Both the position numbers and the translations under genes were made by a program. DNA of 64,000 nt, from NCBI RefSeq assembly GCF_003633895.1, contig NZ_RBID01000016.1, positions 1-64,000 of the forward strand. The letters run 5' to 3'. This DNA comes from Vogesella indigofera. GTDB lineage: Bacteria; Pseudomonadota; Gammaproteobacteria; Burkholderiales; Chromobacteriaceae. Of this stretch, positions 1-64,000 are shown piece by piece. Position 1 is the first letter of the stretch. Each line of letters begins with the position of its first letter. The notes below the pieces were generated by a model. The model saw only the letters and a program-made list of their open reading frames with translations, was not told the DNA's origin and made no database searches.

Positions 1-2
1 CC

Positions 3-2792
3 AACTACCACGGCGCGGTACCGCTGGTCAGCTACACCGTCAGCGACGGCGTGAGCAGCGACAGCTCCACCCTCAGCATCAGCGTCACCCCGGTGGACGA
101 TAAAGGTGTGGCAGGCATCGACAGCAACACTACGCTGGAAGATACGGCGGTGAGTGGCAATGTGCTGGACAACGACCGTGATATTGATAGCAACCTGACA
201 GTGGCTGGCTTCTCCGTGGACATCAATGGTGATGGCACTACAGAAAGTTTCACTGCTGGCCAGACGGCAACGATCAACGGTGTCGGGACGCTGACCCTGG
301 GTAGCGATGGCGGCTACATCTTCGCGCCGGCCGGCAACTGGAGTGGTGCCGTTCCCGCGGTGACTTACACCACGAATACCGGTACCAGCGCTACCTTGAA
401 TATTGATGTAACACCGGTGGCAGACAAACCGGCACTGACGATCAACAATTATCAGACCGTGGCTTCAATGAACTTTGAAGATGTGGCACTGCCTTCCCAG
501 GGTTATTCCGAGACGATCCAGATCAACACGATTTCGGGTACCAGCACGGTGGGCACCTGGAGCACCTGGAATGGCAGTGGTTATGTCGAGGTAGGCAAGG
601 AAGGCATCTACCAGGGCGGTAGCTCCAGTAACAAAGTCATGGAGATTGAAGCCGCCACCGGCGACAAGACCCTGTATGCGGATATCCAGGTTGAAGCTGG
701 CCGCTTCTACGAGCTGGATTTCGATGTTGCGGCACGTAATGGCCATATTGCCAGTTCCGGCATGTCGGTATCGCTGGTCAAGCTGGATGCCTCCGGTAAC
801 CCGGTTACCGGTTCGTCTGTCGTGCTGTACACCTTCTCGCCGACGGACAGCAGCTGGCACAACGTGACCGAGAACTGGACGGCAGAAGCATCCGGGACTT
901 ACCGTTTGATCTTCACGTCTACGGATTCAGGGAACAGCTACGGCGCCCTGCTGGACAACATCACTTTCTCGGCGGTTGAGAACAAGGGCTACGAGAACAG
1001 TTTCTTCAGCCTGGGAGATATCAATACCGCGCTGACCGATACCGATGGTTCCGAAGAACTGGCTGTCGAGATTTCCGGTCTGCCGGTTGGGGCGGTATTG
1101 AAGGATGGCGCTGGTCATGAGCTGACGGTTGGTACCAACGGCAAGCTGGATGTGACGGGCTGGAGTCTGACCACCCTGCAGATTCAGGTGGACCAACCGG
1201 GCAACTACACCCTGACGGTAACCTCGACTTCCAGCGAAGTGGTAAATGGCAGCGTGGTGGATAGCGACAGCAGCCAAGCCAACTTTACTATCACCGTACT
1301 GGATGTGGCCAACTTCACCGATGCCAACGAGGTGGTGACCATGGCGGAGGATGGCGTGCTCGGCGGTTCGGTGCTGACCGGTACCAGCAGCATCGAAGGC
1401 GCCGTAACGGTAAGCAGCTTCTCCATCGGCGGCGGCAGCTACGCCGCGGGTCAGACTGCCACGGTTGCCAATATCGGTACGCTGAAGGTCAATGCCGATG
1501 GCAGTTATGTCTTCACGCCGGTGAAAGACTTCAACGGTCCGGTGCCGACCGTGAATTACGTCGTGACCGATGGCAAGACCACCGATGCGTCCACGCTGAA
1601 TATTACGGTGACCGCGGTGGAGGATACTCCGGTGTCGTATAGCAGCGGCAACAGTGGTGCCTACTGGCTGATGAACTACACGTCGAATGCTAACGAATTC
1701 GACATGAAGGTGAAGAACGGCACGATGACGTTGGCGGTGGGCGAATCGCTGCACTGGGATATCCTGGTGACCGACAGTGACCAGAATGCCACGTTGACGC
1801 TGATCAACAAGAGCCTGCCAAGCGGTGCGACGCTGTCGTCCGAGCGCTTGTATGCCGAGAACGGCGAGGTGATGTTGCGGGTTTACCTCACCGTGACCGG
1901 CAACTCGGCGATTACCCTGTCCCAAGACAATCAGTTCACGATTGACGTGAATGGCGCCAGCGGCAAGGCCCTGCTGATCAACTCGGACGAGTATGTTGGC
2001 GTACACCCCAACAACGAGTATGACTACAGCACACAGTTCGATAATGGCAATGCATCACAGTGGGACGACACTGACTGGCTGAGCAGCAACGTTAGAGGTG
2101 GTGAGCTCGCTACCTCGAGCTCAAGTCAGACCGGCCAGACTGTCAGCTACGGCAACGGCGAAGATATTGCCTACGGTGCCACCGGTGGCGACAGCCTGAG
2201 TGGCGGTGCCGACAATGACTTCATCGATGGCCGGGCTGGCAACGATACCCTGCATGGCGATACAGGTAACGATGTGGTGCTGGGTGGTCATGGCAACGAC
2301 ACGCTTTACGGTGATGCCGGTAACGACTACCTGGATGGTGGCCGCGGTAGTGACGCGCTGTATGGCGGTAGTGGTAACGATGTGCTGAAAGGCGGCGCAG
2401 ACAGCGATACATTGGTTGGTGGTGCTGGTAATGACACGCTGACTGGTGGCACAGGTATCGACACCTTCAAGTGGGCGCTGGGTGATGCGGGTGCCGTGGG
2501 CTCGGCTGCGAGGGATAGCATCACTGACTTCAAGGCCGGTGTCGGTGGTGACGTGCTGGATCTGAAAGACCTGCTGCAGGGTGAGAACAGCAGTAACCTG
2601 AGCAATTACCTGCATTTCGACAAGGATGCCGCCGGTAACGCCGTTGTGCAGATCAGTTCCAGCGGTAATGTTGTGGGTGGCTTCGATCAGGCCATCACGC
2701 TTGAAGGCGTGAAACTGTCTGACCTTGGGGCTGGCGATGCGAATATCATCAACAACCTGCTGGCCAATGGCAATCTGAAGGTGGATCTGTAA
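3..2792 (+). CDS. Giant RTX adhesin, C-terminal part (5' end outside window)
   Basis: The reading frame is open from the first bases of the window, so this is the C-terminal 929 residues of a larger surface or secreted adhesin. It starts in tandem cadherin/VCBS-like beta repeats (bases about 3-110, 120-420, 1310-1640) ending in variants of TLNITVTAVED. A jelly-roll-like, carbohydrate-binding-type domain sits between them (about 460-990). Bases about 2170-2460 encode a run of GGxGxDxxx calcium-binding RTX nonapeptides (GGSGNDVLKGG, GGAGNDTLTGG). The end carries the usual type I secretion target region (ITDFKAGVGGDVLDLKDLL). Such proteins are exported by an HlyB/D/TolC-type ABC system and act in biofilm attachment. 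The transporter genes are not in this window. The family assignment is firm; the ligand is unknown. Confidence 0.9.
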   Translation, partial: NYHGAVPLVSYTVSDGVSSDSSTLSISVTPVDDKGVAGIDSNTTLEDTAVSGNVLDNDRDIDSNLTVAGFSVDINGDGTTESFTAGQTATINGVGTLTLGSDGGYIFAPAGNWSGAVPAVTYTTNTGTSATLNIDVTPVADKPALTINNYQTVASMNFEDVALPSQGYSETIQINTISGTSTVGTWSTWNGSGYVEVGKEGIYQGGSSSNKVMEIEAATGDKTLYADIQVEAGRFYELDFDVAARNGHIASSGMSVSLVKLDASGNPVTGSSVVLYTFSPTDSSWHNVTENWTAEASGTYRLIFTSTDSGNSYGALLDNITFSAVENKGYENSFFSLGDINTALTDTDGSEELAVEISGLPVGAVLKDGAGHELTVGTNGKLDVTGWSLTTLQIQVDQPGNYTLTVTSTSSEVVNGSVVDSDSSQANFTITVLDVANFTDANEVVTMAEDGVLGGSVLTGTSSIEGAVTVSSFSIGGGSYAAGQTATVANIGTLKVNADGSYVFTPVKDFNGPVPTVNYVVTDGKTTDASTLNITVTAVEDTPVSYSSGNSGAYWLMNYTSNANEFDMKVKNGTMTLAVGESLHWDILVTDSDQNATLTLINKSLPSGATLSSERLYAENGEVMLRVYLTVTGNSAITLSQDNQFTIDVNGASGKALLINSDEYVGVHPNNEYDYSTQFDNGNASQWDDTDWLSSNVRGGELATSSSSQTGQTVSYGNGEDIAYGATGGDSLSGGADNDFIDGRAGNDTLHGDTGNDVVLGGHGNDTLYGDAGNDYLDGGRGSDALYGGSGNDVLKGGADSDTLVGGAGNDTLTGGTGIDTFKWALGDAGAVGSAARDSITDFKAGVGGDVLDLKDLLQGENSSNLSNYLHFDKDAAGNAVVQISSSGNVVGGFDQAITLEGVKLSDLGAGDANIINNLLANGNLKVDL

Positions 2793-2812
2793 GCAGCGCA
2801 GGCTGTCAGTGC

Positions 2813-2841
2813 AAAAGGGCCGGGTTTCCGGCCCTTTTTTT
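2813..2841 (+). terminator. Rho-independent terminator of the RTX adhesin gene
   Basis: A hairpin with arms AAAGGGCCGG and CCGGCCCTTT around a short loop is followed by a run of T, 20 bases after the adhesin stop codon. Confidence 0.9.
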
Positions 2842-2967
2842 GTTGCCGTGAGATCGGTAAACAGTCATGGCATGGTGGGGTCAGTATGGCGTAGCGTGAT
2901 CGCTTGTGTTTACTGGCCTGATACAGAAGGTTGCAGCGGCAAGTTCTGCTCGCGCGCCTAAGCTCGA

Positions 2968-3001
2968 GAAAAAAGCCAATCCGAACACGGATTGGCTTTT
3001 G
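2968..3001. terminator. Bidirectional terminator hairpin
   Basis: Arms AAAAGCCAATCCG and CGGATTGGCTTTT with a 4-base loop (AACA) are flanked by A on the left and T on the right. The hairpin could therefore stop transcripts from either side. It lies 130 bases beyond the adhesin terminator with no gene of its own. Confidence 0.75.
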
Positions 3002-3070
3002 TGCGATGGTTTTCCTGAAACAAGATGCCCGGCAGACTACGCTTGTTGGGTGCGCGCGGAGGTGGTGTTT

Positions 3071-3151
3071 TGCTATAACAGACACCCGTGACGACAACCA
3101 GCCTCATCGCCTGAGGAGTCCCCAAATATGAAAAGCTGCTTGGGACCGTAG
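3071..3151 (+). promoter_or_regulatory. Orphan extended -10 promoter, Shine-Dalgarno and 7-codon frame
   Basis: TGCTATAAC at 3071-3079 matches an extended -10 element. A good Shine-Dalgarno GAGGAG follows at 3113-3118, and ATG at 3128 opens a frame of only seven codons (MKSCLGP) that stops at 3149-3151. It may be the remnant of a lost gene or a leader peptide; no downstream plus-strand gene follows. Confidence 0.3.
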
Positions 3152-3193
3152 TTCTTTAGGGCTGTCAGGCGTGTGTCACATCCGTGTCGATCG

Positions 3194-3234
3194 GTATGCT
3201 GGGCCCGGGCATAGCTTGGGCCCAGCATACGTTT

Positions 3235-3236
<2 letters not shown>
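3194..3236 (+). terminator. Strong inverted repeat next to the lldP stop
   Basis: Perfect 13-base arms (GTATGCTGGGCCC at 3194-3206 and its complement at 3218-3230) are followed by five T on the plus strand. The hairpin touches the lldP stop codon. It would end minus-strand lldP mRNA as a structure, and acts as a typical intrinsic terminator for plus-strand readthrough. Confidence 0.7.
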
Positions 3237-4902
<1,666 letters not shown>

Positions 4903-5142
4903 GATGTAACTCTCCTTATTGTGATGCGCGATCTCGGTGCTGCTGCCTGACGGCAGGCGGTTGCGCGAGGCGTTATGTGCCGTGCGCGAACTTTAGCGGC
5001 AGCCGGCGGTCGGCGTCATTTGGGGCTTGCCCTTGCGGGTTAACCCTGAGCAATCAGGTCAAGCTACTGAAAACAAAGGAAAAGACGAAAAAATGGCCGC
5101 AATGCCGGACAGGCGTTGCGGCCAACCTTGTGGCGGGGGGGC
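4903..5142. other. Intergenic region upstream of lldP
   Basis: This must hold the lldP promoter (minus strand), but I see no strong -35/-10 pair. Its right end carries an imperfect inverted copy of the dispersed AAGGTTGGCCGCA element, placed just after the lpxH stop. Confidence 0.5.
5094..5130. repeat. AAGGTTGGCCGCA element, imperfect inverted pair
   Basis: An exact minus-strand copy at 5117-5129 faces a shortened left arm, TGGCCGCAA at 5094-5102, and together they can form a 9-base stem. The pair lies 13 bases beyond the lpxH stop codon and may end lpxH transcription. Confidence 0.8.
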
Positions 5143-5865
5143 TTACGGCAGCGGGTGGGCGGAGACGCCGCTGTCATCCAGGCACAGGTAACCGGCGCGG
5201 CCGTCGTGCCAGTCCTGGATCACCCAGCGTGTACGCTCGCCGTCGGCCAGCGCATGGTGGTGTACGGCCGGACGGTGGGTGTGACCGTGAATCAGCGTGC
5301 AGCCAGGGTTGGCCGCAAGCAGGGCGACAACGGCGTCTTCGGTCACGTCGCTGATTTCGCTCGGGCCGTCCTGCTGCTTGCGCGATTCGCTCTGCTCGCG
5401 GATGTGGCGGGCGATGGCGTGGCGCTCCGCCAGCGGCTTATGCAGGAAGGCTTGCTGCCAGGCCGGCTGCCGCACCATGGCGCGGAACTGCTGGTAGGCG
5501 CTGTCGTCGCCACACAGTGCGTCGCCGTGGCTGAGCAGGTAGCGGCGGCCGTAGGCCTGCAGCGGGTGTGGGTCGGGCAGCAGCGTGGCGCCGCTGGCGG
5601 CGGCAAAGCCGGCACCGAGCAGGAAGTCGCGGTTGCCGTGCATCACGAACAGCGGTGTGTGGCGGCTGAAGTCGCGCATCGCCGCAACCATGCTGTGGGC
5701 GAAGGCGTCATCGTCGTCGTCGCCGACCCAGTACTCGAACAGGTCGCCGAGGATGTACAGCGCGTCGATGTGGCCGGCCCACTGCCGCAGCGTGCGCTGG
5801 AACAGTTCGCCCAGCCACGGTGCTTCGGCGTGCAGGTGCAGATCGGAGATCAGGTGTATGGCCAT
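5143..5865 (-). CDS. lpxH: UDP-2,3-diacylglucosamine diphosphatase
   Basis: A cytoplasmic/peripheral membrane metallophosphoesterase (240 residues) that hydrolyses UDP-2,3-diacylglucosamine to lipid X, the fourth step of lipid A synthesis. The calcineurin-like metal ligands are all visible: DLH at 8-10, GDLFEYW with D41, GNRD at 77-80, SHGDALC, and a C-terminal GHTHRP. I chose the internal ATG at 5865 because the protein then begins MAIHLISDLH, as in the family; a longer in-frame extension to 5991 has no family resemblance and overlaps ppiB. It lies downstream of ppiB and ppiA on the same strand. An AGGGTTGGCCGCA near-copy of the dispersed repeat lies inside it at 5305. Confidence 0.93.
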   Translation of the reverse strand: MAIHLISDLHLHAEAPWLGELFQRTLRQWAGHIDALYILGDLFEYWVGDDDDDAFAHSMVAAMRDFSRHTPLFVMHGNRDFLLGAGFAAASGATLLPDPHPLQAYGRRYLLSHGDALCGDDSAYQQFRAMVRQPAWQQAFLHKPLAERHAIARHIREQSESRKQQDGPSEISDVTEDAVVALLAANPGCTLIHGHTHRPAVHHHALADGERTRWVIQDWHDGRAGYLCLDDSGVSAHPLP

Positions 5866-5881
5866 CGTGCAGCACCATGAA

Positions 5882-5903
5882 TAAGGGCCGCACGCAGCGG
5901 CCC
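5882..5903 (-). terminator. Weak hairpin between ppiB and lpxH
   Basis: Arms GGGCCGC and GCGGCCC enclose a 5-base loop just after the ppiB stop, followed on the minus strand by only TTATT. It is probably a partial terminator or an RNA-stabilising structure within the ppiA-ppiB-lpxH set. Confidence 0.4.
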
Positions 5904-5923
5904 CGGGTCTTGCGTGAACGGGA

Positions 5924-6424
5924 TCAGGCGGCAGCCACGATCTCGGCTTTTTCGACGATGACCGGCTCGACCGGCACGTCCTGGTGACCACCGGTGCGGC
6001 CGGTTTTCACGCCCTTGATACGGTCAACCACGTCCTGGCCGGCAACCACCTGGCCGAACACGGCGTAGCCCCAGCCCTGCATGGTTTCGCTGCGGAAATC
6101 GAGGAAGTCGTTGTCCGACACGTTGATGAAGAACTGGGCGCTGGCGGAGTGCGGATCCGGCGTACGTGCCATGGCCACGGTGTAAGTCTTGTTGGACAGA
6201 CCGTTGTTGGCTTCGTTCTCGATGGTGTCGCGGGTGTCCTTCTGCTTCATGTCGGCAGTGAAACCACCGCCCTGGATCATGAAACCGTTGATCACGCGGT
6301 GGAAGATGGTGCCGTCGTAGTGGCCGTCCAGCACGTATTGCTCAAAGTTGGCGACGGTTTTCGGTGCCTTGTCGGCAAACAGTTCCAGCGTGATGTCGCC
6401 GAAGTTGGTAGTCAGTTTGATCAT
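5924..6424 (-). CDS. ppiB: Cytoplasmic peptidyl-prolyl cis-trans isomerase B (cyclophilin)
   Basis: A 166-residue single-domain cyclophilin that speeds cis/trans isomerisation of X-Pro bonds. Family motifs are present: [15 protein letters not shown] (about residues 41-55), [12 protein letters not shown], and [18 protein letters not shown]. There is no signal peptide, so it acts in the cytoplasm. The start is supported by a purine-rich site (AAGGAC) on the minus strand. It follows the periplasmic paralogue ppiA by 18 bases, so the two form an operon and look like an old tandem duplication in which one copy gained or lost a signal peptide. Confidence 0.95.
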
Positions 6425-6442
6425 GATGGGAGTCCTTGGGGA

Positions 6443-7012
6443 TCAGGGTTTGTAAGTGGCTTTCTGGATGACGATGGGCTCCATCGGCACATCCTGCATG
6501 CCGCCAATGTAGCCGGTGCGCGACTTGGCAATGCGGTTGACGACGTCCATGCCGGCGGTCACCTTGCCAAACACGGTGTAGCCCCAGCCTGGCGGCGTCT
6601 TGCTGCGGAAATCCAGAAAATCGTTGTTGACCAGATTGATGAAGAATTGCGAGGTCGCCGAGTGCGGATCGTTGGTGCGTGCCATGGCGATGCTGCCGAT
6701 CACGTTCTTCAGGCCGTTGTCGGCCTCGTTGGCGATCGGCGCGCGTGTCGGTTTTTGTGACAGCGCACCGCCGTCGATGGTAAAACCGCCACCCTGGATC
6801 ATGAAGCCGTCAATCACGCGGTGGAACACGGTGTTGTCGTAATGGCCGGCCTTGACGTAGCGGGTGAAATTGTCGACGGTCTTGGGCGCGCTTTGTGGCG
6901 CCAGCTCGACGGTGATCAGCCCCTTGTTGGTCTGCAGCTCCACTTTGGGCGCGGCGGTCGCCAGCAAGGGCAGCAACAGCAAGGCGAGGGCGACAATCTT
7001 CTTCATGGCCAT
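6443..7012 (-). CDS. ppiA: Periplasmic peptidyl-prolyl cis-trans isomerase A (cyclophilin)
   Basis: A 189-residue cyclophilin with an N-terminal signal peptide (MAMKK, then a leucine-rich core and ATAAPK cleavage region), so it folds exported proteins in the periplasm. It has the cyclophilin signature [15 protein letters not shown] and SQFFINLVNND. The start could be ATG 7012 or ATG 7006; both give a working signal peptide. It is the first gene of the ppiA-ppiB-lpxH run, and its promoter must lie in 7013-7174, shared with the divergent flgP promoter region. Confidence 0.93.
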   Translation of the reverse strand: MAMKKIVALALLLLPLLATAAPKVELQTNKGLITVELAPQSAPKTVDNFTRYVKAGHYDNTVFHRVIDGFMIQGGGFTIDGGALSQKPTRAPIANEADNGLKNVIGSIAMARTNDPHSATSQFFINLVNNDFLDFRSKTPPGWGYTVFGKVTAGMDVVNRIAKSRTGYIGGMQDVPMEPIVIQKATYKP

Positions 7013-7100
7013 GGTTTCCGGAGAGTTGAGGCGCGCAGTTTAGCATGAGGCCGGCGGCGATGTGCCAGCCGGCGCGAGCTGCGGCGCGCCCGTCGGCGGT

Positions 7101-7127
7101 TAAAGATTGTGCGGCAACGGCCGATAA
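7101..7127 (+). promoter_or_regulatory. Sigma-28 (FliA) promoter of flgP-flgT
   Basis: TAAAGATT at 7101-7108 and GCCGATAA at 7120-7127 are separated by exactly 11 bases. The consensus is TAAAGTTT-N11-GCCGATAA, so only one base differs. Transcription would start near 7134, about 40 bases before flgP. Confidence 0.88.
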
Positions 7128-7174
7128 AGCGATGAAGCAATAACACGACATGTAATCAGTAGGCGGAGAACGCA

Positions 7175-7873
7175 ATGAAAAAAACGGTTTTGGCAACAAG
7201 TCTGCTGGCACTGGTGTCGGTGACAGCCTGCGCCTCGTCCGCGGCGCCGGCGGCGCAGGAAGCGGCCGGCGAAGGCTGGATGGTGGTTGCCGATGCGCCT
7301 GCCGTGGCGGGAAGCCATGAGCAGCCGGGGATCTCCCGGCAGCCGGTGATGACCCAGGGCGGCGTGATGATGGGCGGCGGCTATGTCGGCCCCTTGTCCG
7401 AGCCGGCAGCCAAGGAAGTGGAAAAATACAACGCACTGCGCATCCGTGTGGTCGGCTACGGCGCGCCGCCGGCCAACCGCAGCCTGTCGCCGGTGCAGCG
7501 CCGCCTGCTGGCGATGCGTGCCTCGCAGCTGGATGCCTATCGCGCAATGGCGGAGCAGGTGCAGGGCTTCAAGCTGTCCGGCAGCAGTACCGTCGGCAAC
7601 ATGATTGCGGCCAACGATAGCTACCGCGTGTTCGTCGATGCCTACCTGCGCGGCGTGCGACTGCTGTCCACCGAGTTCAAGGCCGACGGCAGCAGCGAGA
7701 CCATCGGCGAAGTGGTATTGGACGAAGGCTTCTTCAAGGCTTATCGTAGCGCGCTGGTGACCACCGGCAACGTGGCGACCGCGGCGCGGGTGCTGCCCGC
7801 CGCCGACGGCAGCAAGCTGGGATGTACCGACAGCGGTTGTGTCTACGGTGGCGACTACTATGTTTCGCATTGA
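7175..7873 (+). CDS. flgP: LPP20-family flagellar outer-membrane lipoprotein (FlgP-like)
   Basis: A 232-residue lipoprotein. The signal peptide ends in the lipobox VTAC (Cys 19), so it should be lipidated and sent to the outer membrane. The rest resembles the LPP20 lipoprotein family, to which Vibrio FlgP belongs; FlgP helps form the outer-membrane disk around polar flagella. Two facts support a flagellar role: an almost perfect sigma-28 promoter lies directly upstream, and a FlgT-like gene follows after 8 bases. The start ATG has AGGCGGAG upstream. The gene name rests on this context and on the family, not on a detailed alignment. Confidence 0.72.
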   Translation: MKKTVLATSLLALVSVTACASSAAPAAQEAAGEGWMVVADAPAVAGSHEQPGISRQPVMTQGGVMMGGGYVGPLSEPAAKEVEKYNALRIRVVGYGAPPANRSLSPVQRRLLAMRASQLDAYRAMAEQVQGFKLSGSSTVGNMIAANDSYRVFVDAYLRGVRLLSTEFKADGSSETIGEVVLDEGFFKAYRSALVTTGNVATAARVLPAADGSKLGCTDSGCVYGGDYYVSH

Positions 7874-7881
7874 CGGCGCAG

Positions 7882-9168
7882 ATGAAAACTAAACCATTCT
7901 GGTACGCCGCCCTGTGGGCGGCGTTTTTGTTGGCAGGACCGGCGGCGGCCGAGGTGTATCGCGCCGAAGGCATGGCCTCGCTGGAGTCCGGCCTTGTCGC
8001 GGCGCGGCAGCAGGCGATCGAGGACGCGGTGCGGCAGATGGCGATGACCCACGCCGGCACGCTGCAGGCCACGTCGCGGCTCGATAACGGCGAACTGACC
8101 GAATCGAGCATGACCGGGCCGCTGACGCTGCCCGGTACGCCGCGCGTGCTGCAGGAAAGCCAACGTGACGGGCTGCTGTTTGTCACGGTGGAAGTCGATA
8201 CCGCCGAACCGGTGTCCGCCGCGGAAGCGGCCGGTGCGTCTGCCAGTCAGGCTTGCGCCCGTCCGGCGACACCGGCGGGGCGTTTCCTGACCCGGCGGCT
8301 GGTCAGCACCTATTTCGAGGTAACTCAACCGCAGGATGCCGGTGACCTCGGCAATCTGGCGACCTGGTTGCCGTCCGAACTGTCACGACGGCTGAATGCG
8401 CTGCGCGACGTGCGCGCGCTGGATGCCGGCAACGTGTCGCTGTTCCCCGGCGGCAAGGTGCAGGAGCCGTGGCAGGCCAGCGATGCCGTGCGCGACATCG
8501 GCCGCCGCGAGGAGGTGCAGTTCGTGCTCGCCGGGCGGGTGCTGGATACCGGCGTCACCCGCAAGGAGCCGCGGCTGGGCGCGTTTGGCGGCGCCAGCGG
8601 CAGCGAGGCCGGGCTGTATTACACCGGGCCGCTGGCCGGCCTGTTCGGCGCCTCGGCACGGGTGGTGCCGGTGGAGCGCCGCTTCGCCGTCGAATACTGG
8701 CTGTACGACGCGCTGACCGGCGGCGTGCTGGCCACAGCCACGGTGGCAACGACTGCGCGCGGCGCGGTGCACGACAGCTCGCTACGTGTCTTCGATCTGA
8801 GCCGCTTCCAGCAAAACGACTATGGCCGCAGCGTGGCGACGCTGCTGGATGGCGTTGCCGGCAAGCTGGCGAACACCATGCACTGCCTGCCGTTCGCGGC
8901 GCGGGTGGTGCGGGTGGACGGTGACCGCGTCTACCTGGGCGCCGGCACGCTGGACGGACTGGCCAGTGCCGACCGCCTCATCGTCTACAAGCAGCAGCCG
9001 CAGACCGAGATCCGTCGCGGCGACGGCGTGGTGCTGGGGCTGCCGGAGCGGGTGATCGGCGATGTCGAGCTGCTGCAGGTGCAGCCGCGGCTGGCGGTGG
9101 CGATGCTGCGCAATGCCCGCGGCAAGGTGGATGTCGGCGACTGGGTGCGCTTTCCGGTGCGGCGCTGA
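7882..9168 (+). CDS. flgT: Flagellar assembly protein FlgT-like
   Basis: A 428-residue exported protein with a clear signal peptide (ends [12 protein letters not shown]). The N-terminal domain ([15 protein letters not shown], about residues 33-47) is typical of FlgT, which in Vibrio forms the H ring around the polar flagellar basal body. The C-terminal part has SH3-like features ([22 protein letters not shown]). I chose the ATG at 7882, because the longer frame starting at 7822 would overlap flgP and bury the signal peptide. It shares the sigma-28 promoter with flgP. Transcription probably ends at the inverted AAGGTTGGCCGCA pair 18 bases after the stop. Confidence 0.75.
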
Positions 9169-9185
9169 GTCGCGTTGCACCTCTT

Positions 9186-9223
9186 AAAGGTTGGCCGCAA
9201 GCGTCGTTTTGCGGCCAACCTTT
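9186..9223. repeat. AAGGTTGGCCGCA inverted pair after flgT
   Basis: Two exact copies in opposite orientation (9187-9199 plus, 9210-9222 minus) form a perfect 15-base stem with an 8-base loop and three T at the end. It is placed as a terminator for flgT, and lies before the fbpA promoter. Confidence 0.93.
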
Positions 9224-9290
9224 GCTTTATGTGATGGTGGTTTCACGCGCGGCCGGAACTGATGCAGATCAGTTTTGTTGCAAATTGCTG

Positions 9291-9319
9291 TTGATAACGA
9301 TTCTTGTCTTTATTACAAT
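9291..9319 (+). promoter_or_regulatory. fbpA promoter with overlapping Fur-box-like site
   Basis: TTGATA (9291-9296) and TACAAT (9314-9319) are 17 bases apart, a good sigma-70 promoter. The 19 bases at 9293-9311 match the Fur consensus at 11 of 19 positions, strongest in the left half GATAACGAT. Overlap with the -35 and spacer is what iron repression would need. Confidence 0.6.
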
Positions 9320-9368
9320 CGCTGCCATTGATGCTATGCCTGACAACGGGCTTTTAAGGAGTGTGACT

Positions 9369-10361
9369 GTGAACAAAAAGGTATTGCTTGCCTCGCTGCT
9401 GGCTGTCTTCGCAGGATCCGCTGCTGCGGAAGAAATCGTGGTGTACAGCTCCCGTGCCGAACAGCTGATCAAGCCGCTGTTTGACGCGTACAGCAAGGAA
9501 ACCGGTGTTGCCATCAAGGTCATTTCCGACAAGGAAGGCCCGCTGATGGAGCGCCTGAAGGCAGAAGGCAGCAACTCCCCGGCCGACATCTTCCTGACCG
9601 TGGACGCCGGCAACCTGTGGAAGGCCGAAGACATGGGCCTGTTCCAGCCGGTAAAGTCGGCCGTGCTGAACGGCAACATCCCGGCCAACCTGCGCGACCC
9701 GGACAACAACTGGTACGGCCTGTCGGTCCGCGCCCGTACCATTTTCTACAACAAGAACACCGTCAAGCCGGCGCAGCTGGCTTCCTACGAAGATCTGGCC
9801 AGCCCGAAGTGGAAGGGCAAGCTGTGCCTGCGTAGCTCGAAGAACGTCTACAACCAGTCGCTGGTTGCCACCATGATCGCCGACATCGGCCCGGTGGCCA
9901 CCGAGCGCATGGTCAAGGGCTGGGTCAACAACCTGGCGACCGCACCGTTCGGCAACGACAACGCGGTGCTGGAGGCGATTGCCGCCGGCCAGTGTGATGT
10001 CGGCATGGCCAACACCTACTACTACGGCCGTATCGTCGCCAAGAACCCGGCCTTCCCGGTCAGCCCGTTCTGGGCCAACCAGGCTGGCAAGGGCACCCAC
10101 GTAAACGTGTCCGGCGCCGGTATCGTGCGCTACGCCAAGAACGTGAAGGGCGCGGTGAAACTGCTGGAGTGGCTGTCGTCCGACAAGGCGCAGAACATGT
10201 TCGCCGACGTCAACTTCGAGTATCCGGCCAACCCGAAAGTGAAGGCCGATGCGCTGGTGGCATCGTGGGGCAACTTCAAGCACAACCTGATCAACGTCAA
10301 AGTGGCCGGCTCGAAACAGGCCGAAGCTGTGATGCTGATGGACCGCGTCGGCTACAAGTAA
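9369..10361 (+). CDS. fbpA: Ferric iron ABC transporter, periplasmic iron-binding protein
   Basis: A 330-residue solute-binding protein that captures Fe3+ in the periplasm and hands it to FbpBC. The start is GTG 9369, 8 bases after AAGGAG, giving a signal peptide [21 protein letters not shown]; the frame is open further upstream but has no start signals. The paired tyrosines that bind iron in this family are visible in NTYYYGRI (about 215-222). A Fur-box-like promoter lies upstream. A terminator hairpin follows directly, so more fbpA than fbpBC message would be made, as is common for binding proteins. Confidence 0.93.
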
Positions 10362-10383
10362 TCCCGCAGTGGTTTCAACCCGA

Positions 10384-10406
10384 GGGCGCCGTGGCGCCCT
10401 TTTTCG
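10384..10406 (+). terminator. Terminator/attenuator between fbpA and fbpB
   Basis: GGGCGCC and GGCGCCC flank a 2-base centre (10384-10399) and are followed by five T. It lies 22 bases after the fbpA stop and should reduce readthrough into fbpB. Confidence 0.8.
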
Positions 10407-10429
10407 TTTGCGAGGCCCGTGAATGTCGT

Positions 10430-10466
10430 TTGAGCCGCAAGGGCTAAAGGCGGATAATCCGCCTTT
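10430..10466 (+). promoter_or_regulatory. Possible internal promoter and hairpin before fbpB
   Basis: TTGAGC (10430-10435) and GATAAT (10453-10458) are 17 bases apart. The -10 sits inside a small inverted repeat, AAAGGCGGA/TCCGCCTTT (10446-10466). This could let fbpBC be transcribed independently of fbpA; the hairpin could equally be a second attenuator. Confidence 0.4.
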
Positions 10467-10488
10467 TGATTTTCGCCTTCATTTTTCT

Positions 10489-12099
10489 ATGCCATCCGTT
10501 TTCCGACGCTGGCGTTGGCCGCTTGTCGCCTTGTTGATCAGCCTGCTGACGCTGATCCCTCTCGCCGTGATCGTATTGTCGTCGCTGACGCCGGACCCGG
10601 TGATCTGGCAGCACCTGCTCGACTACGCGTTGCCGGAGCTGCTGAACAACACGCTGTGGCTGGTGCTGGGCGTGGCCGCTGGCGTGCTGCTGCTGGGCGT
10701 GCCGCTGGCCTGGCTGGTGGCGGTGTACGATTTTCCGGGGCGCAAGCACTTCAACTGGGCGCTGATGCTGCCGCTGGCGATGCCGGCCTACGTGATGGCG
10801 TTCACCCAGGTCGGGCTGTTCGATTTTTCCGGCCCGGTGCAAACCCTGCTGCGCGCGCATTTCGACAATACGCGCTGGTTTCCGCCGATCCGCTCCACCG
10901 GCGGTCTGGTGCTGGTGATGAGCCTGGCGTTCTATCCCTACGTCTACCTGCTGGCGCGCAATGCCTTCTCCACCATGGGCCGCCGCGCGCTGGAGGTGGG
11001 GCAGACGCTGGGGCTGTCGCGCAGTGCCGGCTTCTGGCACATCGCGCTGCCGATGGCGCGACCATGGATCATGGGTGGCCTGATCCTGGCACTGATGGAA
11101 ACGCTGGCCGATTTCGGCACCGTGTCGATCTTCAACTTCGATGCCTTCACCACCGCCATCTACAAGGCGTGGTTCTCGCTGTTCTCGCTGGATACCGCCA
11201 AGCAGCTGGCGTCGCTGCTGGTGGCGCTGATCTTCGTGATGGTGGTGCTGGAGCAGTATGCGCGCGGCCGTCGCGCCTATGTGCAGGCTGGTCGCGCCGC
11301 ACCGCTGCCACGCCTGCGTCTGGCCGGCGCACGCGCCTGGCTGGCCAGCGGCTACGCGCTGCTGGTGCTGGTCTTGGCCTTCGTGCTGCCGTTCGGCCAG
11401 TTGCTGGTCTGGTCGTGGGGCGCGCTGGAGCAGGAGTGGAACGAGGCCCTGTTCGGCTATGCGCTGCGCTCGGTGACGCTGTCGATGATGGCGGCGCTGA
11501 TGATCGTCTGCGTCGCTTTGCTGCTGTCCTATGCCCGGCGCCGTGACGGTGGTGCGCTGGTGCGACTACTGGCGCGGGTGGCGACGCTGGGCTATGCGGT
11601 ACCCGGTACCGTGCTGGCGGTCGGCATCTTCGTGCCGATTGCCTGGCTGGACAATGTGCTGATCGGGCATTTCTTTGTTGGCCAGGATGTCACCGCGGTG
11701 CTGAAGGGCACGCTGGCGGTGATGCTGCTGGCCTACGTGTCGCGCTTTCTCGCCGTCGGTTACTCGGCGGTGGATGCGGCGATGAACCGCATCACGCGCA
11801 GCCAGGAAGAAGCGGCGCGCAACCTCGGCTATTCCGGCTTTGCGCTGCTGCGCCATGTGCACCTGCCGTTGCTGCAGGGCGGCCTGCTGACCGGGGTACT
11901 GATGGTGTTTGTCGATGTGATGAAAGAGATGCCGATCACCATGATGACGCGCCCGTTCGGCTGGGATACGCTGGCGGTCAGGATTTACGGTTTGACGTCG
12001 GAAGGGGTGTTTGACCAGGCAGCGTTGCCGGCAGTGGTGCTGGTGCTGGTCGGTCTGATTCCTACCTTGCTGTTGTCACGTCAAAAGGATGTTGCTTGA
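10489..12099 (+). CDS. fbpB: Ferric iron ABC transporter, permease
   Basis: A 536-residue inner-membrane permease with two fused binding-protein-type permease halves, as usual for FbpB/AfuB. Each half has the EAA loop that docks the ATPase (FSTMGRRALEVGQTLGLSRSAG and ITRSQEEAARNLGYSG). The start is uncertain. ATG 10489 gives a normal N-terminus (MPSVFRRWRWPLV) but has no clear Shine-Dalgarno. ATG 10423 has GAGG at the right distance, but would translate the promoter/hairpin region. The stop overlaps the fbpC start by one base, so the two are translationally coupled. Confidence 0.92.
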   Translation: MPSVFRRWRWPLVALLISLLTLIPLAVIVLSSLTPDPVIWQHLLDYALPELLNNTLWLVLGVAAGVLLLGVPLAWLVAVYDFPGRKHFNWALMLPLAMPAYVMAFTQVGLFDFSGPVQTLLRAHFDNTRWFPPIRSTGGLVLVMSLAFYPYVYLLARNAFSTMGRRALEVGQTLGLSRSAGFWHIALPMARPWIMGGLILALMETLADFGTVSIFNFDAFTTAIYKAWFSLFSLDTAKQLASLLVALIFVMVVLEQYARGRRAYVQAGRAAPLPRLRLAGARAWLASGYALLVLVLAFVLPFGQLLVWSWGALEQEWNEALFGYALRSVTLSMMAALMIVCVALLLSYARRRDGGALVRLLARVATLGYAVPGTVLAVGIFVPIAWLDNVLIGHFFVGQDVTAVLKGTLAVMLLAYVSRFLAVGYSAVDAAMNRITRSQEEAARNLGYSGFALLRHVHLPLLQGGLLTGVLMVFVDVMKEMPITMMTRPFGWDTLAVRIYGLTSEGVFDQAALPAVVLVLVGLIPTLLLSRQKDVA

Positions 12100-13142
12100 T
12101 GGATGCTTTGCTTCAGTTGAATGCGGTCAGCCAGGCCTACGCCGGCAAGCCGGTGATCGATAACATGTCGTTTCAGCTGGCGGAGGGCGAGATCGCCTGC
12201 CTGCTGGGCAGCTCCGGCTGCGGCAAGACCACGGTGCTGCGCTGCATTGCCGGCTTCGAGCCGCTGCGCGGTGGCGACATCCGGCTCAACGGCGAGCGTA
12301 TCGCCGCTCCCGGCTACAACAAGCCGGCGCATCTGCGCGCGGTGGGGATGGTGTTCCAGGATTACGCGCTGTTCCCGCACCTGGACGTGGCGGCCAACGT
12401 TGGCTTCGGCCTGCGCGGTCTTGGCGACGGCGAGCGCAAGGCGCGCATCGGGCTGATGCTGGAAGTGGTCGGCCTGTCGGCGCTGGCCGGCGCCTATCCG
12501 CACGAGCTGTCCGGCGGCCAGCAGCAGCGGGTGGCACTGGCGCGCGCGCTGGCGCCGCGGCCGCGGCTCTTGCTGCTGGACGAGCCGTTTTCCAACCTCG
12601 ACGTCGACCTGCGCCAGCGCCTGTCGCATGAGGTGCGCGGCATCCTGAAAGAGCAGGGCATGACCGCGATCATGGTTACCCACGACCAGCAGGAGGCGTT
12701 CGCCATGGCCGACAAGGTCGGCGTGATGCACCACGGCCACCTGCAGCAGTGGGCATCGCCGTACCAGCTGTACCACGAGCCGGCCAGCCGCTATGTCGCC
12801 GATTTCATCGGTCAGGGCGCGTTCGTGCCGGCGGTGATCAGCGGGCCGCAGTGCGTGACGCTGGAAGTGGGCGAGTATTGCAGCCTGACGCCGCTGGCCT
12901 ACCAGGTCGGCGCGCAGGTGGACGTGCTGCTGCGTCCGGACGACGTGGTGCACGACGACCACAGCGAGCTGACCGCCGTCGTCAAGGGCAAGGTGTTCAT
13001 GGGCTCCGAGTTCATGTACACGCTGCAGCTGCCGTCCGGTCAGCAGGTGCTGGCGCAGGTGCCCAGCCATCACAACCACGCCATCGGCGAGGCGATCGGC
13101 ATCCGTCTGGAGCTGGATCACCTGATTGCCTTTGCGCGCTGA
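12099..13142 (+). CDS. fbpC: Ferric iron ABC transporter, ATP-binding protein
   Basis: A 347-residue ATPase that powers Fe3+ import through FbpB. All ABC motifs are present: Walker A GSSGCGKTT (about 38-46), Q-loop FQDYALFPH, signature LSGGQQQRVALARAL, Walker B LLLLDEPFSNLD and switch His in VTHDQQEA. A C-terminal TOBE-like region follows (about 240-345). The start ATG overlaps the fbpB stop (TGATG). The gene ends just before a strong bidirectional terminator. Confidence 0.95.
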   Translation: MDALLQLNAVSQAYAGKPVIDNMSFQLAEGEIACLLGSSGCGKTTVLRCIAGFEPLRGGDIRLNGERIAAPGYNKPAHLRAVGMVFQDYALFPHLDVAANVGFGLRGLGDGERKARIGLMLEVVGLSALAGAYPHELSGGQQQRVALARALAPRPRLLLLDEPFSNLDVDLRQRLSHEVRGILKEQGMTAIMVTHDQQEAFAMADKVGVMHHGHLQQWASPYQLYHEPASRYVADFIGQGAFVPAVISGPQCVTLEVGEYCSLTPLAYQVGAQVDVLLRPDDVVHDDHSELTAVVKGKVFMGSEFMYTLQLPSGQQVLAQVPSHHNHAIGEAIGIRLELDHLIAFAR

Positions 13143-13151
13143 GCGGCCATG

Positions 13152-13182
13152 AAAAAACCCGGTGCCAGGCACCGGGTTTTTT
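13152..13182. terminator. Bidirectional terminator between fbpC and pbpG
   Basis: A near-perfect palindrome, AAAAAACCCGGTGCC facing GGCACCGGGTTTTTT, lies between convergent fbpC and pbpG. A-run on the left and T-run on the right make it work both ways. Confidence 0.92.
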
Positions 13183-13185
13183 GCT

Positions 13186-13198
13186 TGCGGCCAACCTT
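13186..13198 (-). repeat. AAGGTTGGCCGCA element, single copy
   Basis: An exact copy read on the minus strand (TGCGGCCAACCTT on plus), sitting between the bidirectional terminator and the pbpG stop codon. Confidence 0.9.
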
Positions 13199-13206
13199 GG
13201 CGCGGT

Positions 13207-14061
13207 TTAACCCGCCAGCCAGGTGTGCGGAATGGACTCCAGCCAGGTCTTGATCGAGCGGGCGTCCCGTACCCGCGCCGCCGAGCTGTTGGCGGCCAGC
13301 AGCACGAATACCAGCTTCTGGCTGCCGACTTCGGCTTCCATCACCAGGCAACCGCCGGCTTCGTTGATAAAGCCGGTCTTGGACAGCTCGATCGCCCACT
13401 GGCCTTCACGCACCAGCGCATTGCTGTTCTTGTAGTGCAGCGTGCGGGTGGCGCTCGGCTGTGCCGTGTACTCGGTCATGGTGGTGAACTGGCGGATCAG
13501 CGGATACTGGTTGGCGGCCTTGACCAGGCGTACCAGATCCATCGCCGTGGCGCTGTTGCGCACGTCCAGCCCGGTCGAGTCGTAGAAACTGGCGTTCTGC
13601 ATGCCGATGGCGCGCGCCTTCTGGTTCATGCGCTCGATGAACGCCGGGCGGCCGCCGGGGTAGTAGCGCGACAGTACCGCCGCGGCACGGTTTTCCGACG
13701 ACATCAGCGCCAGCAGCAGCATCTCGCGGCGGGTTAGCGTGGAGCCGACGGACAGGCGCGAGCCGGTGTTCTTCAGGCGGTCGAGTTCCTCGTCGCTGAT
13801 GGTCATCGGGCTGTCCAGCGGCAAGCCGGCGTCCAGCACCACCATCGCGGTCATCAGCTTGGTGATGGAGGCGATCGGCAGCTTTTGCCGGGCATTCTTT
13901 TCGAATACCATCTGCCCGGTGCGGCCGTCGACGATGGCGACCGAGTGCGAGCTTAATTGCGGCTGGGCGGCTTCCGACGGATGATAGCTTGTCGGCTGGG
14001 CGGCCATAATGGCGCCGCTGCTAAGCGCCAGCACGCAAGCAACAAATAAATTCTTTAGCAT
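13207..14061 (-). CDS. pbpG: D-alanyl-D-alanine endopeptidase (penicillin-binding protein 7)
   Basis: A 284-residue periplasmic serine peptidase of family S11 that cuts D-Ala-DAP cross-links in peptidoglycan. It has a signal peptide (about residues 1-21) and the three penicillin-binding motifs: SITK at 65-68 (catalytic Ser 65), SEN at 122-124 and KTG at 228-230. The length matches PbpG rather than DacA/DacC, and the C-terminal membrane-anchoring helix of DacA is missing. It is divergent from uvrB and convergent with fbpC. Confidence 0.9.
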   Translation of the reverse strand: MLKNLFVACVLALSSGAIMAAQPTSYHPSEAAQPQLSSHSVAIVDGRTGQMVFEKNARQKLPIASITKLMTAMVVLDAGLPLDSPMTISDEELDRLKNTGSRLSVGSTLTRREMLLLALMSSENRAAAVLSRYYPGGRPAFIERMNQKARAIGMQNASFYDSTGLDVRNSATAMDLVRLVKAANQYPLIRQFTTMTEYTAQPSATRTLHYKNSNALVREGQWAIELSKTGFINEAGGCLVMEAEVGSQKLVFVLLAANSSAARVRDARSIKTWLESIPHTWLAG

Positions 14062-14205
14062 CTTTTTGTGGCTCCGATGCGTGGTGAGTTACGTGATAAA
14101 ACAGATTTTATTTTAAATCGCCAGAATGGATTTGTCCGGATTGATTTTCTATTTATGCCATGAAAAACAATTGGACCAGCTATCCCTGGCGTGACGAATG
14201 GGTGA

Positions 14206-16224
<2,019 letters not shown>

Positions 16225-16226
16225 TC

Positions 16227-16715
16227 ATGACAAACAAAGCCCTGCTGCCTGCCCGTTTCCGGGTGCTGTTCGTGTGCACCGGCAACATCTGCCGCTCGCC
16301 GACCGCGCATGCCATCTTCGCGCGTGACGTTGGCCGCGCCGGTCTGGCGGCGCAGATCGCGGTCGATTCCGCCGGCACCTCAGCCTGGCATGCCGGCGAA
16401 GCGGCGGATCCGCGCACGGTGGCGGCCGCGCTGCGCCACGGCGTCGACATGAGCGCGTTGCGGGCACGGCCGTTTCGGCCGCAAGACTGGCAGCAGTTTG
16501 ATCTGATCCTGGTTGCCGGTTACGATCATTTGGCACAATTGCGGCGGCAGATGCCGGCGAACTGGCCGGGAGAGTTGGCACTGATGCTGGCGGATGCCGA
16601 AGTGCCGGATCCCTACTATGGTGGGGAGGTCGGTTTTGAAGCGGTGTTTGCCTTGCTGGAGCAGGCGTCGCACCACTGGCTGGACAAGGCCAGGGCGCAG
16701 TTGCCTGCAATATAA
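16227..16715 (+). CDS. Low-molecular-weight protein-tyrosine phosphatase
   Basis: A 162-residue cytoplasmic phosphatase of the LMW-PTP family. The active-site loop CTGNICRS has nucleophile Cys 17 and Arg 23, and the general-acid motif DPYY lies near the C-terminus. Such enzymes dephosphorylate tyrosine kinases, often those controlling polysaccharide export, but no tyrosine kinase or polysaccharide gene lies nearby. It starts 2 bases after uvrB, so it is probably co-transcribed with it. The partner is unknown. Confidence 0.9.
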   Translation: MTNKALLPARFRVLFVCTGNICRSPTAHAIFARDVGRAGLAAQIAVDSAGTSAWHAGEAADPRTVAAALRHGVDMSALRARPFRPQDWQQFDLILVAGYDHLAQLRRQMPANWPGELALMLADAEVPDPYYGGEVGFEAVFALLEQASHHWLDKARAQLPAI

Positions 16716-16758
16716 CAAAACCTGACGCTGCGCCCGGGCGCCGCCAAAAGGGGAAAAC

Positions 16759-17454
16759 ATGGTCATGCCGCGTAAAGAAGGGCTGGATTTCAAACCGCTG
16801 GAAGTCGCGCCCAGTCACACTGCCGACGCCGTCCTGCCGCGCCAGCCTGGCCGGCTGGCACTGGGGCGCCAGACGGTCATCGCCATCGGTTCGTCCACCG
16901 GTGGCACCGAAGCGCTGCGGGTATTGCTGACCGCGCTGCCGGAGCAGATGCCGCCGATCATCATCACCCAGCACATGCCGGAAATGTTCACCAAGTCCTT
17001 TGCCGCGCGCTTGGATTCGCTGTGCAAGCTGCGGGTCAAGGAGGCGGAAGACGGCGAGCGCTTGCAGCCGGGCGTGGTCTATATCGCGCCGGGCCATTCC
17101 CATCTGCTGATCAAGCCGGCCAGCACCATCGGTTACGCCATCAGCCTGCACCAGGGGCCGCCGGTCAACCGCCACAAGCCGTCGGTGGACGTGATGTTCC
17201 GCGCTGCGGCCAACGTCATCGGGCGCAATGCCATCGGCGTGATCCTGACCGGCATGGGGCGCGATGGCGCCTCCGGCATGGGCGAGCTGAAAGAGGCGGG
17301 CGCCCATAATATCGCGCAGGACGAGGCGTCCTGCGTGGTGTTCGGCATGCCGAAGGAGGCCATTGCCCTCGGCGCCGCCCATGAAGTGTTGTCACTCAAC
17401 AATATTGCCGCGCGCCTGATCGCGCTGTGCAGCCAGCGCCAGCATCAGGACTAA
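16759..17454 (+). CDS. Receiver-less CheB-type protein-glutamate methylesterase
   Basis: A 231-residue protein consisting only of a CheB methylesterase domain with a short N-terminal arm of about 35 residues. The catalytic triad is visible: Ser 46 in GSSTGGTE, His 72 in TQHMPEMF and Asp 169 in GMGRDGA. Canonical CheB has an N-terminal receiver domain of about 120 residues that restrains the enzyme until phosphorylated; here it is absent, and no frame for it exists upstream. The start ATG has AGGGG at good spacing. It would remove methyl groups from chemoreceptors or deamidate their glutamines. It lies just before the flagellar regulator. No other chemotaxis genes are in the window. Confidence 0.85.
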
Positions 17455-17505
17455 GCTGTTGTCCGGCGGCTGGCTCTGTCCTGTCATGAATTACATCGGT
17501 TACCC

Positions 17506-18834
<1,329 letters not shown>

Positions 18835-18863
18835 CGCCGCCGGCCTCACTGCAAGAGGTTACT

Positions 18864-19184
18864 ATGTCCACGCAGGGTATCAATCAGCTATTGGGTGAGC
18901 TGCGCGCCATGTCGTCGCTGGCCGCGGGTCAGGCGCCTGCGGTAGACAAGACCGCTCCCGAAGTCGATTTTTCTGATGTACTCAAGAGCACGCTGGAGCA
19001 GGTCAACCAGGTGCAGAACACTTCACTCGAGCTGCAAAAGCAGTTTGAACTGGGTGAGGAAGGCGTTAACATCCAGGACGTCATGGTGTCGATGCAAAAA
19101 GCAAGTCTGAGCTTCCAGACCATGGTTCAGGCCCGCAACAAGCTGGTTTCTGCCTATCAGGAAATCATGAATACGCAAGTGTAG
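18864..19184 (+). CDS. fliE: Flagellar hook-basal body protein FliE
   Basis: A 106-residue helical protein that joins the MS ring to the rod of the flagellar basal body. The conserved C-terminal block VMVSMQKASLSFQTMVQARNK is clear. The start ATG is preceded by AAGAGG. It is the first gene of a long same-strand flagellar cluster running to fliR and follows the flrC-like regulator. Confidence 0.95.
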   Translation: MSTQGINQLLGELRAMSSLAAGQAPAVDKTAPEVDFSDVLKSTLEQVNQVQNTSLELQKQFELGEEGVNIQDVMVSMQKASLSFQTMVQARNKLVSAYQEIMNTQV

Positions 19185-19244
19185 CGCCGTCTGTTTCGAG
19201 CTTCGGGCCTGCGGCGGTAAGATCAATAATGAAATAACCACTGT

Positions 19245-20963
19245 ATGGCTGAATTGGTCGATAATACTGCGCCTGCTTGGAAGGGGCGTGCCAACGAAGT
19301 GTTGACACGTTTCAATGCCCTTCCCAATAACAAGAAAATCCTGTTCTTCACTGCCATCGCCGCAGTGTTGTCCATCGCGCTTGCCTTGCTGGTATTCAAT
19401 CGCGAACCTCCCTACAAAGTACTGTTTACCGGTCTGGCCGATAGTGACGGCGGCCAGGTCACCGCCGCGCTGCAGCAGATGAACGTGCCATACCAGATTG
19501 GTGACGGTGGCGTGATCTCGGTGCCGAGCGAGCGCGTCTACGATACCCGGCTGAAGCTGGCGACACAGGGCCTACCCAAGGCCGGCGGTGTCGGTTTCGA
19601 GCTGATGGACAAGCAGAAGTTCGGCATCAGCCAGTTTGCCGAGCAGGTCAATTACCAGCGCTCGATTGAGGGCGAACTGGCCCGCACCATCAAGGCGGTT
19701 GCCGTGGTCGACAGCGCGCGCGTGCATCTGGCGATGCCGAAGCAGACGGTTTTCGTGCGTGACCAGCAACAGCCGACAGCATCGGTGATGCTGACCTTGC
19801 GGCCGGGTCGGATTCTGGATGGTGGGCAGATTGCCGGCATCATGCACCTGGTGTCCAGCTCGGTGCCCAACCTGCCGCTGCGCAATGTGTCGATCGTCGA
19901 TCAGGACGGCAATCTGCTGTCCACGGTGCCGGACCAGAATAATGGCTCGCTTGATCGCCGGCAGCTGGATTATGTGCGCCAGATCGAGGCCGACTACACC
20001 AAGCGTGTCGAAACCATTCTCGAGCCGATTTTCGGCAAGGGCAATGCCCGTGCCCAGGTGACGGCCAACGTGGATTTTTCCGAGTCGGAGCAGACCTCGG
20101 AGAGTTTTCGCCCCAATTCGACCCCCAATCCTTCCGCGACCCGCAGCCAGCAGATCAGCGAGACGCTGGGGCGCGACGCCAACCTGCCGTCCGGCGTGCC
20201 CGGGGCGCTGACCAACCAGCCACCATCGCCGGCGTCGGCGCCGCTGACGCTGCCACCGGGCGCCGCGCCCGGTACGGCCACCCTGTCGGGCTTGCCGATG
20301 GGCACCGCCTCCGGCTCGCTGAGTCGCGAAATCACCACCAACTACGAAGTCGACAAGACCATCCAGCACACCAAGTCGCAGAAGGGTGTCATTAAGCGCC
20401 TGACCGCGGCGGTGGTGGTGAACTACAAGATGGTGCCCGACAACCAGGGGGTGTTGAAGGCGACGCCGCTGACGGAGAAGGAATTCGGCCAGATTAATAA
20501 TCTGGTCAAGGAGGCGGTCGGCTTCAATGCCGAACGCGGCGATTCGGTCAACGTGGTCAATGCCAGCTTTGCCGATGCGGTGCCGGTGCTGACGGTGCAG
20601 GACAAGGTGCTGGATTTTGCCAGCAACAATGCCTCCGATTTGCTGAAGTACGGTCTGTTGCTGCTGGCCATCCTCTATCTGCTGTTCGGGGTGGTACGGC
20701 CGATCATGCGCGACGTGGTGAATCCGCCACCGCCGCCGCCGGTGGATGACCTTGAGGCTGCTGCCAGCAGTGGCCGCCTGCTGGCGGTCGCCGGCGAAGA
20801 AAGCGAAGAGGGCGAGTCGGAAGAGGACAGCGACAATCCGTCACCGAAAGAGCTCCAGCGCCGCGTGTTCGAGGCTAATATGCAAAATGTTCGCGAGCTG
20901 GTGAAGTCCGACCCTCGCATGGCCGCACAGATTATCAAGGAATGGATCAGCTCTGATGAGTGA
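19245..20963 (+). CDS. fliF: Flagellar MS-ring protein FliF
   Basis: A 572-residue membrane protein that forms the MS ring, the base on which the flagellum and its export gate are built. It has an N-terminal membrane segment (about 31-52), the ring-building region with GVGFELMDKQKFGISQFAEQVNYQRS, a long proline/serine-rich loop (about 280-360), a second membrane segment (about 463-485), and a C-terminal tail that binds FliG. It overlaps fliG by 8 bases, so the two are coupled. Only a weak ribosome site precedes the ATG. Confidence 0.97.
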   Translation: MAELVDNTAPAWKGRANEVLTRFNALPNNKKILFFTAIAAVLSIALALLVFNREPPYKVLFTGLADSDGGQVTAALQQMNVPYQIGDGGVISVPSERVYDTRLKLATQGLPKAGGVGFELMDKQKFGISQFAEQVNYQRSIEGELARTIKAVAVVDSARVHLAMPKQTVFVRDQQQPTASVMLTLRPGRILDGGQIAGIMHLVSSSVPNLPLRNVSIVDQDGNLLSTVPDQNNGSLDRRQLDYVRQIEADYTKRVETILEPIFGKGNARAQVTANVDFSESEQTSESFRPNSTPNPSATRSQQISETLGRDANLPSGVPGALTNQPPSPASAPLTLPPGAAPGTATLSGLPMGTASGSLSREITTNYEVDKTIQHTKSQKGVIKRLTAAVVVNYKMVPDNQGVLKATPLTEKEFGQINNLVKEAVGFNAERGDSVNVVNASFADAVPVLTVQDKVLDFASNNASDLLKYGLLLLAILYLLFGVVRPIMRDVVNPPPPPPVDDLEAAASSGRLLAVAGEESEEGESEEDSDNPSPKELQRRVFEANMQNVRELVKSDPRMAAQIIKEWISSDE

Positions 20964-21954
20964 CGTCGGTGTTCGCCGCAGTTCCGTACTGCTGTTCAGT
21001 CTTGGCCAGTCGGAAGCGATCGAGGTCTTCAAGTACCTTGGACCCAAGGAAGTACAGAAGCTCAGTCTGGCCATGGCCGGGCTCAATAACCTGAGCCACG
21101 AGGAAGTGGAGAAGGTGGTATCGCAATTCCAGGAGGAGTGCGCGGCGCGCGCCAACTTTGGTGCGACCGACGAGTATCTGCGCAACGTGCTGGTGGAAGC
21201 ACTGGGTCCAGACAAGGCGGCCAACCTGCTGGACAAGATCCTGCAGGGCAACGACCACAGCGGTATCGAAAGCCTGAAGTGGATGGACCCGTCCTCCGCC
21301 GCCGACCTGATCCGCAACGAACACCCGCAAATCATCGCCACCATCATGGTGCATCTGGACCCGGACCTGTCCAGTGCCATTCTGGCCTACTTCCCGGAGC
21401 GGGTGCGCAACGAAGTGCTGATCCGTACCGCGACGCTGGAAGGCGTGCAGCCGCAGGCATTGCGCGAGTTGAACGACGTGTTGACGCAGCTGCTGTCCGG
21501 CGCCGATCGCGTCAAGAAGAGTGCGGCCGGCGGTGTCGGCATGACGGCCGAGATCCTCAACTTCCTCGGCTCCAACGTCGAAGCCTCGGCGCTGTCCTAT
21601 ATCCGCGAGTACGATCCGGAGCTGGCGCAGCGCATTCAGGACAAGATGTTCGTGTTCGAGAACATCCTGGAAATCGACGACCGCTCGATCCAGACCATCC
21701 TGCGCGAAGTGCAGTCCAATTCGCTGGTGGTGGCGCTGAAAGGCACCAGCCAGGAACTGAAAGACAAGATTTTCCGCAATATGTCGTCGCGCGCCGCCGA
21801 GATGCTGCGGGATGACCTGGAGTCGAAAGGCCCGGTCAAGCTGTCCGAGGTCGAGGCCGAGCAGAAGGAAATCCTCAAGATCGTGCGCAAGCTGGCCGAC
21901 GAAGGCCAGATCGTGATTGCAAGCAAAGGTGGAGACGAAGGCCTTGTCGAATAA
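20956..21954 (+). CDS. fliG: Flagellar motor switch protein FliG
   Basis: A 332-residue cytoplasmic rotor protein that transmits torque from the stator and helps set rotation direction with FliM and FliN. The N-terminal domain (SVLLFSLGQSEAIEVFKYLGP) binds FliF. The middle part has the conserved EHPQ motif (NEHPQIIATIMVHL). The C-terminal torque domain carries charged residues (NMSSRAAEMLRDDLESKGPVKLSEVE). The start lies within the end of fliF. Confidence 0.97.
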   Translation: MSDVGVRRSSVLLFSLGQSEAIEVFKYLGPKEVQKLSLAMAGLNNLSHEEVEKVVSQFQEECAARANFGATDEYLRNVLVEALGPDKAANLLDKILQGNDHSGIESLKWMDPSSAADLIRNEHPQIIATIMVHLDPDLSSAILAYFPERVRNEVLIRTATLEGVQPQALRELNDVLTQLLSGADRVKKSAAGGVGMTAEILNFLGSNVEASALSYIREYDPELAQRIQDKMFVFENILEIDDRSIQTILREVQSNSLVVALKGTSQELKDKIFRNMSSRAAEMLRDDLESKGPVKLSEVEAEQKEILKIVRKLADEGQIVIASKGGDEGLVE

Positions 21955-22735
21955 CAACGTCATTCCTGCCGAGTCGCTGGGGCAGTGGCGCAGCTGGACC
22001 ATGGGCGAGCTGGGTAGTGCTGCCGCGGTACCGGAGACGGCGCCGCCCGAGCTGGCGGCGCCAGCGCCACAGCCGGAGGAGCCCCCTGTCGAGGGGGCTT
22101 CGCTCATTATGACGGAGGACGAGCAGGATACGACGTCGCTCGATGCGGTGGCCACGGCCGCCTACCCGACCGCGGCTGAGCTGGAGGCGATTCATCAGGA
22201 GGCGTGGCAGACCGGCTACGACGCCGGCTTGCAGGCCGGCATGCAGGCCGGGGAGGAGCGTGGTCGTGCCGAAGGTGCCGAGCGGGCGCTGCTCGAGGCG
22301 CAGCAGCAGTTCCAGCAGTACTGGCAGCCGCTGTCCACGTTGCAGCAGTCGTTCGAGCAGGAGTTGTCGCTGCTGGGCGCGCAGCTGTCGCAGGAGGTGT
22401 TGGCGCTGGCCGTCAGCTTTGCCGAGAAGATGATCGGCGAAGTGGTACGGCATGACCCCGCGGTGCTGCGCTCGCTGCTGACCGAGGCGCTGGATTCGCT
22501 GGCCGACAGCGTGGCGCAGGTGAAAGTGCAGGCGCACCCGGACGAGCTGGCAACCTTGCAGGCGTTTCTGGGGGAGCAGTATCCGCAGTGGCGCATGCAG
22601 TGGCAGGCCGATGCCACCCTCACGCGCGGCGGCTGCCGCATTGAAACACCGTCCGCGTCCATCGACCTGACGCTGGAAAGCCGCCTGCAGCTGTTGCGCA
22701 AGGGGCTGGGGCTGACGGATGAGCATGCTGATTGA
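21944..22735 (+). CDS. fliH: Flagellar assembly protein FliH
   Basis: A protein of about 263 residues that binds the export ATPase FliI and guides substrates to the flagellar type III export gate. A spaced glycine series ([21 protein letters not shown]) is the typical FliH GxxxG-like helix. The C-terminal half resembles FliH/YscL ([17 protein letters not shown]). The start is unclear: TTG 21944 has GGTGGAG 9 bases upstream and is preferred, while TTG 21917 is also in frame. No ATG is available, which may keep its level low. It overlaps fliG by 11 bases and fliI by 17. Confidence 0.9.
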
Positions 22736-24113
22736 GCGGCAGCGCGACTTCTTGCGCCGATGCGAACAGGCGCTGCGCCCGCTGCCGGCATGGCAGGCGG
22801 AAGGGCGCCTGACGCGAGTAACCGGGCTGGTGATGGAGGCGGTCGGCCTGCGCTTGCCAGTCGGTAGTGCCTGCCAGATCGTGGTGTCGGCCGATTATCA
22901 GGCCGAGGCGGAAGTGGTCGGCTTTGCCGGTGACCGTCTGTACCTGATGCCGCTGAGCAATGTGCACGGCCTGCAGCCGGGGCTTGCCGTGTGCGCGGTG
23001 CCCGAAATCCGGCCGCCACTGTACGACGAACCGGCCGATAGCGGCGGCACGGTACGCATGCTGGGGCGCAAGGTGCCGGTCGGCATGTCGCTGCTGGGGC
23101 GGGTGGTGGATTCGCTGGGCCGGCCGCTGGACGGTGGTGCCGAGCCGATGGCCGAGGCGCTGTACCCGCTGTACAGCCAGCCGCTGAATCCGCTGCGGCG
23201 CTCGCCGGTGCGCGATGTGCTGGATGTCGGTGTGCGCGCGATCAACGGCCTGCTGACGGTGGGGCGCGGCCAACGTTTGGGCCTGTTTGCCGGCTCCGGT
23301 GTCGGCAAGTCGGTGTTGCTGGGCATGATGGCGCGCTTCACCCGTGCTGATGTGGTGGTGGTCGGCCTGATCGGCGAGCGGGGTCGCGAGGTGAAGGATT
23401 TCATCGAGCACATCCTCGGTGCGGAGGGTCTGGCGCGCTCGGTGGTGGTGGCGGCGCCGGCGGACTCGCCGCCGCTGATGCGCTTGCACGGCGCCGCCTA
23501 CGCGACCGCGCTGGCCGAGTACTACCGCGACCAGGGCCTCGACGTGTTGCTGCTGATGGACTCGGTGACCCGTTACGCGATGGCGCAGCGCGAAATCGCC
23601 CTCGCCATCGGCGAGCCGCCGGTCAGTAAGGGCTATCCGCCGTCGGTGTTCGCCAAGCTGCCGCAGCTGATCGAGCGGGCCGGCAATGCCGAAGCCGGCG
23701 CCGGCTCCATCACCGCGTTCTATACCGTGCTGTCCGAGGGTGACGACCAGCAGGATCCGGTGGCCGATTCGGCGCGAGCCATTCTTGATGGCCACTTCGT
23801 GCTGACCCGCGAGCTGGCCGAGTCCGGCCACTATCCGGCGATCGATATCGAGCAGTCCATTTCGCGGGTGATGGTCGACGTCACCACCCCACATCACGTC
23901 AATCTGGCGCGCCGCTTCAAGCAGCTGTTTTCGCGTTACCAGCGCAGTCGCGACCTGATCAACGTCGGCGCCTATGTGCCCGGCTCCGATCCTCTGCTGG
24001 ACGAGGCGATGCGCCGTCACCTGCAGTTGGTCGGCTTCCTGACCCAGCCGATGAACGAATACCACGACTTTGCCTCCTGCCTGACGCAGCTTGAGCAAGT
24101 GCTGACCGCCTAA
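22719..24113 (+). CDS. fliI: Flagellum-specific ATP synthase FliI
   Basis: A 464-residue hexameric ATPase, related to the F1 beta subunit, that energises unfolding and entry of substrates into the flagellar type III export apparatus. Walker [14 protein letters not shown] (about 191-203), the [12 protein letters not shown] block and Walker [21 protein letters not shown] are all present. It overlaps the end of fliH by 17 bases and is followed by fliJ after 9 bases. Confidence 0.97.
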
Positions 24114-24122
24114 GGCTAGGTC

Positions 24123-24560
24123 ATGAGCAAATTCGACCTGTTGATCCGGCTGGCACAAGACAAGCTGGACGAGGCTGCCAAGCGCATGAAGCAGGCGCAG
24201 CAGGCGCAAACGCAGGCGGAGGCGACGCTGCAGCAGGTGGATGCCTTTCTGGCCGACTACCAGCAGCGGGTGCTGCACATGGCGCAGCGTGGCCTCGGTG
24301 TCGGGCAATGGCGGGACGCGCGCCTGTTTCTGCTCAAGCTGGAAGAGGCGCGGCAACAGCAGCAGCACGAGCTGGATCGTTGCGTGCAGCGTTTCCTGCT
24401 GGAGAAGCAGGCCTGGCTCGGCCTGCGCAAGCAGCTGAAGTCCTACCAGGTGCTGCAGGAGCGCGAGACGGAGCGTCTGAGCGTGCGCCAGCGCAAGGCC
24501 GAGCAGAAACAGATGGACGAATTTGCCGCCCGCATCAGCTCCCAGGACAAGGCTGAGTAG
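24123..24560 (+). CDS. fliJ: Flagellar export chaperone FliJ
   Basis: A 145-residue, highly charged protein that is almost entirely predicted coiled coil (KRMKQAQQAQTQAEATLQQV and further heptads). FliJ is the stalk-like partner of FliI and a general chaperone of the flagellar export system. Position after fliI and length fit well. It is the last gene before a sigma-54 promoter that separates the early part of the cluster from fliK. Confidence 0.9.
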   Translation: MSKFDLLIRLAQDKLDEAAKRMKQAQQAQTQAEATLQQVDAFLADYQQRVLHMAQRGLGVGQWRDARLFLLKLEEARQQQQHELDRCVQRFLLEKQAWLGLRKQLKSYQVLQERETERLSVRQRKAEQKQMDEFAARISSQDKAE

Positions 24561-24573
24561 CACGCCCTGCTGC

Positions 24574-24590
24574 TTGGCACAATTCATGCT
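24574..24590 (+). promoter_or_regulatory. Sigma-54 promoter upstream of fliK
   Basis: TTGGCAC at 24574-24580 is a perfect -24 element. A -12 element, ATGCT, follows at 24586-24590, with GG and GC exactly 10 bases apart as sigma-54 requires. Transcription would start near 24600, followed by AAGGAG and the fliK start at 24626. The upstream FlrC-like activator is the natural regulator. Confidence 0.78.
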
Positions 24591-24625
24591 TTTGTCGGGG
24601 TGATGACAATAAGGAGCATGTCTAA

Positions 24626-25744
24626 ATGGCCATTACCGTCCAGTCCGTTTTAAACCTGAGCGACAGCTCGGCCACTCCGAGCCAAAGCTATGTCAGCACG
24701 CCGGACTCCCCTTTTGCCATGTTCTTTGCCAACCAGTTGCAGGCGTTTACCCTCGGGCAGCCGGGCGTGGCGGCGGCCGGCGACAGTGCGCTGCTGGACG
24801 GCATCGGCCAGCAGCCGCGTGCTGCCGCGGCGCAAGACGCTTCCTTGCTGTTGGGCGGCTTGTTTATGCCCGGCAATGCCGCGGCCAACCCGCTGACCAC
24901 CGCTGCCGGCAAGGATGCCGCGGCGCTCTCCGCCCTGCCTGATCCCGCGGCGCTCGGCGAAGCACTGGCGGCGGAAGAGTTGGCCGCACTGGCCGCTGCC
25001 AAAACCAAGGCCGCCAAAGGTGGCGAGACGGCCGGCGCATTGTCGGAACTGGCAGCGCTGACCGGCGACGCCGCCGCTGACGAAGCGCCGGTACTGCCGG
25101 GGCTGCTGGCCGCCGCCAGCAGTGACAAGCGGGCGCTGCGCGCGTTGAAGGATGATGGCCTGTCCGCCGCGGTGGCGGTGCGGCTGGCCATGCGCGAGGC
25201 TGAAGCGGCCGAGGCTGGTTCCGAAGTGAAAACCTTGCCGCCGGCACTTGCCGCCGGGCGGCAGGAATTGCCGACCGACTTGTCCGCCAGCGGCGCCGGC
25301 AAGGAGCTGAAGGAAGTGCTGCTGGGTGGCACCATGGATCGCAGCAAGCAGTGGGGCGAAGCCTTTGGCCAGCAAGTGGTGAAGGCGGTCGAACGGCAGC
25401 TGGACTCCGCGCGCTTCCATGTCACCCCGGAAAAGCTGGGGCCGATTGAAGTCCAGATCTCCATGAACAAGGAGCAGGCGCAGATCGTGGTGACCACCTC
25501 CAACCTGATGGCCAAGGAAATCGTCGAGAGCCATCTGCCGGCGCTGTCGCGGATGATGGAACAGGCCGGTCTGCAGCTGGCCGATGCCCAGGTCTCCTCG
25601 CAGCAGCAGGGCCAGCAACAGCACGGCCAGCAGGCGCAGCAGCAGCGCGGCCGCACCCAGTCCGAGGCGATGTCGCCGCTGGCTGAGCTGGAGTCCGCCG
25701 CACCGGCGGCGACCGTCTCTTCCGGCCTGAGCGTGACCGCCTGA
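24626..25744 (+). CDS. fliK: Flagellar hook-length control protein FliK
   Basis: A 372-residue secreted ruler that measures the hook and switches export from hook to filament subunits. The N-terminal two-thirds are Ala/Leu-rich and low in conservation, as usual. The conserved C-terminal hook-length control domain (about 240-335) includes LGPIEVQISMNKEQAQIVV. A glutamine-rich run (QQQGQQQHGQQAQQQ, about 330-345) follows. A sigma-54 promoter lies just upstream. Confidence 0.93.
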   Translation: MAITVQSVLNLSDSSATPSQSYVSTPDSPFAMFFANQLQAFTLGQPGVAAAGDSALLDGIGQQPRAAAAQDASLLLGGLFMPGNAAANPLTTAAGKDAAALSALPDPAALGEALAAEELAALAAAKTKAAKGGETAGALSELAALTGDAAADEAPVLPGLLAAASSDKRALRALKDDGLSAAVAVRLAMREAEAAEAGSEVKTLPPALAAGRQELPTDLSASGAGKELKEVLLGGTMDRSKQWGEAFGQQVVKAVERQLDSARFHVTPEKLGPIEVQISMNKEQAQIVVTTSNLMAKEIVESHLPALSRMMEQAGLQLADAQVSSQQQGQQQHGQQAQQQRGRTQSEAMSPLAELESAAPAATVSSGLSVTA

Positions 25745-25771
25745 TTGGCCAGCTGTGTCGCAGGCTGAAGC

Positions 25772-25784
25772 AAGGTTGGCCGCA
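25772..25784 (+). repeat. AAGGTTGGCCGCA element, single copy
   Basis: An exact plus-strand copy in the 153-base gap between fliK and fliL, 27 bases after the fliK stop. No inverted partner is present. Confidence 0.9.
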
Positions 25785-25897
25785 AGCTGGAAACGGCTTG
25801 CTGTTTCCCCGGAAATCTACTAAATGGCTGTTCAACTCGACAAGAAATGGAGAAAATAGGGGTTAAGCATTTCTTTTAAACGAGAGCAGGTATTGTC

Positions 25898-26431
25898 ATG
25901 GCCGAAAAAGATAAAAAAGAAGACGTTAAAGAAGCCAAGCCCGCGGCAGGAGGCAATAACAAACTACTCTTGGTTGTCATCGTGTTACTGGTACTGGTAC
26001 TGGCCGCGGTGGGCGGTCTGGCCGCCTATGTGTTCCTGAGCAACAAGTCGGCCGCCGGTGCCGATGCCAGTCATGCCACCGCCGAGCATGCGCCGGAAAA
26101 GAAAGAGAAAAAAGAAGGCCCGCCGGTGTTCGAGAAGCTGGAACCGTTTGTCGTCAATCTGAGCGGTGGCTCGTCGATGCTGCAAATCGAGCTGCAGGCC
26201 GAGTTGTACGACGAAGCCGCCAAAAACAATATGAAAGCCTATCTGCCGAAAATCCGCAGTGCCCTGATCCTGTTGCTGTCGGCCAAGACCGAAGAGGAAC
26301 TGCAGTCGGCGGACGGCAAGATCAAGCTGAAGGCGCAGATCAAGAAAATCATCAATGAGTCGATGGATGCCGGTGAAGAAGAACCGGTTGAAAACGTGCT
26401 CTTCACATCCTTCATCATTCAGTTGCAGTAA
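25898..26431 (+). CDS. fliL: Flagellar basal body-associated protein FliL
   Basis: A 177-residue inner-membrane protein that surrounds and stabilises the stator at the motor. It has a charged cytoplasmic start, one membrane helix (about 26-47), a Lys/Glu-rich linker and a periplasmic domain with FEKLEPFVVNL (about 76-86). The start has GAGAGCAGG upstream. The 153-base gap before it is the largest within the flagellar cluster, so an internal promoter is possible, though I could not identify one. Confidence 0.93.
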   Translation: MAEKDKKEDVKEAKPAAGGNNKLLLVVIVLLVLVLAAVGGLAAYVFLSNKSAAGADASHATAEHAPEKKEKKEGPPVFEKLEPFVVNLSGGSSMLQIELQAELYDEAAKNNMKAYLPKIRSALILLLSAKTEEELQSADGKIKLKAQIKKIINESMDAGEEEPVENVLFTSFIIQLQ

Positions 26432-26433
26432 TC

Positions 26434-27447
26434 ATGGCTGATGAAATCCTGTCCCAGGAAGAGGTCGACGCGCTATTACGCGGCGTGACCGGGGAAGAGG
26501 ACAACGACGGCGCGGACAGCGACAACGGTGGCGTACGGGCCTATGACATCGGCCGCCAGGAGCGCATTGTCCGCGGCCGGATGCCGACGCTCGAGATCAT
26601 CAACGAGCGTTTCGCGCGTAATCTGCGTATCGGTTTTTTCAACTTCCTGCGCCGCAATGCCGAGATCTCGGTCGGGCCTGTGCGGGTGCTGAAGTACAGC
26701 GAGTTCATCCGTAACCTGGTGGTGCCGACCAACCTCAACCTGGTGCACGTCAAACCGTTGCGCGGCACCGGGCTGCTGATTTTCGACCCGGACCTGGTGT
26801 TCCTGGTGGTCGACAACCTGTTTGGCAGCGATGGCCGCTTCCACGTGCGGGTGGAAGGTCGCGACTTTACCCCGACCGAGCAGCGCATCATCCGCAAGAT
26901 GCTGGAAGTGGTGTTTGCCGAGTACCAGAAGGCGTGGGAGCCGGTGTACCCGATCGAGTTTGTCTATCTGCGCTCGGAGATGAATACCCAGTTTGCCAAC
27001 ATTGCCACCCCGACCGAGGTGGTGGTGGCCGCGACCTTCCATATCGAGCTGGGTGCCGGCGGCGGCGACTTCCACGTCTGTCTGCCGTACTCGATGATCG
27101 AGCCGCTGCGCGATCTGCTGGCCAGCAGCATGCAGGCCGACCGTACCGAGGTCGACAACCGCTGGGTCAACCTGATGCAGTACCAGGTGCAGGCCGCCGA
27201 AGTGGAACTGGTCGCCACCCTGGCGCAGACCAAGGTGACACTGGGCGACATCCTCAATCTCAAGGTCGGCGACGTGGTGATGGTGGACGTGGCGGAGAAG
27301 GTGGTGGCCGACGTGTCGGGCATCCCGGTGCTGGAGTGCAGCTACGGCACGGTCTCCGGCAATTACGCATTGAAAGTGGAAACGATACTGTCTGGGGCGC
27401 AGGAGCTGTTTGAGCCGCCACCGAGTGGAGAGCAAGAAGATGAGTGA
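26434..27447 (+). CDS. fliM: Flagellar motor switch protein FliM
   Basis: A 337-residue switch protein. The N-terminal peptide LSQEEVDALL (about 5-14) is the CheY-P docking site. A central CheC-like fold (about 45-230) and a C-terminal SpoA domain (about 250-325) that pairs with FliN follow. It begins 2 bases after fliL and overlaps fliN by 8 bases. Confidence 0.97.
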   Translation: MADEILSQEEVDALLRGVTGEEDNDGADSDNGGVRAYDIGRQERIVRGRMPTLEIINERFARNLRIGFFNFLRRNAEISVGPVRVLKYSEFIRNLVVPTNLNLVHVKPLRGTGLLIFDPDLVFLVVDNLFGSDGRFHVRVEGRDFTPTEQRIIRKMLEVVFAEYQKAWEPVYPIEFVYLRSEMNTQFANIATPTEVVVAATFHIELGAGGGDFHVCLPYSMIEPLRDLLASSMQADRTEVDNRWVNLMQYQVQAAEVELVATLAQTKVTLGDILNLKVGDVVMVDVAEKVVADVSGIPVLECSYGTVSGNYALKVETILSGAQELFEPPPSGEQEDE

Positions 27448-27886
27448 CGAGCAGGGCTTTGATCCGGATTCGGTTGCCGGAGCAGTTGACGAAGAAGTGT
27501 CCATGGACGACTGGGCAGCGGCGATGGCAGAACAGGAAGTGGCCGACACCGCCGCCGCCGAGGTAAAACCGGCGACCAACCTGTTCCAGGACCTGTCCGG
27601 CAGCAGCCAGAGCCAGGCGGTGCCGCAGAACCTGGACATGATTCTGGATATCCCGGTACAGCTGACCGTCGAGCTGGGGCGTACCAAGATCGCGATCCGC
27701 AACCTGCTGCAGCTGGCGCAGGGCTCGGTGGTGGAGCTGGACGGCTTGGCCGGCGAGCCGATGGACGTGCTGGTCAATGGCTGCCTGATCGCGCAGGGTG
27801 AGGTGGTGGTGGTCAACGACCGTTTCGGTATCCGCCTGACCGACATCATTACGCCCGTCGAGCGTATTCGCCGACTACAGAAATGA
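27440..27886 (+). CDS. fliN: Flagellar motor switch protein FliN
   Basis: A 148-residue C-ring component. The C-terminal SpoA domain (MILDIPVQLTVELGRTKIAI through IRLTDIITPVERI, about 70-145) is clear, with an acidic, less conserved N-terminal extension of about 60 residues. ATG 27440 is preferred because GAGTGGAG precedes it and the longer frame begins inside fliM. It overlaps both fliM and fliO. Confidence 0.96.
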   Translation: MSDEQGFDPDSVAGAVDEEVSMDDWAAAMAEQEVADTAAAEVKPATNLFQDLSGSSQSQAVPQNLDMILDIPVQLTVELGRTKIAIRNLLQLAQGSVVELDGLAGEPMDVLVNGCLIAQGEVVVVNDRFGIRLTDIITPVERIRRLQK

Positions 27887-28323
27887 ACCGATTGCTGATT
27901 GTGTTGCTGTTGCTGCCGCTGTCGGTCAGCGCCGCCGTGCCCGCCGCCGATGCGGGCACTTCGCCGTTGTGGGGGCTGGTACAGGTGATGCTGGCGCTGG
28001 GATTGGTGCTGGCGGTGATCGTCGGTGCCGCGTGGCTGTTCCGCCGCGTCAGCATGGGCGGCATGCTCGGACGCTGGCAGCCGGCCAAGGTGGTCAGCGG
28101 CGTGATGGTCGGCCCGCACGAGCGGGTGGTGATCGTCGAGCTGGAAGGGCAGTGGCTGGTGCTGGGCGTGACGGCGAAACAGGTCAACCTGCTGACCAGC
28201 ATGGCGCGGCCGGAAGGCGCCGCCAATGCCGCCGCCGTGCCGGCGGCCACGCCACCCTTTGCCGAATGGTTGGCCGCAGCGCTGGCCAAACACCGCCGAC
28301 CCTCCTCCAACGATACGCCATGA
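27883..28323 (+). CDS. fliO: Flagellar biosynthesis protein FliO
   Basis: A 146-residue inner-membrane protein with a signal-like N-terminus and one further membrane helix (about 29-50), followed by a cytoplasmic domain with VVIVELEGQWLVLGVTAKQVNLL. FliO helps assemble the FliP ring of the export gate. It overlaps fliN and fliP by 4 bases each (ATGA). A one-mismatch copy of the dispersed repeat (ATGGTTGGCCGCA) occurs at 28266-28278 and encodes part of AEWLAAAL. Confidence 0.9.
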   Translation: MNRLLIVLLLLPLSVSAAVPAADAGTSPLWGLVQVMLALGLVLAVIVGAAWLFRRVSMGGMLGRWQPAKVVSGVMVGPHERVVIVELEGQWLVLGVTAKQVNLLTSMARPEGAANAAAVPAATPPFAEWLAAALAKHRRPSSNDTP

Positions 28324-29063
28324 GTAAACTCCAACGATTGGGCGTGCTGGCGCTGTTGCTGCTGCCGCTGGGCAGCCAAGCCGCCGGCTTGCCGATGATG
28401 ACCAGCGCGCCGGATGCGGCCGGCGGGCAAAGCTACTCGCTGAGCCTGCAGATGCTGCTGTTCATGACCTCGCTGAGCTTCATCCCGGCGATGATGCTGA
28501 TGATGACTTCGTTCACGCGCATCATCATCGTGCTGTCGCTGCTGCGCCAGGCGATGGGCACCATGCAGTCGCCGCCGAACCAGGTGCTGATCGGGCTCAG
28601 CCTGTTCCTCTCCATTTTCATCATGTCGCCGACGCTGGACCAGGTGTACGCCAATGCCTGGCTGCCGCTGTCGGAGAACAAGATGTCGTTCGAGCAGGCC
28701 GCCGGCGAGGCGGCCAAGCCGATGAAGGCGTTCATGCTGACGCAGACGCGGGAAAAGGATCTGGCCTTCTTCATCGAGATCTCGCGCTCGCCGGCACCGG
28801 CGACCCCGGCCGAGGTGTCGCTGAAGACGCTGATTCCGGCCTTCGTGATCAGCGAACTGAAAACCGCATTCCAGATCGGCTTCATGATCTTCATCCCGTT
28901 CCTGATCATCGACCTGGTGGTGGCCAGCATCCTGATGGCGATGGGGATGATGATGGTGTCGCCGGTGATCATTTCCCTGCCGTTCAAGATCATGCTGTTC
29001 GTGCTGGTCGACGGCTGGACGCTGCTGCTCGGCTCGCTGGTGCAGAGCTTCGGCGGGAGGTAG
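28320..29063 (+). CDS. fliP: Flagellar export gate protein FliP
   Basis: A 247-residue membrane protein that forms the core of the flagellar type III export gate. It has a cleaved signal peptide (ends GSQAAG), several membrane helices and the family block MMTSFTRIIIVLSLLRQAMG near residue 60. The C-terminal region MGMMMVSPVIISLPFKIMLFVLVDGW is also typical. It overlaps fliO by 4 bases. Confidence 0.97.
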   Translation: MSKLQRLGVLALLLLPLGSQAAGLPMMTSAPDAAGGQSYSLSLQMLLFMTSLSFIPAMMLMMTSFTRIIIVLSLLRQAMGTMQSPPNQVLIGLSLFLSIFIMSPTLDQVYANAWLPLSENKMSFEQAAGEAAKPMKAFMLTQTREKDLAFFIEISRSPAPATPAEVSLKTLIPAFVISELKTAFQIGFMIFIPFLIIDLVVASILMAMGMMMVSPVIISLPFKIMLFVLVDGWTLLLGSLVQSFGGR

Positions 29064-29066
29064 ACC

Positions 29067-29336
29067 ATGACGCCAGAATCGGTCATCACCCTGATCCAGA
29101 ATGCGCTGTTCATCCTGATCATCGTCGCCGCGCCGCCGCTGGCGGTGTCGCTGCTGGTCGGCCTGCTGGTCAGCATCCTGCAGGCGGCGACCCAGATCAA
29201 CGAGATGACGCTGACCTTTATCCCCAAGCTGATCGCCATGTTCCTGGTGCTGGTGCTGGCCGGGCCGTGGATGCTGACCACGCTGATGGACTACACCACG
29301 CGGCTGTTCCAGAGCATTCCGCTGGCCATCGGCTGA
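29067..29336 (+). CDS. fliQ: Flagellar export gate protein FliQ
   Basis: An 89-residue protein with two membrane helices; four copies join FliP and FliR in the export gate. The motif LVSILQAATQINEMTLTFIPK (about 35-55) is diagnostic. GGGAGG precedes the ATG. It ends 1 base before the fliR start. Confidence 0.97.
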   Translation: MTPESVITLIQNALFILIIVAAPPLAVSLLVGLLVSILQAATQINEMTLTFIPKLIAMFLVLVLAGPWMLTTLMDYTTRLFQSIPLAIG

Positions 29337-29337
29337 C

Positions 29338-30114
29338 ATGTTTGCCATCAGCGATGCCCAGATCAACCTGCTGGTTGCCTACTTCGTGTGGCCGTTCTCG
29401 CGCATTCTCGGCGTGCTGCTGGCCGATCCGCTGCTGGCCTCGCGCAGTATCCCGCGTCGCTTCAAGGCCGGTTTTGCGCTGCTGCTGACGTTGCTGGTGG
29501 CACCGCTGCTGCCGCCGCTGCCGACTGTGCCGCTGGTGTCGGCCGCCGGTTTGCTGATCGTGCTGCAGCAGCTGATGATCGGCATCATCATCGGTTTCGT
29601 GATGCGCATCGTGATCACCGCGGTGGAGCTGGCCGGCTTCATCATGGCGACGCAGATGGGCCTCGGCTTCGCGATGTTCTTCGATCCGCAGCACGCGGCG
29701 CAGGTGCCGGCGGTGTCGCGGGTGCTGACCATCCTCACCACCTTGCTGTTCCTGGCCTTCGATGGTCACCACATTCTGCTCACCGCGCTGATGGACAGTT
29801 TTGACAAGATGCCGATCGGTGTCAGCGTGCCGGCACTGTCGCTTCGGCTGCTGGCGGAGTGGGGCGGTCACCTGTTCCTGTGGGGGCTGTGGCTGTCGTT
29901 GCCGGTGGTCGGCAGCCTGCTGGTGACCAACTTGGCCATCGGCGTGATGACGCGCGCGGCGCCGCAGTTCAACGTGTTTTCCTTCGGTTTTCCGCTGACG
30001 CTGATGATCGGCTTCATCGCGCTGTACCTGGTGCTGCCCTTGCTGGAGCCGGCGATCGCGCAAATTTACCGTGACGGTTTCGGCTTTATCAGCAAGCTGC
30101 TGATAGCCCCCTAG
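29338..30114 (+). CDS. fliR: Flagellar export gate protein FliR
   Basis: A 258-residue, multi-helix membrane protein, the single-copy member of the FliPQR export gate. Family features include FIMATQMGLGFAMFFDP (about 100-116) and SLPVVGSLLVTNLAIGVMTRAAPQFNVF. It is the last flagellar gene here. FlhB, which often follows, is absent; yebC starts 92 bases later. No strong terminator follows. Confidence 0.96.
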   Translation: MFAISDAQINLLVAYFVWPFSRILGVLLADPLLASRSIPRRFKAGFALLLTLLVAPLLPPLPTVPLVSAAGLLIVLQQLMIGIIIGFVMRIVITAVELAGFIMATQMGLGFAMFFDPQHAAQVPAVSRVLTILTTLLFLAFDGHHILLTALMDSFDKMPIGVSVPALSLRLLAEWGGHLFLWGLWLSLPVVGSLLVTNLAIGVMTRAAPQFNVFSFGFPLTLMIGFIALYLVLPLLEPAIAQIYRDGFGFISKLLIAP

Positions 30115-30206
30115 CTTTTTGCTAAAATCGGCACCCTGCGTTACCCAATTCATTCTTGCGGCGTGCACACGGTACGCCGCCGACTTTTTACTCGATTGAG
30201 GCTGCT

Positions 30207-30932
30207 ATGGCTGGTCACAGCAAATGGGCGAACATCAAGCACAAGAAAGAACGCGCTGACGCCAAGCGCGGCAAAATTTTTACCCGCCTGATCAAGGAGA
30301 TCACGGTGGCGGCCAGAATGGGCGGCCCGGACCTGGATTCCAACCCGCGCCTGCGCCTGGCGGTGGACAAGGCCTGGGATGCCAACATGCCGAAGGACAA
30401 CGTGCAGCGCGCGATTGACCGTGGCGCCGGCACCCTGGAAGGCGTCGATTACATCGAGTGCCGCTACGAGGGCTACGGCATCGGCGGTGCGGCGGTGATG
30501 GTGGACTGCCTGACCGACAACAAGACCCGCACCGTGGCCGACGTGCGCCATGCCTTCTCCAAGTACGGCGGCAATATGGGCACCGACGGCTGCGTGGCGT
30601 TCCAGTTCAGCCACTGCGGCTACCTGGTGTTTGCGCCGGGCGTGGACGAGGACGGCCTGATGGAAGCGGCGCTGGAAGCCGGCGCTGACGACGTGATCAC
30701 CAACGACGACGGCTCACTGGAAGTGATTACCGGCCCCTACGAGTTCAGTGCCATCAAGGCGGCGCTGGAAAAGGCCGGCTACAAGTCGGAAATGGGCGAA
30801 GTGACCATGCGCCCGCAGAACGAGACCGAGCTGACCGGCGACGACGCGGTGCGCATGCAGAAGCTGCTCGACGCGCTGGAAGACCTCGACGACGTGCAGG
30901 ATGTCTACACCTCCGCGGTGATGGACGAATAA
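30207..30932 (+). CDS. yebC: YebC/PmpR-family protein
   Basis: A 241-residue protein of the TACO1/YebC family. It begins with the signature [14 protein letters not shown] and contains [22 protein letters not shown]. Members have been described as DNA-binding regulators and, more recently, as ribosome-associated factors that ease translation of proline-rich stretches. ATG 30207 is chosen because the conserved start begins there. A TAAAAT -10-like element lies near 30123. A terminator hairpin lies just past the stop, within the beginning of the next frame. Confidence 0.95.
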
Positions 30933-31712
30933 GTGTCGCCGCCTGCTCTGCCGGCAAGGCCCGTGTTGTCACGGGCCTTTTTGCTGGCCGCGTTGCTGCT
31001 GCTCGCGGTGGCGGCGCGTGCGCAGTCGCTGGTGATGTACAGCAGTGCACATACCGCGCCCAAGCAGTTTGCCGACGGCGGGCGCGCCAGCGGCTACGCG
31101 GTCAACCTTGGCGTGGCGATTCTGCGCCGCGCCGGCTTCGAGCCGGAAACGCGCGCGCTGCCGTGGGCGCGGGCGATCAAGGAGGTCGAGGCCGGTCGCG
31201 GCGTGCTGGCGCCGGTGTTTTCGCGGACGCCGGAGCGCGAACAGCTGTTCCTGTTCTCGTTGCCGGTGCTGGAGGATGCGGTGGTGCTGGTGCAGGACGC
31301 CGCGCGGCCGTTCCCGTTTGCCACGCCGCGTGACCTGATCGGCAAGCGCGTCGGCACCACCCGTGCCGCCCGCTTTGGCGCCGAGCTCAACGCGGTGCTG
31401 CCGCAGCTGCGCATCAACGAGGATGGCGAGCCGCCGCAACGGTTAGCGATGCTGCTGGCCGGCCGGCTGGACGCGGCGGTGATTGCCGGCGGCGAGCAGG
31501 CGGTGCGCTACAACGCGCAGCGCGCCGGCATCGCGCTGTCGCGCCTGCGCATCGTCGGCAATCCGCTGTTGCTGGACAGCAATCACTTTGCCATCGCCAG
31601 TGCCCATCCCGAGGCCGAGGCGATCATGGCGCGCATCAATGCCGCCATCAGCCGCATGAAGGCGGAGCGTAGCCTGCAGCGGCGGCTGGACGACTACCGC
31701 GCCCGCTACTAA
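30933..31712 (+). CDS. Periplasmic substrate-binding protein (SBP family 3-like)
   Basis: A 259-residue exported protein resembling the amino-acid-type periplasmic binding proteins (SBP_bac_3). The signal peptide core is LLAALLLLAVAARAQ. The body has lobes typical of the fold: SGYAVNLGVAILRRAGFEPE, then ATPRDLIGKRVGTTRAARFG and LLAGRLDAAVIAGG. No permease or ATPase genes are next to it, so it may be an orphan receptor or a stand-alone ligand sensor; the ligand is unknown. The start is GTG, either 30933 (directly after yebC) or 30963. A terminator hairpin overlaps its first codons. Confidence 0.75.
   Translation: MSPPALPARPVLSRAFLLAALLLLAVAARAQSLVMYSSAHTAPKQFADGGRASGYAVNLGVAILRRAGFEPETRALPWARAIKEVEAGRGVLAPVFSRTPEREQLFLFSLPVLEDAVVLVQDAARPFPFATPRDLIGKRVGTTRAARFGAELNAVLPQLRINEDGEPPQRLAMLLAGRLDAAVIAGGEQAVRYNAQRAGIALSRLRIVGNPLLLDSNHFAIASAHPEAEAIMARINAAISRMKAERSLQRRLDDYRARY
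30956..30982 (+). terminator. yebC terminator inside the start of the next gene
   Basis: AAGGCCCGTG and CACGGGCCTT form a 10-base stem with loop TTGT, followed by more T. It lies 23 bases after the yebC stop, and within the signal-peptide codons of the substrate-binding protein. Confidence 0.8.
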
Positions 31713-31715
31713 CGC

Positions 31716-31750
31716 ACAAGGTTGGCCGCAAGGCTTGCGGCCAACCTTGT
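31716..31750. repeat. AAGGTTGGCCGCA inverted pair between convergent genes
   Basis: Exact copies at 31718-31730 (plus) and 31736-31748 (minus) lie within perfect 17-base arms (starting ACAAGG) around one base. The pair sits 3 bases after the binding-protein stop and 24 before the glsA stop, ideal for a two-way terminator. Confidence 0.94.
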
Positions 31751-31774
31751 GCCGGCGTGGTGGTGTCTAGCGTC

Positions 31775-32689
31775 TCAGAACACCGACTCGCCGCTGCGGG
31801 TGGTGAAGCGATCCAGCGCCTCCAGTCCGGCCAGCGAATTGCCGCGCGCATCCAGCCCCGGGCTCCACACCGCGATGCTCATCTTGCCGGGTAGCACCGC
31901 CAGGATGCCGCCGCCGACGCCACTCTTGCACGGCAGGCCGACGCGGTAGGCGAATTCGCCGGCGGCATCATAGGTGCCGCAGGTCAGCATGATGGCGTTG
32001 ACCTGCTTGGCCTGGCTGCGCGTCAGCCGTTGCGCGCCGCTGACCGGCGAGGTGCCGTGGTTGGCGAGGAACAGCCCGGCGCGCGCCAGCTCGGCCACGT
32101 TCATGCGCAGGCTGCAGGCGCGGAAGTAGTGCGCCAGCACCTGCTCGACATTGTTGTGCAGGTTGCCGCAGCTCTTCATGAAGTGGGCCAGCGCCGCATT
32201 GCGGTGGCCGTGTTCCGATTCCGACGCCGCGATCACGTAGTCGAAATCCAGCGCCGGCTGCGCGCTCTCCTCGCGCAGGAAGTCGCGCAGCGCGCTGCTG
32301 GAATCACCGAGCTGGCTCAGCGCGATGTCGGTGACCACCAGCGCGCCGGCGTTGATGAACGGGTTGCGCGGCACGCCCTGTTCGTACTCCAGCTGCACCA
32401 GCGAGTTGAACGGGTTGCCGGACGGCTCCTTGCCGACGCGCTGCCACAGCGCGTCGCCGTACACCGCCAGCACCCGCGCCAGCATGAAGGCCTTGGAGAT
32501 GCTCTGGATGGAGAAACGCTTGTCGCTGTGGCCGGTGGCGTACAGCTGGCCGTCCAGCGTCGCCACCGCCATCGCGAATTGTTGCGGGTCCTCGCCGGCC
32601 AGTGCCGGGATGTAGTCGGCGGGCGCGGCCTGCGCGAGGTAGGGGCGGACATCGGCGGCGATGTCGTCGATCAGTTGTTGGATGTTCAT
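31775..32689 (-). CDS. glsA: Glutaminase
   Basis: A 304-residue serine-dependent glutaminase that converts glutamine to glutamate and ammonia. The beta-lactamase-like catalytic pair is visible in SIQSISK (Ser 63 and Lys 66). Other family blocks are NPFINAGALVVTD and KSGVGGGILAVLPGKMSIAVWSPGLD. The length is typical for the bacterial GlsA/YbaS family. It stands alone on the minus strand, convergent with the substrate-binding protein gene. Confidence 0.95.
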   Translation of the reverse strand: MNIQQLIDDIAADVRPYLAQAAPADYIPALAGEDPQQFAMAVATLDGQLYATGHSDKRFSIQSISKAFMLARVLAVYGDALWQRVGKEPSGNPFNSLVQLEYEQGVPRNPFINAGALVVTDIALSQLGDSSSALRDFLREESAQPALDFDYVIAASESEHGHRNAALAHFMKSCGNLHNNVEQVLAHYFRACSLRMNVAELARAGLFLANHGTSPVSGAQRLTRSQAKQVNAIMLTCGTYDAAGEFAYRVGLPCKSGVGGGILAVLPGKMSIAVWSPGLDARGNSLAGLEALDRFTTRSGESVF

Positions 32690-32774
32690 GGTTTGCTATC
32701 GGTCAGGTGTTGTTATCGGTACTACCCTGGCCAGCCGGGTGGTCTGTGCCGCCTCGTACTGGCCAGTTGCTTCC

Positions 32775-32797
32775 GCCGGCAGCCGCTGGCTGCCGGC
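32775..32797. repeat. GC-rich hairpin between HD hydrolase and glsA
   Basis: GCCGGCAGCC and GGCTGCCGGC flank a 3-base loop. There is no T-run on either side, so it is probably an RNA structure at the end of the HD hydrolase transcript rather than a classic terminator. Confidence 0.5.
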
Positions 32798-32823
32798 CGG
32801 ATCCGTTGTGGCGCGGCTGCCGT

Positions 32824-33480
32824 TCAGGACGGCAGCGTCTCGGGTGCCCATTCCGCGACAAACACGTCACGGAACTGGTACAGCCACTGCAGCCGCGCCT
32901 CGGCCAGCGCGCGGCCGGCGGCGGTCTGCATGGTGGCGGGCAGCGTCGCCAGCTTCACCGCGATGTGGTCCAGCGCGTAGGCGCGGTCGTCCAGCGGTCG
33001 CTGCACGGCGAGCACGTCGTCGCTGGCGGCCAGCGCGCTGTTCATGCGGCCGGCGGTGTAGAACAGCCGCGCCAGGCCGACGGCGCCGAGCGCGTCCAGC
33101 CGGTCGGCGTCCTGCACGATCTGCGCTTCCAGCGTCTGCGGTGCGATATTGGCGGAAAAGCTGTGCGCCTCGATGGCGTGCGCCACCGCCGGCAGCCGTG
33201 CCGCGTCGAAGCCGGCGGCGGCCAGCCTGGCGCTGGCCAGCGCCGCCGCCTGGCGCGAGGCGAGGTGGCGCTCGGGGTGGTTCTTCGGCAGGTTGACCAG
33301 GTCGTGCAGGTAGCAGGCCACCATCACCACCAGCGTGTCGGCCTGCGGGTAGCTGGCCAGCAGCTGTCGCGCCGCATGCCAGACGCGGCCGAGGTGATTC
33401 AGGTCGTGGGCGCCGTCGTCACCGGCCTGTTCGCGTGCCAGCGCGAGGCAGAAGGCTTGCCAGTGGTGCAGGTCTTGCAT
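32824..33480 (-). CDS. HD-domain metal-dependent phosphohydrolase
   Basis: A 218-residue cytoplasmic protein of the HD superfamily (YedJ-like). The metal ligands appear in order: HDLNH with the first His (about 25-29), YLHDL (HD pair, about 57-61), a conserved AHAIEAHSFS His region and QDADRLDALG (distal Asp, about 123-132). Such proteins hydrolyse phosphate esters or nucleotides; the substrate is unknown. It lies downstream of arfB on the same strand, 137 bases apart. Confidence 0.83.
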   Translation of the reverse strand: MQDLHHWQAFCLALAREQAGDDGAHDLNHLGRVWHAARQLLASYPQADTLVVMVACYLHDLVNLPKNHPERHLASRQAAALASARLAAAGFDAARLPAVAHAIEAHSFSANIAPQTLEAQIVQDADRLDALGAVGLARLFYTAGRMNSALAASDDVLAVQRPLDDRAYALDHIAVKLATLPATMQTAAGRALAEARLQWLYQFRDVFVAEWAPETLPS

Positions 33481-33576
33481 CGTCGATTCCTTGCAGAGGG
33501 GGCGGTATTAGAGGGCGCGGCGGTCGGGCTTGTCAATGCGCGTTGCAGCATGCGGGCCGGTCATTGCCGCGGGCGC

Positions 33577-33589
33577 AAGGTTGGCCGCA
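33577..33589 (+). repeat. AAGGTTGGCCGCA element, single copy
   Basis: An exact plus-strand copy in the gap between the arfB stop and the HD gene start. A near-copy (TGCGGCCAACCTG) lies at the other end of arfB, at 34019-34031, in the opposite orientation, so arfB is flanked by the element. Confidence 0.9.
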
Positions 33590-33617
33590 ACGCTGGCTGG
33601 CTGCAGAGTGTGGCGGC

Positions 33618-34019
33618 TCAGTCGCGCACCGGACCGCGCAGCGACTTGACCTTGCCGCGCAGGCTCTTGCTGTCCATGCGTCGCTGCCGTGCGCCGTAGC
33701 TCGGCTTGCTGGCGCGGCGGGCCTTCTGTTCGTGGCTGATGCTGTCGACCAGCTGCTGCAGCCGCTGCAGCGCATCCTGCCGGTTCTGCTCCTGGGTACG
33801 GTATTGCTGCGCCTTGATGATCAGCACGCCGTCCTTGCTCAGGCGCTGGTCCTGCAGTGCCAGCAGGCGTTCCTTGATGTGCTCCGGCAGGGTCGAATCG
33901 CGGATCACGAAGCGCAGGTGGATGGCGGAGGACACCTTGTTGACGTTCTGTCCACCGGCGCCCTGCGCACGCACGGCGCTGATGTCGACCTCCTGCGGCG
34001 AAACCGGATACTTGCTCAT
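33618..34019 (-). CDS. arfB: Alternative ribosome-rescue factor / peptidyl-tRNA hydrolase ArfB
   Basis: A 133-residue RF-1-like protein that enters stalled ribosomes and releases the nascent chain. The catalytic GGQ motif is in AQGAGGQNVNKVSSAIHLRF (about 19-38). The basic C-terminal tail (ARQRRMDSKSLRGKVKSLRG) that inserts into the empty mRNA channel is present, separating ArfB from true release factors. The length is normal. It is divergent from the GAF-domain gene. Confidence 0.93.
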   Translation of the reverse strand: MSKYPVSPQEVDISAVRAQGAGGQNVNKVSSAIHLRFVIRDSTLPEHIKERLLALQDQRLSKDGVLIIKAQQYRTQEQNRQDALQRLQQLVDSISHEQKARRASKPSYGARQRRMDSKSLRGKVKSLRGPVRD

Positions 34020-34221
34020 GCGGCCAACCTGTGACCGCGGGCAGCGCCGGCGGGCGGACTTGCGGCAGGCGCGTGGGTGATATCGATAGCAGCAGTCATG
34101 ATTTCGGCTTTGTACGGGGATTGGGCATAATGCGGCGATGGCCGCAGGGTGCGGGATAACCGGATTCTAGCGCCTTTGCGATGATTGCGTATGGAGCCGG
34201 CGGCGCCGGCGAGGAGGGTTG

Positions 34222-34926
34222 ATGACTGATTATCTGCAGCGGGCCGGACTGGCGTTGTCCGCGACACAACTGGCCGCCGCGCAGCAGGCACTGGCGGTGG
34301 CGCTGACGGTGCCCACGGCAGCGGACTATCCCGATTTGTACCGTTACCCGGTACCCAAGCTGGGCGAGGGCGGCAGTTGTTCGCTGATCGACGAGCTGGA
34401 GGCCGAGCCGTGGGACATCGCGCCGCAGTTTGGCGGCGAATCGCTGCCGCTGGCGCAACAGCTGCTGGCGTTACAGGCCTTGCTGGATGCGGTGCTGGCG
34501 CAGGTGCCGGCCGACTGGCTGGGGGTGTATTGCCGGGTGCCGCGACCCGAGGCCGACGTGCTGCTGAAGCTGGCCTACCGCGGCCTGCCCAGTCGCGCCG
34601 AATTCCCGCTGACCGAGGCGTTTGCCGCCGCCAGCAACAACAGCAAGGTTGGCCGCAGTGGCCGTGGTGTGGTGATTGACGATGTGCGGCAATGGCAGCA
34701 CGCGGGCGGCGCCTATTACGAGTGCGACCCCAGGGTGCGCAGCGAGGTGTGCCTGCCGGTGTTTGACGCGGCCGGCGAGGTGATCGGCATTCTCGACGCC
34801 GAGTCGGCGCAGCCGGGGTTTTTTCACGCCGGGCACCAGGCCACGCTGGCAGCATTGGCCTGCGCGCTGGCGGCGCATTTCGTCAGCCTGCGGGCACTGG
34901 CCAAATCGGCGGCGACGGTACTTTAA
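34222..34926 (+). CDS. GAF-domain protein
   Basis: A 234-residue soluble protein. The C-terminal 150 residues form a GAF domain with the hallmark strands SEVCLPVFDAAGEVIGILDAES, similar to free methionine-(R)-sulfoxide reductase. Four cysteines are visible (GGSCSL, VYCRVP, YECDP, EVCLP), but I cannot confirm that they match the catalytic set, so an enzyme name is not given. The start ATG 34222 has a strong GAGGAGGG. An exact copy of the dispersed AAGGTTGGCCGCA element lies inside at 34645-34657, encoding part of NSKVGRSG. Confidence 0.7.
   Translation: MTDYLQRAGLALSATQLAAAQQALAVALTVPTAADYPDLYRYPVPKLGEGGSCSLIDELEAEPWDIAPQFGGESLPLAQQLLALQALLDAVLAQVPADWLGVYCRVPRPEADVLLKLAYRGLPSRAEFPLTEAFAAASNNSKVGRSGRGVVIDDVRQWQHAGGAYYECDPRVRSEVCLPVFDAAGEVIGILDAESAQPGFFHAGHQATLAALACALAAHFVSLRALAKSAATVL
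34645..34657 (+). repeat. AAGGTTGGCCGCA element inside the GAF gene
   Basis: An exact copy, one of only three in coding sequence. It encodes the KVGR part of a low-conservation loop in the GAF domain. Confidence 0.9.
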
Positions 34927-34957
34927 ACTGTAAGCTTTTGCCCCCATTATCTTCCAG

Positions 34958-35590
34958 ATGAATGCACAACAAGTGGAAGCCAACGTGACTCAGCCTGATT
35001 CTCCGGTGCGCGTCGATTATGTCGCAACCTGCCAGTTACCCACGCAGTGGGGTGTTTTCGACATGCACGGCTTTGAAGAAGTCGGAGGGCGCGAGCACGT
35101 GGTGCTGACGCTGGGCGAGGTGACTGACGGTGCGCCGCTGACCCGCATCCACTCCGAATGCCTGACTGGCGACGCGCTGTTTTCTTTGCGCTGTGACTGC
35201 GGCTTCCAGCTGGCGGCCGCGCTGGAAGCAATCGCCGCCGAGGGGCGGGGCGTGCTGGTGTATCTGCGCCAGGAAGGTCGCGGCATCGGCCTGATCAACA
35301 AGATTCGCGCTTACAAGCTGCAGGATGGTGGCGCCGATACCGTCGAGGCCAACGAACGGCTGGGTTTTCCCGCCGACATGCGCGATTTCCGCATCGCGCG
35401 CGAGATGCTGGCGCATCTGGGGGTGACGGCGGTGCGCATCATGACCAACAATCCGCGCAAGATCGACACTCTGGAACAGGCCGGCATCGAGGTGGCCGAG
35501 CGCGTGGCGCTGCAGGTTGGCCGCAATGCCTACAACGACCACTATCTCGACACCAAGAAAGCCAAGCTGGGTCATTTGTTCGGTCTTTGA
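34958..35590 (+). CDS. ribA: GTP cyclohydrolase II
   Basis: A 210-residue enzyme for the first step of riboflavin synthesis, converting GTP to a diaminopyrimidine with loss of formate and pyrophosphate. The zinc-binding cysteines are in [19 protein letters not shown] (about 66-84), and the nucleotide site [12 protein letters not shown] follows. It is a stand-alone RibA, not fused to RibB. Two starts are possible: ATG 34958 and GTG 34985; the latter has a better Shine-Dalgarno (GGAAG) and still covers the whole domain. I see no FMN riboswitch upstream. Confidence 0.95.
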
Positions 35591-35654
35591 CTTCATGATC
35601 CGGCAGGCTGGCCGATAAGGTCAGTGTCGGGCATGACAGGAAAGGGCGTGTGCC

Positions 35655-36167
35655 ATGGTCAAGGTAACGGCAGTAGGGCCGGCGTTGCCGGTGGGTGAGC
35701 AGTTGCCGCGCACTCCGGAGCTGCGCCATGCGACGGGCGCCGGGCCGGCGGTGCCGCAGGATGCCTTCCAGCTCAGTCTGCTGGCACAGCATGCGCAGCA
35801 GCTGGATCCGGACGAGCATCCGGCGGCGGCGCTGGAGCTGCCGCAACTGGAGGCGGATCTGGCACACCTGTTGCAGCTGCTGGAAGAGCGGCTGTACAGC
35901 ATGCGCGAGCGTGCCCTGCTCGGCGGCGGTCATCCTTCCTACGGCCTGCTGCAGGAGTTGCAGCAGGTAAGCCAGGTGTTGCAGCGGCTGGTGCCGCTAT
36001 GGCCGCAGTGTGCGCGGCCGGCGTGGCGTGCAGCGGTGGCGCCGCGATTGGCGGGGATTTTCAATATCTGCCACTTCGTGTCGCGGGCGGTGACGCGGGC
36101 CGGCGAGCGCAGCGAGGTGCAGCACCTGCAGCAGGCGCTGCAGCAGAGCGAGAAGGCATTGCGCTAG
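35655..36167 (+). CDS. Uncharacterised helical protein
   Basis: A 170-residue protein that I do not recognise. It is rich in Leu, Gln and Ala, probably all alpha-helical, with possible coiled coil (LPQLEADLAHLLQLLEERLY and LQELQQVSQVLQRL), no signal peptide and no membrane segment. Coding is supported by codon use like its neighbours and a ribosome site (AAAGGG). The upstream gap contains GCCGATAA at 35611-35618, identical to a sigma-28 -10 element, but the matching -35 is poor. It lies between ribA and the tRNA operon terminator. Confidence 0.65.
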   Translation: MVKVTAVGPALPVGEQLPRTPELRHATGAGPAVPQDAFQLSLLAQHAQQLDPDEHPAAALELPQLEADLAHLLQLLEERLYSMRERALLGGGHPSYGLLQELQQVSQVLQRLVPLWPQCARPAWRAAVAPRLAGIFNICHFVSRAVTRAGERSEVQHLQQALQQSEKALR

Positions 36168-36200
36168 GATGTGCTTGATCTGAAAATCGATCGGAAAAAC

Positions 36201-36228
36201 AAAAAACCGGCTCGTGAGCCGGTTTTTT
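36201..36228. terminator. Bidirectional terminator of the tRNA operon
   Basis: AAAAAACCGGCTC and GAGCCGGTTTTTT form a 13-base stem with a 2-base centre. It ends the minus-strand tRNA transcript and also the plus-strand unknown gene. Confidence 0.92.
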
Positions 36229-36235
36229 GTTTATT

Positions 36236-36311
<76 letters not shown>

Positions 36312-36318
36312 AGAATGC

Positions 36319-36394
36319 TGGCGTCCCCACGGGGATTCGAACCCCGGTTATCGCCGTGAAAGGGCGACGTCCTAGGCCTCTAGACGATAGGGAC
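36319..36394 (-). tRNA. tRNA-Glu (TTC)
   Basis: A 76-base cloverleaf with encoded CCA. The anticodon loop CTTTCAC in stem GTCGC...GCGAT-type pairing gives anticodon TTC, and the T loop is TTCGAAT with stem CCGGG/CCCCG-type pairing. Acceptor GTCCCTA pairs with the TGGGGAC end. It lies 7 and 6 bases from the flanking tRNA-Ala genes. Confidence 0.97.
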
Positions 36395-36400
36395 AAATTG

Positions 36401-36476
<76 letters not shown>

Positions 36477-36518
36477 ACGGGACGCTGAAGAACCGGTTGA
36501 TTCGTCAGCGAGGTGCGC

Positions 36519-36547
36519 ACTATAGCCCGAGGCTTTTATGGCGTCAA
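36519..36547 (-). promoter_or_regulatory. Promoter of the tRNA operon
   Basis: On the minus strand, TTGACG (36547-36542) and TATAGT (36524-36519) are exactly 17 bases apart. A GC-rich discriminator (GCGCAC) follows the -10, as in stringently controlled tRNA promoters. The -35 overlaps the stop codon of the L,D-transpeptidase gene. Confidence 0.85.
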
Positions 36548-37422
36548 GCGCTTTTCTGCTTGAGCTGCGCGTTGCGTGGCGCACGGGCGCTGTTGCTGTC
36601 CAGCTGCGGCAGTTCGGCCGGCTGCTCGTCGGTGGTTTCCGGTGGCGGGCTCAGCCAGCGCACGGTGTTGAGGGTGCCGGTGATGCGGTTGTTTTGCGTA
36701 TTGCTGCAGCTGAGGCACACCGGCTTGCCGTTGCGCTCGCGGAAGGCCTGGTCGACACGCTTGCCGTGGATCGGGCGCTGGTTCTCCTGCTGCCAGTTGA
36801 GCAGGGTTTCCGCCAGCAGTTGCGGCACGATGTCGTCCTTCTTGTAGCTGTCGCGATAGGCGTGCAGCCACAGTTCGCCGGCGCTGTCCTCGCTCAGCAG
36901 CGTGGTCTGGTAGCTGATGGTGACTGCGGCGCCGATATCCACCCAGTCGGCCAGTGCCAGCGCGTTCTCGCTGCGCAGGCGCACGCAGCCGTGGCTGCGA
37001 AAGCCGGGCACGCTGGCAGGCTGGTTGGTGCCGTGAAAGCCGAGGCCGAGCTTGGTCTCGCCAAAGCGGATGAACACCGGCCCCAGCGGATTGTCCGGCC
37101 CGGCGGCGACGGTGGTCTGCACCGGCTTGCCGGCACGCGCCATCTCTTCCTGGATCGATTTCGGGACGTGCCATACCGGGTTGCGGTAGATGCCGGTAAC
37201 CGCGTAGTTGCCGGTCGGGGTGTTGGTGATCATTTTGCCGACCGCCACCGGATAACTGTTTACCAGCGTGCCGTCCTGGTACAGGAAAACACGGGTTTGC
37301 GGCAGGTTGACGACCAGGTGCTGGCCGGCGCTGCTGACTAGGACATCCGGCTCCGGTGTCATGGCATGGCTGGAGATGGTGGCGGCCAGGGTGCAGGCCG
37401 CAAGCAGGGACGAAAATTTCAT
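36544..37422 (-). CDS. L,D-transpeptidase (YkuD family)
   Basis: A 292-residue exported enzyme that makes L,D cross-links in peptidoglycan or attaches proteins to it. The signal peptide covers about residues 1-20. The YkuD active site is complete: HGT at 130-132 and SHGCVRL at 143-149 with catalytic Cys 146. A longer C-terminal arm (about 200-292) ends in a low-complexity, Gln/Pro/Asn-rich tail. ATG 37422 is chosen because it opens the signal peptide; the frame extends upstream without family resemblance. The gene's stop codon overlaps the tRNA operon promoter. Confidence 0.9.
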   Translation of the reverse strand: MKFSSLLAACTLAATISSHAMTPEPDVLVSSAGQHLVVNLPQTRVFLYQDGTLVNSYPVAVGKMITNTPTGNYAVTGIYRNPVWHVPKSIQEEMARAGKPVQTTVAAGPDNPLGPVFIRFGETKLGLGFHGTNQPASVPGFRSHGCVRLRSENALALADWVDIGAAVTISYQTTLLSEDSAGELWLHAYRDSYKKDDIVPQLLAETLLNWQQENQRPIHGKRVDQAFRERNGKPVCLSCSNTQNNRITGTLNTVRWLSPPPETTDEQPAELPQLDSNSARAPRNAQLKQKSA

Positions 37423-37572
37423 TCTCTGGCGATTCAGGATAAACGGATACTCCGATGTTAGCAGATACGCCGGACGGCAACATCCGCCAAATGTGGCAGT
37501 GCACCGTGCTTTTTGTGGCGCTTTCTGCGACAATTCCAGACTTTGTCTTTTGCCTTTTTACTTGCTGAAACA

Positions 37573-39111
37573 ATGACTCAAGCGTCTGTAGTTGCCCATA
37601 TCGAGTCGCTGGACCACGAAGGTCGCGGCATTGCTCGTGTCGATGGCAAGGCCATCTTCATCGATGGCGCGTTGCCATACGAAAAAGTGACTTATCAAAG
37701 TTATCGCGTCAAGAAGAGTTACGAGAATGCCGACGTGGTGGATGTGCTGAAGGAAAGCTTCCTGCGCACCGATCCGTCCTGTCCGCATTTTGGCGTGTGT
37801 GGCGGCTGCTCGATGCAGCACGTCGAGTTTTCGGCGCAGGTCGCCATCAAGCAGCGCGTACTGGAAGACGACCTTCAGCATATCGGCCGGGTCAAGGCCG
37901 AGGTGGTGATGCCGCCGATTGCCGGCGCCGCCTGGGGCTATCGCCACCGTGCCCGCCTGTCGGCGCGCTATGTCGCGAAAAAGGACGGCGTGCTGGTCGG
38001 CTTCCACGAGAAGCGTTCCAGCTTCATTGCCGACATGAGCGAGTGCCACATCCTGCCGTCGCACATCTCGGCGCTGATCGTGCCGCTGCGCGAGCTGATC
38101 GCCAGGCTGTCGATCTACAACCGCATGCCGCAGGTGGAAATTGCGGTCGGTGCCGAGCTGGACGTGCTGGTATTCCGCAATATGGACGACATCACCGAGG
38201 CCGATTTCGCCTTGCTGCAGACGTTCTCCGACTGTCACTCCACGCCGCAGCGCACGGTGCAGATCTGGTTGCAGCCGAAAGGGCCGGAGACCTGCTACCC
38301 GATCTACCCGCTGGATGCGCCGAAGCTGACCTACCGCCTGCGCGATTTCGACGTCGAGATGCCGTACTACCCGACCGAATTCACCCAGGTCAATCCGGAA
38401 ATCAACAACGTGATGGTCAGCCGCGCGCTGCGGCTGCTGGATCCGCAGGCCGACGAGCGCATTGCCGACATGTTCTGCGGCATCGGCAACTTCACGCTGC
38501 CGATCGCGCGCAGCGGTGCCATCGTGCACGGCATGGAAGGCAGCGAGGCGCTGGTGAAGCGGGCGGTGGAAAACGCCACCCACAACGGCTTGCAGCACAA
38601 GGTCAGCTACGAGATGGCCAACCTGTTCGAGGTGACCGAAGCATCGTTCGCGGCACTGGGCAAGTTCGACAAGATGCTGGTCGACCCGCCGCGCGACGGC
38701 GCGATGCAGCTGCTGAAGGCGATTACCGAGGACACCGCGCCGCAGCGCATCGTCTACGTGTCGTGCAATCCGGCCACGCTGGCGCGCGATGCCGGCGTGC
38801 TGGTCAATACCAAGGGCTACACCCTGAAAACGGCGGGCATCATCAACATGTTCCCGCACACCGGCCACGTCGAGTCGGTGGCCTGGTTCGAGAAAACGGG
38901 TCCGTGCAAGACCAATGCCGAAGTCGAGGCGATGGAGGTGGCGGAAGAGGCGGTGCGCGAGGCGGCCCGTGCCGCGTCGATGGCGGCCCGCCAGGAGCGC
39001 GAGGCGCTGGCCGCCGCCGAGAAGGCGGTCGAAGTGGCGGAGAAGGTGGCCGCGAAAGAGGCCCGTCGTGCGGCCTATCTGGCCAGTGTGGCCGACAAGC
39101 CGGCGCCGTAA
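37573..39111 (+). CDS. rlmD: 23S rRNA (uracil-1939-C5)-methyltransferase with long C-terminal tail
   Basis: A 512-residue RNA methyltransferase. An N-terminal TRAM domain (about 1-60) is followed by an iron-sulphur site with Cys 70, 76, 79 and 158 ([16 protein letters not shown]). The Rossmann methyltransferase domain has [13 protein letters not shown] and the nucleophile loop [11 protein letters not shown]. RlmD usually ends soon after [10 protein letters not shown]; here about 60 extra residues follow, rich in Ala, Glu, Lys and Arg ([16 protein letters not shown]-like) and probably one long helix. ATG 37573 gives the family start. It lies divergent from the L,D-transpeptidase. Confidence 0.92.
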
Positions 39112-39140
39112 CACGCGACACTGCACGCAGTAGTAGCAGG

Positions 39141-39177
39141 ACAGGCCGCCGGTGCGAACCGGCGGCCTGTTTTTTTG
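39141..39177 (+). terminator. rlmD terminator
   Basis: ACAGGCCGCCGG and CCGGCGGCCTGT around a short loop, followed by a run of T, 30 bases after the rlmD stop. Confidence 0.93.
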
Positions 39178-39230
39178 TGCGCGAGATGGTGGTATTCGGA
39201 ACACGGCGCTCGGCCGTGCCACGGCCGTCG

Positions 39231-39254
39231 GTTGCGGCCAACGTTGGCCGCAAC
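39231..39254. repeat. Perfect 24-base palindrome, variant of the dispersed element
   Basis: Two GTTGGCCGCAA cores in opposite orientation are fused back to back without spacer, the junction reading AACGTT instead of the usual AACCTT. It lies 5 bases from the dsbD stop, the same gene-end position as the inverted pairs. Confidence 0.75.
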
Positions 39255-39258
39255 GGCC

Positions 39259-41016
39259 TCAGCCGCCGCTTTGCTGGCGTTGCAGCAGCGGCAGGAATTC
39301 GTCGGCCGGGCTGTAGCCGATGAGACGTTGCTGCTCCTTGCCGTGGCGGTCGAAGAAGATCATGCCTGGCGGGCCGTACAGGCCGAAGCGTTGCAGCAGC
39401 GCTTGGTGCGCCGGCAGGTTGGCGGTGACGTCGGCTTTCAGTAGTACCACCTTGGCCATGGCCTGCTGTACCGCCGGGTCGCGGAAGGTGGAGTCTTCCA
39501 TCTCGATGCAGGACACGCACCAGTCGGCATAGAAATCCAGCAATACCGTCTGGCCACGGGCTGCATTGAGGGCGGCATCCAGTTCGGTCACGCTGCCGAT
39601 AGTGCGGAACTGCGGCTTGCTGCTGTTGCCGGCGGTGGCGCCGAGTGCCGCCAGCGGGTAGCGGGCCGATTTGGCGCCGCTGAACACGCCGATCAGCTGC
39701 AGGGTGGCGACCAGCGCCAGCAGCAGGCCCAGCGCCTTGCCCAGCTTGAGCACGGACGACGCGTTCGTTGGCAGCGGATCAAACGCTTTCAGGAACACGG
39801 CGCTGGCCAGCGCCAGTGCTGCCCACAGCAGCATCACCACGATGGCGGGCAGGAACGGCGTCGCCAGCCAGATGGCCACCGCCAGCATCACCACGCCGAA
39901 CACCGCCTTGACTGTCTTCATCCACATGCCGGCCTTGGGCAGCACGTGGCCGCCAAAGGTGCCGACGATGACCAGCGGCAGGCCCAGCCCCATCGCCATG
40001 GCGTAGAGCGCGATACCGCCCAGCCAGGCATCGCCGGTCTGGCCGATATAGCCTAGTGCCAGCGCTAGCGGCGGGCCGACGCAGGGGCCGATCAGCAGCG
40101 CCGACAGCACGCCCATGCCGAATACGGTCACGATATGGCCGCCGGACAGGCGGTTGCTGGAGGCGGCGAGGCGGGTCTGCCAGCTGGACGGCAGCTGGAT
40201 GGAAACGATATCGAACATGCCCAGCGCAAACACCACCATCAGCAGGCTGGCGCCGAGGATCACCGCCGGCTGCTGCAGCCACACGCTGAGCAGGCTGCCG
40301 GTCAGGCCGGCCACGATGCCGATGGCGGTGTAGCTGACCGCCAGTCCCTGTACATAGGTCAGCGCCAGCAAGAAGCCGCGACGACGGGTGAGGTGCTGGC
40401 CCTGGCCGGCAATCAGCGAGGACACTATAGGCAGCAGCGGGTACATGCAGGCGGTGAACGCCATGCCCAGGCCGGCGGCAAAGAAGGCCGCCAGCGTGGC
40501 GGCCAGGCCTTCGCGCGGCGGCGGCGAGCGGTCGCCCTGCGCGCCGGCCGGCTGCAGCCAAGGCGACAGCGCCTTGCTGTCACCGCCGATCGCGAGGGTG
40601 TGGGTGTAGGGCGGGTAGCACAGGCCGGCATCGGCACAGCCCTGTACCGTGGCCTTGAGGGTGAACTGTTGCGGCGCGTCCGGGCGCAGCGTCAGCAGCA
40701 TCACGGTCGCCCCCGGCGGGTAGGTAGCCTGCTTGCCGAAGTAGGGGTCGTCCTTGGGCTTGCCGGCGGGCAAGGCCTGCTGGGCGATCAGCGCCGCCGG
40801 TATCGTCTCGAAGCGGCTGCGGTCGCGGTACAGGTAGTAGCCGTCGGCGACGGTCATCGTCAGTCGCAGCTGTGATCCCTGGCGTTCGGCGGTGACGGCA
40901 AAGGCCTGTTCCGGCGGCAGCAGGTCGTCCTGATCCAGCGCGTGGGCAAACGGGGCCAGCAGCAGGCTTAGCCACAGCAGGCAGCGGGTGAAGAGAGAGA
41001 AAATGCGCTTGTTCAT
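39259..41016 (-). CDS. dsbD: Thiol:disulfide interchange protein DsbD
   Basis: A 585-residue inner-membrane electron carrier that moves reducing power from cytoplasmic thioredoxin to periplasmic DsbC/DsbG and cytochrome c maturation. The order is signal peptide (1-26), N-terminal immunoglobulin-like domain with the cysteine pair in GCADAGLCYPP, eight-helix membrane domain with the two key cysteines (FTACMYPLLP and LIGPCVGPPLAL), and C-terminal thioredoxin domain with WCVSC. All six redox cysteines are present. It stands alone and ends at a palindrome shared with the rlmD side. Confidence 0.96.
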   Translation of the reverse strand: MNKRIFSLFTRCLLWLSLLLAPFAHALDQDDLLPPEQAFAVTAERQGSQLRLTMTVADGYYLYRDRSRFETIPAALIAQQALPAGKPKDDPYFGKQATYPPGATVMLLTLRPDAPQQFTLKATVQGCADAGLCYPPYTHTLAIGGDSKALSPWLQPAGAQGDRSPPPREGLAATLAAFFAAGLGMAFTACMYPLLPIVSSLIAGQGQHLTRRRGFLLALTYVQGLAVSYTAIGIVAGLTGSLLSVWLQQPAVILGASLLMVVFALGMFDIVSIQLPSSWQTRLAASSNRLSGGHIVTVFGMGVLSALLIGPCVGPPLALALGYIGQTGDAWLGGIALYAMAMGLGLPLVIVGTFGGHVLPKAGMWMKTVKAVFGVVMLAVAIWLATPFLPAIVVMLLWAALALASAVFLKAFDPLPTNASSVLKLGKALGLLLALVATLQLIGVFSGAKSARYPLAALGATAGNSSKPQFRTIGSVTELDAALNAARGQTVLLDFYADWCVSCIEMEDSTFRDPAVQQAMAKVVLLKADVTANLPAHQALLQRFGLYGPPGMIFFDRHGKEQQRLIGYSPADEFLPLLQRQQSGG

Positions 41017-41112
41017 GACCTTGTGACCGCCAAAACGGCGGTGCCTTGATTGGTTGTTGCGACGGTGCGGCCGTGGCTAAACGCACCGCCCATATTTTGC
41101 CAAGCAAACGCT

Positions 41113-41121
41113 TGATATACT
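41113..41121 (+). promoter_or_regulatory. Possible extended -10 promoter of the hydrolase gene
   Basis: TGATATACT contains TG one base before TATACT, an extended -10 motif, about 24 bases before the start codon. I see no matching -35. Confidence 0.45.
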
Positions 41122-41144
41122 ATGGGGCACGAGGAGCACCTGCC

Positions 41145-41930
41145 ATGACCCCCATCATTCATTTTGCCCACGCCAACAGCTTTCCGGCGTCGGTGTACCG
41201 CAAATTGCACCAGTCGCTGCGCGATCAGGGCTGCCACGTCGGCTACCTTGACTGCATCGGCCACGATCCACGCTATCCGGTGACCGACTGTTGGCCGCAT
41301 CTGGTCGAGGAGACCGTTGCCTATATGCGCCAGCATTATGACCGGCCGGTGGTCGGCGTCGGGCACTCGCTGGGCGGTTTCATCCTGTTCTTTGCCGCCA
41401 TTCGCCACCCGGAGCTGTTCAGCAAGCTGATCATTCTCGATTCGCCGCTGATGGGGCCGCTGCGTTCGCGCGGCATCTGGCTGGCGAAAAAACTGGGCTT
41501 CATCGACCGCGTGACGCCGGGCGGCAACACCCTGAAGCGGCGCGACAACTGGGCCAGCGTCGAATCGGTGTACGACTATTTCGCGCGCAAGCCGATGTTT
41601 GCCCGCTTCGATCCCGACTGCCTGCACGACTATGCCGCGTTGGGCACGGTGGCGACGGCCGATGGCGGTCGCCGGCTGAAATTCCGGCCGGTGATCGAAA
41701 ACGCGATCTACAACACGCTGCCGCATTCGCTACCCCGCTACAAGGGACAGCTGCGGGTGCCGACGGTGTTTGTCGCCGGCGAGGACAGCGATGTGCTGAC
41801 GCCGGCCGATCTGGCCTTTATGCGCAAGCACTTCGCTGTGAACATCGTTGTGCAAAAAGGTTCGCACCTGTTTCCGCTGGAGCAGCCGCAGGCCACGGCC
41901 GAACTGATCATGGCGCAACTGGCCGGCTGA
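41145..41930 (+). CDS. Alpha/beta hydrolase
   Basis: A 261-residue soluble hydrolase. The nucleophile elbow is GVGHSLGG (Ser about residue 71), an acid residue is likely in GEDSDVLTP, and the His in KGSHLFPLEQP; together they form the catalytic triad. No signal peptide is seen. Family members are esterases, lipases or thioesterases, and the substrate cannot be told from sequence. ATG 41145 is chosen because GAGGAG precedes it and the fold begins there (PIIHFAHANSF). It is convergent with mnmC, only 1 base separating their ends. Confidence 0.82.
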   Translation: MTPIIHFAHANSFPASVYRKLHQSLRDQGCHVGYLDCIGHDPRYPVTDCWPHLVEETVAYMRQHYDRPVVGVGHSLGGFILFFAAIRHPELFSKLIILDSPLMGPLRSRGIWLAKKLGFIDRVTPGGNTLKRRDNWASVESVYDYFARKPMFARFDPDCLHDYAALGTVATADGGRRLKFRPVIENAIYNTLPHSLPRYKGQLRVPTVFVAGEDSDVLTPADLAFMRKHFAVNIVVQKGSHLFPLEQPQATAELIMAQLAG

Positions 41931-41931
41931 C

Positions 41932-43920
41932 TCAATCGCGGTGTTTCTGGCGGATCAGGTCGCGCACCAGGAAACGGCTGGGGTTGACGGCATCCATGAT
42001 GCTGCTGGGTAGCGGCGCCGGCTCGTCGTTCAGCAGGCTGGCGATGATTTCGCCGGCCAGCGGTGCGGTGACCATGCCGCGCGAGCCGTGGGCGGTGCTG
42101 ACATACAGCCCCCTGATCAGCGGTGCTTCAGCAGTCAGCTTCAGCGAAGCGTCGCGCGCCAGCGGCTGGTAGCAGTCGAGGAAGGCGTCGCGATCGACGA
42201 CGGCGCCGACCATCGGCAGGTAGTCCGGGCTGGTACAGCGCAGCGCAGCGCGGCCGTGGCACTGTGCCGGGGCGATGGCGTCGCCACCCAGCGCCTGGTA
42301 AAGTCGTGGCGCCATGCCGGCCAGCATCGCCAGGTTCTCGGTGTGCTCGGCGTCGTTGGCTGCCAGATCCTCGTACTCGAACTTGAAGGTGGCGCCGAGG
42401 CAGTGCCGACCCTGGCGTGCCGGGGCGATATAGCCCTCGCCGCACAGTACGGTCTGCAGCTGGCCGCTGGCGGCGGTCGCAGCCAGCTCGGTGACCTGGC
42501 CACGGATGCGCTTCACCGGTAGGTAGTAGGTCGGGTCGAATTGCATGGTGTCGTTGGCGGTGGCGACCACGGCAATGCTGCCGATCGCCAGCGGATCGCT
42601 GCTGCCCATCGCCACCCAGCCGCCATCGGACGGGTTTTGCGCCAGCTCGGTCACCGCTTCCCCCAGACGCAGGGTGATGTTGGGGTGATCTAGCAGCGTG
42701 TTGACTAGGCTGGGCGGGTTCAGCCAGCCGCCCTGCTCGAAATAGAGGCCGCCTTGGCTGACCTCGATGCCGGCGATGGCGGAGGCTTCGGCGGCATCGA
42801 CGCGGCGCAGGATGTGCGGCGACAGCCCGGCGGCGGCCAGTCCTTGCTGGCGTTTCTCTTCGGCCGCGTCACCGGCCAGCTGTAGCACGCCGCAGCGCCG
42901 CCACTGTACGCCGTCTTCCGGGAGCAGCTGGCTTAGCGTGCGCAGGGTGTAGCCGTAGCCGGACAGCACCAGCTGGGTCAGCGGGGTGAAGTGTGGCGAC
43001 AGCTTGGTGTACAGCACGCCCTGCGGGTTGCCGGAGGCTTCCTGCGCCGCCAGCGGGTGGCGGTCGAGCACGGTGACCTGCCAGCCGCGGTTGGCCAGGC
43101 TGCGCGCGACGCTGGCTCCGGCGATGCCGGCGCCGATTACCACCGCGCTACGCTCGCTGATGGTTTGCTGCGGGAGTGCATACCATGGTGCCCGCCACTC
43201 GGCGTGCGGCGGGTGCTGCAGCTGACCGCGTGTCATGTCCCGCTTCTTGCCATGGCCGGCGACTTTTTCGATGCTGAAGCCGGCGTCTTCCAGTCCGCGA
43301 CGGACGATGCCGGCGCTGGTGAAGGTGGCCAGCGTGGTGCCGCGGTGCGACAGCCGTGCCAGCTGCTGGAATAGCGCCGGCTGCCACATCTCGGGATTCT
43401 TGGCCGGGGCAAAGCCGTCGAGGAACCAGGCGTCGATGCGCGCCTCCAGCTGCGGCAGGGTCTCCAGTACGTCGCCGATCAGCAGCGTCAGGATCACGCG
43501 GCCGTCTTCCAGCACGAAACGGTGCCAGCCCGGCGCCATGGCGTCGTATTGCTGTTGCAGCGCCGTGGCCTGGGCGGCCAGCTCCGGCCACATCGCCTGT
43601 GCCTGCGCCAGGTCGGCGGCGGTGAGCGGGTGTTTCTCGGTGCTGACAAAAGACAGCCGCGCGCTGGCGGGCGCGTGCTGCAGGAAGCATTGCCAGGCGA
43701 CCAGGAAGTTCAGGCCGGTGCCAAAGCCGGTCTCGCCGATGCTGAACAGCTGCTCCGGCGCCAGCGCCGCGAAGCGCTGCGGCAGCTGGTTGTGCTCGAT
43801 AAACACGTGACGCGTTTCATCAAGGCCGCTTTCCCGGGAAAAGTAGACGTCGCCGTAATCGGCGGAAACGGGTTGACCGGTGCTCCAGTCAAGACGGGCG
43901 GGCGGAAAAGCTTGGCTCAT
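41932..43920 (-). CDS. mnmC: Bifunctional tRNA modification enzyme MnmC
   Basis: A 662-residue fusion enzyme completing mnm5s2U34 in tRNA wobble positions. The N-terminal half is the methyltransferase domain MnmC2 (FSIGETGFGTGLNFL; DAWFLDGFAPAKNPEMW). The C-terminal half is the FAD-dependent oxidase MnmC1, starting with the dinucleotide motif VVIGAGIAGASVARSLA and including TAHGSRGMVTAPLAGE. The length matches the E. coli fusion. The start ATG 43920 (MSQAFPPARLDW) is chosen over a longer frame without family resemblance. Confidence 0.95.
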   Translation of the reverse strand: MSQAFPPARLDWSTGQPVSADYGDVYFSRESGLDETRHVFIEHNQLPQRFAALAPEQLFSIGETGFGTGLNFLVAWQCFLQHAPASARLSFVSTEKHPLTAADLAQAQAMWPELAAQATALQQQYDAMAPGWHRFVLEDGRVILTLLIGDVLETLPQLEARIDAWFLDGFAPAKNPEMWQPALFQQLARLSHRGTTLATFTSAGIVRRGLEDAGFSIEKVAGHGKKRDMTRGQLQHPPHAEWRAPWYALPQQTISERSAVVIGAGIAGASVARSLANRGWQVTVLDRHPLAAQEASGNPQGVLYTKLSPHFTPLTQLVLSGYGYTLRTLSQLLPEDGVQWRRCGVLQLAGDAAEEKRQQGLAAAGLSPHILRRVDAAEASAIAGIEVSQGGLYFEQGGWLNPPSLVNTLLDHPNITLRLGEAVTELAQNPSDGGWVAMGSSDPLAIGSIAVVATANDTMQFDPTYYLPVKRIRGQVTELAATAASGQLQTVLCGEGYIAPARQGRHCLGATFKFEYEDLAANDAEHTENLAMLAGMAPRLYQALGGDAIAPAQCHGRAALRCTSPDYLPMVGAVVDRDAFLDCYQPLARDASLKLTAEAPLIRGLYVSTAHGSRGMVTAPLAGEIIASLLNDEPAPLPSSIMDAVNPSRFLVRDLIRQKHRD

Positions 43921-44013
43921 GATGGGGTGCTGACTTCGCGAATGGCCGGTGCGCAACCGGGCAGGGGTCTGTAAATGGCTGGGCGCTATTGTCCGGCAGC
44001 CGGGCGGTCGCCG

Positions 44014-44048
44014 CAAGGTTGGCCGCAGGCGGATTGCGGCCAACCTTG
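44014..44048. repeat. AAGGTTGGCCGCA inverted pair between mnmC and acs
   Basis: Exact copies at 44015-44027 (plus) and 44035-44047 (minus), 7 bases apart, form a 14-base stem (CAAGGTTGGCCGCA). It lies between the acs end and the mnmC start on the minus strand, just beyond a separate acs terminator. Confidence 0.93.
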
Positions 44049-44061
44049 TGCTGCCGCAAAT

Positions 44062-44098
44062 AAAAAGAACCGCACGGTGATGCAGCACGCGTGCGGTT
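44062..44098 (-). terminator. acs terminator
   Basis: On the minus strand AACCGCACG and CGTGCGGTT form a 9-base stem with a 13-base loop, followed by CTTTTTATTT, about 28 bases after the acs stop. Confidence 0.85.
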
Positions 44099-44126
44099 TA
44101 CAAGGACAGCTAGGGGGAGAGGCCGC

Positions 44127-46097
44127 TCAGCTGGCACTCTCCTGCAATTGGCTCAGGATCTGTGGATTTTCCAGCGTCGACACGTCCTGCGCGATTTCCT
44201 CGCCGCGGGCGATGGCGCGCAACAGGCGGCGCATGATCTTGCCGGAGCGGGTCTTCGGCAGGTTATCGCCGAAACGGATGTCGTCCGGCTGTGCCAGCTT
44301 GCCGATCTCGTGCGCCACCCAGTTTTTCAGTTCAGCGGTCAGGCGCTTGGCTTCTTCGCCGGTCGGGCGCGGGCCTTTCAGCACCACAAAGGCGACCACC
44401 GCCTCGCCCTTGACCTCGTGCGGCTTGCCGACCACCGCGGCTTCCGCCACCAGCGGGTTGGCCACCAGTGCCGATTCGATTTCCATGGTGCCGAGGCGAT
44501 GACCGGACACGTTCAGCACATCGTCGATACGGCCCATGATCCAGAAGTAACCGCTTTCGTCGCGGTTGGCAGAGTCGCCGGCGAGGTAGTACTGGCCGTT
44601 GAACTCTTCCGGGAAGTAGGTGCTCTTGAAGCGCTCCGGGTCGTTCCAGATGGTACGCACCAGCGATGGGAATGGCCGCTTGATCACCAGGAAGCCGCCC
44701 TTGCCCGGTTCTACCGGGGCGCCGGACTCGTCGACGATGTCGGCCATGATGCCGGGCAGCGGCAGGGTGCAGGAGCCGGGCTTGGTGGCGATGGCGCCGG
44801 GCAGCGGCGCGATCATCGCGGAGCCGGTTTCGGTCTGCCACCAGGTGTCGACGATAGGGCAGCGCTCGCCGCCGACCATCTCGTAGTACCACATCCACGC
44901 CTCGGGGTTGATCGGCTCGCCGACGGTGCCGAGCAGGCGCAGGCTGGACAGGTCGTACTGTTTCGGCAGTTCGGCGCCGAGCTTGATCAGGGTGCGGATC
45001 GCGGTCGGCGCGGTGTAGAAGGTGGTGACCTTGTGCTGCTCGATCATGCGCCAGAAGCGGCCGGCATCGGGGTAGGTCGGCACGCCTTCGAAAATGACCT
45101 GGGTGGCGCCCATGCCCAGCGGGCCGTAGCAGACGTAGGAGTGGCCGGTGATCCAGCCGACGTCGGCGGTGCACCAGAACACATCGCTGGGCTTGTAGTC
45201 GAACACCCAGCGGAAACTGTTGAGGGCGCCGAGCAGGTAGCCGGCGCTGCTGTGCTGGATGCCTTTCGGACGGCCGGTGGAGCCTGAGGTGTACAGGATG
45301 AACAGCGGATCGTCGGCCAGCATCCATTCCGGTTCGCAGGATTCCGGCTGGCCGTCGATCAGCTTGTGCCACCAGATGTCGCGGCCGTCGTGCCAGGTGC
45401 TGGCGCCGTTATTGGTGCGCTGGTAGACCACGGTGGCGATCACCGTTTCGCTGCCCGGCATCGCCAGCGCTTCGTCAACCATCGCCTTCAGCGGCACGAT
45501 CTTGCCGCCGCGCAGGCCTTCGTTGGCGGTGACCACCACCTTGGCACCGGCATCCTGGATGCGGTCGTGTACCGCGCCGGCGGAGAAACCGCCGAATACC
45601 ACCGAGTGAATGGCGCCGATGCGGGCGCAGGCCTGCATCGCGACGATGGCTTCGATCACCATCGGCATGTAGATCACCACGCGGTCGCCTTTGCTGACGC
45701 CCAGCGACTTCAGGCCGTTGGCAAACTGGCAGACGCGGCGGTGAAGCTCGGAATAGGTGACGCGGGTGACGTCGCCGTCATCCGCTTCGAAAATGAGGGC
45801 AATCTTGTTGGCGTTGACGGCCAGATGCCGATCCAGACAGTTGTAGGAGACGTTGAGCACGCCATCGTCGAACCATTTGAAGAACGGTGCATTGCTGTCG
45901 TCCAGCACGCGCGAGAACGGCTTTTTCCAGCTGATCAGCTCTCGCGCCAGATCCCCCCAGAAGGACAGGTAGTGATCGTCGGCCTGTTCGCACAGCGCGT
46001 AGTAGGCGTCCGGCCCGGAAACCGTGGCCTTGCGGCGGAAGTCTTCTGCCGGGTCAAAGCTGCGGGTTTCGCGCAGGATGGAGTCAAGAGTAGACAT
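44127..46097 (-). CDS. acs: Acetyl-CoA synthetase
   Basis: A 656-residue AMP-forming enzyme making acetyl-CoA from acetate, ATP and CoA. The adenylate-forming core motifs are present: [24 protein letters not shown], and the C-terminal [15 protein letters not shown] with the lysine that acetylation would control. ATG 46097 has AAGGAA 7 bases upstream. It is the last gene of the DUF485-actP-acs set, an arrangement used for acetate scavenging. The 79-base gap before it contains a long palindrome. Confidence 0.97.
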
Positions 46098-46134
46098 AAA
46101 GCGTTCCTTGCAAACATGATTCGCGGACAGCAAC

Positions 46135-46160
46135 TGGCCGCACCCGTACGGGTGCGGCCA
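46135..46160. repeat. Perfect 26-base palindrome between actP and acs
   Basis: Arms TGGCCGCACCCGT and its complement meet without spacer. On the minus (coding) strand no T-run follows, so it is not a normal terminator for actP. It may stabilise or process the operon mRNA. A T-run follows on the plus strand only. Confidence 0.8.
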
Positions 46161-46176
46161 TTTTTACACGACTCGC

Positions 46177-47856
46177 TTAGTGTTTGGATGCACCTGCGGC
46201 ACCAATACCGGTCATCGAGCGTACGAACTGTGCTTCGAACTTGGCTTTTTCTTCAACCGCCGACTTGGACTTGTCGAGTACCGAGATCAGCCAGGTGAAC
46301 ACGAAGGCCAGGGTGATCGAGAAGATCGCCGGGTTCTTGTACGGGAACAGTGCGGTTTCGTGCTTCAGCACGTCTACCCATACCGCCGGGCCCATCACGA
46401 TCAGGCCAACTGCGGAGATCAGGCCGATGAAGCCGCCGACTACCGCGCCGCGAGTGGTCAGGCCTTTCCAGAACATGGACAGGAACAGTACCGGGAAGTT
46501 GGCGGAAGCGGCGATCGAGAAGGCCAGACCAACCATGAAGGCGATGTTCTGCTTTTCGAACAGCAGGCCAAGCAGGATCGCGATCACGCCCAGTACCACG
46601 GTGGTGATCTTCGAGACACGGATTTCGTCGGCTTCGTTGGCTTTGCCCTTCTTGATTACGGAGGCGTACAGGTCATGCGATACCGCCGATGCACCGGACA
46701 GGGCCAGACCGGCAACCACCGCCAGGATGGTGGCGAAGGCAACTGCGGAGATGAAGCCGAGGAACAGGTCACCACCAACCGCGTTGGCCAGATGGATCGC
46801 CGCCATGTTGCTGCCGCCGATCAGCTGGGTCACTTCCTTGCCGTTCTTGACCACGGTTTCCATCATCGATGGCTGTTCCAGCAGCAGCATGATTGCGCCG
46901 AAACCGATGATGAAGGTCAGGATGTAGAAGTAGCCGATGAAGCCGGTTGCGTAGAACACCGATTTGCGGGCTTCCTTGGCGTCGGACACGGTGAAGAAGC
47001 GCATCAGGATGTGTGGCAGACCGGCGGTACCGAACATCAGTGCCAGGCCCAGCGAGATCGAGTCGATCGGATCAGCCTTGCCCGGTGCCATGATTTCGGC
47101 GCCTTTGGCGTGGATGGCGACCGCTTTCTGGAACATCATCTCAGGGCTGAAGCCAACGGTGGCCAGTACCATGAACGCCATGAAGCTGGCACCGCCAAGC
47201 AGGATGACGGCCTTGATGATCTGAACCCAGGTAGTAGCCAGCATGCCGCCGAAAGTGACGTACATCACCATCAGGATGCCAACCAGGATCACCGCGGAGG
47301 AGTAGCTCATGCCGAACAGCAGCTGGATCAGCTTGCCGGCACCAACCATCTGCGCGATCAGGTACAGCGCCACCACCACCAGGGTGCCGGTCGCGGCAAA
47401 GGTCCGTACCGGCGTCTGTTGCAGACGGTAGGAGGCCACGTCGGCAAAGGTGAACTTGCCGAGGTTGCGCAGGCGTTCAGCCACCAGGAACAGGATGACC
47501 GGCCAGCCGACCAGGAAGCCGATGGAGTAGATCAGGCCATCGTAGCCCTTGTCGAACACCATTGCCGAGATACCGAGGAAGGAGGCGGCGGACATGTAGT
47601 CACCGGCAATCGCCAGACCGTTCTGGAAACCGGTAATGCCACCACCGGCGGTGTAAAAGTCACTGGCGGAGCGGGTGCGTCGCGAGGCCCAGTAGGTAAT
47701 GCCCATGGTGAACGCGACAAACAGGAAGAACATGATGATGGCGTGCCAGTTGGTCGCCTGCTTGGTGACTTCGCCTTCAAAGGCGCCGGCGGCCAGTGCC
47801 AGAGCCGGCAGGCCGGTCAGTGCGGTGGCGCAGAGGGTTTTCGTCCAGCTTTTCAT
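46177..47856 (-). CDS. actP: Cation/acetate symporter ActP
   Basis: A 559-residue sodium:solute symporter that takes up acetate and related short acids. It has a signal-like N-terminus and about 13 hydrophobic segments, with family blocks such as [28 protein letters not shown] (about 69-96) and [20 protein letters not shown]. It overlaps the upstream DUF485 gene by 4 bases, so the two are coupled, as yjcH-actP are in E. coli. Confidence 0.96.
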
Positions 47857-48161
47857 TGTTTGGCATCCTCGACGATTTGTTGGTTCAGTTGGTCAAACTC
47901 GGTATTGGCCTTGCGGACATAGATGCCGGTCAGGACGAATGCCGAGATGATGATGAAAATGCCAACCGGAATGCCGACCGTAGTGGTTCCGCCCGACAGC
48001 GATGCACCAAGCACATTGGGTGCGAAGGCCAGCACCAGGATAAAGCCGTAGTAGATAGCCAGCATCAGGATACTCAGCTGCCAGCCAAGGCGGGTCCGCT
48101 TGTGAACAAGCTCTTTGAATTTGGGGTTGCTTTGTACCCGTGTAAGGATATCTTCATTCAT
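47853..48161 (-). CDS. yjcH: DUF485 inner-membrane protein (YjcH-like)
   Basis: A 102-residue protein with two membrane helices (about 28-48 and 62-82) and charged ends. The start [20 protein letters not shown] is typical of DUF485, a family almost always found directly before actP or related symporters. The role is not settled; it may be a small partner subunit of ActP. It is the first gene of the acetate operon, with GGAGACAAC before the start on the minus strand. Confidence 0.9.
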
Positions 48162-48479
48162 CGTTGTCTCCTCCCATTTCTCGCCGGCCGCAAGTGCGGT
48201 TAGCGTGTGCCTGCAATCTAAAAGTCGACTCGTCGATGTGGCTAATCGTTTTTTCTGATAACAGGAATTAACGTCACCGTTTTTTTCGAGAATTTTTCTT
48301 TTGTATTAGGTACTTGCGTTCGAGTATTTACTTTATTGATGGAGGGTATCAGCAATCGTTATCCAGCTTTTTGTGTGCATACCTTGTGGGTTGGTGGGGA
48401 ACTTGTACAAAATGGCCAAAACCCCGCCTTTGCGATGCAAAAGTAGCGCGCCCTCAGCCGATCAGGAGAGTCGTCCAGC
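48162..48479. other. Divergent control region between acetate operon and LysR gene
   Basis: A 318-base gene-free stretch, clearly more AT-rich than its surroundings (for example 48241-48350). It must contain promoters for the acetate operon (minus) and the LysR gene (plus), and probably LysR binding sites. I could not pick out a convincing -35/-10 pair or a T-N11-A operator with confidence. No open frame here looks real. Confidence 0.6.
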
Positions 48480-49376
48480 ATGGAAATCTACCAACTGCGC
48501 ACCTTTGTTACGGTGGCTCAGCAAGGCCATCTGACTCAGGCTGCCGAGCTGCTTCACTTGTCGCAGCCGGCGGTGACGGCGCAGATCAAGGCCATTGAAG
48601 AAGAAGTCGGCATGTCCTTGTTCGAGCGCACGGCGGGGGGGGTGGTGTTGACGCTGGCGGGGCAGGAGCTGCTGCCCCGCGCGCAGGACATTCTGGTTTC
48701 GGCGCGGCAGCTGCTTGACCATGCCCGCAGCCTGAAGGGGCCGCTGACCGGCAAGGTGCAGATCGGCATTGCGCTGACCCCGGACGTGCTGCGGGTCGGC
48801 CCCTGGGTAGCCGGCCTGGCCGAGCGCTTTCCCTTGCTGGAGGTGTGTCTGCATCAGGGTGTTACCGGCGACGTGCTCAATGCGGTGCGCAAGAAAGAAC
48901 TGGACGCCGGTTTCTATCTCGGCAAAAACCCCTACGTCAACGTGCACACCCTGTTGTTGACGCAGCTGCGCTTGCGCATCGTGATGCCCAAGGGCTGGCT
49001 GGCGCGGATCAATGCGGCCAACCCCAAGGAGCTGGGACGTCTGCCGTGGGTCGGCATTTCCCAGTTTTCCAGCCTGTCGAAGATCGTGTCCGAGCTGTGG
49101 CGGGAGCTGAACATCGCCCCGAAAAAGGTATCGGAATGCGACAACCTGTTTACCGCTTCCGAGCTGGTGCAAGCGGGTGTCGGCCTCGCCTTGCTGCGCG
49201 AGGAAGATGCGCTTCGCGCCGTCGAGCGCGGCGTGGTCGATCTGGTGCCGGAGATCGTGAAGATGGCAGAGCTGCAGTTCGTCTATCCGGCCGACCGGGC
49301 CGACGACCCGATTCTGCAGACGCTGGTTGCCGGCCTGCAGCCGGTGTGGGGCCTGAACAGCAACCTTGTTGTCTGA
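48480..49376 (+). CDS. LysR-family transcriptional regulator
   Basis: A 298-residue regulator. The N-terminal winged helix-turn-helix (TQAAELLHLSQPAVTAQIKAIEEEVGMSLFER, about 19-50) is classical, followed by a periplasmic-binding-protein-like effector domain (about 90-295). AGGAG precedes the ATG. It is divergent from DUF485-actP-acs, so control of acetate uptake and activation is the most likely role by position; the effector is unknown. Confidence 0.9.
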   Translation: MEIYQLRTFVTVAQQGHLTQAAELLHLSQPAVTAQIKAIEEEVGMSLFERTAGGVVLTLAGQELLPRAQDILVSARQLLDHARSLKGPLTGKVQIGIALTPDVLRVGPWVAGLAERFPLLEVCLHQGVTGDVLNAVRKKELDAGFYLGKNPYVNVHTLLLTQLRLRIVMPKGWLARINAANPKELGRLPWVGISQFSSLSKIVSELWRELNIAPKKVSECDNLFTASELVQAGVGLALLREEDALRAVERGVVDLVPEIVKMAELQFVYPADRADDPILQTLVAGLQPVWGLNSNLVV

Positions 49377-49405
49377 TGTCGTCTTACCTTATCCAGGGGC
49401 ATACC

Positions 49406-49882
49406 ATGGCAACGGTTTTTCAGCAGTATCTCGATGCGGTACAGACCAATCAGCAACGCATGTTGGCCGCACAGGCCGATTGCTGGCGTAGCTGGTGTCA
49501 GCTATCACAGCCGACCGACGGTGCACCGGGCCTGATCGGGCAACTGGATGCGCCGATGATGTCGAGCGCCTCGGTATTGCAAGCCTCTGCCGATGCGCAG
49601 CATGACCTGCTGCTGGTGCTGGAACGCTGGTTTGGCGAACAGCAAAAAACCTGGCTGCGGCACTCGCCGTTGCTCTCGGCTGCACCCTGTGTGCTGCCAC
49701 TGGACCTCGGCTTTTCCGGCTACCTGATCGCGTCGCGTGCCAGCCGCCAGATCCAGCATTTTGCTTCCACCCGCTTTTCCTATGCCACGCTGTCCGCGGT
49801 GCGTGGCGCCCACCACGCCTATCGCAAGTGTCGCAATAACCCTGTTGCCGCTTCGGTGTTTTATCCGCGCCCGGCAGTCTAG
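49406..49882 (+). CDS. Uncharacterised protein downstream of the LysR gene
   Basis: A 158-residue protein that I do not recognise. The first half is probably helical (FQQYLDAVQTNQQRMLAAQADCW and ASADAQHDLLLVLERWFGEQQ), faintly like small phasin-type proteins, but this is too weak to name. The second half contains FSGYLIASRASRQIQHFASTRFSYATLSAVRGAHHAYRKC. There is no clear signal peptide. AGGGG precedes ATG 49406; an alternative ATG at 49376 overlaps the LysR stop. It is probably co-transcribed with the LysR gene. Confidence 0.6.
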   Translation: MATVFQQYLDAVQTNQQRMLAAQADCWRSWCQLSQPTDGAPGLIGQLDAPMMSSASVLQASADAQHDLLLVLERWFGEQQKTWLRHSPLLSAAPCVLPLDLGFSGYLIASRASRQIQHFASTRFSYATLSAVRGAHHAYRKCRNNPVAASVFYPRPAV

Positions 49883-50108
49883 AATGGCGGGGTCGTGTCT
49901 GAGCCTTGCTTGCCAGACCGTCGTTCCGTAGTCCTGCCGCGGATTTCCTTGCCTGTACATCGTTGCCTGTCGTGATGTCGCCGGACTACATGAGCACAGT
50001 CTGACAGCAGTGCCGGGGCGTCATCTTTAGCCGCTTCCGTTTGCTGGCGTTGCCCCGTGTCGGCTTGTCGGCTTGTGCGCCATACGCCAAGCCGGCCCGA
50101 AGCGGATG

Positions 50109-50129
50109 CTGCCGCGGACCGCGGCAGAC
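50109..50129 (-). terminator. GC-rich hairpin after the EamA gene
   Basis: CTGCCGCGG and CCGCGGCAG around one base, just past the stop of the minus-strand exporter gene. It has no T-run, so it is a weak terminator candidate. The rest of the 254-base gap (49883-50136) shows nothing I can support. Confidence 0.4.
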
Positions 50130-50136
50130 TGGCCGG

Positions 50137-50970
50137 TTAGCGTCCGCGGCTGAGCGAGCCGATGGTGGCGCCGAGCAGGATCAAGGCGCCGGCAATCCAG
50201 GTAATGGTGTTCAGTTCGCCCAGCCCGCTGACCGCCAGGATCAGGGTGGAGAGCAAGGGGGTGAGGTAGGACAGCGCGCCGATCTGCTTCGGGTCGCCTT
50301 CCTTCATGGCCTTGTCCCACAGGAAGAACGATGCGCCCAGCGGCCCGACCCCCATCAGCAGCAGTGCCAGCCATTCCTCGTTGTTGGGAACGATTGCCGG
50401 CTCGAACAGCCAGTGGCAGAGTGCGGCAAGCAGGCTGGAAAGCAGGCAGAAGCCGCCGACCGCCGCGTTAGGGAACGGTGGCAGCTTGCGAGTCGCCAGG
50501 CTGTAGCTGGACCAGGTGAAGGCCGCGGCGATCGCGAACAGGTAGCCGATCGGCAGGCTGTCGGCAAAGTCGAATTGACCCTTGCTGACAATCAATACCG
50601 CGCCGCAAAAACCGATCGTTGCCGCCAGGATGTGGCGGCCGGTCAATTTGCCCAACCCGAACAGCGGACTAAGCACGACAATCAGCAGTGGCCACAAATA
50701 ATTCAGCAGATTGGCTTCCAGTGCCGGTGCGGTGCGAAAAGCGGTAAACAGCAGGCAGTGATAGCCGAAGATGCCGGCGACGCCAATCAGCAGGGTGCCC
50801 GGTGCCACTCGCCAGTCGCGGATGCGGTGAATGGCGAGCAGGCTGCCAATAAAAAGCGCCACAGCGGTGACCAGAAATGGCGGCAGGCGCTGGGTAAATG
50901 CCCCTAACGCGGCTAGGGAAGACCACAGTAAAATAGCGAGTAATGCTGGCAGTAAAGTGAATTTTTTCAT
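50137..50970 (-). CDS. EamA-family drug/metabolite transporter
   Basis: A 277-residue inner-membrane protein with ten predicted helices in two EamA repeats (about 5-135 and 145-275). Family marks include NYLWPLLIVVLSPLFGLGKLTG near the end of the first repeat and GALSYLTPLLSTLILAVSG in the second. Members export amino acids or other metabolites; the substrate cannot be told. ATG 50970 gives the normal start (MKKFTLLPALLAILLWSS). Confidence 0.85.
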   Translation of the reverse strand: MKKFTLLPALLAILLWSSLAALGAFTQRLPPFLVTAVALFIGSLLAIHRIRDWRVAPGTLLIGVAGIFGYHCLLFTAFRTAPALEANLLNYLWPLLIVVLSPLFGLGKLTGRHILAATIGFCGAVLIVSKGQFDFADSLPIGYLFAIAAAFTWSSYSLATRKLPPFPNAAVGGFCLLSSLLAALCHWLFEPAIVPNNEEWLALLLMGVGPLGASFFLWDKAMKEGDPKQIGALSYLTPLLSTLILAVSGLGELNTITWIAGALILLGATIGSLSRGR

Positions 50971-51063
50971 CCGCAAATCATAACGTGGCCGACATGGAAT
51001 GGATAGCCGGCCAACGGACATTTACGGGGCGTGATGAGGTCCGTAATTCAGAAAGGAACAGTA

Positions 51064-52071
51064 ATGAACCAGTCGCAGGTATTGGCTTATTTGAGTCAGC
51101 ATGGTGCCATGCTCGATGCCGATGGTGATGTGGTGTTGGCCAATGGCGAGAGCCAGCAAGAGTTGTCATTCGAGCAGGATGGCCATGCCGTACTCACCCA
51201 GTTTGTTTTGTTGAAAGTACATGGCGACGATGCTGAATCGTTCCTGCAGGGGCAATTTTCTTCCGACGTAAAATTACTGGACGGCAGCGTGGCGCAATGG
51301 AGCAGTTATTCCAATGCCAAGGGCCGGATGCAGGCCAGTTTCCTGTTGTGGCGCATTGAGCAGACCTTTTTCCTGCTGCTGCGAAAAGATATTGCCGAGG
51401 CTTTTCGTCGTCGCCTTTCCATGTTTGTCCTGCGTGCCAAGGTGAAAGTCGAAGTGGTCGACAGCGTGATTGTCGGCGAATACTTGGCCGCAGCGGAAAC
51501 TGGCCGCCCGGCTTTTGAACCGGCCTTGGCGGGTACTGCCGAGCACGCGGTGGTGTCGATTGGCGAGCAGATCCGTATTACCTGTCTGGGGGCGGATGAG
51601 GCCGCCGCGCTGCCGCAGTTTGCCGGTAAGCTGCTGGCCAGTCGCCTGTTTGACGCCTTCTTTATCCGTGCCGGTATTCCCTGGGTGTCGCAGGCAACCT
51701 ATGAAGCATTCGTGCCGCAAATGGCGAATCTGGATCTGATCGGTGGTATCAGTTTCCGCAAGGGATGTTATCCAGGTCAGGAAATTGTGGCGCGTACTCA
51801 GTATCTCGGCAAAGTGAAACGCCGCATGTTTGTGGTGGAAGTAAATGCCGACGAGTGTACGGCCGGCATGGATGTGCAGGTTGAAGCAACCGGTGAGCAG
51901 GCCATCGGCAAGGTGATGCTAAGCGTGCCATTGGCAGCAAAAAAATATCTGGCACTGGTAGTGATGCAAATCTCGGCCTGGGAGGGGCAGCCTTATCTTG
52001 CCGGTGTGCCGCACTCGCAATTGTTGCGGCTGGAGGCGCCGTATTTAATCCCTGATTTGCAAGAGGGTTAA
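51064..52071 (+). CDS. ygfZ: Folate-binding protein YgfZ
   Basis: A 335-residue protein related to the glycine cleavage T-protein and needed for iron-sulphur cluster assembly or repair. The signature KGCYPGQEIVART (about 234-246), with its essential cysteine, is present. The N-terminal half has the aminomethyltransferase-like fold (FLQGQFSSDVKLLDGS). AAGGAAC precedes ATG 51064. It is divergent from the EamA gene. Confidence 0.92.
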   Translation: MNQSQVLAYLSQHGAMLDADGDVVLANGESQQELSFEQDGHAVLTQFVLLKVHGDDAESFLQGQFSSDVKLLDGSVAQWSSYSNAKGRMQASFLLWRIEQTFFLLLRKDIAEAFRRRLSMFVLRAKVKVEVVDSVIVGEYLAAAETGRPAFEPALAGTAEHAVVSIGEQIRITCLGADEAAALPQFAGKLLASRLFDAFFIRAGIPWVSQATYEAFVPQMANLDLIGGISFRKGCYPGQEIVARTQYLGKVKRRMFVVEVNADECTAGMDVQVEATGEQAIGKVMLSVPLAAKKYLALVVMQISAWEGQPYLAGVPHSQLLRLEAPYLIPDLQEG

Positions 52072-52091
52072 TTCAGAATTTAATATAGTGC

Positions 52092-52120
52092 TTGACGCAG
52101 AGCGGCTGGTAATCTAATTT
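52092..52120 (+). promoter_or_regulatory. Promoter candidate for the H-NS-like gene
   Basis: TTGACG (52092-52097) and TAATTT (52115-52120) are 17 bases apart in an AT-rich gap, about 45 bases before the start codon. The -35 is good; the -10 is weak. Confidence 0.45.
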
Positions 52121-52163
52121 TCGGTATATTCTGGCTGGCTTTGTTTATTGAAGGGGGGGTTAA

Positions 52164-52481
52164 ATGGATTTGAGTACACTCGATTTTGCCGAATTGCTGC
52201 AGCTGAAAAATGACGTTGATGTTGAGGTTCGCCGTCGCGAAGTAGAAGAAAAAGCCAAAGCCAAGAAACAGATTCTTGAAATTGCCAAGGCTTATGGCTT
52301 CAGTGTTGAGGATGTGCTCGGCGGCAAAGTGGCACCAACGGCCAGTGGCCGCAAACCGGTAGAAGTCAAATACCGTCATCCGAACGATGAATCGCTGACC
52401 TGGACCGGTCGCGGTCGCAAGCCGTTGTGGGTTGTCGCACTGCTGGATTCCGGTATTGATCTGGATAGCTTGCGCGTATAA
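52164..52481 (+). CDS. H-NS-family nucleoid protein
   Basis: A 105-residue DNA-binding protein. The N-terminal half is a coiled coil for dimerisation (LKNDVDVEVRRREVEEKAKAKKQ). The C-terminal part ends in the H-NS DNA-binding motif TWTGRGRKPLW (about 79-89), which inserts into the minor groove of AT-rich DNA. Such proteins silence AT-rich and acquired genes. A GGGGGG-rich ribosome site precedes the ATG, and a strong terminator follows, so it is a single-gene unit. Confidence 0.92.
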   Translation: MDLSTLDFAELLQLKNDVDVEVRRREVEEKAKAKKQILEIAKAYGFSVEDVLGGKVAPTASGRKPVEVKYRHPNDESLTWTGRGRKPLWVVALLDSGIDLDSLRV

Positions 52482-52505
52482 ATGAGCTGACGGGTTGTGG
52501 ATAGC

Positions 52506-52536
52506 AAAACGCCGTGTGCAAACACGGCGTTTTCTT
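52506..52536 (+). terminator. Terminator of the H-NS-like gene
   Basis: AAAACGCCGTGT and ACACGGCGTTTT form a 12-base stem with loop GCAA, followed by CTTTT. Confidence 0.93.
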
Positions 52537-52624
52537 TTGCAGCGGAACATTCACGATTCATTATAGAATGCGCTGGTAATGAGAGCCTGCTTGATTGTGT
52601 GAGTGCTTAACTTCGGTTTAGGTC

Positions 52625-54301
52625 ATGGCAAAACTGGATTTTTTTTCGTTCGGCGATAAACGCAAATCCCATCCTCTTGATGACGTCAAGTCGGTAACCG
52701 AGTGGTACGCCGCGACCCAGCGGGAGTTTGCCGCTGGTAGCCATGACCAGATCACCAAGCTGCTGTCGCAGTTCAATCAGGACATCGACAGCCCGAGCGT
52801 CGCCACGCTGGAGGCCATCATCGAGCTGGACCGACTGGGGCACATCGCGCACCAGCAATTGTGCGCCCAGTATCTGAGCTCCAAGCTATTGCCTGCCATC
52901 GAGCTGCAGCAGCGGGCGCAAATCCTGTCCTATGGCCGCCAGCTGGTGGCTGCCTTCCAGCGCTTCATGAGTTTCGATCCCGAGGGCGAGGAAGCACCGC
53001 ACATCCGGCTGCTGTTGCCGCTGGTGATCGGCAAGATGCTGTTCTATCTCACCGAGAATGCGCTGTGGCATTACTACCGACACGCCTCGCTGGACGATGT
53101 GATGTGGAGCAATGTCAACCAGCTGTTCCGCTATGCCGAAGAGCAGGCCATTGATGCGGTGCCGTTGCAGCTGTTCCCCGGCGAGGCAACCACGACCATC
53201 CATGACCTGTATCTGGCGTTCCTGATGACCTCGCTACTGAACAGCGGCAACCTGACTTCCCGCCAGATTCACCTCGCCTATCAACTGGCGCTGATGCTGT
53301 CCAACCGCATGACGTTGTCCCGCGATCTGTCCGGGGAGAGCAGTTTCATCGTCAATATCCAGCATGCGTCTCCGCCGAGTCGTGCGCACAATGTGCCGCA
53401 ACTGCAGGGTATTCGCGTCTGGTCCACCACGGAGCTGGTTGATCAGCTGAATGCCTGGCTGGCGGTGTATGACGGCGGCGCCACGCCGCAGGCGCTGCGC
53501 GAGCGTTTCAGCCGGGGTGTTGATCCGGGCCTGCTGCGCTTCCTGGTGCGGGAGTGGGCGGTCAAACCGTTCCGCTTCGAGCGTGCGGAGCGGGTGCCGG
53601 TGGCCAGCAAGCAGCTGGAGGTTGGCCGCCTGCTGAGCGGGGTGCACCGGCTGGTGCGCGAGTATGAGGAATTCCTGGCACAGGGCGATCGCCAGGAAAG
53701 CCCGTCGGTCAGTGTCGAAGAGGTTGCCGAAATCCGCATTTACGGTTTCCTGACCGGGCGCCGTCGTGAAAAAAACGTGGCCCAGGACGAGGTGGTCAAG
53801 ATCGCCACCGGCACCGAGTTGCAGTTGTGGGATATCGAGAACCAGAGCGACAGCGGTCTGGGAGTGTCCTTGCCGGCGGCAGGTGCGGAGTGGCTGTCAC
53901 TGGGGGCATTGCTGGCGACGCGAGAGGCCGGGCAGCAGGCTTGGAGCCTGAGCATCGTGCGTCGCATCAAGCGTGACGACAAGGAGCGCATGTACCTCGG
54001 TTTGCAGCTGCTGAGCTCGCGGCCGGTGGCGGCGTACACCAAGGCGGAGAACGGTCGCAATGCCGATCCGACCCTGCCGGTCGGCATGGTGTGGAATCAG
54101 GGCGAGATCGCCCTGTTTGCCTCGGCGATGAAAGGCGGCGTGAAGTGCAATACCCTGCTGATTCCGCTGTTCAGCTACGCACACGGCAAGAAGCTGCAGA
54201 TGTTTGCCAAGAACAAGGGCTTTCTGGTGGCGCTGGGGCGGGTGCTGGAAAAGGGCGCCGACTGGTGCCAGGTGGAGATCGAGCTGATCCGGCAGCTGTA
54301 G
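52625..54301 (+). CDS. Large conserved protein with PilZ-like C-terminal region
   Basis: A 558-residue cytoplasmic protein without signal peptide or membrane helices. Residues 1-350 are mostly helical and unfamiliar. Around residues 375-470 there is a PilZ-like pattern: an arginine cluster (TGRRREKN), then ENQSDSGLGV, whose NQSDSG fits the (D/N)xSxxG c-di-GMP motif, then beta strands ending ERMYLGLQLLSS. The classical RxxxR half is not exact. If real, this would be a c-di-GMP effector. It is a single-gene unit with its own terminator. The function is unknown; the PilZ idea is inference. Confidence 0.6.
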   Translation: MAKLDFFSFGDKRKSHPLDDVKSVTEWYAATQREFAAGSHDQITKLLSQFNQDIDSPSVATLEAIIELDRLGHIAHQQLCAQYLSSKLLPAIELQQRAQILSYGRQLVAAFQRFMSFDPEGEEAPHIRLLLPLVIGKMLFYLTENALWHYYRHASLDDVMWSNVNQLFRYAEEQAIDAVPLQLFPGEATTTIHDLYLAFLMTSLLNSGNLTSRQIHLAYQLALMLSNRMTLSRDLSGESSFIVNIQHASPPSRAHNVPQLQGIRVWSTTELVDQLNAWLAVYDGGATPQALRERFSRGVDPGLLRFLVREWAVKPFRFERAERVPVASKQLEVGRLLSGVHRLVREYEEFLAQGDRQESPSVSVEEVAEIRIYGFLTGRRREKNVAQDEVVKIATGTELQLWDIENQSDSGLGVSLPAAGAEWLSLGALLATREAGQQAWSLSIVRRIKRDDKERMYLGLQLLSSRPVAAYTKAENGRNADPTLPVGMVWNQGEIALFASAMKGGVKCNTLLIPLFSYAHGKKLQMFAKNKGFLVALGRVLEKGADWCQVEIELIRQL

Positions 54302-54316
54302 CCGCTGCCGCCAAAT

Positions 54317-54348
54317 AAAAAGCCACGATGTGCATCGTGGCTTTTTTA
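54317..54348 (+). terminator. Terminator after the PilZ-like gene
   Basis: AGCCACGAT and ATCGTGGCT with loop GTGC, flanked by A-run on the left and T-run on the right; it can serve both the plus-strand gene and the minus-strand carboxypeptidase. Confidence 0.92.
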
Positions 54349-54365
54349 TTGCGTGTCGTGCTGCT

Positions 54366-55493
54366 TCAGCGCAGGTCTTTCAGCACGCCGTAAATGGCGC
54401 TCAGGCTGGCTTCGCCAAGACGCAGGCTGCGCTGGCCATTCCAGCCGAAGTCGTCGTCCGGCAGGTTGTCGTTGTCCTTGAACGGCATTTCCAGGGTATA
54501 GGCCAGGCAGTTGAACTGGTTGCCGACCCAGGCCGTCGCCATCGCAAGGTTGGCCGCACCGGGGGCGTCCTTGTCGTAGCCGTGCTCATCCTGGAAGTCG
54601 GGCGATGCCACGCGCAGTTGCTGCTTGAACGCGGTTTCCAGTGCCGCGATGCGCTCGTTGTAGCTGGGCACGCCTTCGGTGCCGGCGACAAACACGTACG
54701 GAATCGCCTCGTCGCCGTGGATATCGAGGAACAGGTCGACGCCGGTTTCCAGCATCTTGTTGCGGACATGAAACACTTCCGGACTGGTTTCCAGACTCGG
54801 ATTCAGCCATTCGCGGTTCAGGTTGGCACCGGCGGCGTTGGTGCGCAGGTTGCCGAGAATGGCGCCGTCCGGGTTCATGTTCGGCACCACGTAGAAGGTG
54901 GCCCGGTCCAGCAGTGCGCGCGAAGTCGGATCCTGGGTGTCGAGCAGGCGGGTGAGCAGCCCTTCGACAAACCATTCCGCCATCGTTTCACCGGGGTGCT
55001 GGCGGGCGATGACCCAGATCTTGAGGTCGGACTCGACCTCGTGGCCGATGGTCAGCAGGTTGACGTCGCGTGCCTGCACCGTCGAGCCGAGATCGGATAC
55101 CTGGCACAGGCCGGAGCTTTGCGCCATGCCGATCAGGTTCAGGTGCTGCTCGTGCGAGTACGGCTCGAAGTAGGCGTAGTAGATGCTGCCGGCCAGCGGA
55201 ACGTGTTCGATCACCAGCTCGTCGCCGTCCAGATAGGTCGGCACGCGGAACCAGTTGACGCGATCGTAGGACGCCACCGCCTGGTAGTCTTCCCAGCCCT
55301 TGGGATAGGCCGTTTCCTTGATGTTGAGGAAACGCAGCTTGCACAGCTCGTAGGCGGCACCCTGCAGCCGGAAGTAAAACCATTGGGCAAAATCGGAGGC
55401 ATTATCTTTGCGGATGCGAAGCTGAATGTCTTCAAAGTTATTGAGCGCGATAACCTCGATACTGCCGGCGTCGAAATTGCTGCTGATTTTCAT
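54366..55493 (-). CDS. M14-family zinc carboxypeptidase
   Basis: A 375-residue cytoplasmic metallopeptidase of the M14 family, similar to cytosolic carboxypeptidases. The zinc ligands and catalytic Glu are in place: HPGE with His 166 and Glu 169, DIHGDE with His 259, and LEMPF with Glu 335; the substrate residues NPDG and NREW are also present. An N-terminal beta-sandwich domain (about 1-125) precedes the peptidase, as in that subfamily. No signal peptide is seen. An exact copy of the dispersed element lies inside at 54546-54558, opposite to the coding strand. Confidence 0.87.
   Translation of the reverse strand: MKISSNFDAGSIEVIALNNFEDIQLRIRKDNASDFAQWFYFRLQGAAYELCKLRFLNIKETAYPKGWEDYQAVASYDRVNWFRVPTYLDGDELVIEHVPLAGSIYYAYFEPYSHEQHLNLIGMAQSSGLCQVSDLGSTVQARDVNLLTIGHEVESDLKIWVIARQHPGETMAEWFVEGLLTRLLDTQDPTSRALLDRATFYVVPNMNPDGAILGNLRTNAAGANLNREWLNPSLETSPEVFHVRNKMLETGVDLFLDIHGDEAIPYVFVAGTEGVPSYNERIAALETAFKQQLRVASPDFQDEHGYDKDAPGAANLAMATAWVGNQFNCLAYTLEMPFKDNDNLPDDDFGWNGQRSLRLGEASLSAIYGVLKDLR
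54546..54558 (+). repeat. AAGGTTGGCCGCA element inside the carboxypeptidase gene
   Basis: An exact plus-strand copy lying antisense within the minus-strand gene. It encodes part of GAANLAM near the C-terminus. Confidence 0.9.
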
Positions 55494-55584
55494 GCTGCGG
55501 TATGTCCGTCTGTTACTGGTAGCCGGTTATTGTAACGCGTTGCGCTGCCGGCGGCACGCTTGCCGTGGCCGCGCGCGGCGCCAT

Positions 55585-55618
55585 GAAAAAACCTGCCACG
55601 GGCTAGCGGTGGCAGGTT
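55585..55618 (-). terminator. Phasin gene terminator
   Basis: On the minus strand AACCTGCCAC and GTGGCAGGTT form a 10-base stem followed by TTTT, 31 bases after the phasin stop. Confidence 0.9.
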
Positions 55619-55648
55619 GTGCTGGCCATTGCGGCGCAATGGCGTATT

Positions 55649-56203
55649 TCAGGCTGCGGACGAGCGCTTGGCGGCGGTTTTCACGGCATCCACGGTGGCG
55701 CTGTTGGCGGCCTTGACGCTGGAGTCGGCAAACTCGGCAACTTGCTGTGCGGCCTTGGTCATCGAGTTGATCGCGGCGGCGCTGGCGGCGATGCCCGATT
55801 TCAGTGCGTTGACGGCGGTTTCGGAACCGGCAGGTGCATTCTTGCTCAGCAGGTCGATGTTGCTGATTACCGACTTGTTCAGCTCGTTGAAGTTGCTTTC
55901 CGCGATCTTGCCCAGTTCGGCCTGGGTTTCGGACACGATGTCGTACACGCTGCGCGAATTGGCGACAGCCTGTTCCAGATTCTGGGTGGCCAGCTTGTTC
56001 AGGCGGGTCAGGGCATCCTGTGGTGTTTTCAGGCTGCTCAGTTCGCGGGTCAGCTTGACGTTTTCTTCCAGCGACTGCTTGGACAGCTCGAAATTGAGCT
56101 TGACCAGGCGTTCAGTACTGTCCAGGGAGATTTGTGCGGCGCGGAACAGTGCCTCAAAACCATTCAGGGACAGTTTGCTCAGTTGTTCGGTTGGATTGAT
56201 CAT
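55649..56203 (-). CDS. phaP: Phasin
   Basis: A 184-residue amphipathic, helical protein of the phasin family that coats polyhydroxyalkanoate granules. The start MINPTEQLSKLSLNGFEALFRAAQISLDSTERLVKLN and the Ala-rich C-terminus (AAKRSSAA) are typical of betaproteobacterial phasins. ATG 56203 is chosen with AGGG upstream; the longer frame is not conserved. It is divergent from phaR, its likely repressor, with about 220 bases between. Confidence 0.88.
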   Translation of the reverse strand: MINPTEQLSKLSLNGFEALFRAAQISLDSTERLVKLNFELSKQSLEENVKLTRELSSLKTPQDALTRLNKLATQNLEQAVANSRSVYDIVSETQAELGKIAESNFNELNKSVISNIDLLSKNAPAGSETAVNALKSGIAASAAAINSMTKAAQQVAEFADSSVKAANSATVDAVKTAAKRSSAA

Positions 56204-56423
56204 TTGGGATACCCTCACTCGCTGTTGATGTAACTCGGTCTGGTCCGGTGTGTCGTCATTGTTGTTGTACTTTTTTTGTCGCATCATACCGGTCTGTTGC
56301 GCTGCACAATGACAATTTGATAGTAGCGTAACTTCGAAATCGGTGCCTAGAAGTTTTGCTCTACCGTGTTGCATTTATGATAATGTGGCGCCACACAACA
56401 GAAAAATAAGCTGGGAGTGTTAC

Positions 56424-56993
56424 ATGAGTGTTGAAAAACGGGTCATCAAGAAGTACCCCAACCGCCGTTTGTACGATACCGCCACCAGTTCCTACATCAC
56501 ACTGGGCGATGTGAAGCAGCTGGTGCTGGATAATGTGGATATCCAGGTTGTGGACGCGAAAACCCACGATGACATCACGCGTGGTGTGCTGCTGCAGATC
56601 ATTCTGGAAGAGGAGAACGGCGGCTCGCCGATGTTCAGCTACGAAGTGCTGACCCAGTTCATCCGTTTTTACGGCCAGGCGATGCAGGGCATGATGGGGC
56701 CGTTCCTTGAGAAAAACCTGCAGCTGTTTACCCAGCTGCAGTCGCGCATGCAGGAGCAGGCCAAGACCATCTACGGTGACAACCCGATGGTGAACGCCAA
56801 GATGTGGGGAGACTTCCTCAACTTCCAGGGCCCGGCGATGCAGAACATGATGACCAGCTATCTGGACCAGAGCACCAATATGTTCCTCGACATGCAGAAC
56901 CGCATGCAGGAGCAGGCGCGCACCATGTTCAGCGGCTTCGGCTTCCCGGCCTACCCGCCTAGCCGCGACGACGACAAGAACCCGCCGAAGTAG
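56424..56993 (+). CDS. phaR: Polyhydroxyalkanoate synthesis repressor PhaR
   Basis: A 189-residue DNA- and PHA-binding regulator. It opens with the diagnostic VIKKYPNRRLYDTATSSYITL (about 5-25). A central PHB accumulation domain (GGSPMFSYEVLTQFIRFYG) follows, then a Met/Gln-rich C-terminus. PhaR represses phasin genes until granules appear and titrate it; the phasin gene lies divergently next door. GGGAG precedes ATG 56424. Confidence 0.95.
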   Translation: MSVEKRVIKKYPNRRLYDTATSSYITLGDVKQLVLDNVDIQVVDAKTHDDITRGVLLQIILEEENGGSPMFSYEVLTQFIRFYGQAMQGMMGPFLEKNLQLFTQLQSRMQEQAKTIYGDNPMVNAKMWGDFLNFQGPAMQNMMTSYLDQSTNMFLDMQNRMQEQARTMFSGFGFPAYPPSRDDDKNPPK

Positions 56994-57016
56994 TTTTTTT
57001 CCCGCGCGGTTTTTTC

Positions 57017-57060
57017 TATAATGTGCAGTTCACAGCCGGACGTTGTTGCAACGTCCGGCT
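57017..57060 (+). promoter_or_regulatory. Perfect TATAAT and strong leader hairpin before rimO
   Basis: TATAAT at 57017-57022 is preceded 17 bases upstream only by T-run (no good -35). A perfect 12-base hairpin (AGCCGGACGTTG/CAACGTCCGGCT, 57034-57060) follows, ending in TTCTGT. It can be the phaR terminator, an attenuator of rimO, or both. Confidence 0.55.
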
Positions 57061-57092
57061 TTCTGTATTGAATTTCTTCAAGGTTGTGTCCC

Positions 57093-58412
57093 ATGTCGCA
57101 CGTTGCACCAAAAGTAGGGTTTATCAGTCTGGGCTGTCCGAAGGCGGCCAGCGATTCCGAGCAGATCCTCACCCGCCTGCGTGCGGAGGGCTATGAAATT
57201 TCCGGTACTTACGATGGTGCCGACCTGGTAGTGGTCAACACCTGTGGCTTCATCGATGCTGCGGTGCAGGAGTCGCTGGATGCCATCGGCGAGGCGCTGA
57301 CCGAAAACGGCAAGGTGATCGTCACCGGCTGTCTCGGCGCCAAGGGCGACGTGATCCGCGACAACCATCCGTCGGTACTGGCCGTCACCGGCCCGCACGC
57401 CACCGACGAGGTGATGGGGCACGTGCACAATCACCTGCCGAAGCCGCACGACCCGTTCGTCGACCTGGTGCCGGACATCGGCGTGCGCCTGACGCCGAAG
57501 CACTACGCCTACCTGAAAATTTCCGAAGGCTGCAACCATCGCTGCACCTTCTGCATCATCCCGTCGATGCGCGGCGACCTCGACAGCCGCCCGATCCAGA
57601 ACGTGCTGGCGGAAGCCGAGAACCTGGCGAAGGCCGGCGTCAAGGAACTGCTGATCATCTCGCAGGACACCTCCGCCTACGGCGTCGACGTCAAGTACAA
57701 GCTGGGCTTCCATAACGGCCGCCCGGTGAAGACGCGCATGACCGAGCTGTGCGAGGAACTGGGCAAGCACGGCATCTGGGTGCGCCTGCACTATGTCTAT
57801 CCGTACCCGCACGTCGACGAAGTGATTCCGCTGATGCGCGACGGCAAGATCCTGCCCTACCTGGACATCCCGTTCCAGCACGCCAGCCAGAAAATCCTGA
57901 AGCTGATGAAGCGGCCGGCCAACAGCGACAACGTGCTCGGCCGCATCAAGAAGTGGCGCGAGATCTGCCCGCAGCTGGTGATCCGCTCCACCTTCATCGT
58001 CGGCTTCCCCGGCGAGACCGAAGAAGACTTCGAGGAGCTGCTGAACTTCATCCGCGAGGCGCAGCTGGATCGTGTCGGCTGTTTCACCTACTCGCCGGTG
58101 GAGGGCGCAGCCGCCAACGAGCTGCCGGACCCGGTGCCGGACGCGGTGAAGGAGGAGCGCAAGGAGCGCTTCATGGCGGTACAGGCCGAGATCAGTGCCG
58201 CAAGGTTGGCCGCACGCATCGGCCAGCGCCTGCAGGTGCTGGTCGACGAGATCGACGAGGAAGGCACTGCGGTCTGCCGCAGCTACGCCGATGCGCCGGA
58301 GATCGACGGCCTGGTGTTTGTCGAGGACGCGGCCGGCCTGGTGGTCGGTGATTTTGTCGAGGTCGAAATCGTCGATGCCAGCGAGCACGACCTGTGGGGC
58401 GAGCGCGTGTAA
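57093..58412 (+). CDS. rimO: Ribosomal protein S12 methylthiotransferase RimO
   Basis: A 439-residue radical-SAM enzyme that adds a methylthio group to Asp 88/89 of ribosomal protein S12. Both iron-sulphur sites are complete: Cys 15, 51 and 80 in the N-terminal domain and Cys 147, 151, 154 (CNHRCTFC) in the radical-SAM domain. A C-terminal TRAM domain closes the protein. AAGG lies 9 bases before ATG 57093. An exact copy of the dispersed element at 58202-58214 encodes part of [10 protein letters not shown]. Confidence 0.96.
58202..58214 (+). repeat. AAGGTTGGCCGCA element inside rimO
   Basis: An exact plus-strand copy in the region joining the radical-SAM and TRAM domains, where the protein tolerates variation. 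Confidence 0.9.
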
Positions 58413-58433
58413 ACGCCACCCGCTGATGGCCAG

Positions 58434-58467
58434 AACGGCGCAAGGTGCAGACCTTGCGCCGTTTTTT
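58434..58467 (+). terminator. rimO terminator
   Basis: AACGGCGCAAGGT and ACCTTGCGCCGTT form a 13-base stem with loop GCAG followed by TTTTATT. Confidence 0.95.
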
Positions 58468-58571
58468 ATTCCTGCTCAGTTTTTTTGAACATGGGCTGCA
58501 GATTTTTGTGCTTTTTTATCGAATGGCCGGTTTGTATAGTGTTTCCATCAACCCCAGACCAGGAGCCACCC

Positions 58572-59420
58572 ATGACCGATCCGCAATGGCAATCACGAAC
58601 CGTCGAACAGCAAGTCAGCGGCATGCCGACTTCGGACGGTGCCGGCGTCAAGCTGACGCGCGTACTGACGCAAAACCTGCAGCGGCGGCTGGATCCGTTC
58701 CTGATGCTGGATGAATTCCGCTCTGACAATCCGGGCGACTACATCGCCGGTTTCCCGTCGCATCCGCATCGCGGCTTCGAGACGGTGACCTACATGCTGG
58801 CCGGGCGCATGCGCCATCGCGACAGCGGCAATAATGAAGGCCTGCTCGGGCCGGGCGGCGTGCAGTGGATGACCGCCGGCCGTGGCGTGATCCATTCCGA
58901 GATGCCGGAGCAGGAGGACGGGCTGATGCACGGCTTCCAGCTGTGGATCAACCTGCCGGCGGCGCGCAAGATGATTCCGGCCGCCTATCGCGACATCCCG
59001 GCGGCGGAGATTCCGCTGCTGCAGGAGGCGGACGGCGTCGCGGTGAAGGTGATCGCCGGCCAGTACCGCTCGCAGGCGGGGGCGATACGGCAGCCGGATA
59101 CCGAGCCGCTGTATCTCGACCTGCAGCTGCCGGCGGGTGGCACGCGCGACATCGACATCGCAGCCGGCCACAATGCCTTTGTCTACGTCTACCACGGCAA
59201 CGTCAGCATCGCCGGCGTCAACGTGCCGCAGCAGCGCATGGCGATACTCGCCAACAACGGTGACGGCGTGCGCCTGCACAGCGACGACGGTGCCAGCGTG
59301 CTGGTGCTGTCCGGACAGCCGCTGCGCGAACCGATTGCACAGTACGGGCCGTTCGTGATGAACACGCGCGCCGAGCTGGAGCAGGCGTTTGCCGACTACC
59401 AGCAGGGCCGTTTGGCTTGA
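58572..59420 (+). CDS. Pirin-family protein 1
   Basis: A 282-residue bicupin. The N-terminal cupin carries the pirin metal ligands in FPSHPHRGFETVTYML (about 61-76) and GRGVIHSEMPEQ (about 105-116). Pirins include quercetin dioxygenases and redox-linked regulators; which applies here is open. AGGAG precedes ATG 58572. A second pirin follows after a 69-base gap that carries the inverted AAGGTTGGCCGCA pair. The two proteins share the fold and motifs but are clearly diverged. Confidence 0.9.
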   Translation: MTDPQWQSRTVEQQVSGMPTSDGAGVKLTRVLTQNLQRRLDPFLMLDEFRSDNPGDYIAGFPSHPHRGFETVTYMLAGRMRHRDSGNNEGLLGPGGVQWMTAGRGVIHSEMPEQEDGLMHGFQLWINLPAARKMIPAAYRDIPAAEIPLLQEADGVAVKVIAGQYRSQAGAIRQPDTEPLYLDLQLPAGGTRDIDIAAGHNAFVYVYHGNVSIAGVNVPQQRMAILANNGDGVRLHSDDGASVLVLSGQPLREPIAQYGPFVMNTRAELEQAFADYQQGRLA

Positions 59421-59427
59421 TGCTGCA

Positions 59428-59460
59428 CAAGGTTGGCCGCAGGCGTTGCGGCCAACCTTT
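59428..59460. repeat. AAGGTTGGCCGCA inverted pair between the two pirins
   Basis: Exact copies at 59429-59441 (plus) and 59447-59459 (minus), 5 bases apart, followed by TTTTTT. Stem plus T-run make it a convincing terminator for pirin 1. Confidence 0.95.
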
Positions 59461-59489
59461 TTTCCATTCAATTGATGCGGAGTTTTTCC

Positions 59490-60353
59490 ATGAGTGCCAT
59501 CAGCCAGCGTATTGAACCGCGCCAGCAGGACATCGGCTTTGTCGTGCGGCGCCTGTTGCCGGTGCGCGGTATGCGCAGTGTCGGACCGTTCGTGTTTCTC
59601 GATCACATGGGGCCGGCGTATTTCGTCGCCGCCGGCACCGCTGGCGACGTGCGCCCGCATCCGCACATCGGTCTGGCCACCGTGACCTACCTCAGCCAGG
59701 GCGCGATGATGCACCGCGACAGCCTGGGCACGGTGCAGCGCATCGAGCCGGGCGCCATCAACCTGATGGTGGCCGGGCGCGGCATCGTCCATTCCGAGCG
59801 CATTCCGGCCGACATCCGTGCTGCCAGCGTGGCGGTGGAGGGGCTGCAGATGTGGCTGGCGCTGCCGCAGACGTTGGAGCGTTGCCAGCCGGCGTTCTAT
59901 CACTACTCGGCGGCCGTGTTGCCGCAGCATGACTTCGAACGCGGCAGCGTGCAGCTGCTGATCGGCACCGCCTTCGGCATGGTGTCGCCGGTGAAAACCT
60001 TTTCCCCGACACTGTATGCCGCCTGGCAGTTGCAGGGCGGCGGCGTGCTGTCGCTGCCGCAGGACGTGGCCGAGCGCGCGCTGTACCTGATCGAGGGCGA
60101 GGTGCAGGTCGACGGTGAAGTCATCCGCGCCGGCGAATTGGTGATATTGTCCGACAGTGCGCGCGAGTTGCGTGCCAGCGCCTGCGTGCAGGGCGTGATC
60201 TTTGGCGGCGCAGCGCTGGACGGGCCGCGCTACCTGGACTGGAACTTCGTGGCCAGTGACAAGGCGCTGCTGGCGGCGGCGCGGGACGATTGGCAGGCCG
60301 GCCGCTTTGCCATGGTGCCCGGCGAGAGCGAGTTCATCCCGTTGCCGGCGTGA
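59490..60353 (+). CDS. Pirin-family protein 2
   Basis: A 287-residue bicupin with the pirin ligands in RPHPHIGLATVTYL (about 55-68) and GRGIVHSERIP (about 93-103). It is about the same length as the upstream pirin but has its own character (RRLLPVRGMRSVGPFVFLDHMGP, typical of the YhaK/YhhW-like branch). CGGAG lies 7 bases before ATG 59490. The terminator-like repeat pair between the two genes suggests separate transcription. Confidence 0.9.
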   Translation: MSAISQRIEPRQQDIGFVVRRLLPVRGMRSVGPFVFLDHMGPAYFVAAGTAGDVRPHPHIGLATVTYLSQGAMMHRDSLGTVQRIEPGAINLMVAGRGIVHSERIPADIRAASVAVEGLQMWLALPQTLERCQPAFYHYSAAVLPQHDFERGSVQLLIGTAFGMVSPVKTFSPTLYAAWQLQGGGVLSLPQDVAERALYLIEGEVQVDGEVIRAGELVILSDSARELRASACVQGVIFGGAALDGPRYLDWNFVASDKALLAAARDDWQAGRFAMVPGESEFIPLPA

Positions 60354-60448
60354 GCGGCGGGGCGGACGGCGCCGAACGGCAGATCAGGCTTTTGTCATGA
60401 ATTGGCGGGTTTTTGCGTGAAGGAATAACCCTGCTTGTGGTAAGATTA

Positions 60449-60467
60449 TTTCCTATTAATCATTATC
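60449..60467 (+). promoter_or_regulatory. Fur-box-like site upstream of the GGDEF-EAL gene
   Basis: Nineteen bases match the Fur consensus at 13 positions, including the whole right half AATCATTATC. The surrounding 100 bases are AT-rich, and TATAAA at 60484 may be a -10, though no good -35 is seen. Confidence 0.5.
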
Positions 60468-60529
60468 AAATGACGGTGTTCAGTATAAATAGTTACTGCA
60501 CCGTCTAACGAATGTCTGGAGCTGATTGC

Positions 60530-63022
60530 GTGTCGTTTTCCCGGTCCGTCGAGTCTATCCTGTCACGCCAGGTACTGAGCTGCCTGCCCACCGCCACGGT
60601 GAGCGAGGCGGCTTTTGCCATGTGCCGTGAGCGCTGTGGCGCCATTATCGTGATGGACGAGGGCGGGCGGCCGGTCGGGGTGTGGACCGAGAGCGACGCG
60701 GTCCGGCTGGACCTGCAGCAGCCGGGGGTGGCCTCGACGCCGGTGGCGACGGTGATGTCGTCGCCGGTGCGCACCATTGCCGCCAATGCCACCATCCAGG
60801 AAGTCACCGCGCTGCTGCACAAGCAGCGCATGCGCCATCTGGTGGTGACTGAGCCGGGCGGCAACCGCGTGATGGGCGTGGTGTCGACCACCGACATCGT
60901 CATCAATCAGGAGGCCGAGTTTTTCCTGCGCCTGAAGCGGCTGGATGCGATGGTGCATGTGCCGCTGGCCACCATCGCCGCCACCGCCGATATCGGCACC
61001 GCCACCCGGCTGATGCGCGAGCACAAGGCCGAGGCGCTGGGCGTGACCTACGCCGACGGCAGCTGGGGCATCCTCACCCAGCGCGACATGCTGCAGCACC
61101 TGGCGCAGCCGCGCGGCGGCCTGACGGTGGCCGATCTTGCCAGCCATCCACTGCGCACGGTGCCGGTGCAGATGACCCTGCTGGCCGCGCGCAAGGTGCT
61201 GCTGGAGCACCAGCTGCGCCATCTCGGCGTCACCGACGGCAGCGGCCAGCTGCTGACCATCATCGGCATGTCCGACATCCTCGCCACCATCGAGCAGGAA
61301 TTTCTCGCCGAGCTGCATCACGCACTACGCGAGCGTGATGAGGCGCTGCTGCGCTCACGGCAGAGCCTGCTGATGGCGGACAAGGTGTTCGAGTCGACGA
61401 TGGAAGGCATCGTCATCACCGACAGCAAGGGGCTGATCCAGTCGGTCAACCCGGCATTTTCCCGCATTACCGGCTACTCGCGCGATGAGGCCATCGGCCA
61501 TACCCCTGCCTTGCTCAAGTCCGGGCGCCAGTCGGCGGATTTCTACGAACACATGTGGCGGCAGCTGGAAAGCGACGGTTTCTGGCAGGGCGAGGTGGTC
61601 AACCGCCGCAAGAACGGGCTGCTCTATACCGAACACCTGACCATCACCGCCATCGGCGATGATCAGGGTGTGACCCAGCACTACGTCGCGGTGTTTGCCG
61701 ACATCACCCAGCGCAAGCAGGCTGAGGAGCGGCTGCATTTCCTCGCCAACCACGATGCGCTGACCGGGCTGCCCAACCGCACCCTGTTCGCGGAAAAGCT
61801 GCAGGCGGCGGTGGAGCAGGCGCGCGAGCAACAGCAGCGCTTTGCGCTGATGTTCATCGATCTCGACCGCTTCAAACTGATCAACGACACGCTGGGGCAC
61901 CAGGCCGGCGACGAACTGCTGGTGAAAATCTCGCAGCGGCTGCAGGAAGAAGCGCCGGGCAGCAGCACCGTGGCACGCCTGGCCGGTGACGAGTTCACCA
62001 TCCTGCTGCCCAATAGCGGCAGCCTGACCACGCTGGCCAGCATGGCGCAGGATATTCTGGACAGCATTACCGGCGAGCTGGTGCTGGGCGGCAACAGCAA
62101 GGTGTTTGTCTCCGCCAGCCTCGGCATCGCGGTGTTTCCCGATGACGGACGTACCGCCGATAGCCTGCTGGTCAATGCCGATGCCGCGATGTACCGCGCC
62201 AAAAACCGCGGCAAGAACACCTTCCAGTTCTACACCGCCGACATGAATGCCAGCGCCATGGCACGGCTGAAGCTGGAGTACAGCCTGCACCGCGCGCTGA
62301 TCAAGGACGAATTCCAGGTCTGGTACCAGCCCAAGGTCGATCTCGCCAGCAGCGCGCTGGTGGGCATGGAGGCGCTGATCCGCTGGCAGCATCCGGAAAT
62401 GGGCTTTGTGCCGCCGGTGGAGTTCATCCCGGTGGCCGAGGAGTGCGCGCTGATCGTGCCGATCGGCGCCTGGGTGTTGCAGGAAGCCTGCCGCCAGACC
62501 AAGCAGTGGGCCGACCGTTGCGGCTTTGGCGGCCGGGTGGCGGTCAACCTGTCCGGGCGCCAGATCAAGTTCGGCAACATCGTGGAAACGGTGGCGCAGG
62601 TGCTGCAGCAGACCGGCCTGCCGCCGTCGCAGCTGGAGCTGGAAATCACCGAAAGCACGGCGATGGACAGCGACGGCGAGGTGATGAAGGCACTGGAAGG
62701 GCTGCGCGCGATGGGCATCACGCTGGCGATCGACGATTTCGGCACCGGCTATTCCTCGCTGGCCTACCTCAAGCGCCTGCCGGTGCAGGTGCTGAAGATC
62801 GACCGTTCCTTCATCAAGGATCTGGATCGTGACAAGGACGATGCTGCCATCGCCTCGGCGGTGATTTCGCTGGGCCGCAGCCTGGGCTTGTCCATCGTGG
62901 CCGAGGGGGTGGAAAGGCCGGCCCACCGCGAGTTCCTGATCGGCCAGGGTTGCCATCAGGCGCAGGGCTACCTGTTCGGCAAGCCGCAAACCGCCGCCGA
63001 GTTCCAGCACTTGTTGTGCTAG
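60530..63022 (+). CDS. CBS-PAS-GGDEF-EAL cyclic-di-GMP signalling protein
   Basis: A protein of about 830 residues with four CBS motifs in two pairs (about 10-125 and 140-270), a PAS domain (about 285-400), GGDEF (about 410-580) and EAL (about 590-830). The GGDEF signature reads LAGDEF, with the first Gly replaced, so cyclase activity is uncertain. The EAL side looks intact (MEALIRW, LEITEST, IDDFGTGYSSL), so it probably degrades c-di-GMP. CBS pairs bind adenine nucleotides and may sense energy state. There are no membrane segments. GTG 60530 is preferred because CTGGAG precedes it; ATG 60512 is the alternative. A Fur-box-like site lies upstream. Confidence 0.9.
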   Translation: MSFSRSVESILSRQVLSCLPTATVSEAAFAMCRERCGAIIVMDEGGRPVGVWTESDAVRLDLQQPGVASTPVATVMSSPVRTIAANATIQEVTALLHKQRMRHLVVTEPGGNRVMGVVSTTDIVINQEAEFFLRLKRLDAMVHVPLATIAATADIGTATRLMREHKAEALGVTYADGSWGILTQRDMLQHLAQPRGGLTVADLASHPLRTVPVQMTLLAARKVLLEHQLRHLGVTDGSGQLLTIIGMSDILATIEQEFLAELHHALRERDEALLRSRQSLLMADKVFESTMEGIVITDSKGLIQSVNPAFSRITGYSRDEAIGHTPALLKSGRQSADFYEHMWRQLESDGFWQGEVVNRRKNGLLYTEHLTITAIGDDQGVTQHYVAVFADITQRKQAEERLHFLANHDALTGLPNRTLFAEKLQAAVEQAREQQQRFALMFIDLDRFKLINDTLGHQAGDELLVKISQRLQEEAPGSSTVARLAGDEFTILLPNSGSLTTLASMAQDILDSITGELVLGGNSKVFVSASLGIAVFPDDGRTADSLLVNADAAMYRAKNRGKNTFQFYTADMNASAMARLKLEYSLHRALIKDEFQVWYQPKVDLASSALVGMEALIRWQHPEMGFVPPVEFIPVAEECALIVPIGAWVLQEACRQTKQWADRCGFGGRVAVNLSGRQIKFGNIVETVAQVLQQTGLPPSQLELEITESTAMDSDGEVMKALEGLRAMGITLAIDDFGTGYSSLAYLKRLPVQVLKIDRSFIKDLDRDKDDAAIASAVISLGRSLGLSIVAEGVERPAHREFLIGQGCHQAQGYLFGKPQTAAEFQHLLC

Positions 63023-63052
63023 CCATTTCCGGTTGCCACCGGGGCCGGGCGC

Positions 63053-63083
63053 AAAAAAAGCCGACGCGATGCGTCGGCTTTTT
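63053..63083. terminator. Bidirectional terminator between the GGDEF-EAL gene and serS
   Basis: AAAAAGCCGACGC and GCGTCGGCTTTTT with a 3-base loop; A-run and T-run on either side. It is directly followed by the inverted repeat pair. Confidence 0.95.
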
Positions 63084-63087
63084 GCTG

Positions 63088-63118
63088 AAGGTTGGCCGCA
63101 ACGCTTGCGGCCAACCTT
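63088..63118. repeat. AAGGTTGGCCGCA inverted pair before the serS end
   Basis: Exact copies at 63088-63100 (plus) and 63106-63118 (minus), 5 bases apart, form a 14-base stem. It lies between a classic terminator and the serS stop, in a convergent gene gap. Confidence 0.95.
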
Positions 63119-63127
63119 GGCGCGGGG

Positions 63128-64000
<873 letters not shown>

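What the first reader, a model, noticed from the sequence alone, without database searches (positions are those of the whole stretch)
5094..63118. A dispersed 13-base word (AAGGTTGGCCGCA) that looks like an undescribed DNA uptake sequence
By eye I count 17 exact copies on the two strands, at 5117, 9187, 9210, 13186, 25772, 31718, 31736, 33577, 34645, 44015, 44035, 54546, 58202, 59429, 59447, 63088 and 63106. A random 13-mer is expected about 0.002 times in 64 kb on both strands (my arithmetic, equal base use). Most copies extend to CAAGGTTGGCCGCA (13 of 17 have C before) and add an A after (12 of 17). Fourteen are intergenic although most of the window is coding. Neisseriaceae DUS and Pasteurellaceae USS behave this way: a fixed word, enriched genome-wide, often paired at gene ends, some copies in genes. 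This word does not contain the DUS core GCCGTCTGAA nor the USS core AAGTGCGGT.
Basis: partly seen in the sequence, partly recalled or inferred. Interest (0 to 1): 0.92.

Follow-up and report, generated by a model that had tools for sequence, protein, structure and literature searches.

The report
Unreported DNA uptake sequence in Vogesella
A short DNA "self" label, copied about a thousand times through the genome of the freshwater bacterium Vogesella and in slightly different spellings in its sister genera, looks like a password for taking up DNA from close relatives, in a bacterial family that the 2013 survey reported to have none.

Summary
The 13-mer occurs exactly 17 times in the window (expected about 0) and 960 times in the 3.62-Mb genome, with the reversed control at 0. 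The genus is Vogesella (Chromobacteriaceae). All 13 Vogesella genomes searched carry 379-960 copies. The conserved core is GTTGGCCGCA, with a 5' AAG or AAC extension and no long conserved flanks. It has no strand bias. It is 35 times over codon-matched expectation inside genes, concentrated at gene 3' ends as inverted pairs, kept in place between species, and missing from foreign islands.

(1) At least five other genera, plus one species of a sixth, use a sister word, AGGTTGGCCGAA/G (126-1068 copies), while four genera have none. (2) All the word-bearing genomes examined encode a ComP-like minor pilin; a profile of this family finds the three solved Neisseria ComP structures as its best matches in the PDB. 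The ComP tree separates the CA from the AA/AG dialect.

Best reading: a ComP-read uptake sequence in a family that the 2013 DUS survey (PMC3630211) reported to lack both DUS and ComP. The word matches Neisseria DUS dialects at 9 of 12 positions but breaks their "invariant" CTG core (CCG here). Sequence-specific uptake itself is untested.

The parts
5117..5129 (-). exact word, intergenic
5305..5317 (+). core word AGGGTTGGCCGCA, in gene
7606..7618 (-). core word ATCGTTGGCCGCA, in gene
9187..9222 (.). inverted pair of exact words (9187-9199 +, 9210-9222 -), hairpin -27.8 kcal/mol, downstream of gene ending 9168
13186..13198 (-). exact word, between convergent genes, next to another terminator-like hairpin
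14427..14439 (+). AAC-form word in uvrB
15461..15473 (-). core word in uvrB
17205..17217 (-). core word in gene
18129..18141 (-). core word in sigma-54 response regulator gene
24976..24988 (+). core word in fliK-like gene
25772..25784 (+). exact word just downstream of the fliK-like gene
28266..28278 (+). core word ATGGTTGGCCGCA, in gene
31718..31748 (.). inverted pair of exact words between convergent genes, hairpin -35.3 kcal/mol
33577..33589 (+). exact word, intergenic
34019..34031 (-). core word CAGGTTGGCCGCA
34645..34657 (+). exact word in coding sequence
35513..35525 (+). core word CAGGTTGGCCGCA, in gene
39233..39252 (.). overlapping inverted pair TGCGGCCAACGTTGGCCGCA (AAC-form words sharing AACGTT) between convergent genes
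41287..41299 (+). core word in gene
44015..44047 (.). inverted pair of exact words at a gene boundary, hairpin -32.7 kcal/mol
49013..49025 (-). core word in gene
49459..49471 (+). core word in gene
54546..54558 (+). exact word in coding sequence
58202..58214 (+). exact word in coding sequence
59429..59459 (.). inverted pair of exact words followed by T-run (terminator-like), hairpin -24.3 kcal/mol
63088..63118 (.). inverted pair of exact words between convergent genes, hairpin -28.6 kcal/mol

Best explanation
The word is a DNA uptake sequence of Vogesella and, in related spellings, of several other Chromobacteriaceae genera. Proposed mechanism: free DNA carrying the word is bound at the tip or side of a type IV pilus by a ComP-like minor pilin. 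It is pulled through PilQ as the pilus retracts, handed to ComEA and ComEC, protected by DprA and recombined into the chromosome. Because word-bearing fragments are taken up preferentially, recombination copies and preserves the word, so it accumulates in permissive places (gene 3' ends, synonymous or tolerant codons) and is absent from newly arrived foreign DNA. Inverted pairs were secondarily used as transcription terminators. Shown here: the word's abundance, distribution, dialects and positional conservation; the ComP-like pilin family and its co-variation with dialect; the presence of ComEC, ComEA, DprA and PilQ genes. Inferred: that ComP binds the word, and that uptake and transformation depend on it.
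For: Abundance: 960 exact copies in the genome, reversed control 0. Words containing or overlapping it top the over-represented 10-14-mers in 855 kb. Not codon or peptide bias: 274 core copies in genes against 7.9 expected from codon usage, with scrambled words near expectation. No strand bias and even spread. 3'-end bias: 3.76 sites/kb in convergent, 1.38 in tandem and 0.26 in divergent gaps; 154 intergenic sites nearest a gene end against 37 nearest a gene start. Inverted pairs: 61 of 62 close pairs, folding into strong hairpins. Positional conservation across species: 31/32, 28/32 and 28/29 sites kept against 65%, 59% and 52% of random 10-mers (binomial P 2e-5, 5e-4, 2e-7). Absent from a 26-kb low-GC island with transposition and defence genes. 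Genus-wide in Vogesella, 13/13 genomes. Sister word GGTTGGCCGAR in g2, g3, g4, g5, g10 and one g6 species, background elsewhere. ComP-like pilin: Pfam ComP_DUS above cut-off; the family profile hits solved ComP first, 2nba 2.8e-20, 2m3k 2e-18, 5hz7 1.1e-17. The ComP tree separates CA from AA/AG dialects with 100/100 support, and an N-x-D-x-G motif is in 21 of 23 word-bearing genomes' ComP and 0 of 6 word-free ones. ComEC, DprA, ComEA and PilQ present.
Against: No uptake or binding data exist, and I found no report that Vogesella is naturally transformable. ComP-like pilins and ComEC also occur in word-free genera, so they are not sufficient. A second pilin in the minor-pilin operon scores higher on Pfam ComP_DUS (70 vs 46 bits), so that Pfam hit alone is not specific; only phmmer and the profile search single out the C11 gene. 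The invariant CTG core of Neisseriaceae DUS is CCG here. Only one of the two conserved ComP disulfides has its cysteines. Genome G021 bears the word but its best ComP match is divergent. The ComP split also follows the genus boundary, so shared ancestry alone could produce that part of the match.
Confidence: 0.9

Rival explanations
1. A recombination or segregation signal of the Chi, KOPS or matS kind: a short word read by RecBCD, FtsK or a nucleoid protein on replicating DNA.
For: Short non-palindromic word, genome-wide, several hundred copies.
Against: Such signals are oriented with replication or confined to a macrodomain; here strands are balanced in every 100 kb and genome-wide 489 vs 471. 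They do not concentrate as inverted pairs at gene 3' ends. Dialects follow a ComP-like pilin family.
Confidence: 0.03
2. A REP/BIME-type mobile repeat spread by a RAYT transposase.
For: Intergenic bias and inverted pairs.
Against: Conservation stops after about 14 nt. Most core copies are not in close pairs and 276 of 469 lie inside genes. No Y1_Tnp match at E<=1 in the genome.
Confidence: 0.01
3. A motif tied to DNA methylation or restriction, or a HIP1-like word kept for unknown reasons.
For: HIP1 shows that dispersed words can be very abundant without being uptake sequences (own knowledge).
Against: HIP1 is a palindrome (own knowledge) and this word is not. It marks gene 3' ends as inverted pairs, is absent from the transposon/defence island, and changes spelling between genera together with a ComP-like pilin.
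Confidence: 0.03
4. Nothing but a favoured intrinsic-terminator stem.
For: Pairs make strong hairpins, some with T-tails, at gene ends.
Against: 276 of 469 core copies are inside genes, where the word is 35-fold over codon-matched expectation. A hairpin needs complementarity, not one fixed sequence, yet single-base variants in positions 4-12 stay near background.
Confidence: 0.02

Closest known systems
DUS dialects of Neisseriaceae with the ComP receptor (PMC3630211, PMC3868556, PMC12061091)
   Same: 10-13-nt non-palindromic word, about a thousand copies, both strands, inverted pairs at terminators, genus-specific dialects, ComP-like minor pilin, competence genes. In register with DUS, AGGTTGGCCGAA matches AG-simDUS (AGGCTGCCTGAA) and AG-mucDUS at 9 of 12 positions. 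The A to C change at +9 that separates the Vogesella dialect also separates kingDUS from king3DUS.
   Different: The CTG core common to all published dialects is CCG; GGTTGGCC replaces GGCCGTC/GGCNGCC. Found in Chromobacteriaceae, reported in 2013 to lack DUS and ComP. ComP has one cysteine pair rather than two. Copy number is 0.13-0.33 per kb for the 11-13-mer in most word-bearing genomes, lower than in most Neisseriaceae.
Pasteurellaceae USS (core AAGTGCGGT)
   Same: Works alike in principle: a dispersed self-word enriching uptake of kin DNA.
   Different: Unrelated word and no ComP; USS genomes use a different, still debated receptor (own knowledge).
REP/BIME elements
   Same: Short, intergenic, often inverted.
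   Different: No long conserved unit, no RAYT, over half the copies inside genes.

Membership tests
Neisseriaceae DUS | Short word in hundreds to thousands of copies on both strands, top over-represented k-mer | tested here: met
   960 copies of the 13-mer, 489/471 by strand; top k-mers
Neisseriaceae DUS | Invariant CTG at +6 to +8 and A at +10 | tested here: not met
   CCG at +6 to +8; A at +10 kept, but G in genus g4
Neisseriaceae DUS | Frequent inverted pairs at transcription terminators | tested here: met
Neisseriaceae DUS | Dialects congruent with phylogeny and with the ComP tree | tested here: met
   CA vs AA/AG dialects separate on the ComP tree with 100/100 support; confounded with the genus boundary
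Neisseriaceae DUS | Sequence-specific uptake or transformation | not testable with these tools
   needs a wet experiment
ComP (DUS receptor minor pilin) | Type IV prepilin whose C-terminal domain is homologous to solved ComP | tested here: met
   PF16732 46 bits, cut-off 27.3; profile vs 2nba, 2m3k, 5hz7 E 2.8e-20 to 1.1e-17, best of all PDB chains
ComP (DUS receptor minor pilin) | Two disulfides (beta1-DD loop and beta4-beta5), four cysteines | tested here: not met
   only the C-terminal pair (C129, C138) is invariant (feature from PMC12061091)
ComP (DUS receptor minor pilin) | Binds the cognate word preferentially | not testable with these tools
   no binding assay
Natural competence machinery | ComEC, ComEA, DprA, PilQ encoded | tested here: met
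Pasteurellaceae USS | Core AAGTGCGGT | tested here: not met
   word sequence itself
REP/RAYT element | Conserved unit longer than the word, and a Y1 (RAYT) transposase | tested here: not met
   flank composition; no PF01797 match
Chi/KOPS-type signal | Strand skew along the replichore | tested here: not met
   balanced in each 100 kb of 855 kb and genome-wide; draft assembly, replichores not mapped

The most novel reading that the evidence does not exclude
The ComP-DUS system is older than published. The common ancestor of Neisseriaceae and Chromobacteriaceae already had a ComP receptor and an uptake word of the form AGGNTGNCYGAA, which drifted to CTG-core dialects in one family and CCG-core dialects in the other and was lost several times in Chromobacteriaceae (including most species of one genus). 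The words would be one homologous lineage, and the 'invariant' CTG core would be a Neisseriaceae feature, not a rule of ComP recognition.
Probability: 0.5. Interest if true: 0.8.

Novelty: new variant of a known kind. Interest (0 to 1): 0.75.

Why it matters
Self-specific uptake words are known with a matching receptor essentially in one family, Neisseriaceae, and the standard account says the system arose after that family split from Chromobacterium-like relatives. A second family with its own words, dialects and ComP-like pilins, including word-bearing and word-free species within one genus, makes the origin, drift and loss of uptake specificity directly testable. It also supplies diverged receptor-word pairs (CA, AA and AG endings) for working out how ComP reads DNA, which is still unsolved, and a tool for genetic work in Vogesella and Gulbenkiania.

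Tried and rejected
Strand bias: the hit listing first looked almost all '+', suggesting a Chi/KOPS signal; direct counting shows balance, so that was a listing artefact. RAYT/REP: rejected. A clean ComP-motif rule (N-x-D-x-G = word present) was considered but has two exceptions (G006, G021), so it is offered as a correlation only. Pfam ComP_DUS alone as proof of ComP: rejected, because a PilE-like paralogue scores higher. Literature for the literal words gave only unrelated hits. A bias towards genome-maintenance genes was not tested.
Full report
OBSERVATION. The window contains exactly the 17 copies listed, on the stated strands; with one mismatch there are 24, against 0.16 in shuffles.

WHOLE GENOME. 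The window lies in a 3,618,773-bp genome in 20 contigs. It holds 960 exact copies (489 forward, 471 reverse); the reversed control has none. In 855 kb taken as stretches (C1:1-400k, C5, C6:1-140k), words containing or overlapping this one dominate the ranking of over-represented 10-14-mers. The conserved unit is GTTGGCCGCA (469 copies, 10.6 expected). Three quarters or more carry A at -3 and A at -2, and -1 is G (61%) or C (32%). Single-base variants within positions 4-12 of the 13-mer stay near background, and conservation ends about one base after the word. The AAC form is self-overlapping: TGCGGCCAACGTTGGCCGCA is two words sharing AACGTT (19 such pairs in 855 kb).

NOT CODON BIAS. Given the encoded peptides and this genome's codon usage, 7.9 core copies are expected inside genes and 274 are found (13-mer: 87 vs 0.49). 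Six scrambled words gave 0-14 observed against 2.9-10.5 expected. Several codons it forces are rare here (GTT 4.9%, AGG 1.4%, TTG 7.3%, GCA 7.6%).

DISTRIBUTION. Strands are balanced in every 100 kb. 58% of 13-mers are intergenic although about 85% of the DNA is coding, and copies in genes occur in both orientations equally. Intergenic density is 3.76 per kb between convergent genes, 1.38 between tandem genes and 0.26 between divergent genes; 154 sites lie nearest a gene end and 37 nearest a gene start. Close pairs are inverted in 61 of 62 cases. Those in the window fold into hairpins of -24 to -35 kcal/mol, and some run into T-tails (e.g. 59429-59459). The genes were called by a simple script of mine, so these numbers are approximate.

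CONSERVED IN PLACE. In collinear regions of three related Vogesella genomes, 31/32, 28/32 and 28/29 core sites are kept, against 65%, 59% and 52% of random 10-mers (P 2e-5, 5e-4 and 2e-7). Foreign DNA lacks the word: the longest word-free stretch (C1:367-394 kb, 55% GC) carries TniA/TniB/TniQ transposition genes, an Avs1a-like protein and a UG29 defence reverse transcriptase. A second low-GC, word-poor stretch (C1:about 43-92 kb) carries a PifA-like protein.

TAXONOMY AND DIALECTS. Contig coordinates identify G003 as Vogesella margarita LYT5W, G016 as Gulbenkiania mobilis DSM 18507 and G014 as 'Neisseriaceae bacterium JH1-16', so the genus is Vogesella, in Chromobacteriaceae. All 13 Vogesella genomes carry 379-960 copies of the 13-mer; no other genome of 48 in the panel has more than 7. 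Sampling other genera showed sister words. The pattern GGTTGGCCGAR occurs 126-1068 times in g2, g3, g4, g5 (Gulbenkiania), g10 and one g6 species (G017), and at background in Vogesella, the other g6 species, g7, g8, g9 and 24 other families. Named counts of GTTGGCCGMA: V. margarita 2052, G. mobilis 1265, JH1-16 2226, Craterilacuibacter RT1T 37, TC5R-5 31 (reversed controls 7-42). Thus the dialects are GTTGGCCG plus CA (Vogesella), AA (g2, g3, g5, g10) or AG (g4). Vogesella splits further: clade A (905-960 copies of the 13-mer) has a strong 5' AAG/AAC extension and clade B (379-601) a weaker one. No comparable word appeared in 60-100 kb of g6 (G030), g7, g8 or g9.

RECEPTOR. Among 11 pilin-like hits, one at C11:94160-94585 resembles ComP beyond the shared pilin N-terminus: Pfam ComP_DUS 46 bits, and phmmer hits to solved ComP. 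A profile of 18 family members finds the three ComP structures as the best matches in the PDB. A second pilin in the minor-pilin operon also hits ComP_DUS but none of the solved ComPs. In Vogesella the ComP-like gene follows a FimT-like pilin gene in both clades. ComP is 85-94% identical within clade A and only 40-50% between clades. The ComP tree separates Vogesella (CA) from the other genera (AA/AG) with 100/100 support; word-free genera lie inside the latter on long branches, consistent with loss and relaxed constraint. An N-x-D-x-G motif is present in 21 of 23 ComPs of word-bearing genomes and in none of 6 from word-free ones. In g6, the word-bearing G017 has it and the three word-free species do not. 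These are correlations on a modest tree in which word and genus boundaries partly coincide.

MACHINERY. ComEC, DprA, ComEA and PilQ are present. ComEC also occurs in word-free genera, so competence is not itself the distinguishing trait.

COMPARISON WITH KNOWN. The 2013 survey of DUS dialects states that Laribacter, Lutiella, Pseudogulbenkiania and two Chromobacterium genomes have no obvious DUS, that no ComP was found in C. violaceum by BLAST, and that the DUS system arose after that split (PMC3630211). Whether g7-g9 include those genera is not established here. The new word differs from all published dialects in the CTG core (CCG) but aligns in register: AGGTTGGCCGAA matches AG-simDUS and AG-mucDUS at 9 of 12 positions (1.2% of shuffles reach this at any offset or strand, 0.34% in register; dialect sequences from PMC10715097, PMC12061091 and the description in PMC3630211). 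The A to C change at +9 between Chromobacteriaceae dialects is the same change as between kingDUS and king3DUS (AAGCAGCCTGCA). Homology of the words is therefore plausible but not proven. The held library has only open-licence papers and no bioRxiv, so 'unreported' is limited to that.

VERDICT. A real, genus-wide uptake-sequence candidate with an identifiable receptor family and dialects across Chromobacteriaceae. It works like DUS. It is not a member of the published DUS dialect set, because the core rule fails. Uptake specificity must still be shown at the bench.

Noticed in passing
L070:11632-19323 (+) and L071:5692-11651 (-) (genome C1:367-394 kb, outside the window): Low-GC island without the word: TniA/TniB/TniQ transposition genes, an Avs1a-like MBL protein (PADLOC 539 bits) and a 2563-aa DnaG-like primase/Toprim/reverse transcriptase matching PADLOC RT_UG29 (2727 bits). 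A mobile defence island.
   Followed up: partly
L056:4213-6546 (-): PifA-like KAP NTPase (PADLOC 267 bits) in another low-GC, word-poor stretch (C1:about 43-92 kb).
   Followed up: partly
L116-L118, L263-L264 (G019, genus g8): A dispersed GGGGTCAGGTCTT repeat, 14 copies in 7 places in 100 kb, often doubled: REP-like rather than uptake-like.
   Followed up: no
L011:511-930 (+): PilE-like minor pilin that passes the Pfam ComP_DUS cut-off (70 bits) without matching solved ComP: that Pfam model is not specific for DUS receptors.
   Followed up: partly
window:13150-13200: An independent terminator-like hairpin (AAAAAACCCGGTGCC...GGCACCGGGTTTTTT) sits directly beside a single word, so the word does not always supply the terminator itself.
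   Followed up: no
L020:1144-1578 (-): FimT-like pilin gene directly upstream of comP in Vogesella clades A and B; no Pfam match, conserved linkage.
   Followed up: partly

Follow-up and report, generated by a model that had tools for sequence, protein, structure and literature searches.

The flagellar motor of Vibrio carries an H ring (FlgO-FlgP-FlgT) and a T ring (MotX-MotY). In Vogesella indigofera (Chromobacteriaceae), an flgP-flgT pair lies on the plus strand at positions 7101-9168 of the window, i.e. the whole 64,000-nucleotide stretch analyzed here (NZ_RBID01000016.1, positions 1-64,000). The questions raised by this locus are how, and at what stage of flagellar assembly, such a pair is expressed, and what kind of structure it might build. 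Known flgT and flgOP genes belong mostly to class III, under sigma-54. This is the case in V. cholerae, in Aeromonas, where a fliA mutant still transcribes flgT and transcription is lost without FlrA or FlrBC (PMC4960245), and in Plesiomonas, where FlaM binds the flgO and flgT promoters (PMC11242183); flgT of V. fischeri is itself independent of FlrA (PMC3948606). Late control of the pair in Vogesella would therefore represent a rewiring. We propose herein, at a probability of about 0.6, that flgP and flgT constitute a bicistronic, sigma-28-dependent unit encoding an outer-membrane ring of reduced composition, which would belong to the primary (polar-type) flagellum and be made after the hook, and that an attenuator may limit the supply of FlgT.

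The promoter ahead of flgP

Promoters recognized by sigma-28 (FliA) conform to TAAAGTTT-N11-GCCGATAA, the consensus used for scoring; the choice of C or A at its position 2 was fixed after the relatives had been seen. The sequence at 7101-7127 on the plus strand, TAAAGATTGTGCGGCAACGGCCGATAA, comprises a -35 element (TAAAGATT, 7101-7108), an 11-nucleotide (nt) spacer and a -10 element (GCCGATAA, 7120-7127), with one mismatch to the consensus. A -35 element of the TAAA/TCAA kind, this spacer and this -10 element, close before a flagellar gene, are the features of a FliA promoter. No other site in the genome matches so closely (the next two have two mismatches and nine more have three), and the three best matches sit before flgP, flgM (40 nt) and fliC (74 nt). 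The expected number of matches with three or fewer mismatches in the 64-kb window is 0.09. In the genome-wide scan a reversed pattern produced 7 matches, as against 12 for the real one, so the three-mismatch class is near chance. The initial annotation, which had called the box near-perfect and placed it 48 bases before a lipoprotein gene, was accurate on the first count and within one base on the second, as 47 nt separate the box from the flgP ATG at 7175.

Comparison of related loci supports its further claim that flgP-flgT is probably a late, sigma-28 unit. Ahead of flgP in 37 loci, the box recurred in 26 at two or fewer mismatches, in 33 at three or fewer and in 36 at four or fewer; 500 permuted consensuses, scored on the same 37 loci, reached a maximum of 0 loci at two or fewer and 4 at three or fewer. 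The box lies 35-83 nt from the start codon used in the 36 loci; the exception is Crenobacter luteus (L081), which has no box (seven mismatches). When the spacer was varied in 34 loci (L061, L072 and L075 were left out of this and of the sigma-54 test, the mismatch footprint covering all 37), 11 nt gave 25 loci at two or fewer mismatches and each of eight other spacers gave none. Sites with three or fewer mismatches numbered 32 in the 120 bp before flgP versus 8 elsewhere in 592 kb, both strands counted. A fortuitous match, with the unit being transcribed in some other way, would be in keeping with the near-chance frequency of three-mismatch sites in the genome. However, that excess before flgP, together with the spacing-specific conservation of the box across at least eight named genera while the spacer sequence drifts, makes a fortuitous match highly improbable.

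Neither of the other promoter types considered was retained. No sigma-54 signal, as class III control through sigma-54 and FlrC would call for, was seen before flgP in the 34 loci (mean best mismatch, 3.21; permuted mean, 3.54; permuted minimum, 2.79), and the sole sigma-70-like match in 6900-9400 falls downstream of flgT. Eight of the 30 loci of the order sample were family members; among the other 22, FlgP was within the flank in 16 and in none of the remaining 6, and 15 of the 16 were scored, L104 being left out since its upstream region was not covered. The box was clear in 3 of these 15 loci; by set, it appeared at three mismatches in 3/3 loci of f32, at four in 1/1 of f21, at five in 1/1 of f15, and at four or fewer in 0/10 of f5. 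These figures and the lack of a box in L081 show that flgPT does not come with sigma-28 control everywhere. With the thresholds applied, no sigma-28 box was detected in stator regions L133 and L134, and co-expression of the pair with stators is therefore not proposed. As judged from sequence comparison, sigma-28 (class IV) control of flgP-flgT is strongly supported, in contrast to the sigma-54/FlrC control known from V. cholerae and to the class III flgT and flgOP of Aeromonas and Plesiomonas.

The two proteins and the motor they would serve

A probable ribosome-binding site read from the sequence (GGCGGAG, 7162-7168, plus strand) lies 6 nt ahead of the ATG of flgP (7175-7873, plus strand), which encodes a 232-amino acid lipoprotein with an LPP20 domain (PF02169, 1.8e-11) and a lipobox cysteine at residue 19. 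It is followed, as initially annotated, by an FlgT-like gene, flgT (7882-9168, plus strand), for an exported ring protein of 428 amino acids with FlgT_N and FlgT_M domains (PF16548 and PF16539; 3.9e-8 and 1.5e-9 in Pfam). LPP20 domain and lipobox together suggest that FlgP is an outer-membrane lipoprotein. Cys19 is invariant across 20 aligned rows, which were begun at a lipobox; L072 and L075, omitted from that alignment, seem to have none. A phmmer search against FlgP chains of solved flagellar structures gave a best E of 8e-8, and the protein is longer than its Vibrio counterpart (232 versus 143 residues in the chain of 8z5n). The structure predicted for FlgP is of low quality (mean pLDDT, 57.9; long low-confidence ends) and a fold search with it returned nothing at E ≤0.001, so it is by sequence that FlgP is identified. 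In FlgT, the FlgT_C domain was not detected by Pfam in the V. indigofera protein and is present in 10 of 22 relatives. The AlphaFold model matches FlgT over 424-428 columns: Foldseek aligned it as a whole with FlgT of the Vibrio LPHT ring (E 3.1e-22; TM 0.52 by query length) and with the FlgT crystal structure (E 1.6e-21; TM 0.46 by query length), with rmsd values of 12-16 for the two. All three FlgT domains can accordingly be recognized, N and M by Pfam and C by predicted fold and by those 10 relatives; 46 columns are invariant among the 22. The pair thus shares with the Vibrio H ring an LPP20 lipoprotein FlgP and an FlgT of like fold over its length.

FlgT was found in all 61 family genomes, counting matches to the middle part only (G036 and G037), from residue 85 (G044), split over two contigs (G009) or with two internal stops (G045), and flgP stood upstream of flgT in 36 of 36 named loci, although for some of them (including L072, L074, L075 and L085) the wrong start codon had been taken. 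In the order sample, 43 of 399 genomes had FlgT (42 over the cut-off), all within the 269 FliG-positive ones (hypergeometric 1.3e-8, kinship ignored). Of the 13 family genomes of that sample, 10 had a single FliG match and nevertheless kept FlgT, and the unit therefore appears to go with the primary flagellar system; its assignment to the second, lateral-type cluster was rejected on the same count. No such sigma-28 box occurred in the 20 kb examined from that cluster (L135). The pair had been described as far from the main flagellar cluster, which proved wrong, since a fli run begins 8.3 kb downstream in the same window and extends from 17506 to about 30114. At its head lies a gene for a sigma-54-dependent response regulator of the FleR/FlrC/FlbD kind (17506-18834, plus strand; none of the best 25 of 96 families reached its cut-off). 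The fli cluster of the primary flagellum follows (18864-30114, plus strand), with fliE and fliG assigned by NCBIfam, FliG_C by search, and fliF, fliH, fliK, fliL, fliM, fliN, fliO and fliR by a reading of the open reading frames by eye (fliI, fliJ, fliP and fliQ were not read). Several contigs share the flagellar genes of this genome, in which two FliA proteins and FlgM scored over their cut-offs. In Aeromonas, too, flgT lies outside the polar flagellar regions.

FlgO, noted at the outset as missing, indeed had no match (PF17680) in the V. indigofera genome, and was present in 7 of the 43 FlgT-positive order genomes. MotY, the T-ring protein (PF18393), was found in 0 of 61 family genomes, with 64 of 274 class genomes as the positive control. 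The stator genes, too, appear to differ from those of Vibrio: the subunits found were assigned to MotB-, MotD- and MotC-type models, and none to PomA or PomB. Of three B subunits, MotB and MotD were over the cut-off and the third, LafU/MotB-like, was below the cut-offs; the A subunits read were MotA and one PRK09109 protein over the cut-off, for which the PomA model stayed below its own. When PDB chains were compared, PomB fell far below MotB for the C1 subunit, and for MotD it scored 90 bits, less than 8ucs, 6ysf and 6ysl (128-132) and more than the enterobacterial-type MotB chains (48). The motor is thus probably proton-driven, as far as ion type follows from stator family. An outer-membrane ring or disk is a natural inference from FlgP and an FlgT that is full-length by predicted fold, and to that extent the initial suggestion of a disk or H ring holds; the Vibrio H ring as defined does not fit a unit for which FlgO was not found in this genome nor MotY in the family, and for which the stator subunits found were assigned to models other than PomA or PomB.

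A hairpin in the signal-peptide codons of flgT

Within these codons, 22-42 nt into the flgT coding region and 31 nt past the flgP stop, lies a terminator-like hairpin, which is followed by a T-rich tract (7904-7932 in all, plus strand). Its stem (7904-7924) has nine pairs, eight of them G-C, and a folding energy of -18.3 kcal/mol (z -4.2). We regard this element as new and propose it as an attenuator between flgP and flgT. Hairpin and T run occurred in 31 of 37 loci versus 2.2 expected by synonymous-codon resampling, so that a G+C-rich stem followed by a T run is kept beyond the demands of the protein; both are still kept in L069, where the stem sequence is different. No such hairpin was present in 327 windows from flgT bodies, and among other genes one was found in the first 135 nt of 4/401, and of 0/19 where an AA-x-AA-like peptide occurred there. 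On the plus strand of 36 loci, 30 of 66 such sites lay 60 nt or less from the start of the FlgT match. The hairpin was not found in 4 of the 37 loci even at a laxer threshold, nor in any of 15 loci outside the family where the place was covered (16 were listed; L104 was not covered). Among rows selected because they carry the hairpin, pair changes were few (13/240 cells, most of them at a single pair), and a terminator scan of 6900-9400 gave 2 sites versus a mean of 2.1 in shuffles. Among the matches listed in a literature search that mostly lay outside subscription journals, none concerned a terminator inside flgT, sigma-28 control of flgPT, or FlgP/FlgT in Chromobacteriaceae.

Subunit ratios of ABC transporters in Clostridia are reported to be set by internal operon terminators (PMC9045158). 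The Vogesella unit is comparable in that a terminator-like hairpin stands between its two genes and would reduce expression of the downstream one; it differs in that the hairpin is embedded in the downstream gene itself, among its signal-peptide codons. The argument from subunit ratio is soft, because FlgP and FlgT chains are 1:1 in Vibrio entries 8z5n and 8z60 and 2:1 in 9yec. Alternatively, the hairpin might not terminate transcription but act as an RNA structure, adjusting the translation of flgT, the pausing of ribosomes during export or the stability of the mRNA. Its location in the signal-peptide codons would suit such a role, and the codon choice could be explained by structure alone. 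For a structure acting on translation only, however, a T tract would be superfluous, whereas one follows the stem in the 31 loci (as the search required) and the tract-inclusive synonymous control yielded only 2.2; we regard this alternative as a real possibility, though hardly the favored one. If a terminator is kept in these codons, one stretch of DNA would serve protein export and subunit ratio together. Beyond flgT, a 17-pair hairpin with a weak T tail (9185-9224, plus strand; -27.8 kcal/mol, z -7.1) starts 16 nt past the stop and is the likely end of the unit, a hairpin and T run following flgT in only 7 of 37 loci.

When the ring would be made

In the sigma-28 reading proposed here, FliA would transcribe flgP-flgT along with fliC and flgM once the hook is complete and FlgM exported. 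Some polymerases would halt at the hairpin, so that flgP would be made in excess of flgT, and ribosomes starting at flgT would open it. FlgP would be lipidated and placed under the outer membrane, FlgT would be exported to ring the L/P rings, and together, with no help from FlgO and MotY, they may stabilize the motor or keep stator units in place. The hook should then be able to pass through the outer membrane before the late-made ring is present, which would set Vogesella apart from V. alginolyticus and V. fischeri.

One rival is an H ring of the ordinary Vibrio type, aiding outer-membrane penetration, with early basal or secondary transcription and sigma-28 as a late boost. It would agree with the importance of FlgT or FlgP for assembly reported from V. 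alginolyticus, V. fischeri and R. sphaeroides (PMC7175336, PMC7990780, PMC7277832), and with an A/T-rich element after the box in some Vogesella species. Yet the missing FlgO and MotY, the lack of a sigma-54 signal and the lack of a sigma-70-like site upstream argue against it, and we consider it rather unlikely. The same missing partners, and the long low-confidence ends of FlgP, could also mean that FlgP and FlgT are flagellar and form no ring, serving as loose factors in assembly or anchoring or persisting only as a vestige. This is improbable for an FlgT that is full length by fold, has 46 invariant columns and is retained in 61/61 genomes, and R. sphaeroides is reported to build an FlgT-containing H ring on a proton motor without MotX/MotY (PMC7277832). 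Vogesella resembles the Fla1 system of that organism in having FlgP and FlgT without MotY and, probably, proton-type stators.

The phenotypes of flgP mutants bear on timing. C. jejuni mutants are reported to assemble normal-looking flagella and to lose function (PMC7990780), whereas V. fischeri and R. sphaeroides lacking FlgP fail to form the hook or filament (PMC7990780, PMC7277832), and the latter needs FlgP for hook assembly (PMC7277832), a need hard to square with purely late expression in Vogesella. If FlgP were required there as in these two species, purely sigma-28 expression would lead to a deadlock, and early basal expression is therefore possible. With the C. jejuni basal disk the Vogesella unit shares an LPP20-domain FlgP (phmmer to the motor entry 9hmf, 3.1e-5), a likeness drawn from FlgP homology alone; FlgT was not found in epsilonproteobacteria (PMC5758724), as opposed to its presence in Vogesella.

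More tentatively, Chromobacteriaceae may have shifted their FlgP-FlgT ring from sigma-54, class III expression at the basal-body stage to sigma-28, class IV expression after the hook. The ring would dispense with FlgO and MotY and operate on a proton motor with MotAB and MotCD stators, and an intrinsic terminator in the flgT signal-peptide codons would fix the ratio of its subunits. Its role would then be to add torque or anchorage late, independently of outer-membrane penetration. With such late expression, hooks would already protrude through the outer membrane by the time the ring is built, and penetration aid and torque or anchoring support, both proposed as jobs of the ring, could be separated by moving one promoter. 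This wider proposal would also make the family an exception to the link between H ring and sodium stators. A survey of Gammaproteobacteria linked FlgO/FlgP/FlgT rings to sodium stators and recorded FlgT in none of thirteen dual-proton-stator species (PMC6375700); in contrast, Chromobacteriaceae pair FlgP-FlgT with MotB-, MotC- and MotD-type stator genes, MotY not being detected.

A sigma-28 promoter in front of flgP and flgT

The unit studied here lies on the forward strand and consists of flgP, an LPP20 lipoprotein gene (7175-7873), and flgT (7882-9168), which starts 8 nt past the flgP stop. A sigma-28 (FliA) box, TAAAGATT-N11-GCCGATAA, is found at 7101-7127 (+), 47 nt from the flgP ATG, and 16 nt 3' of flgT lies a hairpin of 17 pairs whose T tail is weak (+). 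FlgT of V. alkaliphila is 98% identical to that of the window, which identifies the latter as Vogesella (Chromobacteriaceae).

By chance, 0.09 matches to the box at ≤3 mismatches are expected in the 64-kb window. The box before flgP is the sole one-mismatch site in the genome (3.6 Mb, 20 contigs); the two sites with two mismatches lie 40 nt upstream of flgM and 74 nt upstream of fliC. Nine sites have three mismatches, near the level of a reversed-pattern control, which gave a total of 7 hits; no flagellar gene was seen by eye behind any of the nine. Among 37 loci (36 named loci and the window), the box preceded flgP with 0, 1, 2, 3 and 4 mismatches in 4, 7, 15, 7 and 3 loci, respectively, counts that are not independent events, as the loci (eight named genera plus a few unplaced strains) are kin to one another. 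The only miss was Crenobacter luteus, with 7 mismatches at best. When 500 scrambled consensuses were used instead, no locus matched at ≤2 mismatches and at most 4 did at ≤3. Moreover, sites at ≤3 mismatches in 592 kb numbered 32 in the 120 bp before flgP versus 8 elsewhere, and the signal was confined to a spacer of 11 nt. The spacer bases vary almost freely; T1, A3-A4-G5 and C22-G23-A24-T25 are identical across the 36 sites, which were themselves picked by similarity. Outside the family, a sigma-28-like box was clear in 3 of 15 scored loci; late control of flgPT thus appears to belong to this family and one other, and not to be universal.

An A/T-rich element follows the box at about 7130-7160, recurs at the same place in loci L055, L056, L057 and L060, and may represent either part of the leader or a second, weak promoter. 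Some species of Vogesella have TATAAAATGA here. Sigma-28-like boxes with 1 and 2 mismatches also occur in two Aquitalea loci, L068 (10957-10983, -) and L084 (10960-10986, -), the former about 190 bp upstream of a gene resembling a PBP7-type D-Ala-D-Ala endopeptidase. A similar endopeptidase-like gene in the window (13207-14061, -) has no preceding box at ≤3 mismatches.

FlgP and FlgT and their distribution

FlgP matches PF02169 (1.8e-11), and has phmmer matches to FlgP chains of solved flagellar motors (best 8e-8); its AlphaFold model was poor, and a fold search with that model was uninformative. The lipobox cysteine is constant in all 20 aligned rows. In two Crenobacter species outside that alignment, C. 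intestini and C. caeni (L072 and L075), FlgP apparently has no lipobox. The tail of the family FlgP (7823-7870 in the window) carries an almost invariant cysteine pair, C217 and C222, and its C-terminal ending resembles YxSN[FY]Y.

FlgT contains FlgT_N and FlgT_M above cut-off, with FlgT_C found in 10 of 22 relatives. The two best fold matches of its model (mean pLDDT 74.5) are FlgT of the Vibrio LPHT ring and the FlgT crystal structure, over 424-428 alignment columns; domain placement differs from both (rmsd 12-16). C125 and C335 are constant in all 22 aligned relatives, and a disulphide joining these distant parts of FlgT is possible.

FlgT was found in all 61 family genomes, covering 10 genera, with five partial or broken matches; in two genomes of one genus (G036 and G037), the match is limited to the middle part, at 35% identity. 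In a sample of 399 genomes of the order, FlgT_M was present in 43 (42 above cut-off) and FliG in 269, and a comparison of the lists by hand placed all 43 within the FliG-positive set. FlgP adjoins FlgT in 16 of 22 loci read outside the family. FlgO (PF17680) occurs in 39 of the 399 genomes, 7 of which also have FlgT. Because six of the 39 (three weak and three strong matches) are absent from the FliG list, the FlgO domain may not be confined to flagellar systems. Within the family, FlgO was found in 3 of 13 sampled genomes, on a contig other than that of flgT (G051, G004 and G038 are among the genomes with matches).

A terminator-like hairpin at the start of flgT

A hairpin with a T run lies within the start of flgT (7904-7924, +; to 7932 with the T run). 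Its stem, ACGCCGCCC-TGT-GGGCGGCGT, followed by TTTTGTTG, falls 22-42 nt into the gene, among the signal-peptide codons. Under a criterion of ≥7 pairs with ≥6 G-C, and ≥5 T of 8, the element is present in 31 of 37 loci, compared with 2.2 expected from synonymous resampling that keeps the protein and the gene's own codon usage. It was found in 0 of 327 windows of the remainder of flgT, and in the first 135 nt of 4 of 401 other genes of these loci, none of them among the 19 with a similar alanine-rich peptide. Of 66 elements of this kind on the + strand of 36 loci, 30 are ≤60 nt from the start of the FlgT match. Lowering the criterion to 5 G-C pairs raises the count to 33 of 37, with L061, L071, L072 and L075 still lacking the hairpin. 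In L069 the stem sequence differs, yet both the hairpin and the T run are retained. In none of 15 loci outside the family was a hairpin found at this position.

The covariation score was reached by none of 500 shuffles. However, two-sided pair changes are scarce (13 of 240 cells, mainly at one pair, in rows chosen for having the hairpin), and a partner slid by -3 scores higher than the true pairing because the element has a 3-base repeat; for these reasons, the synonymous-codon test is the strict one. The natural reading of the sequence is that the hairpin acts as a partial terminator, which would make flgP output exceed that of flgT. A structure acting on flgT translation is a live rival. By chain counts, FlgP:FlgT in solved motors is 1:1 (8z5n/8z60) or 2:1 (9yec).

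Timing, function and stators

In FliA/FlgM systems, FlgM is established to hold sigma-28 until the hook is completed. If it does so here, FlgP and FlgT would be made only once the hook is finished, and a ring added so late could not be needed for passage of the hook through the outer membrane. With flgPT behind a class IV (sigma-28) promoter, Vogesella differs from systems described as class III (sigma-54): FlgO, FlgP and FlgT of V. cholerae, as summarized in a review (PMC6504787); Aeromonas flgT, whose transcription is reported to persist in a fliA mutant (PMC4960245); and Plesiomonas, where FlaM is reported to bind the flgO and flgT promoters (PMC11242183). A dissenting case is V. fischeri, whose flgT promoter is described as independent of FlrA (PMC3948606). 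In R. sphaeroides, loss of FlgP reportedly prevents hook assembly and hence FlgM export (PMC7277832); were FlgP needed in the same way here, purely sigma-28 expression would lead to a deadlock. We prefer a role of the proposed Vogesella ring in anchoring or torque, as for FlgT in R. sphaeroides and FlgP in C. jejuni. Early basal expression of flgPT is a less preferred alternative, and no sign of it was found.

Rings of FlgP/FlgT, sigma-28 promoters and terminators internal to operons are each known already. What appears to be new is a combination: late control, a terminator-like element in flgT, stators of which none is assigned to PomA/PomB, and no FlgO or MotY detected. In the literature searched, this combination across a betaproteobacterial family was not found. 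It runs counter to the correlation of FlgO/FlgP/FlgT rings with sodium stators, as drawn for Gammaproteobacteria (PMC6375700); R. sphaeroides is described as a precedent, with a FlgT ring on a proton motor without MotX/MotY (PMC7277832).

MotY was detected in 0 of 61 family genomes by a model that does give matches in 64 of the 274 class genomes. Of the stator B subunits, MotB and MotD score above NCBIfam cut-offs, and a third is LafU/MotB-like. Against PDB chains, PomB falls far below MotB for the subunit on contig C1; for MotD, PomB (90 bits) ranks below three chains at 128-132 bits and above enterobacterial-type MotB chains. The primary fli cluster begins 8.3 kb downstream of flgT, and a different contig carries a second flagellar cluster that has a FliA and MotA/MotB of its own. 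Since FlgT is present alongside a single FliG match in 10 of the 13 family members of the order sample, flgPT belongs with the primary system. The second cluster (L135, C3:189001-209000) contains FliA, MotA and the LafU/MotB-like gene, with more fli/flg genes seen by eye; the 20 kb read contained no flgP-type sigma-28 box. The FliA gene belonging to the primary system adjoins flhF and a PRK09109 gene, which we take to be motC. Stator genes seem to be dispersed over contigs C7, C6 and C1 (loci L143, L133 and L134): a motC-type gene lies beside fliA, motD is on another contig, and on the third no motA was read adjacent to motB.
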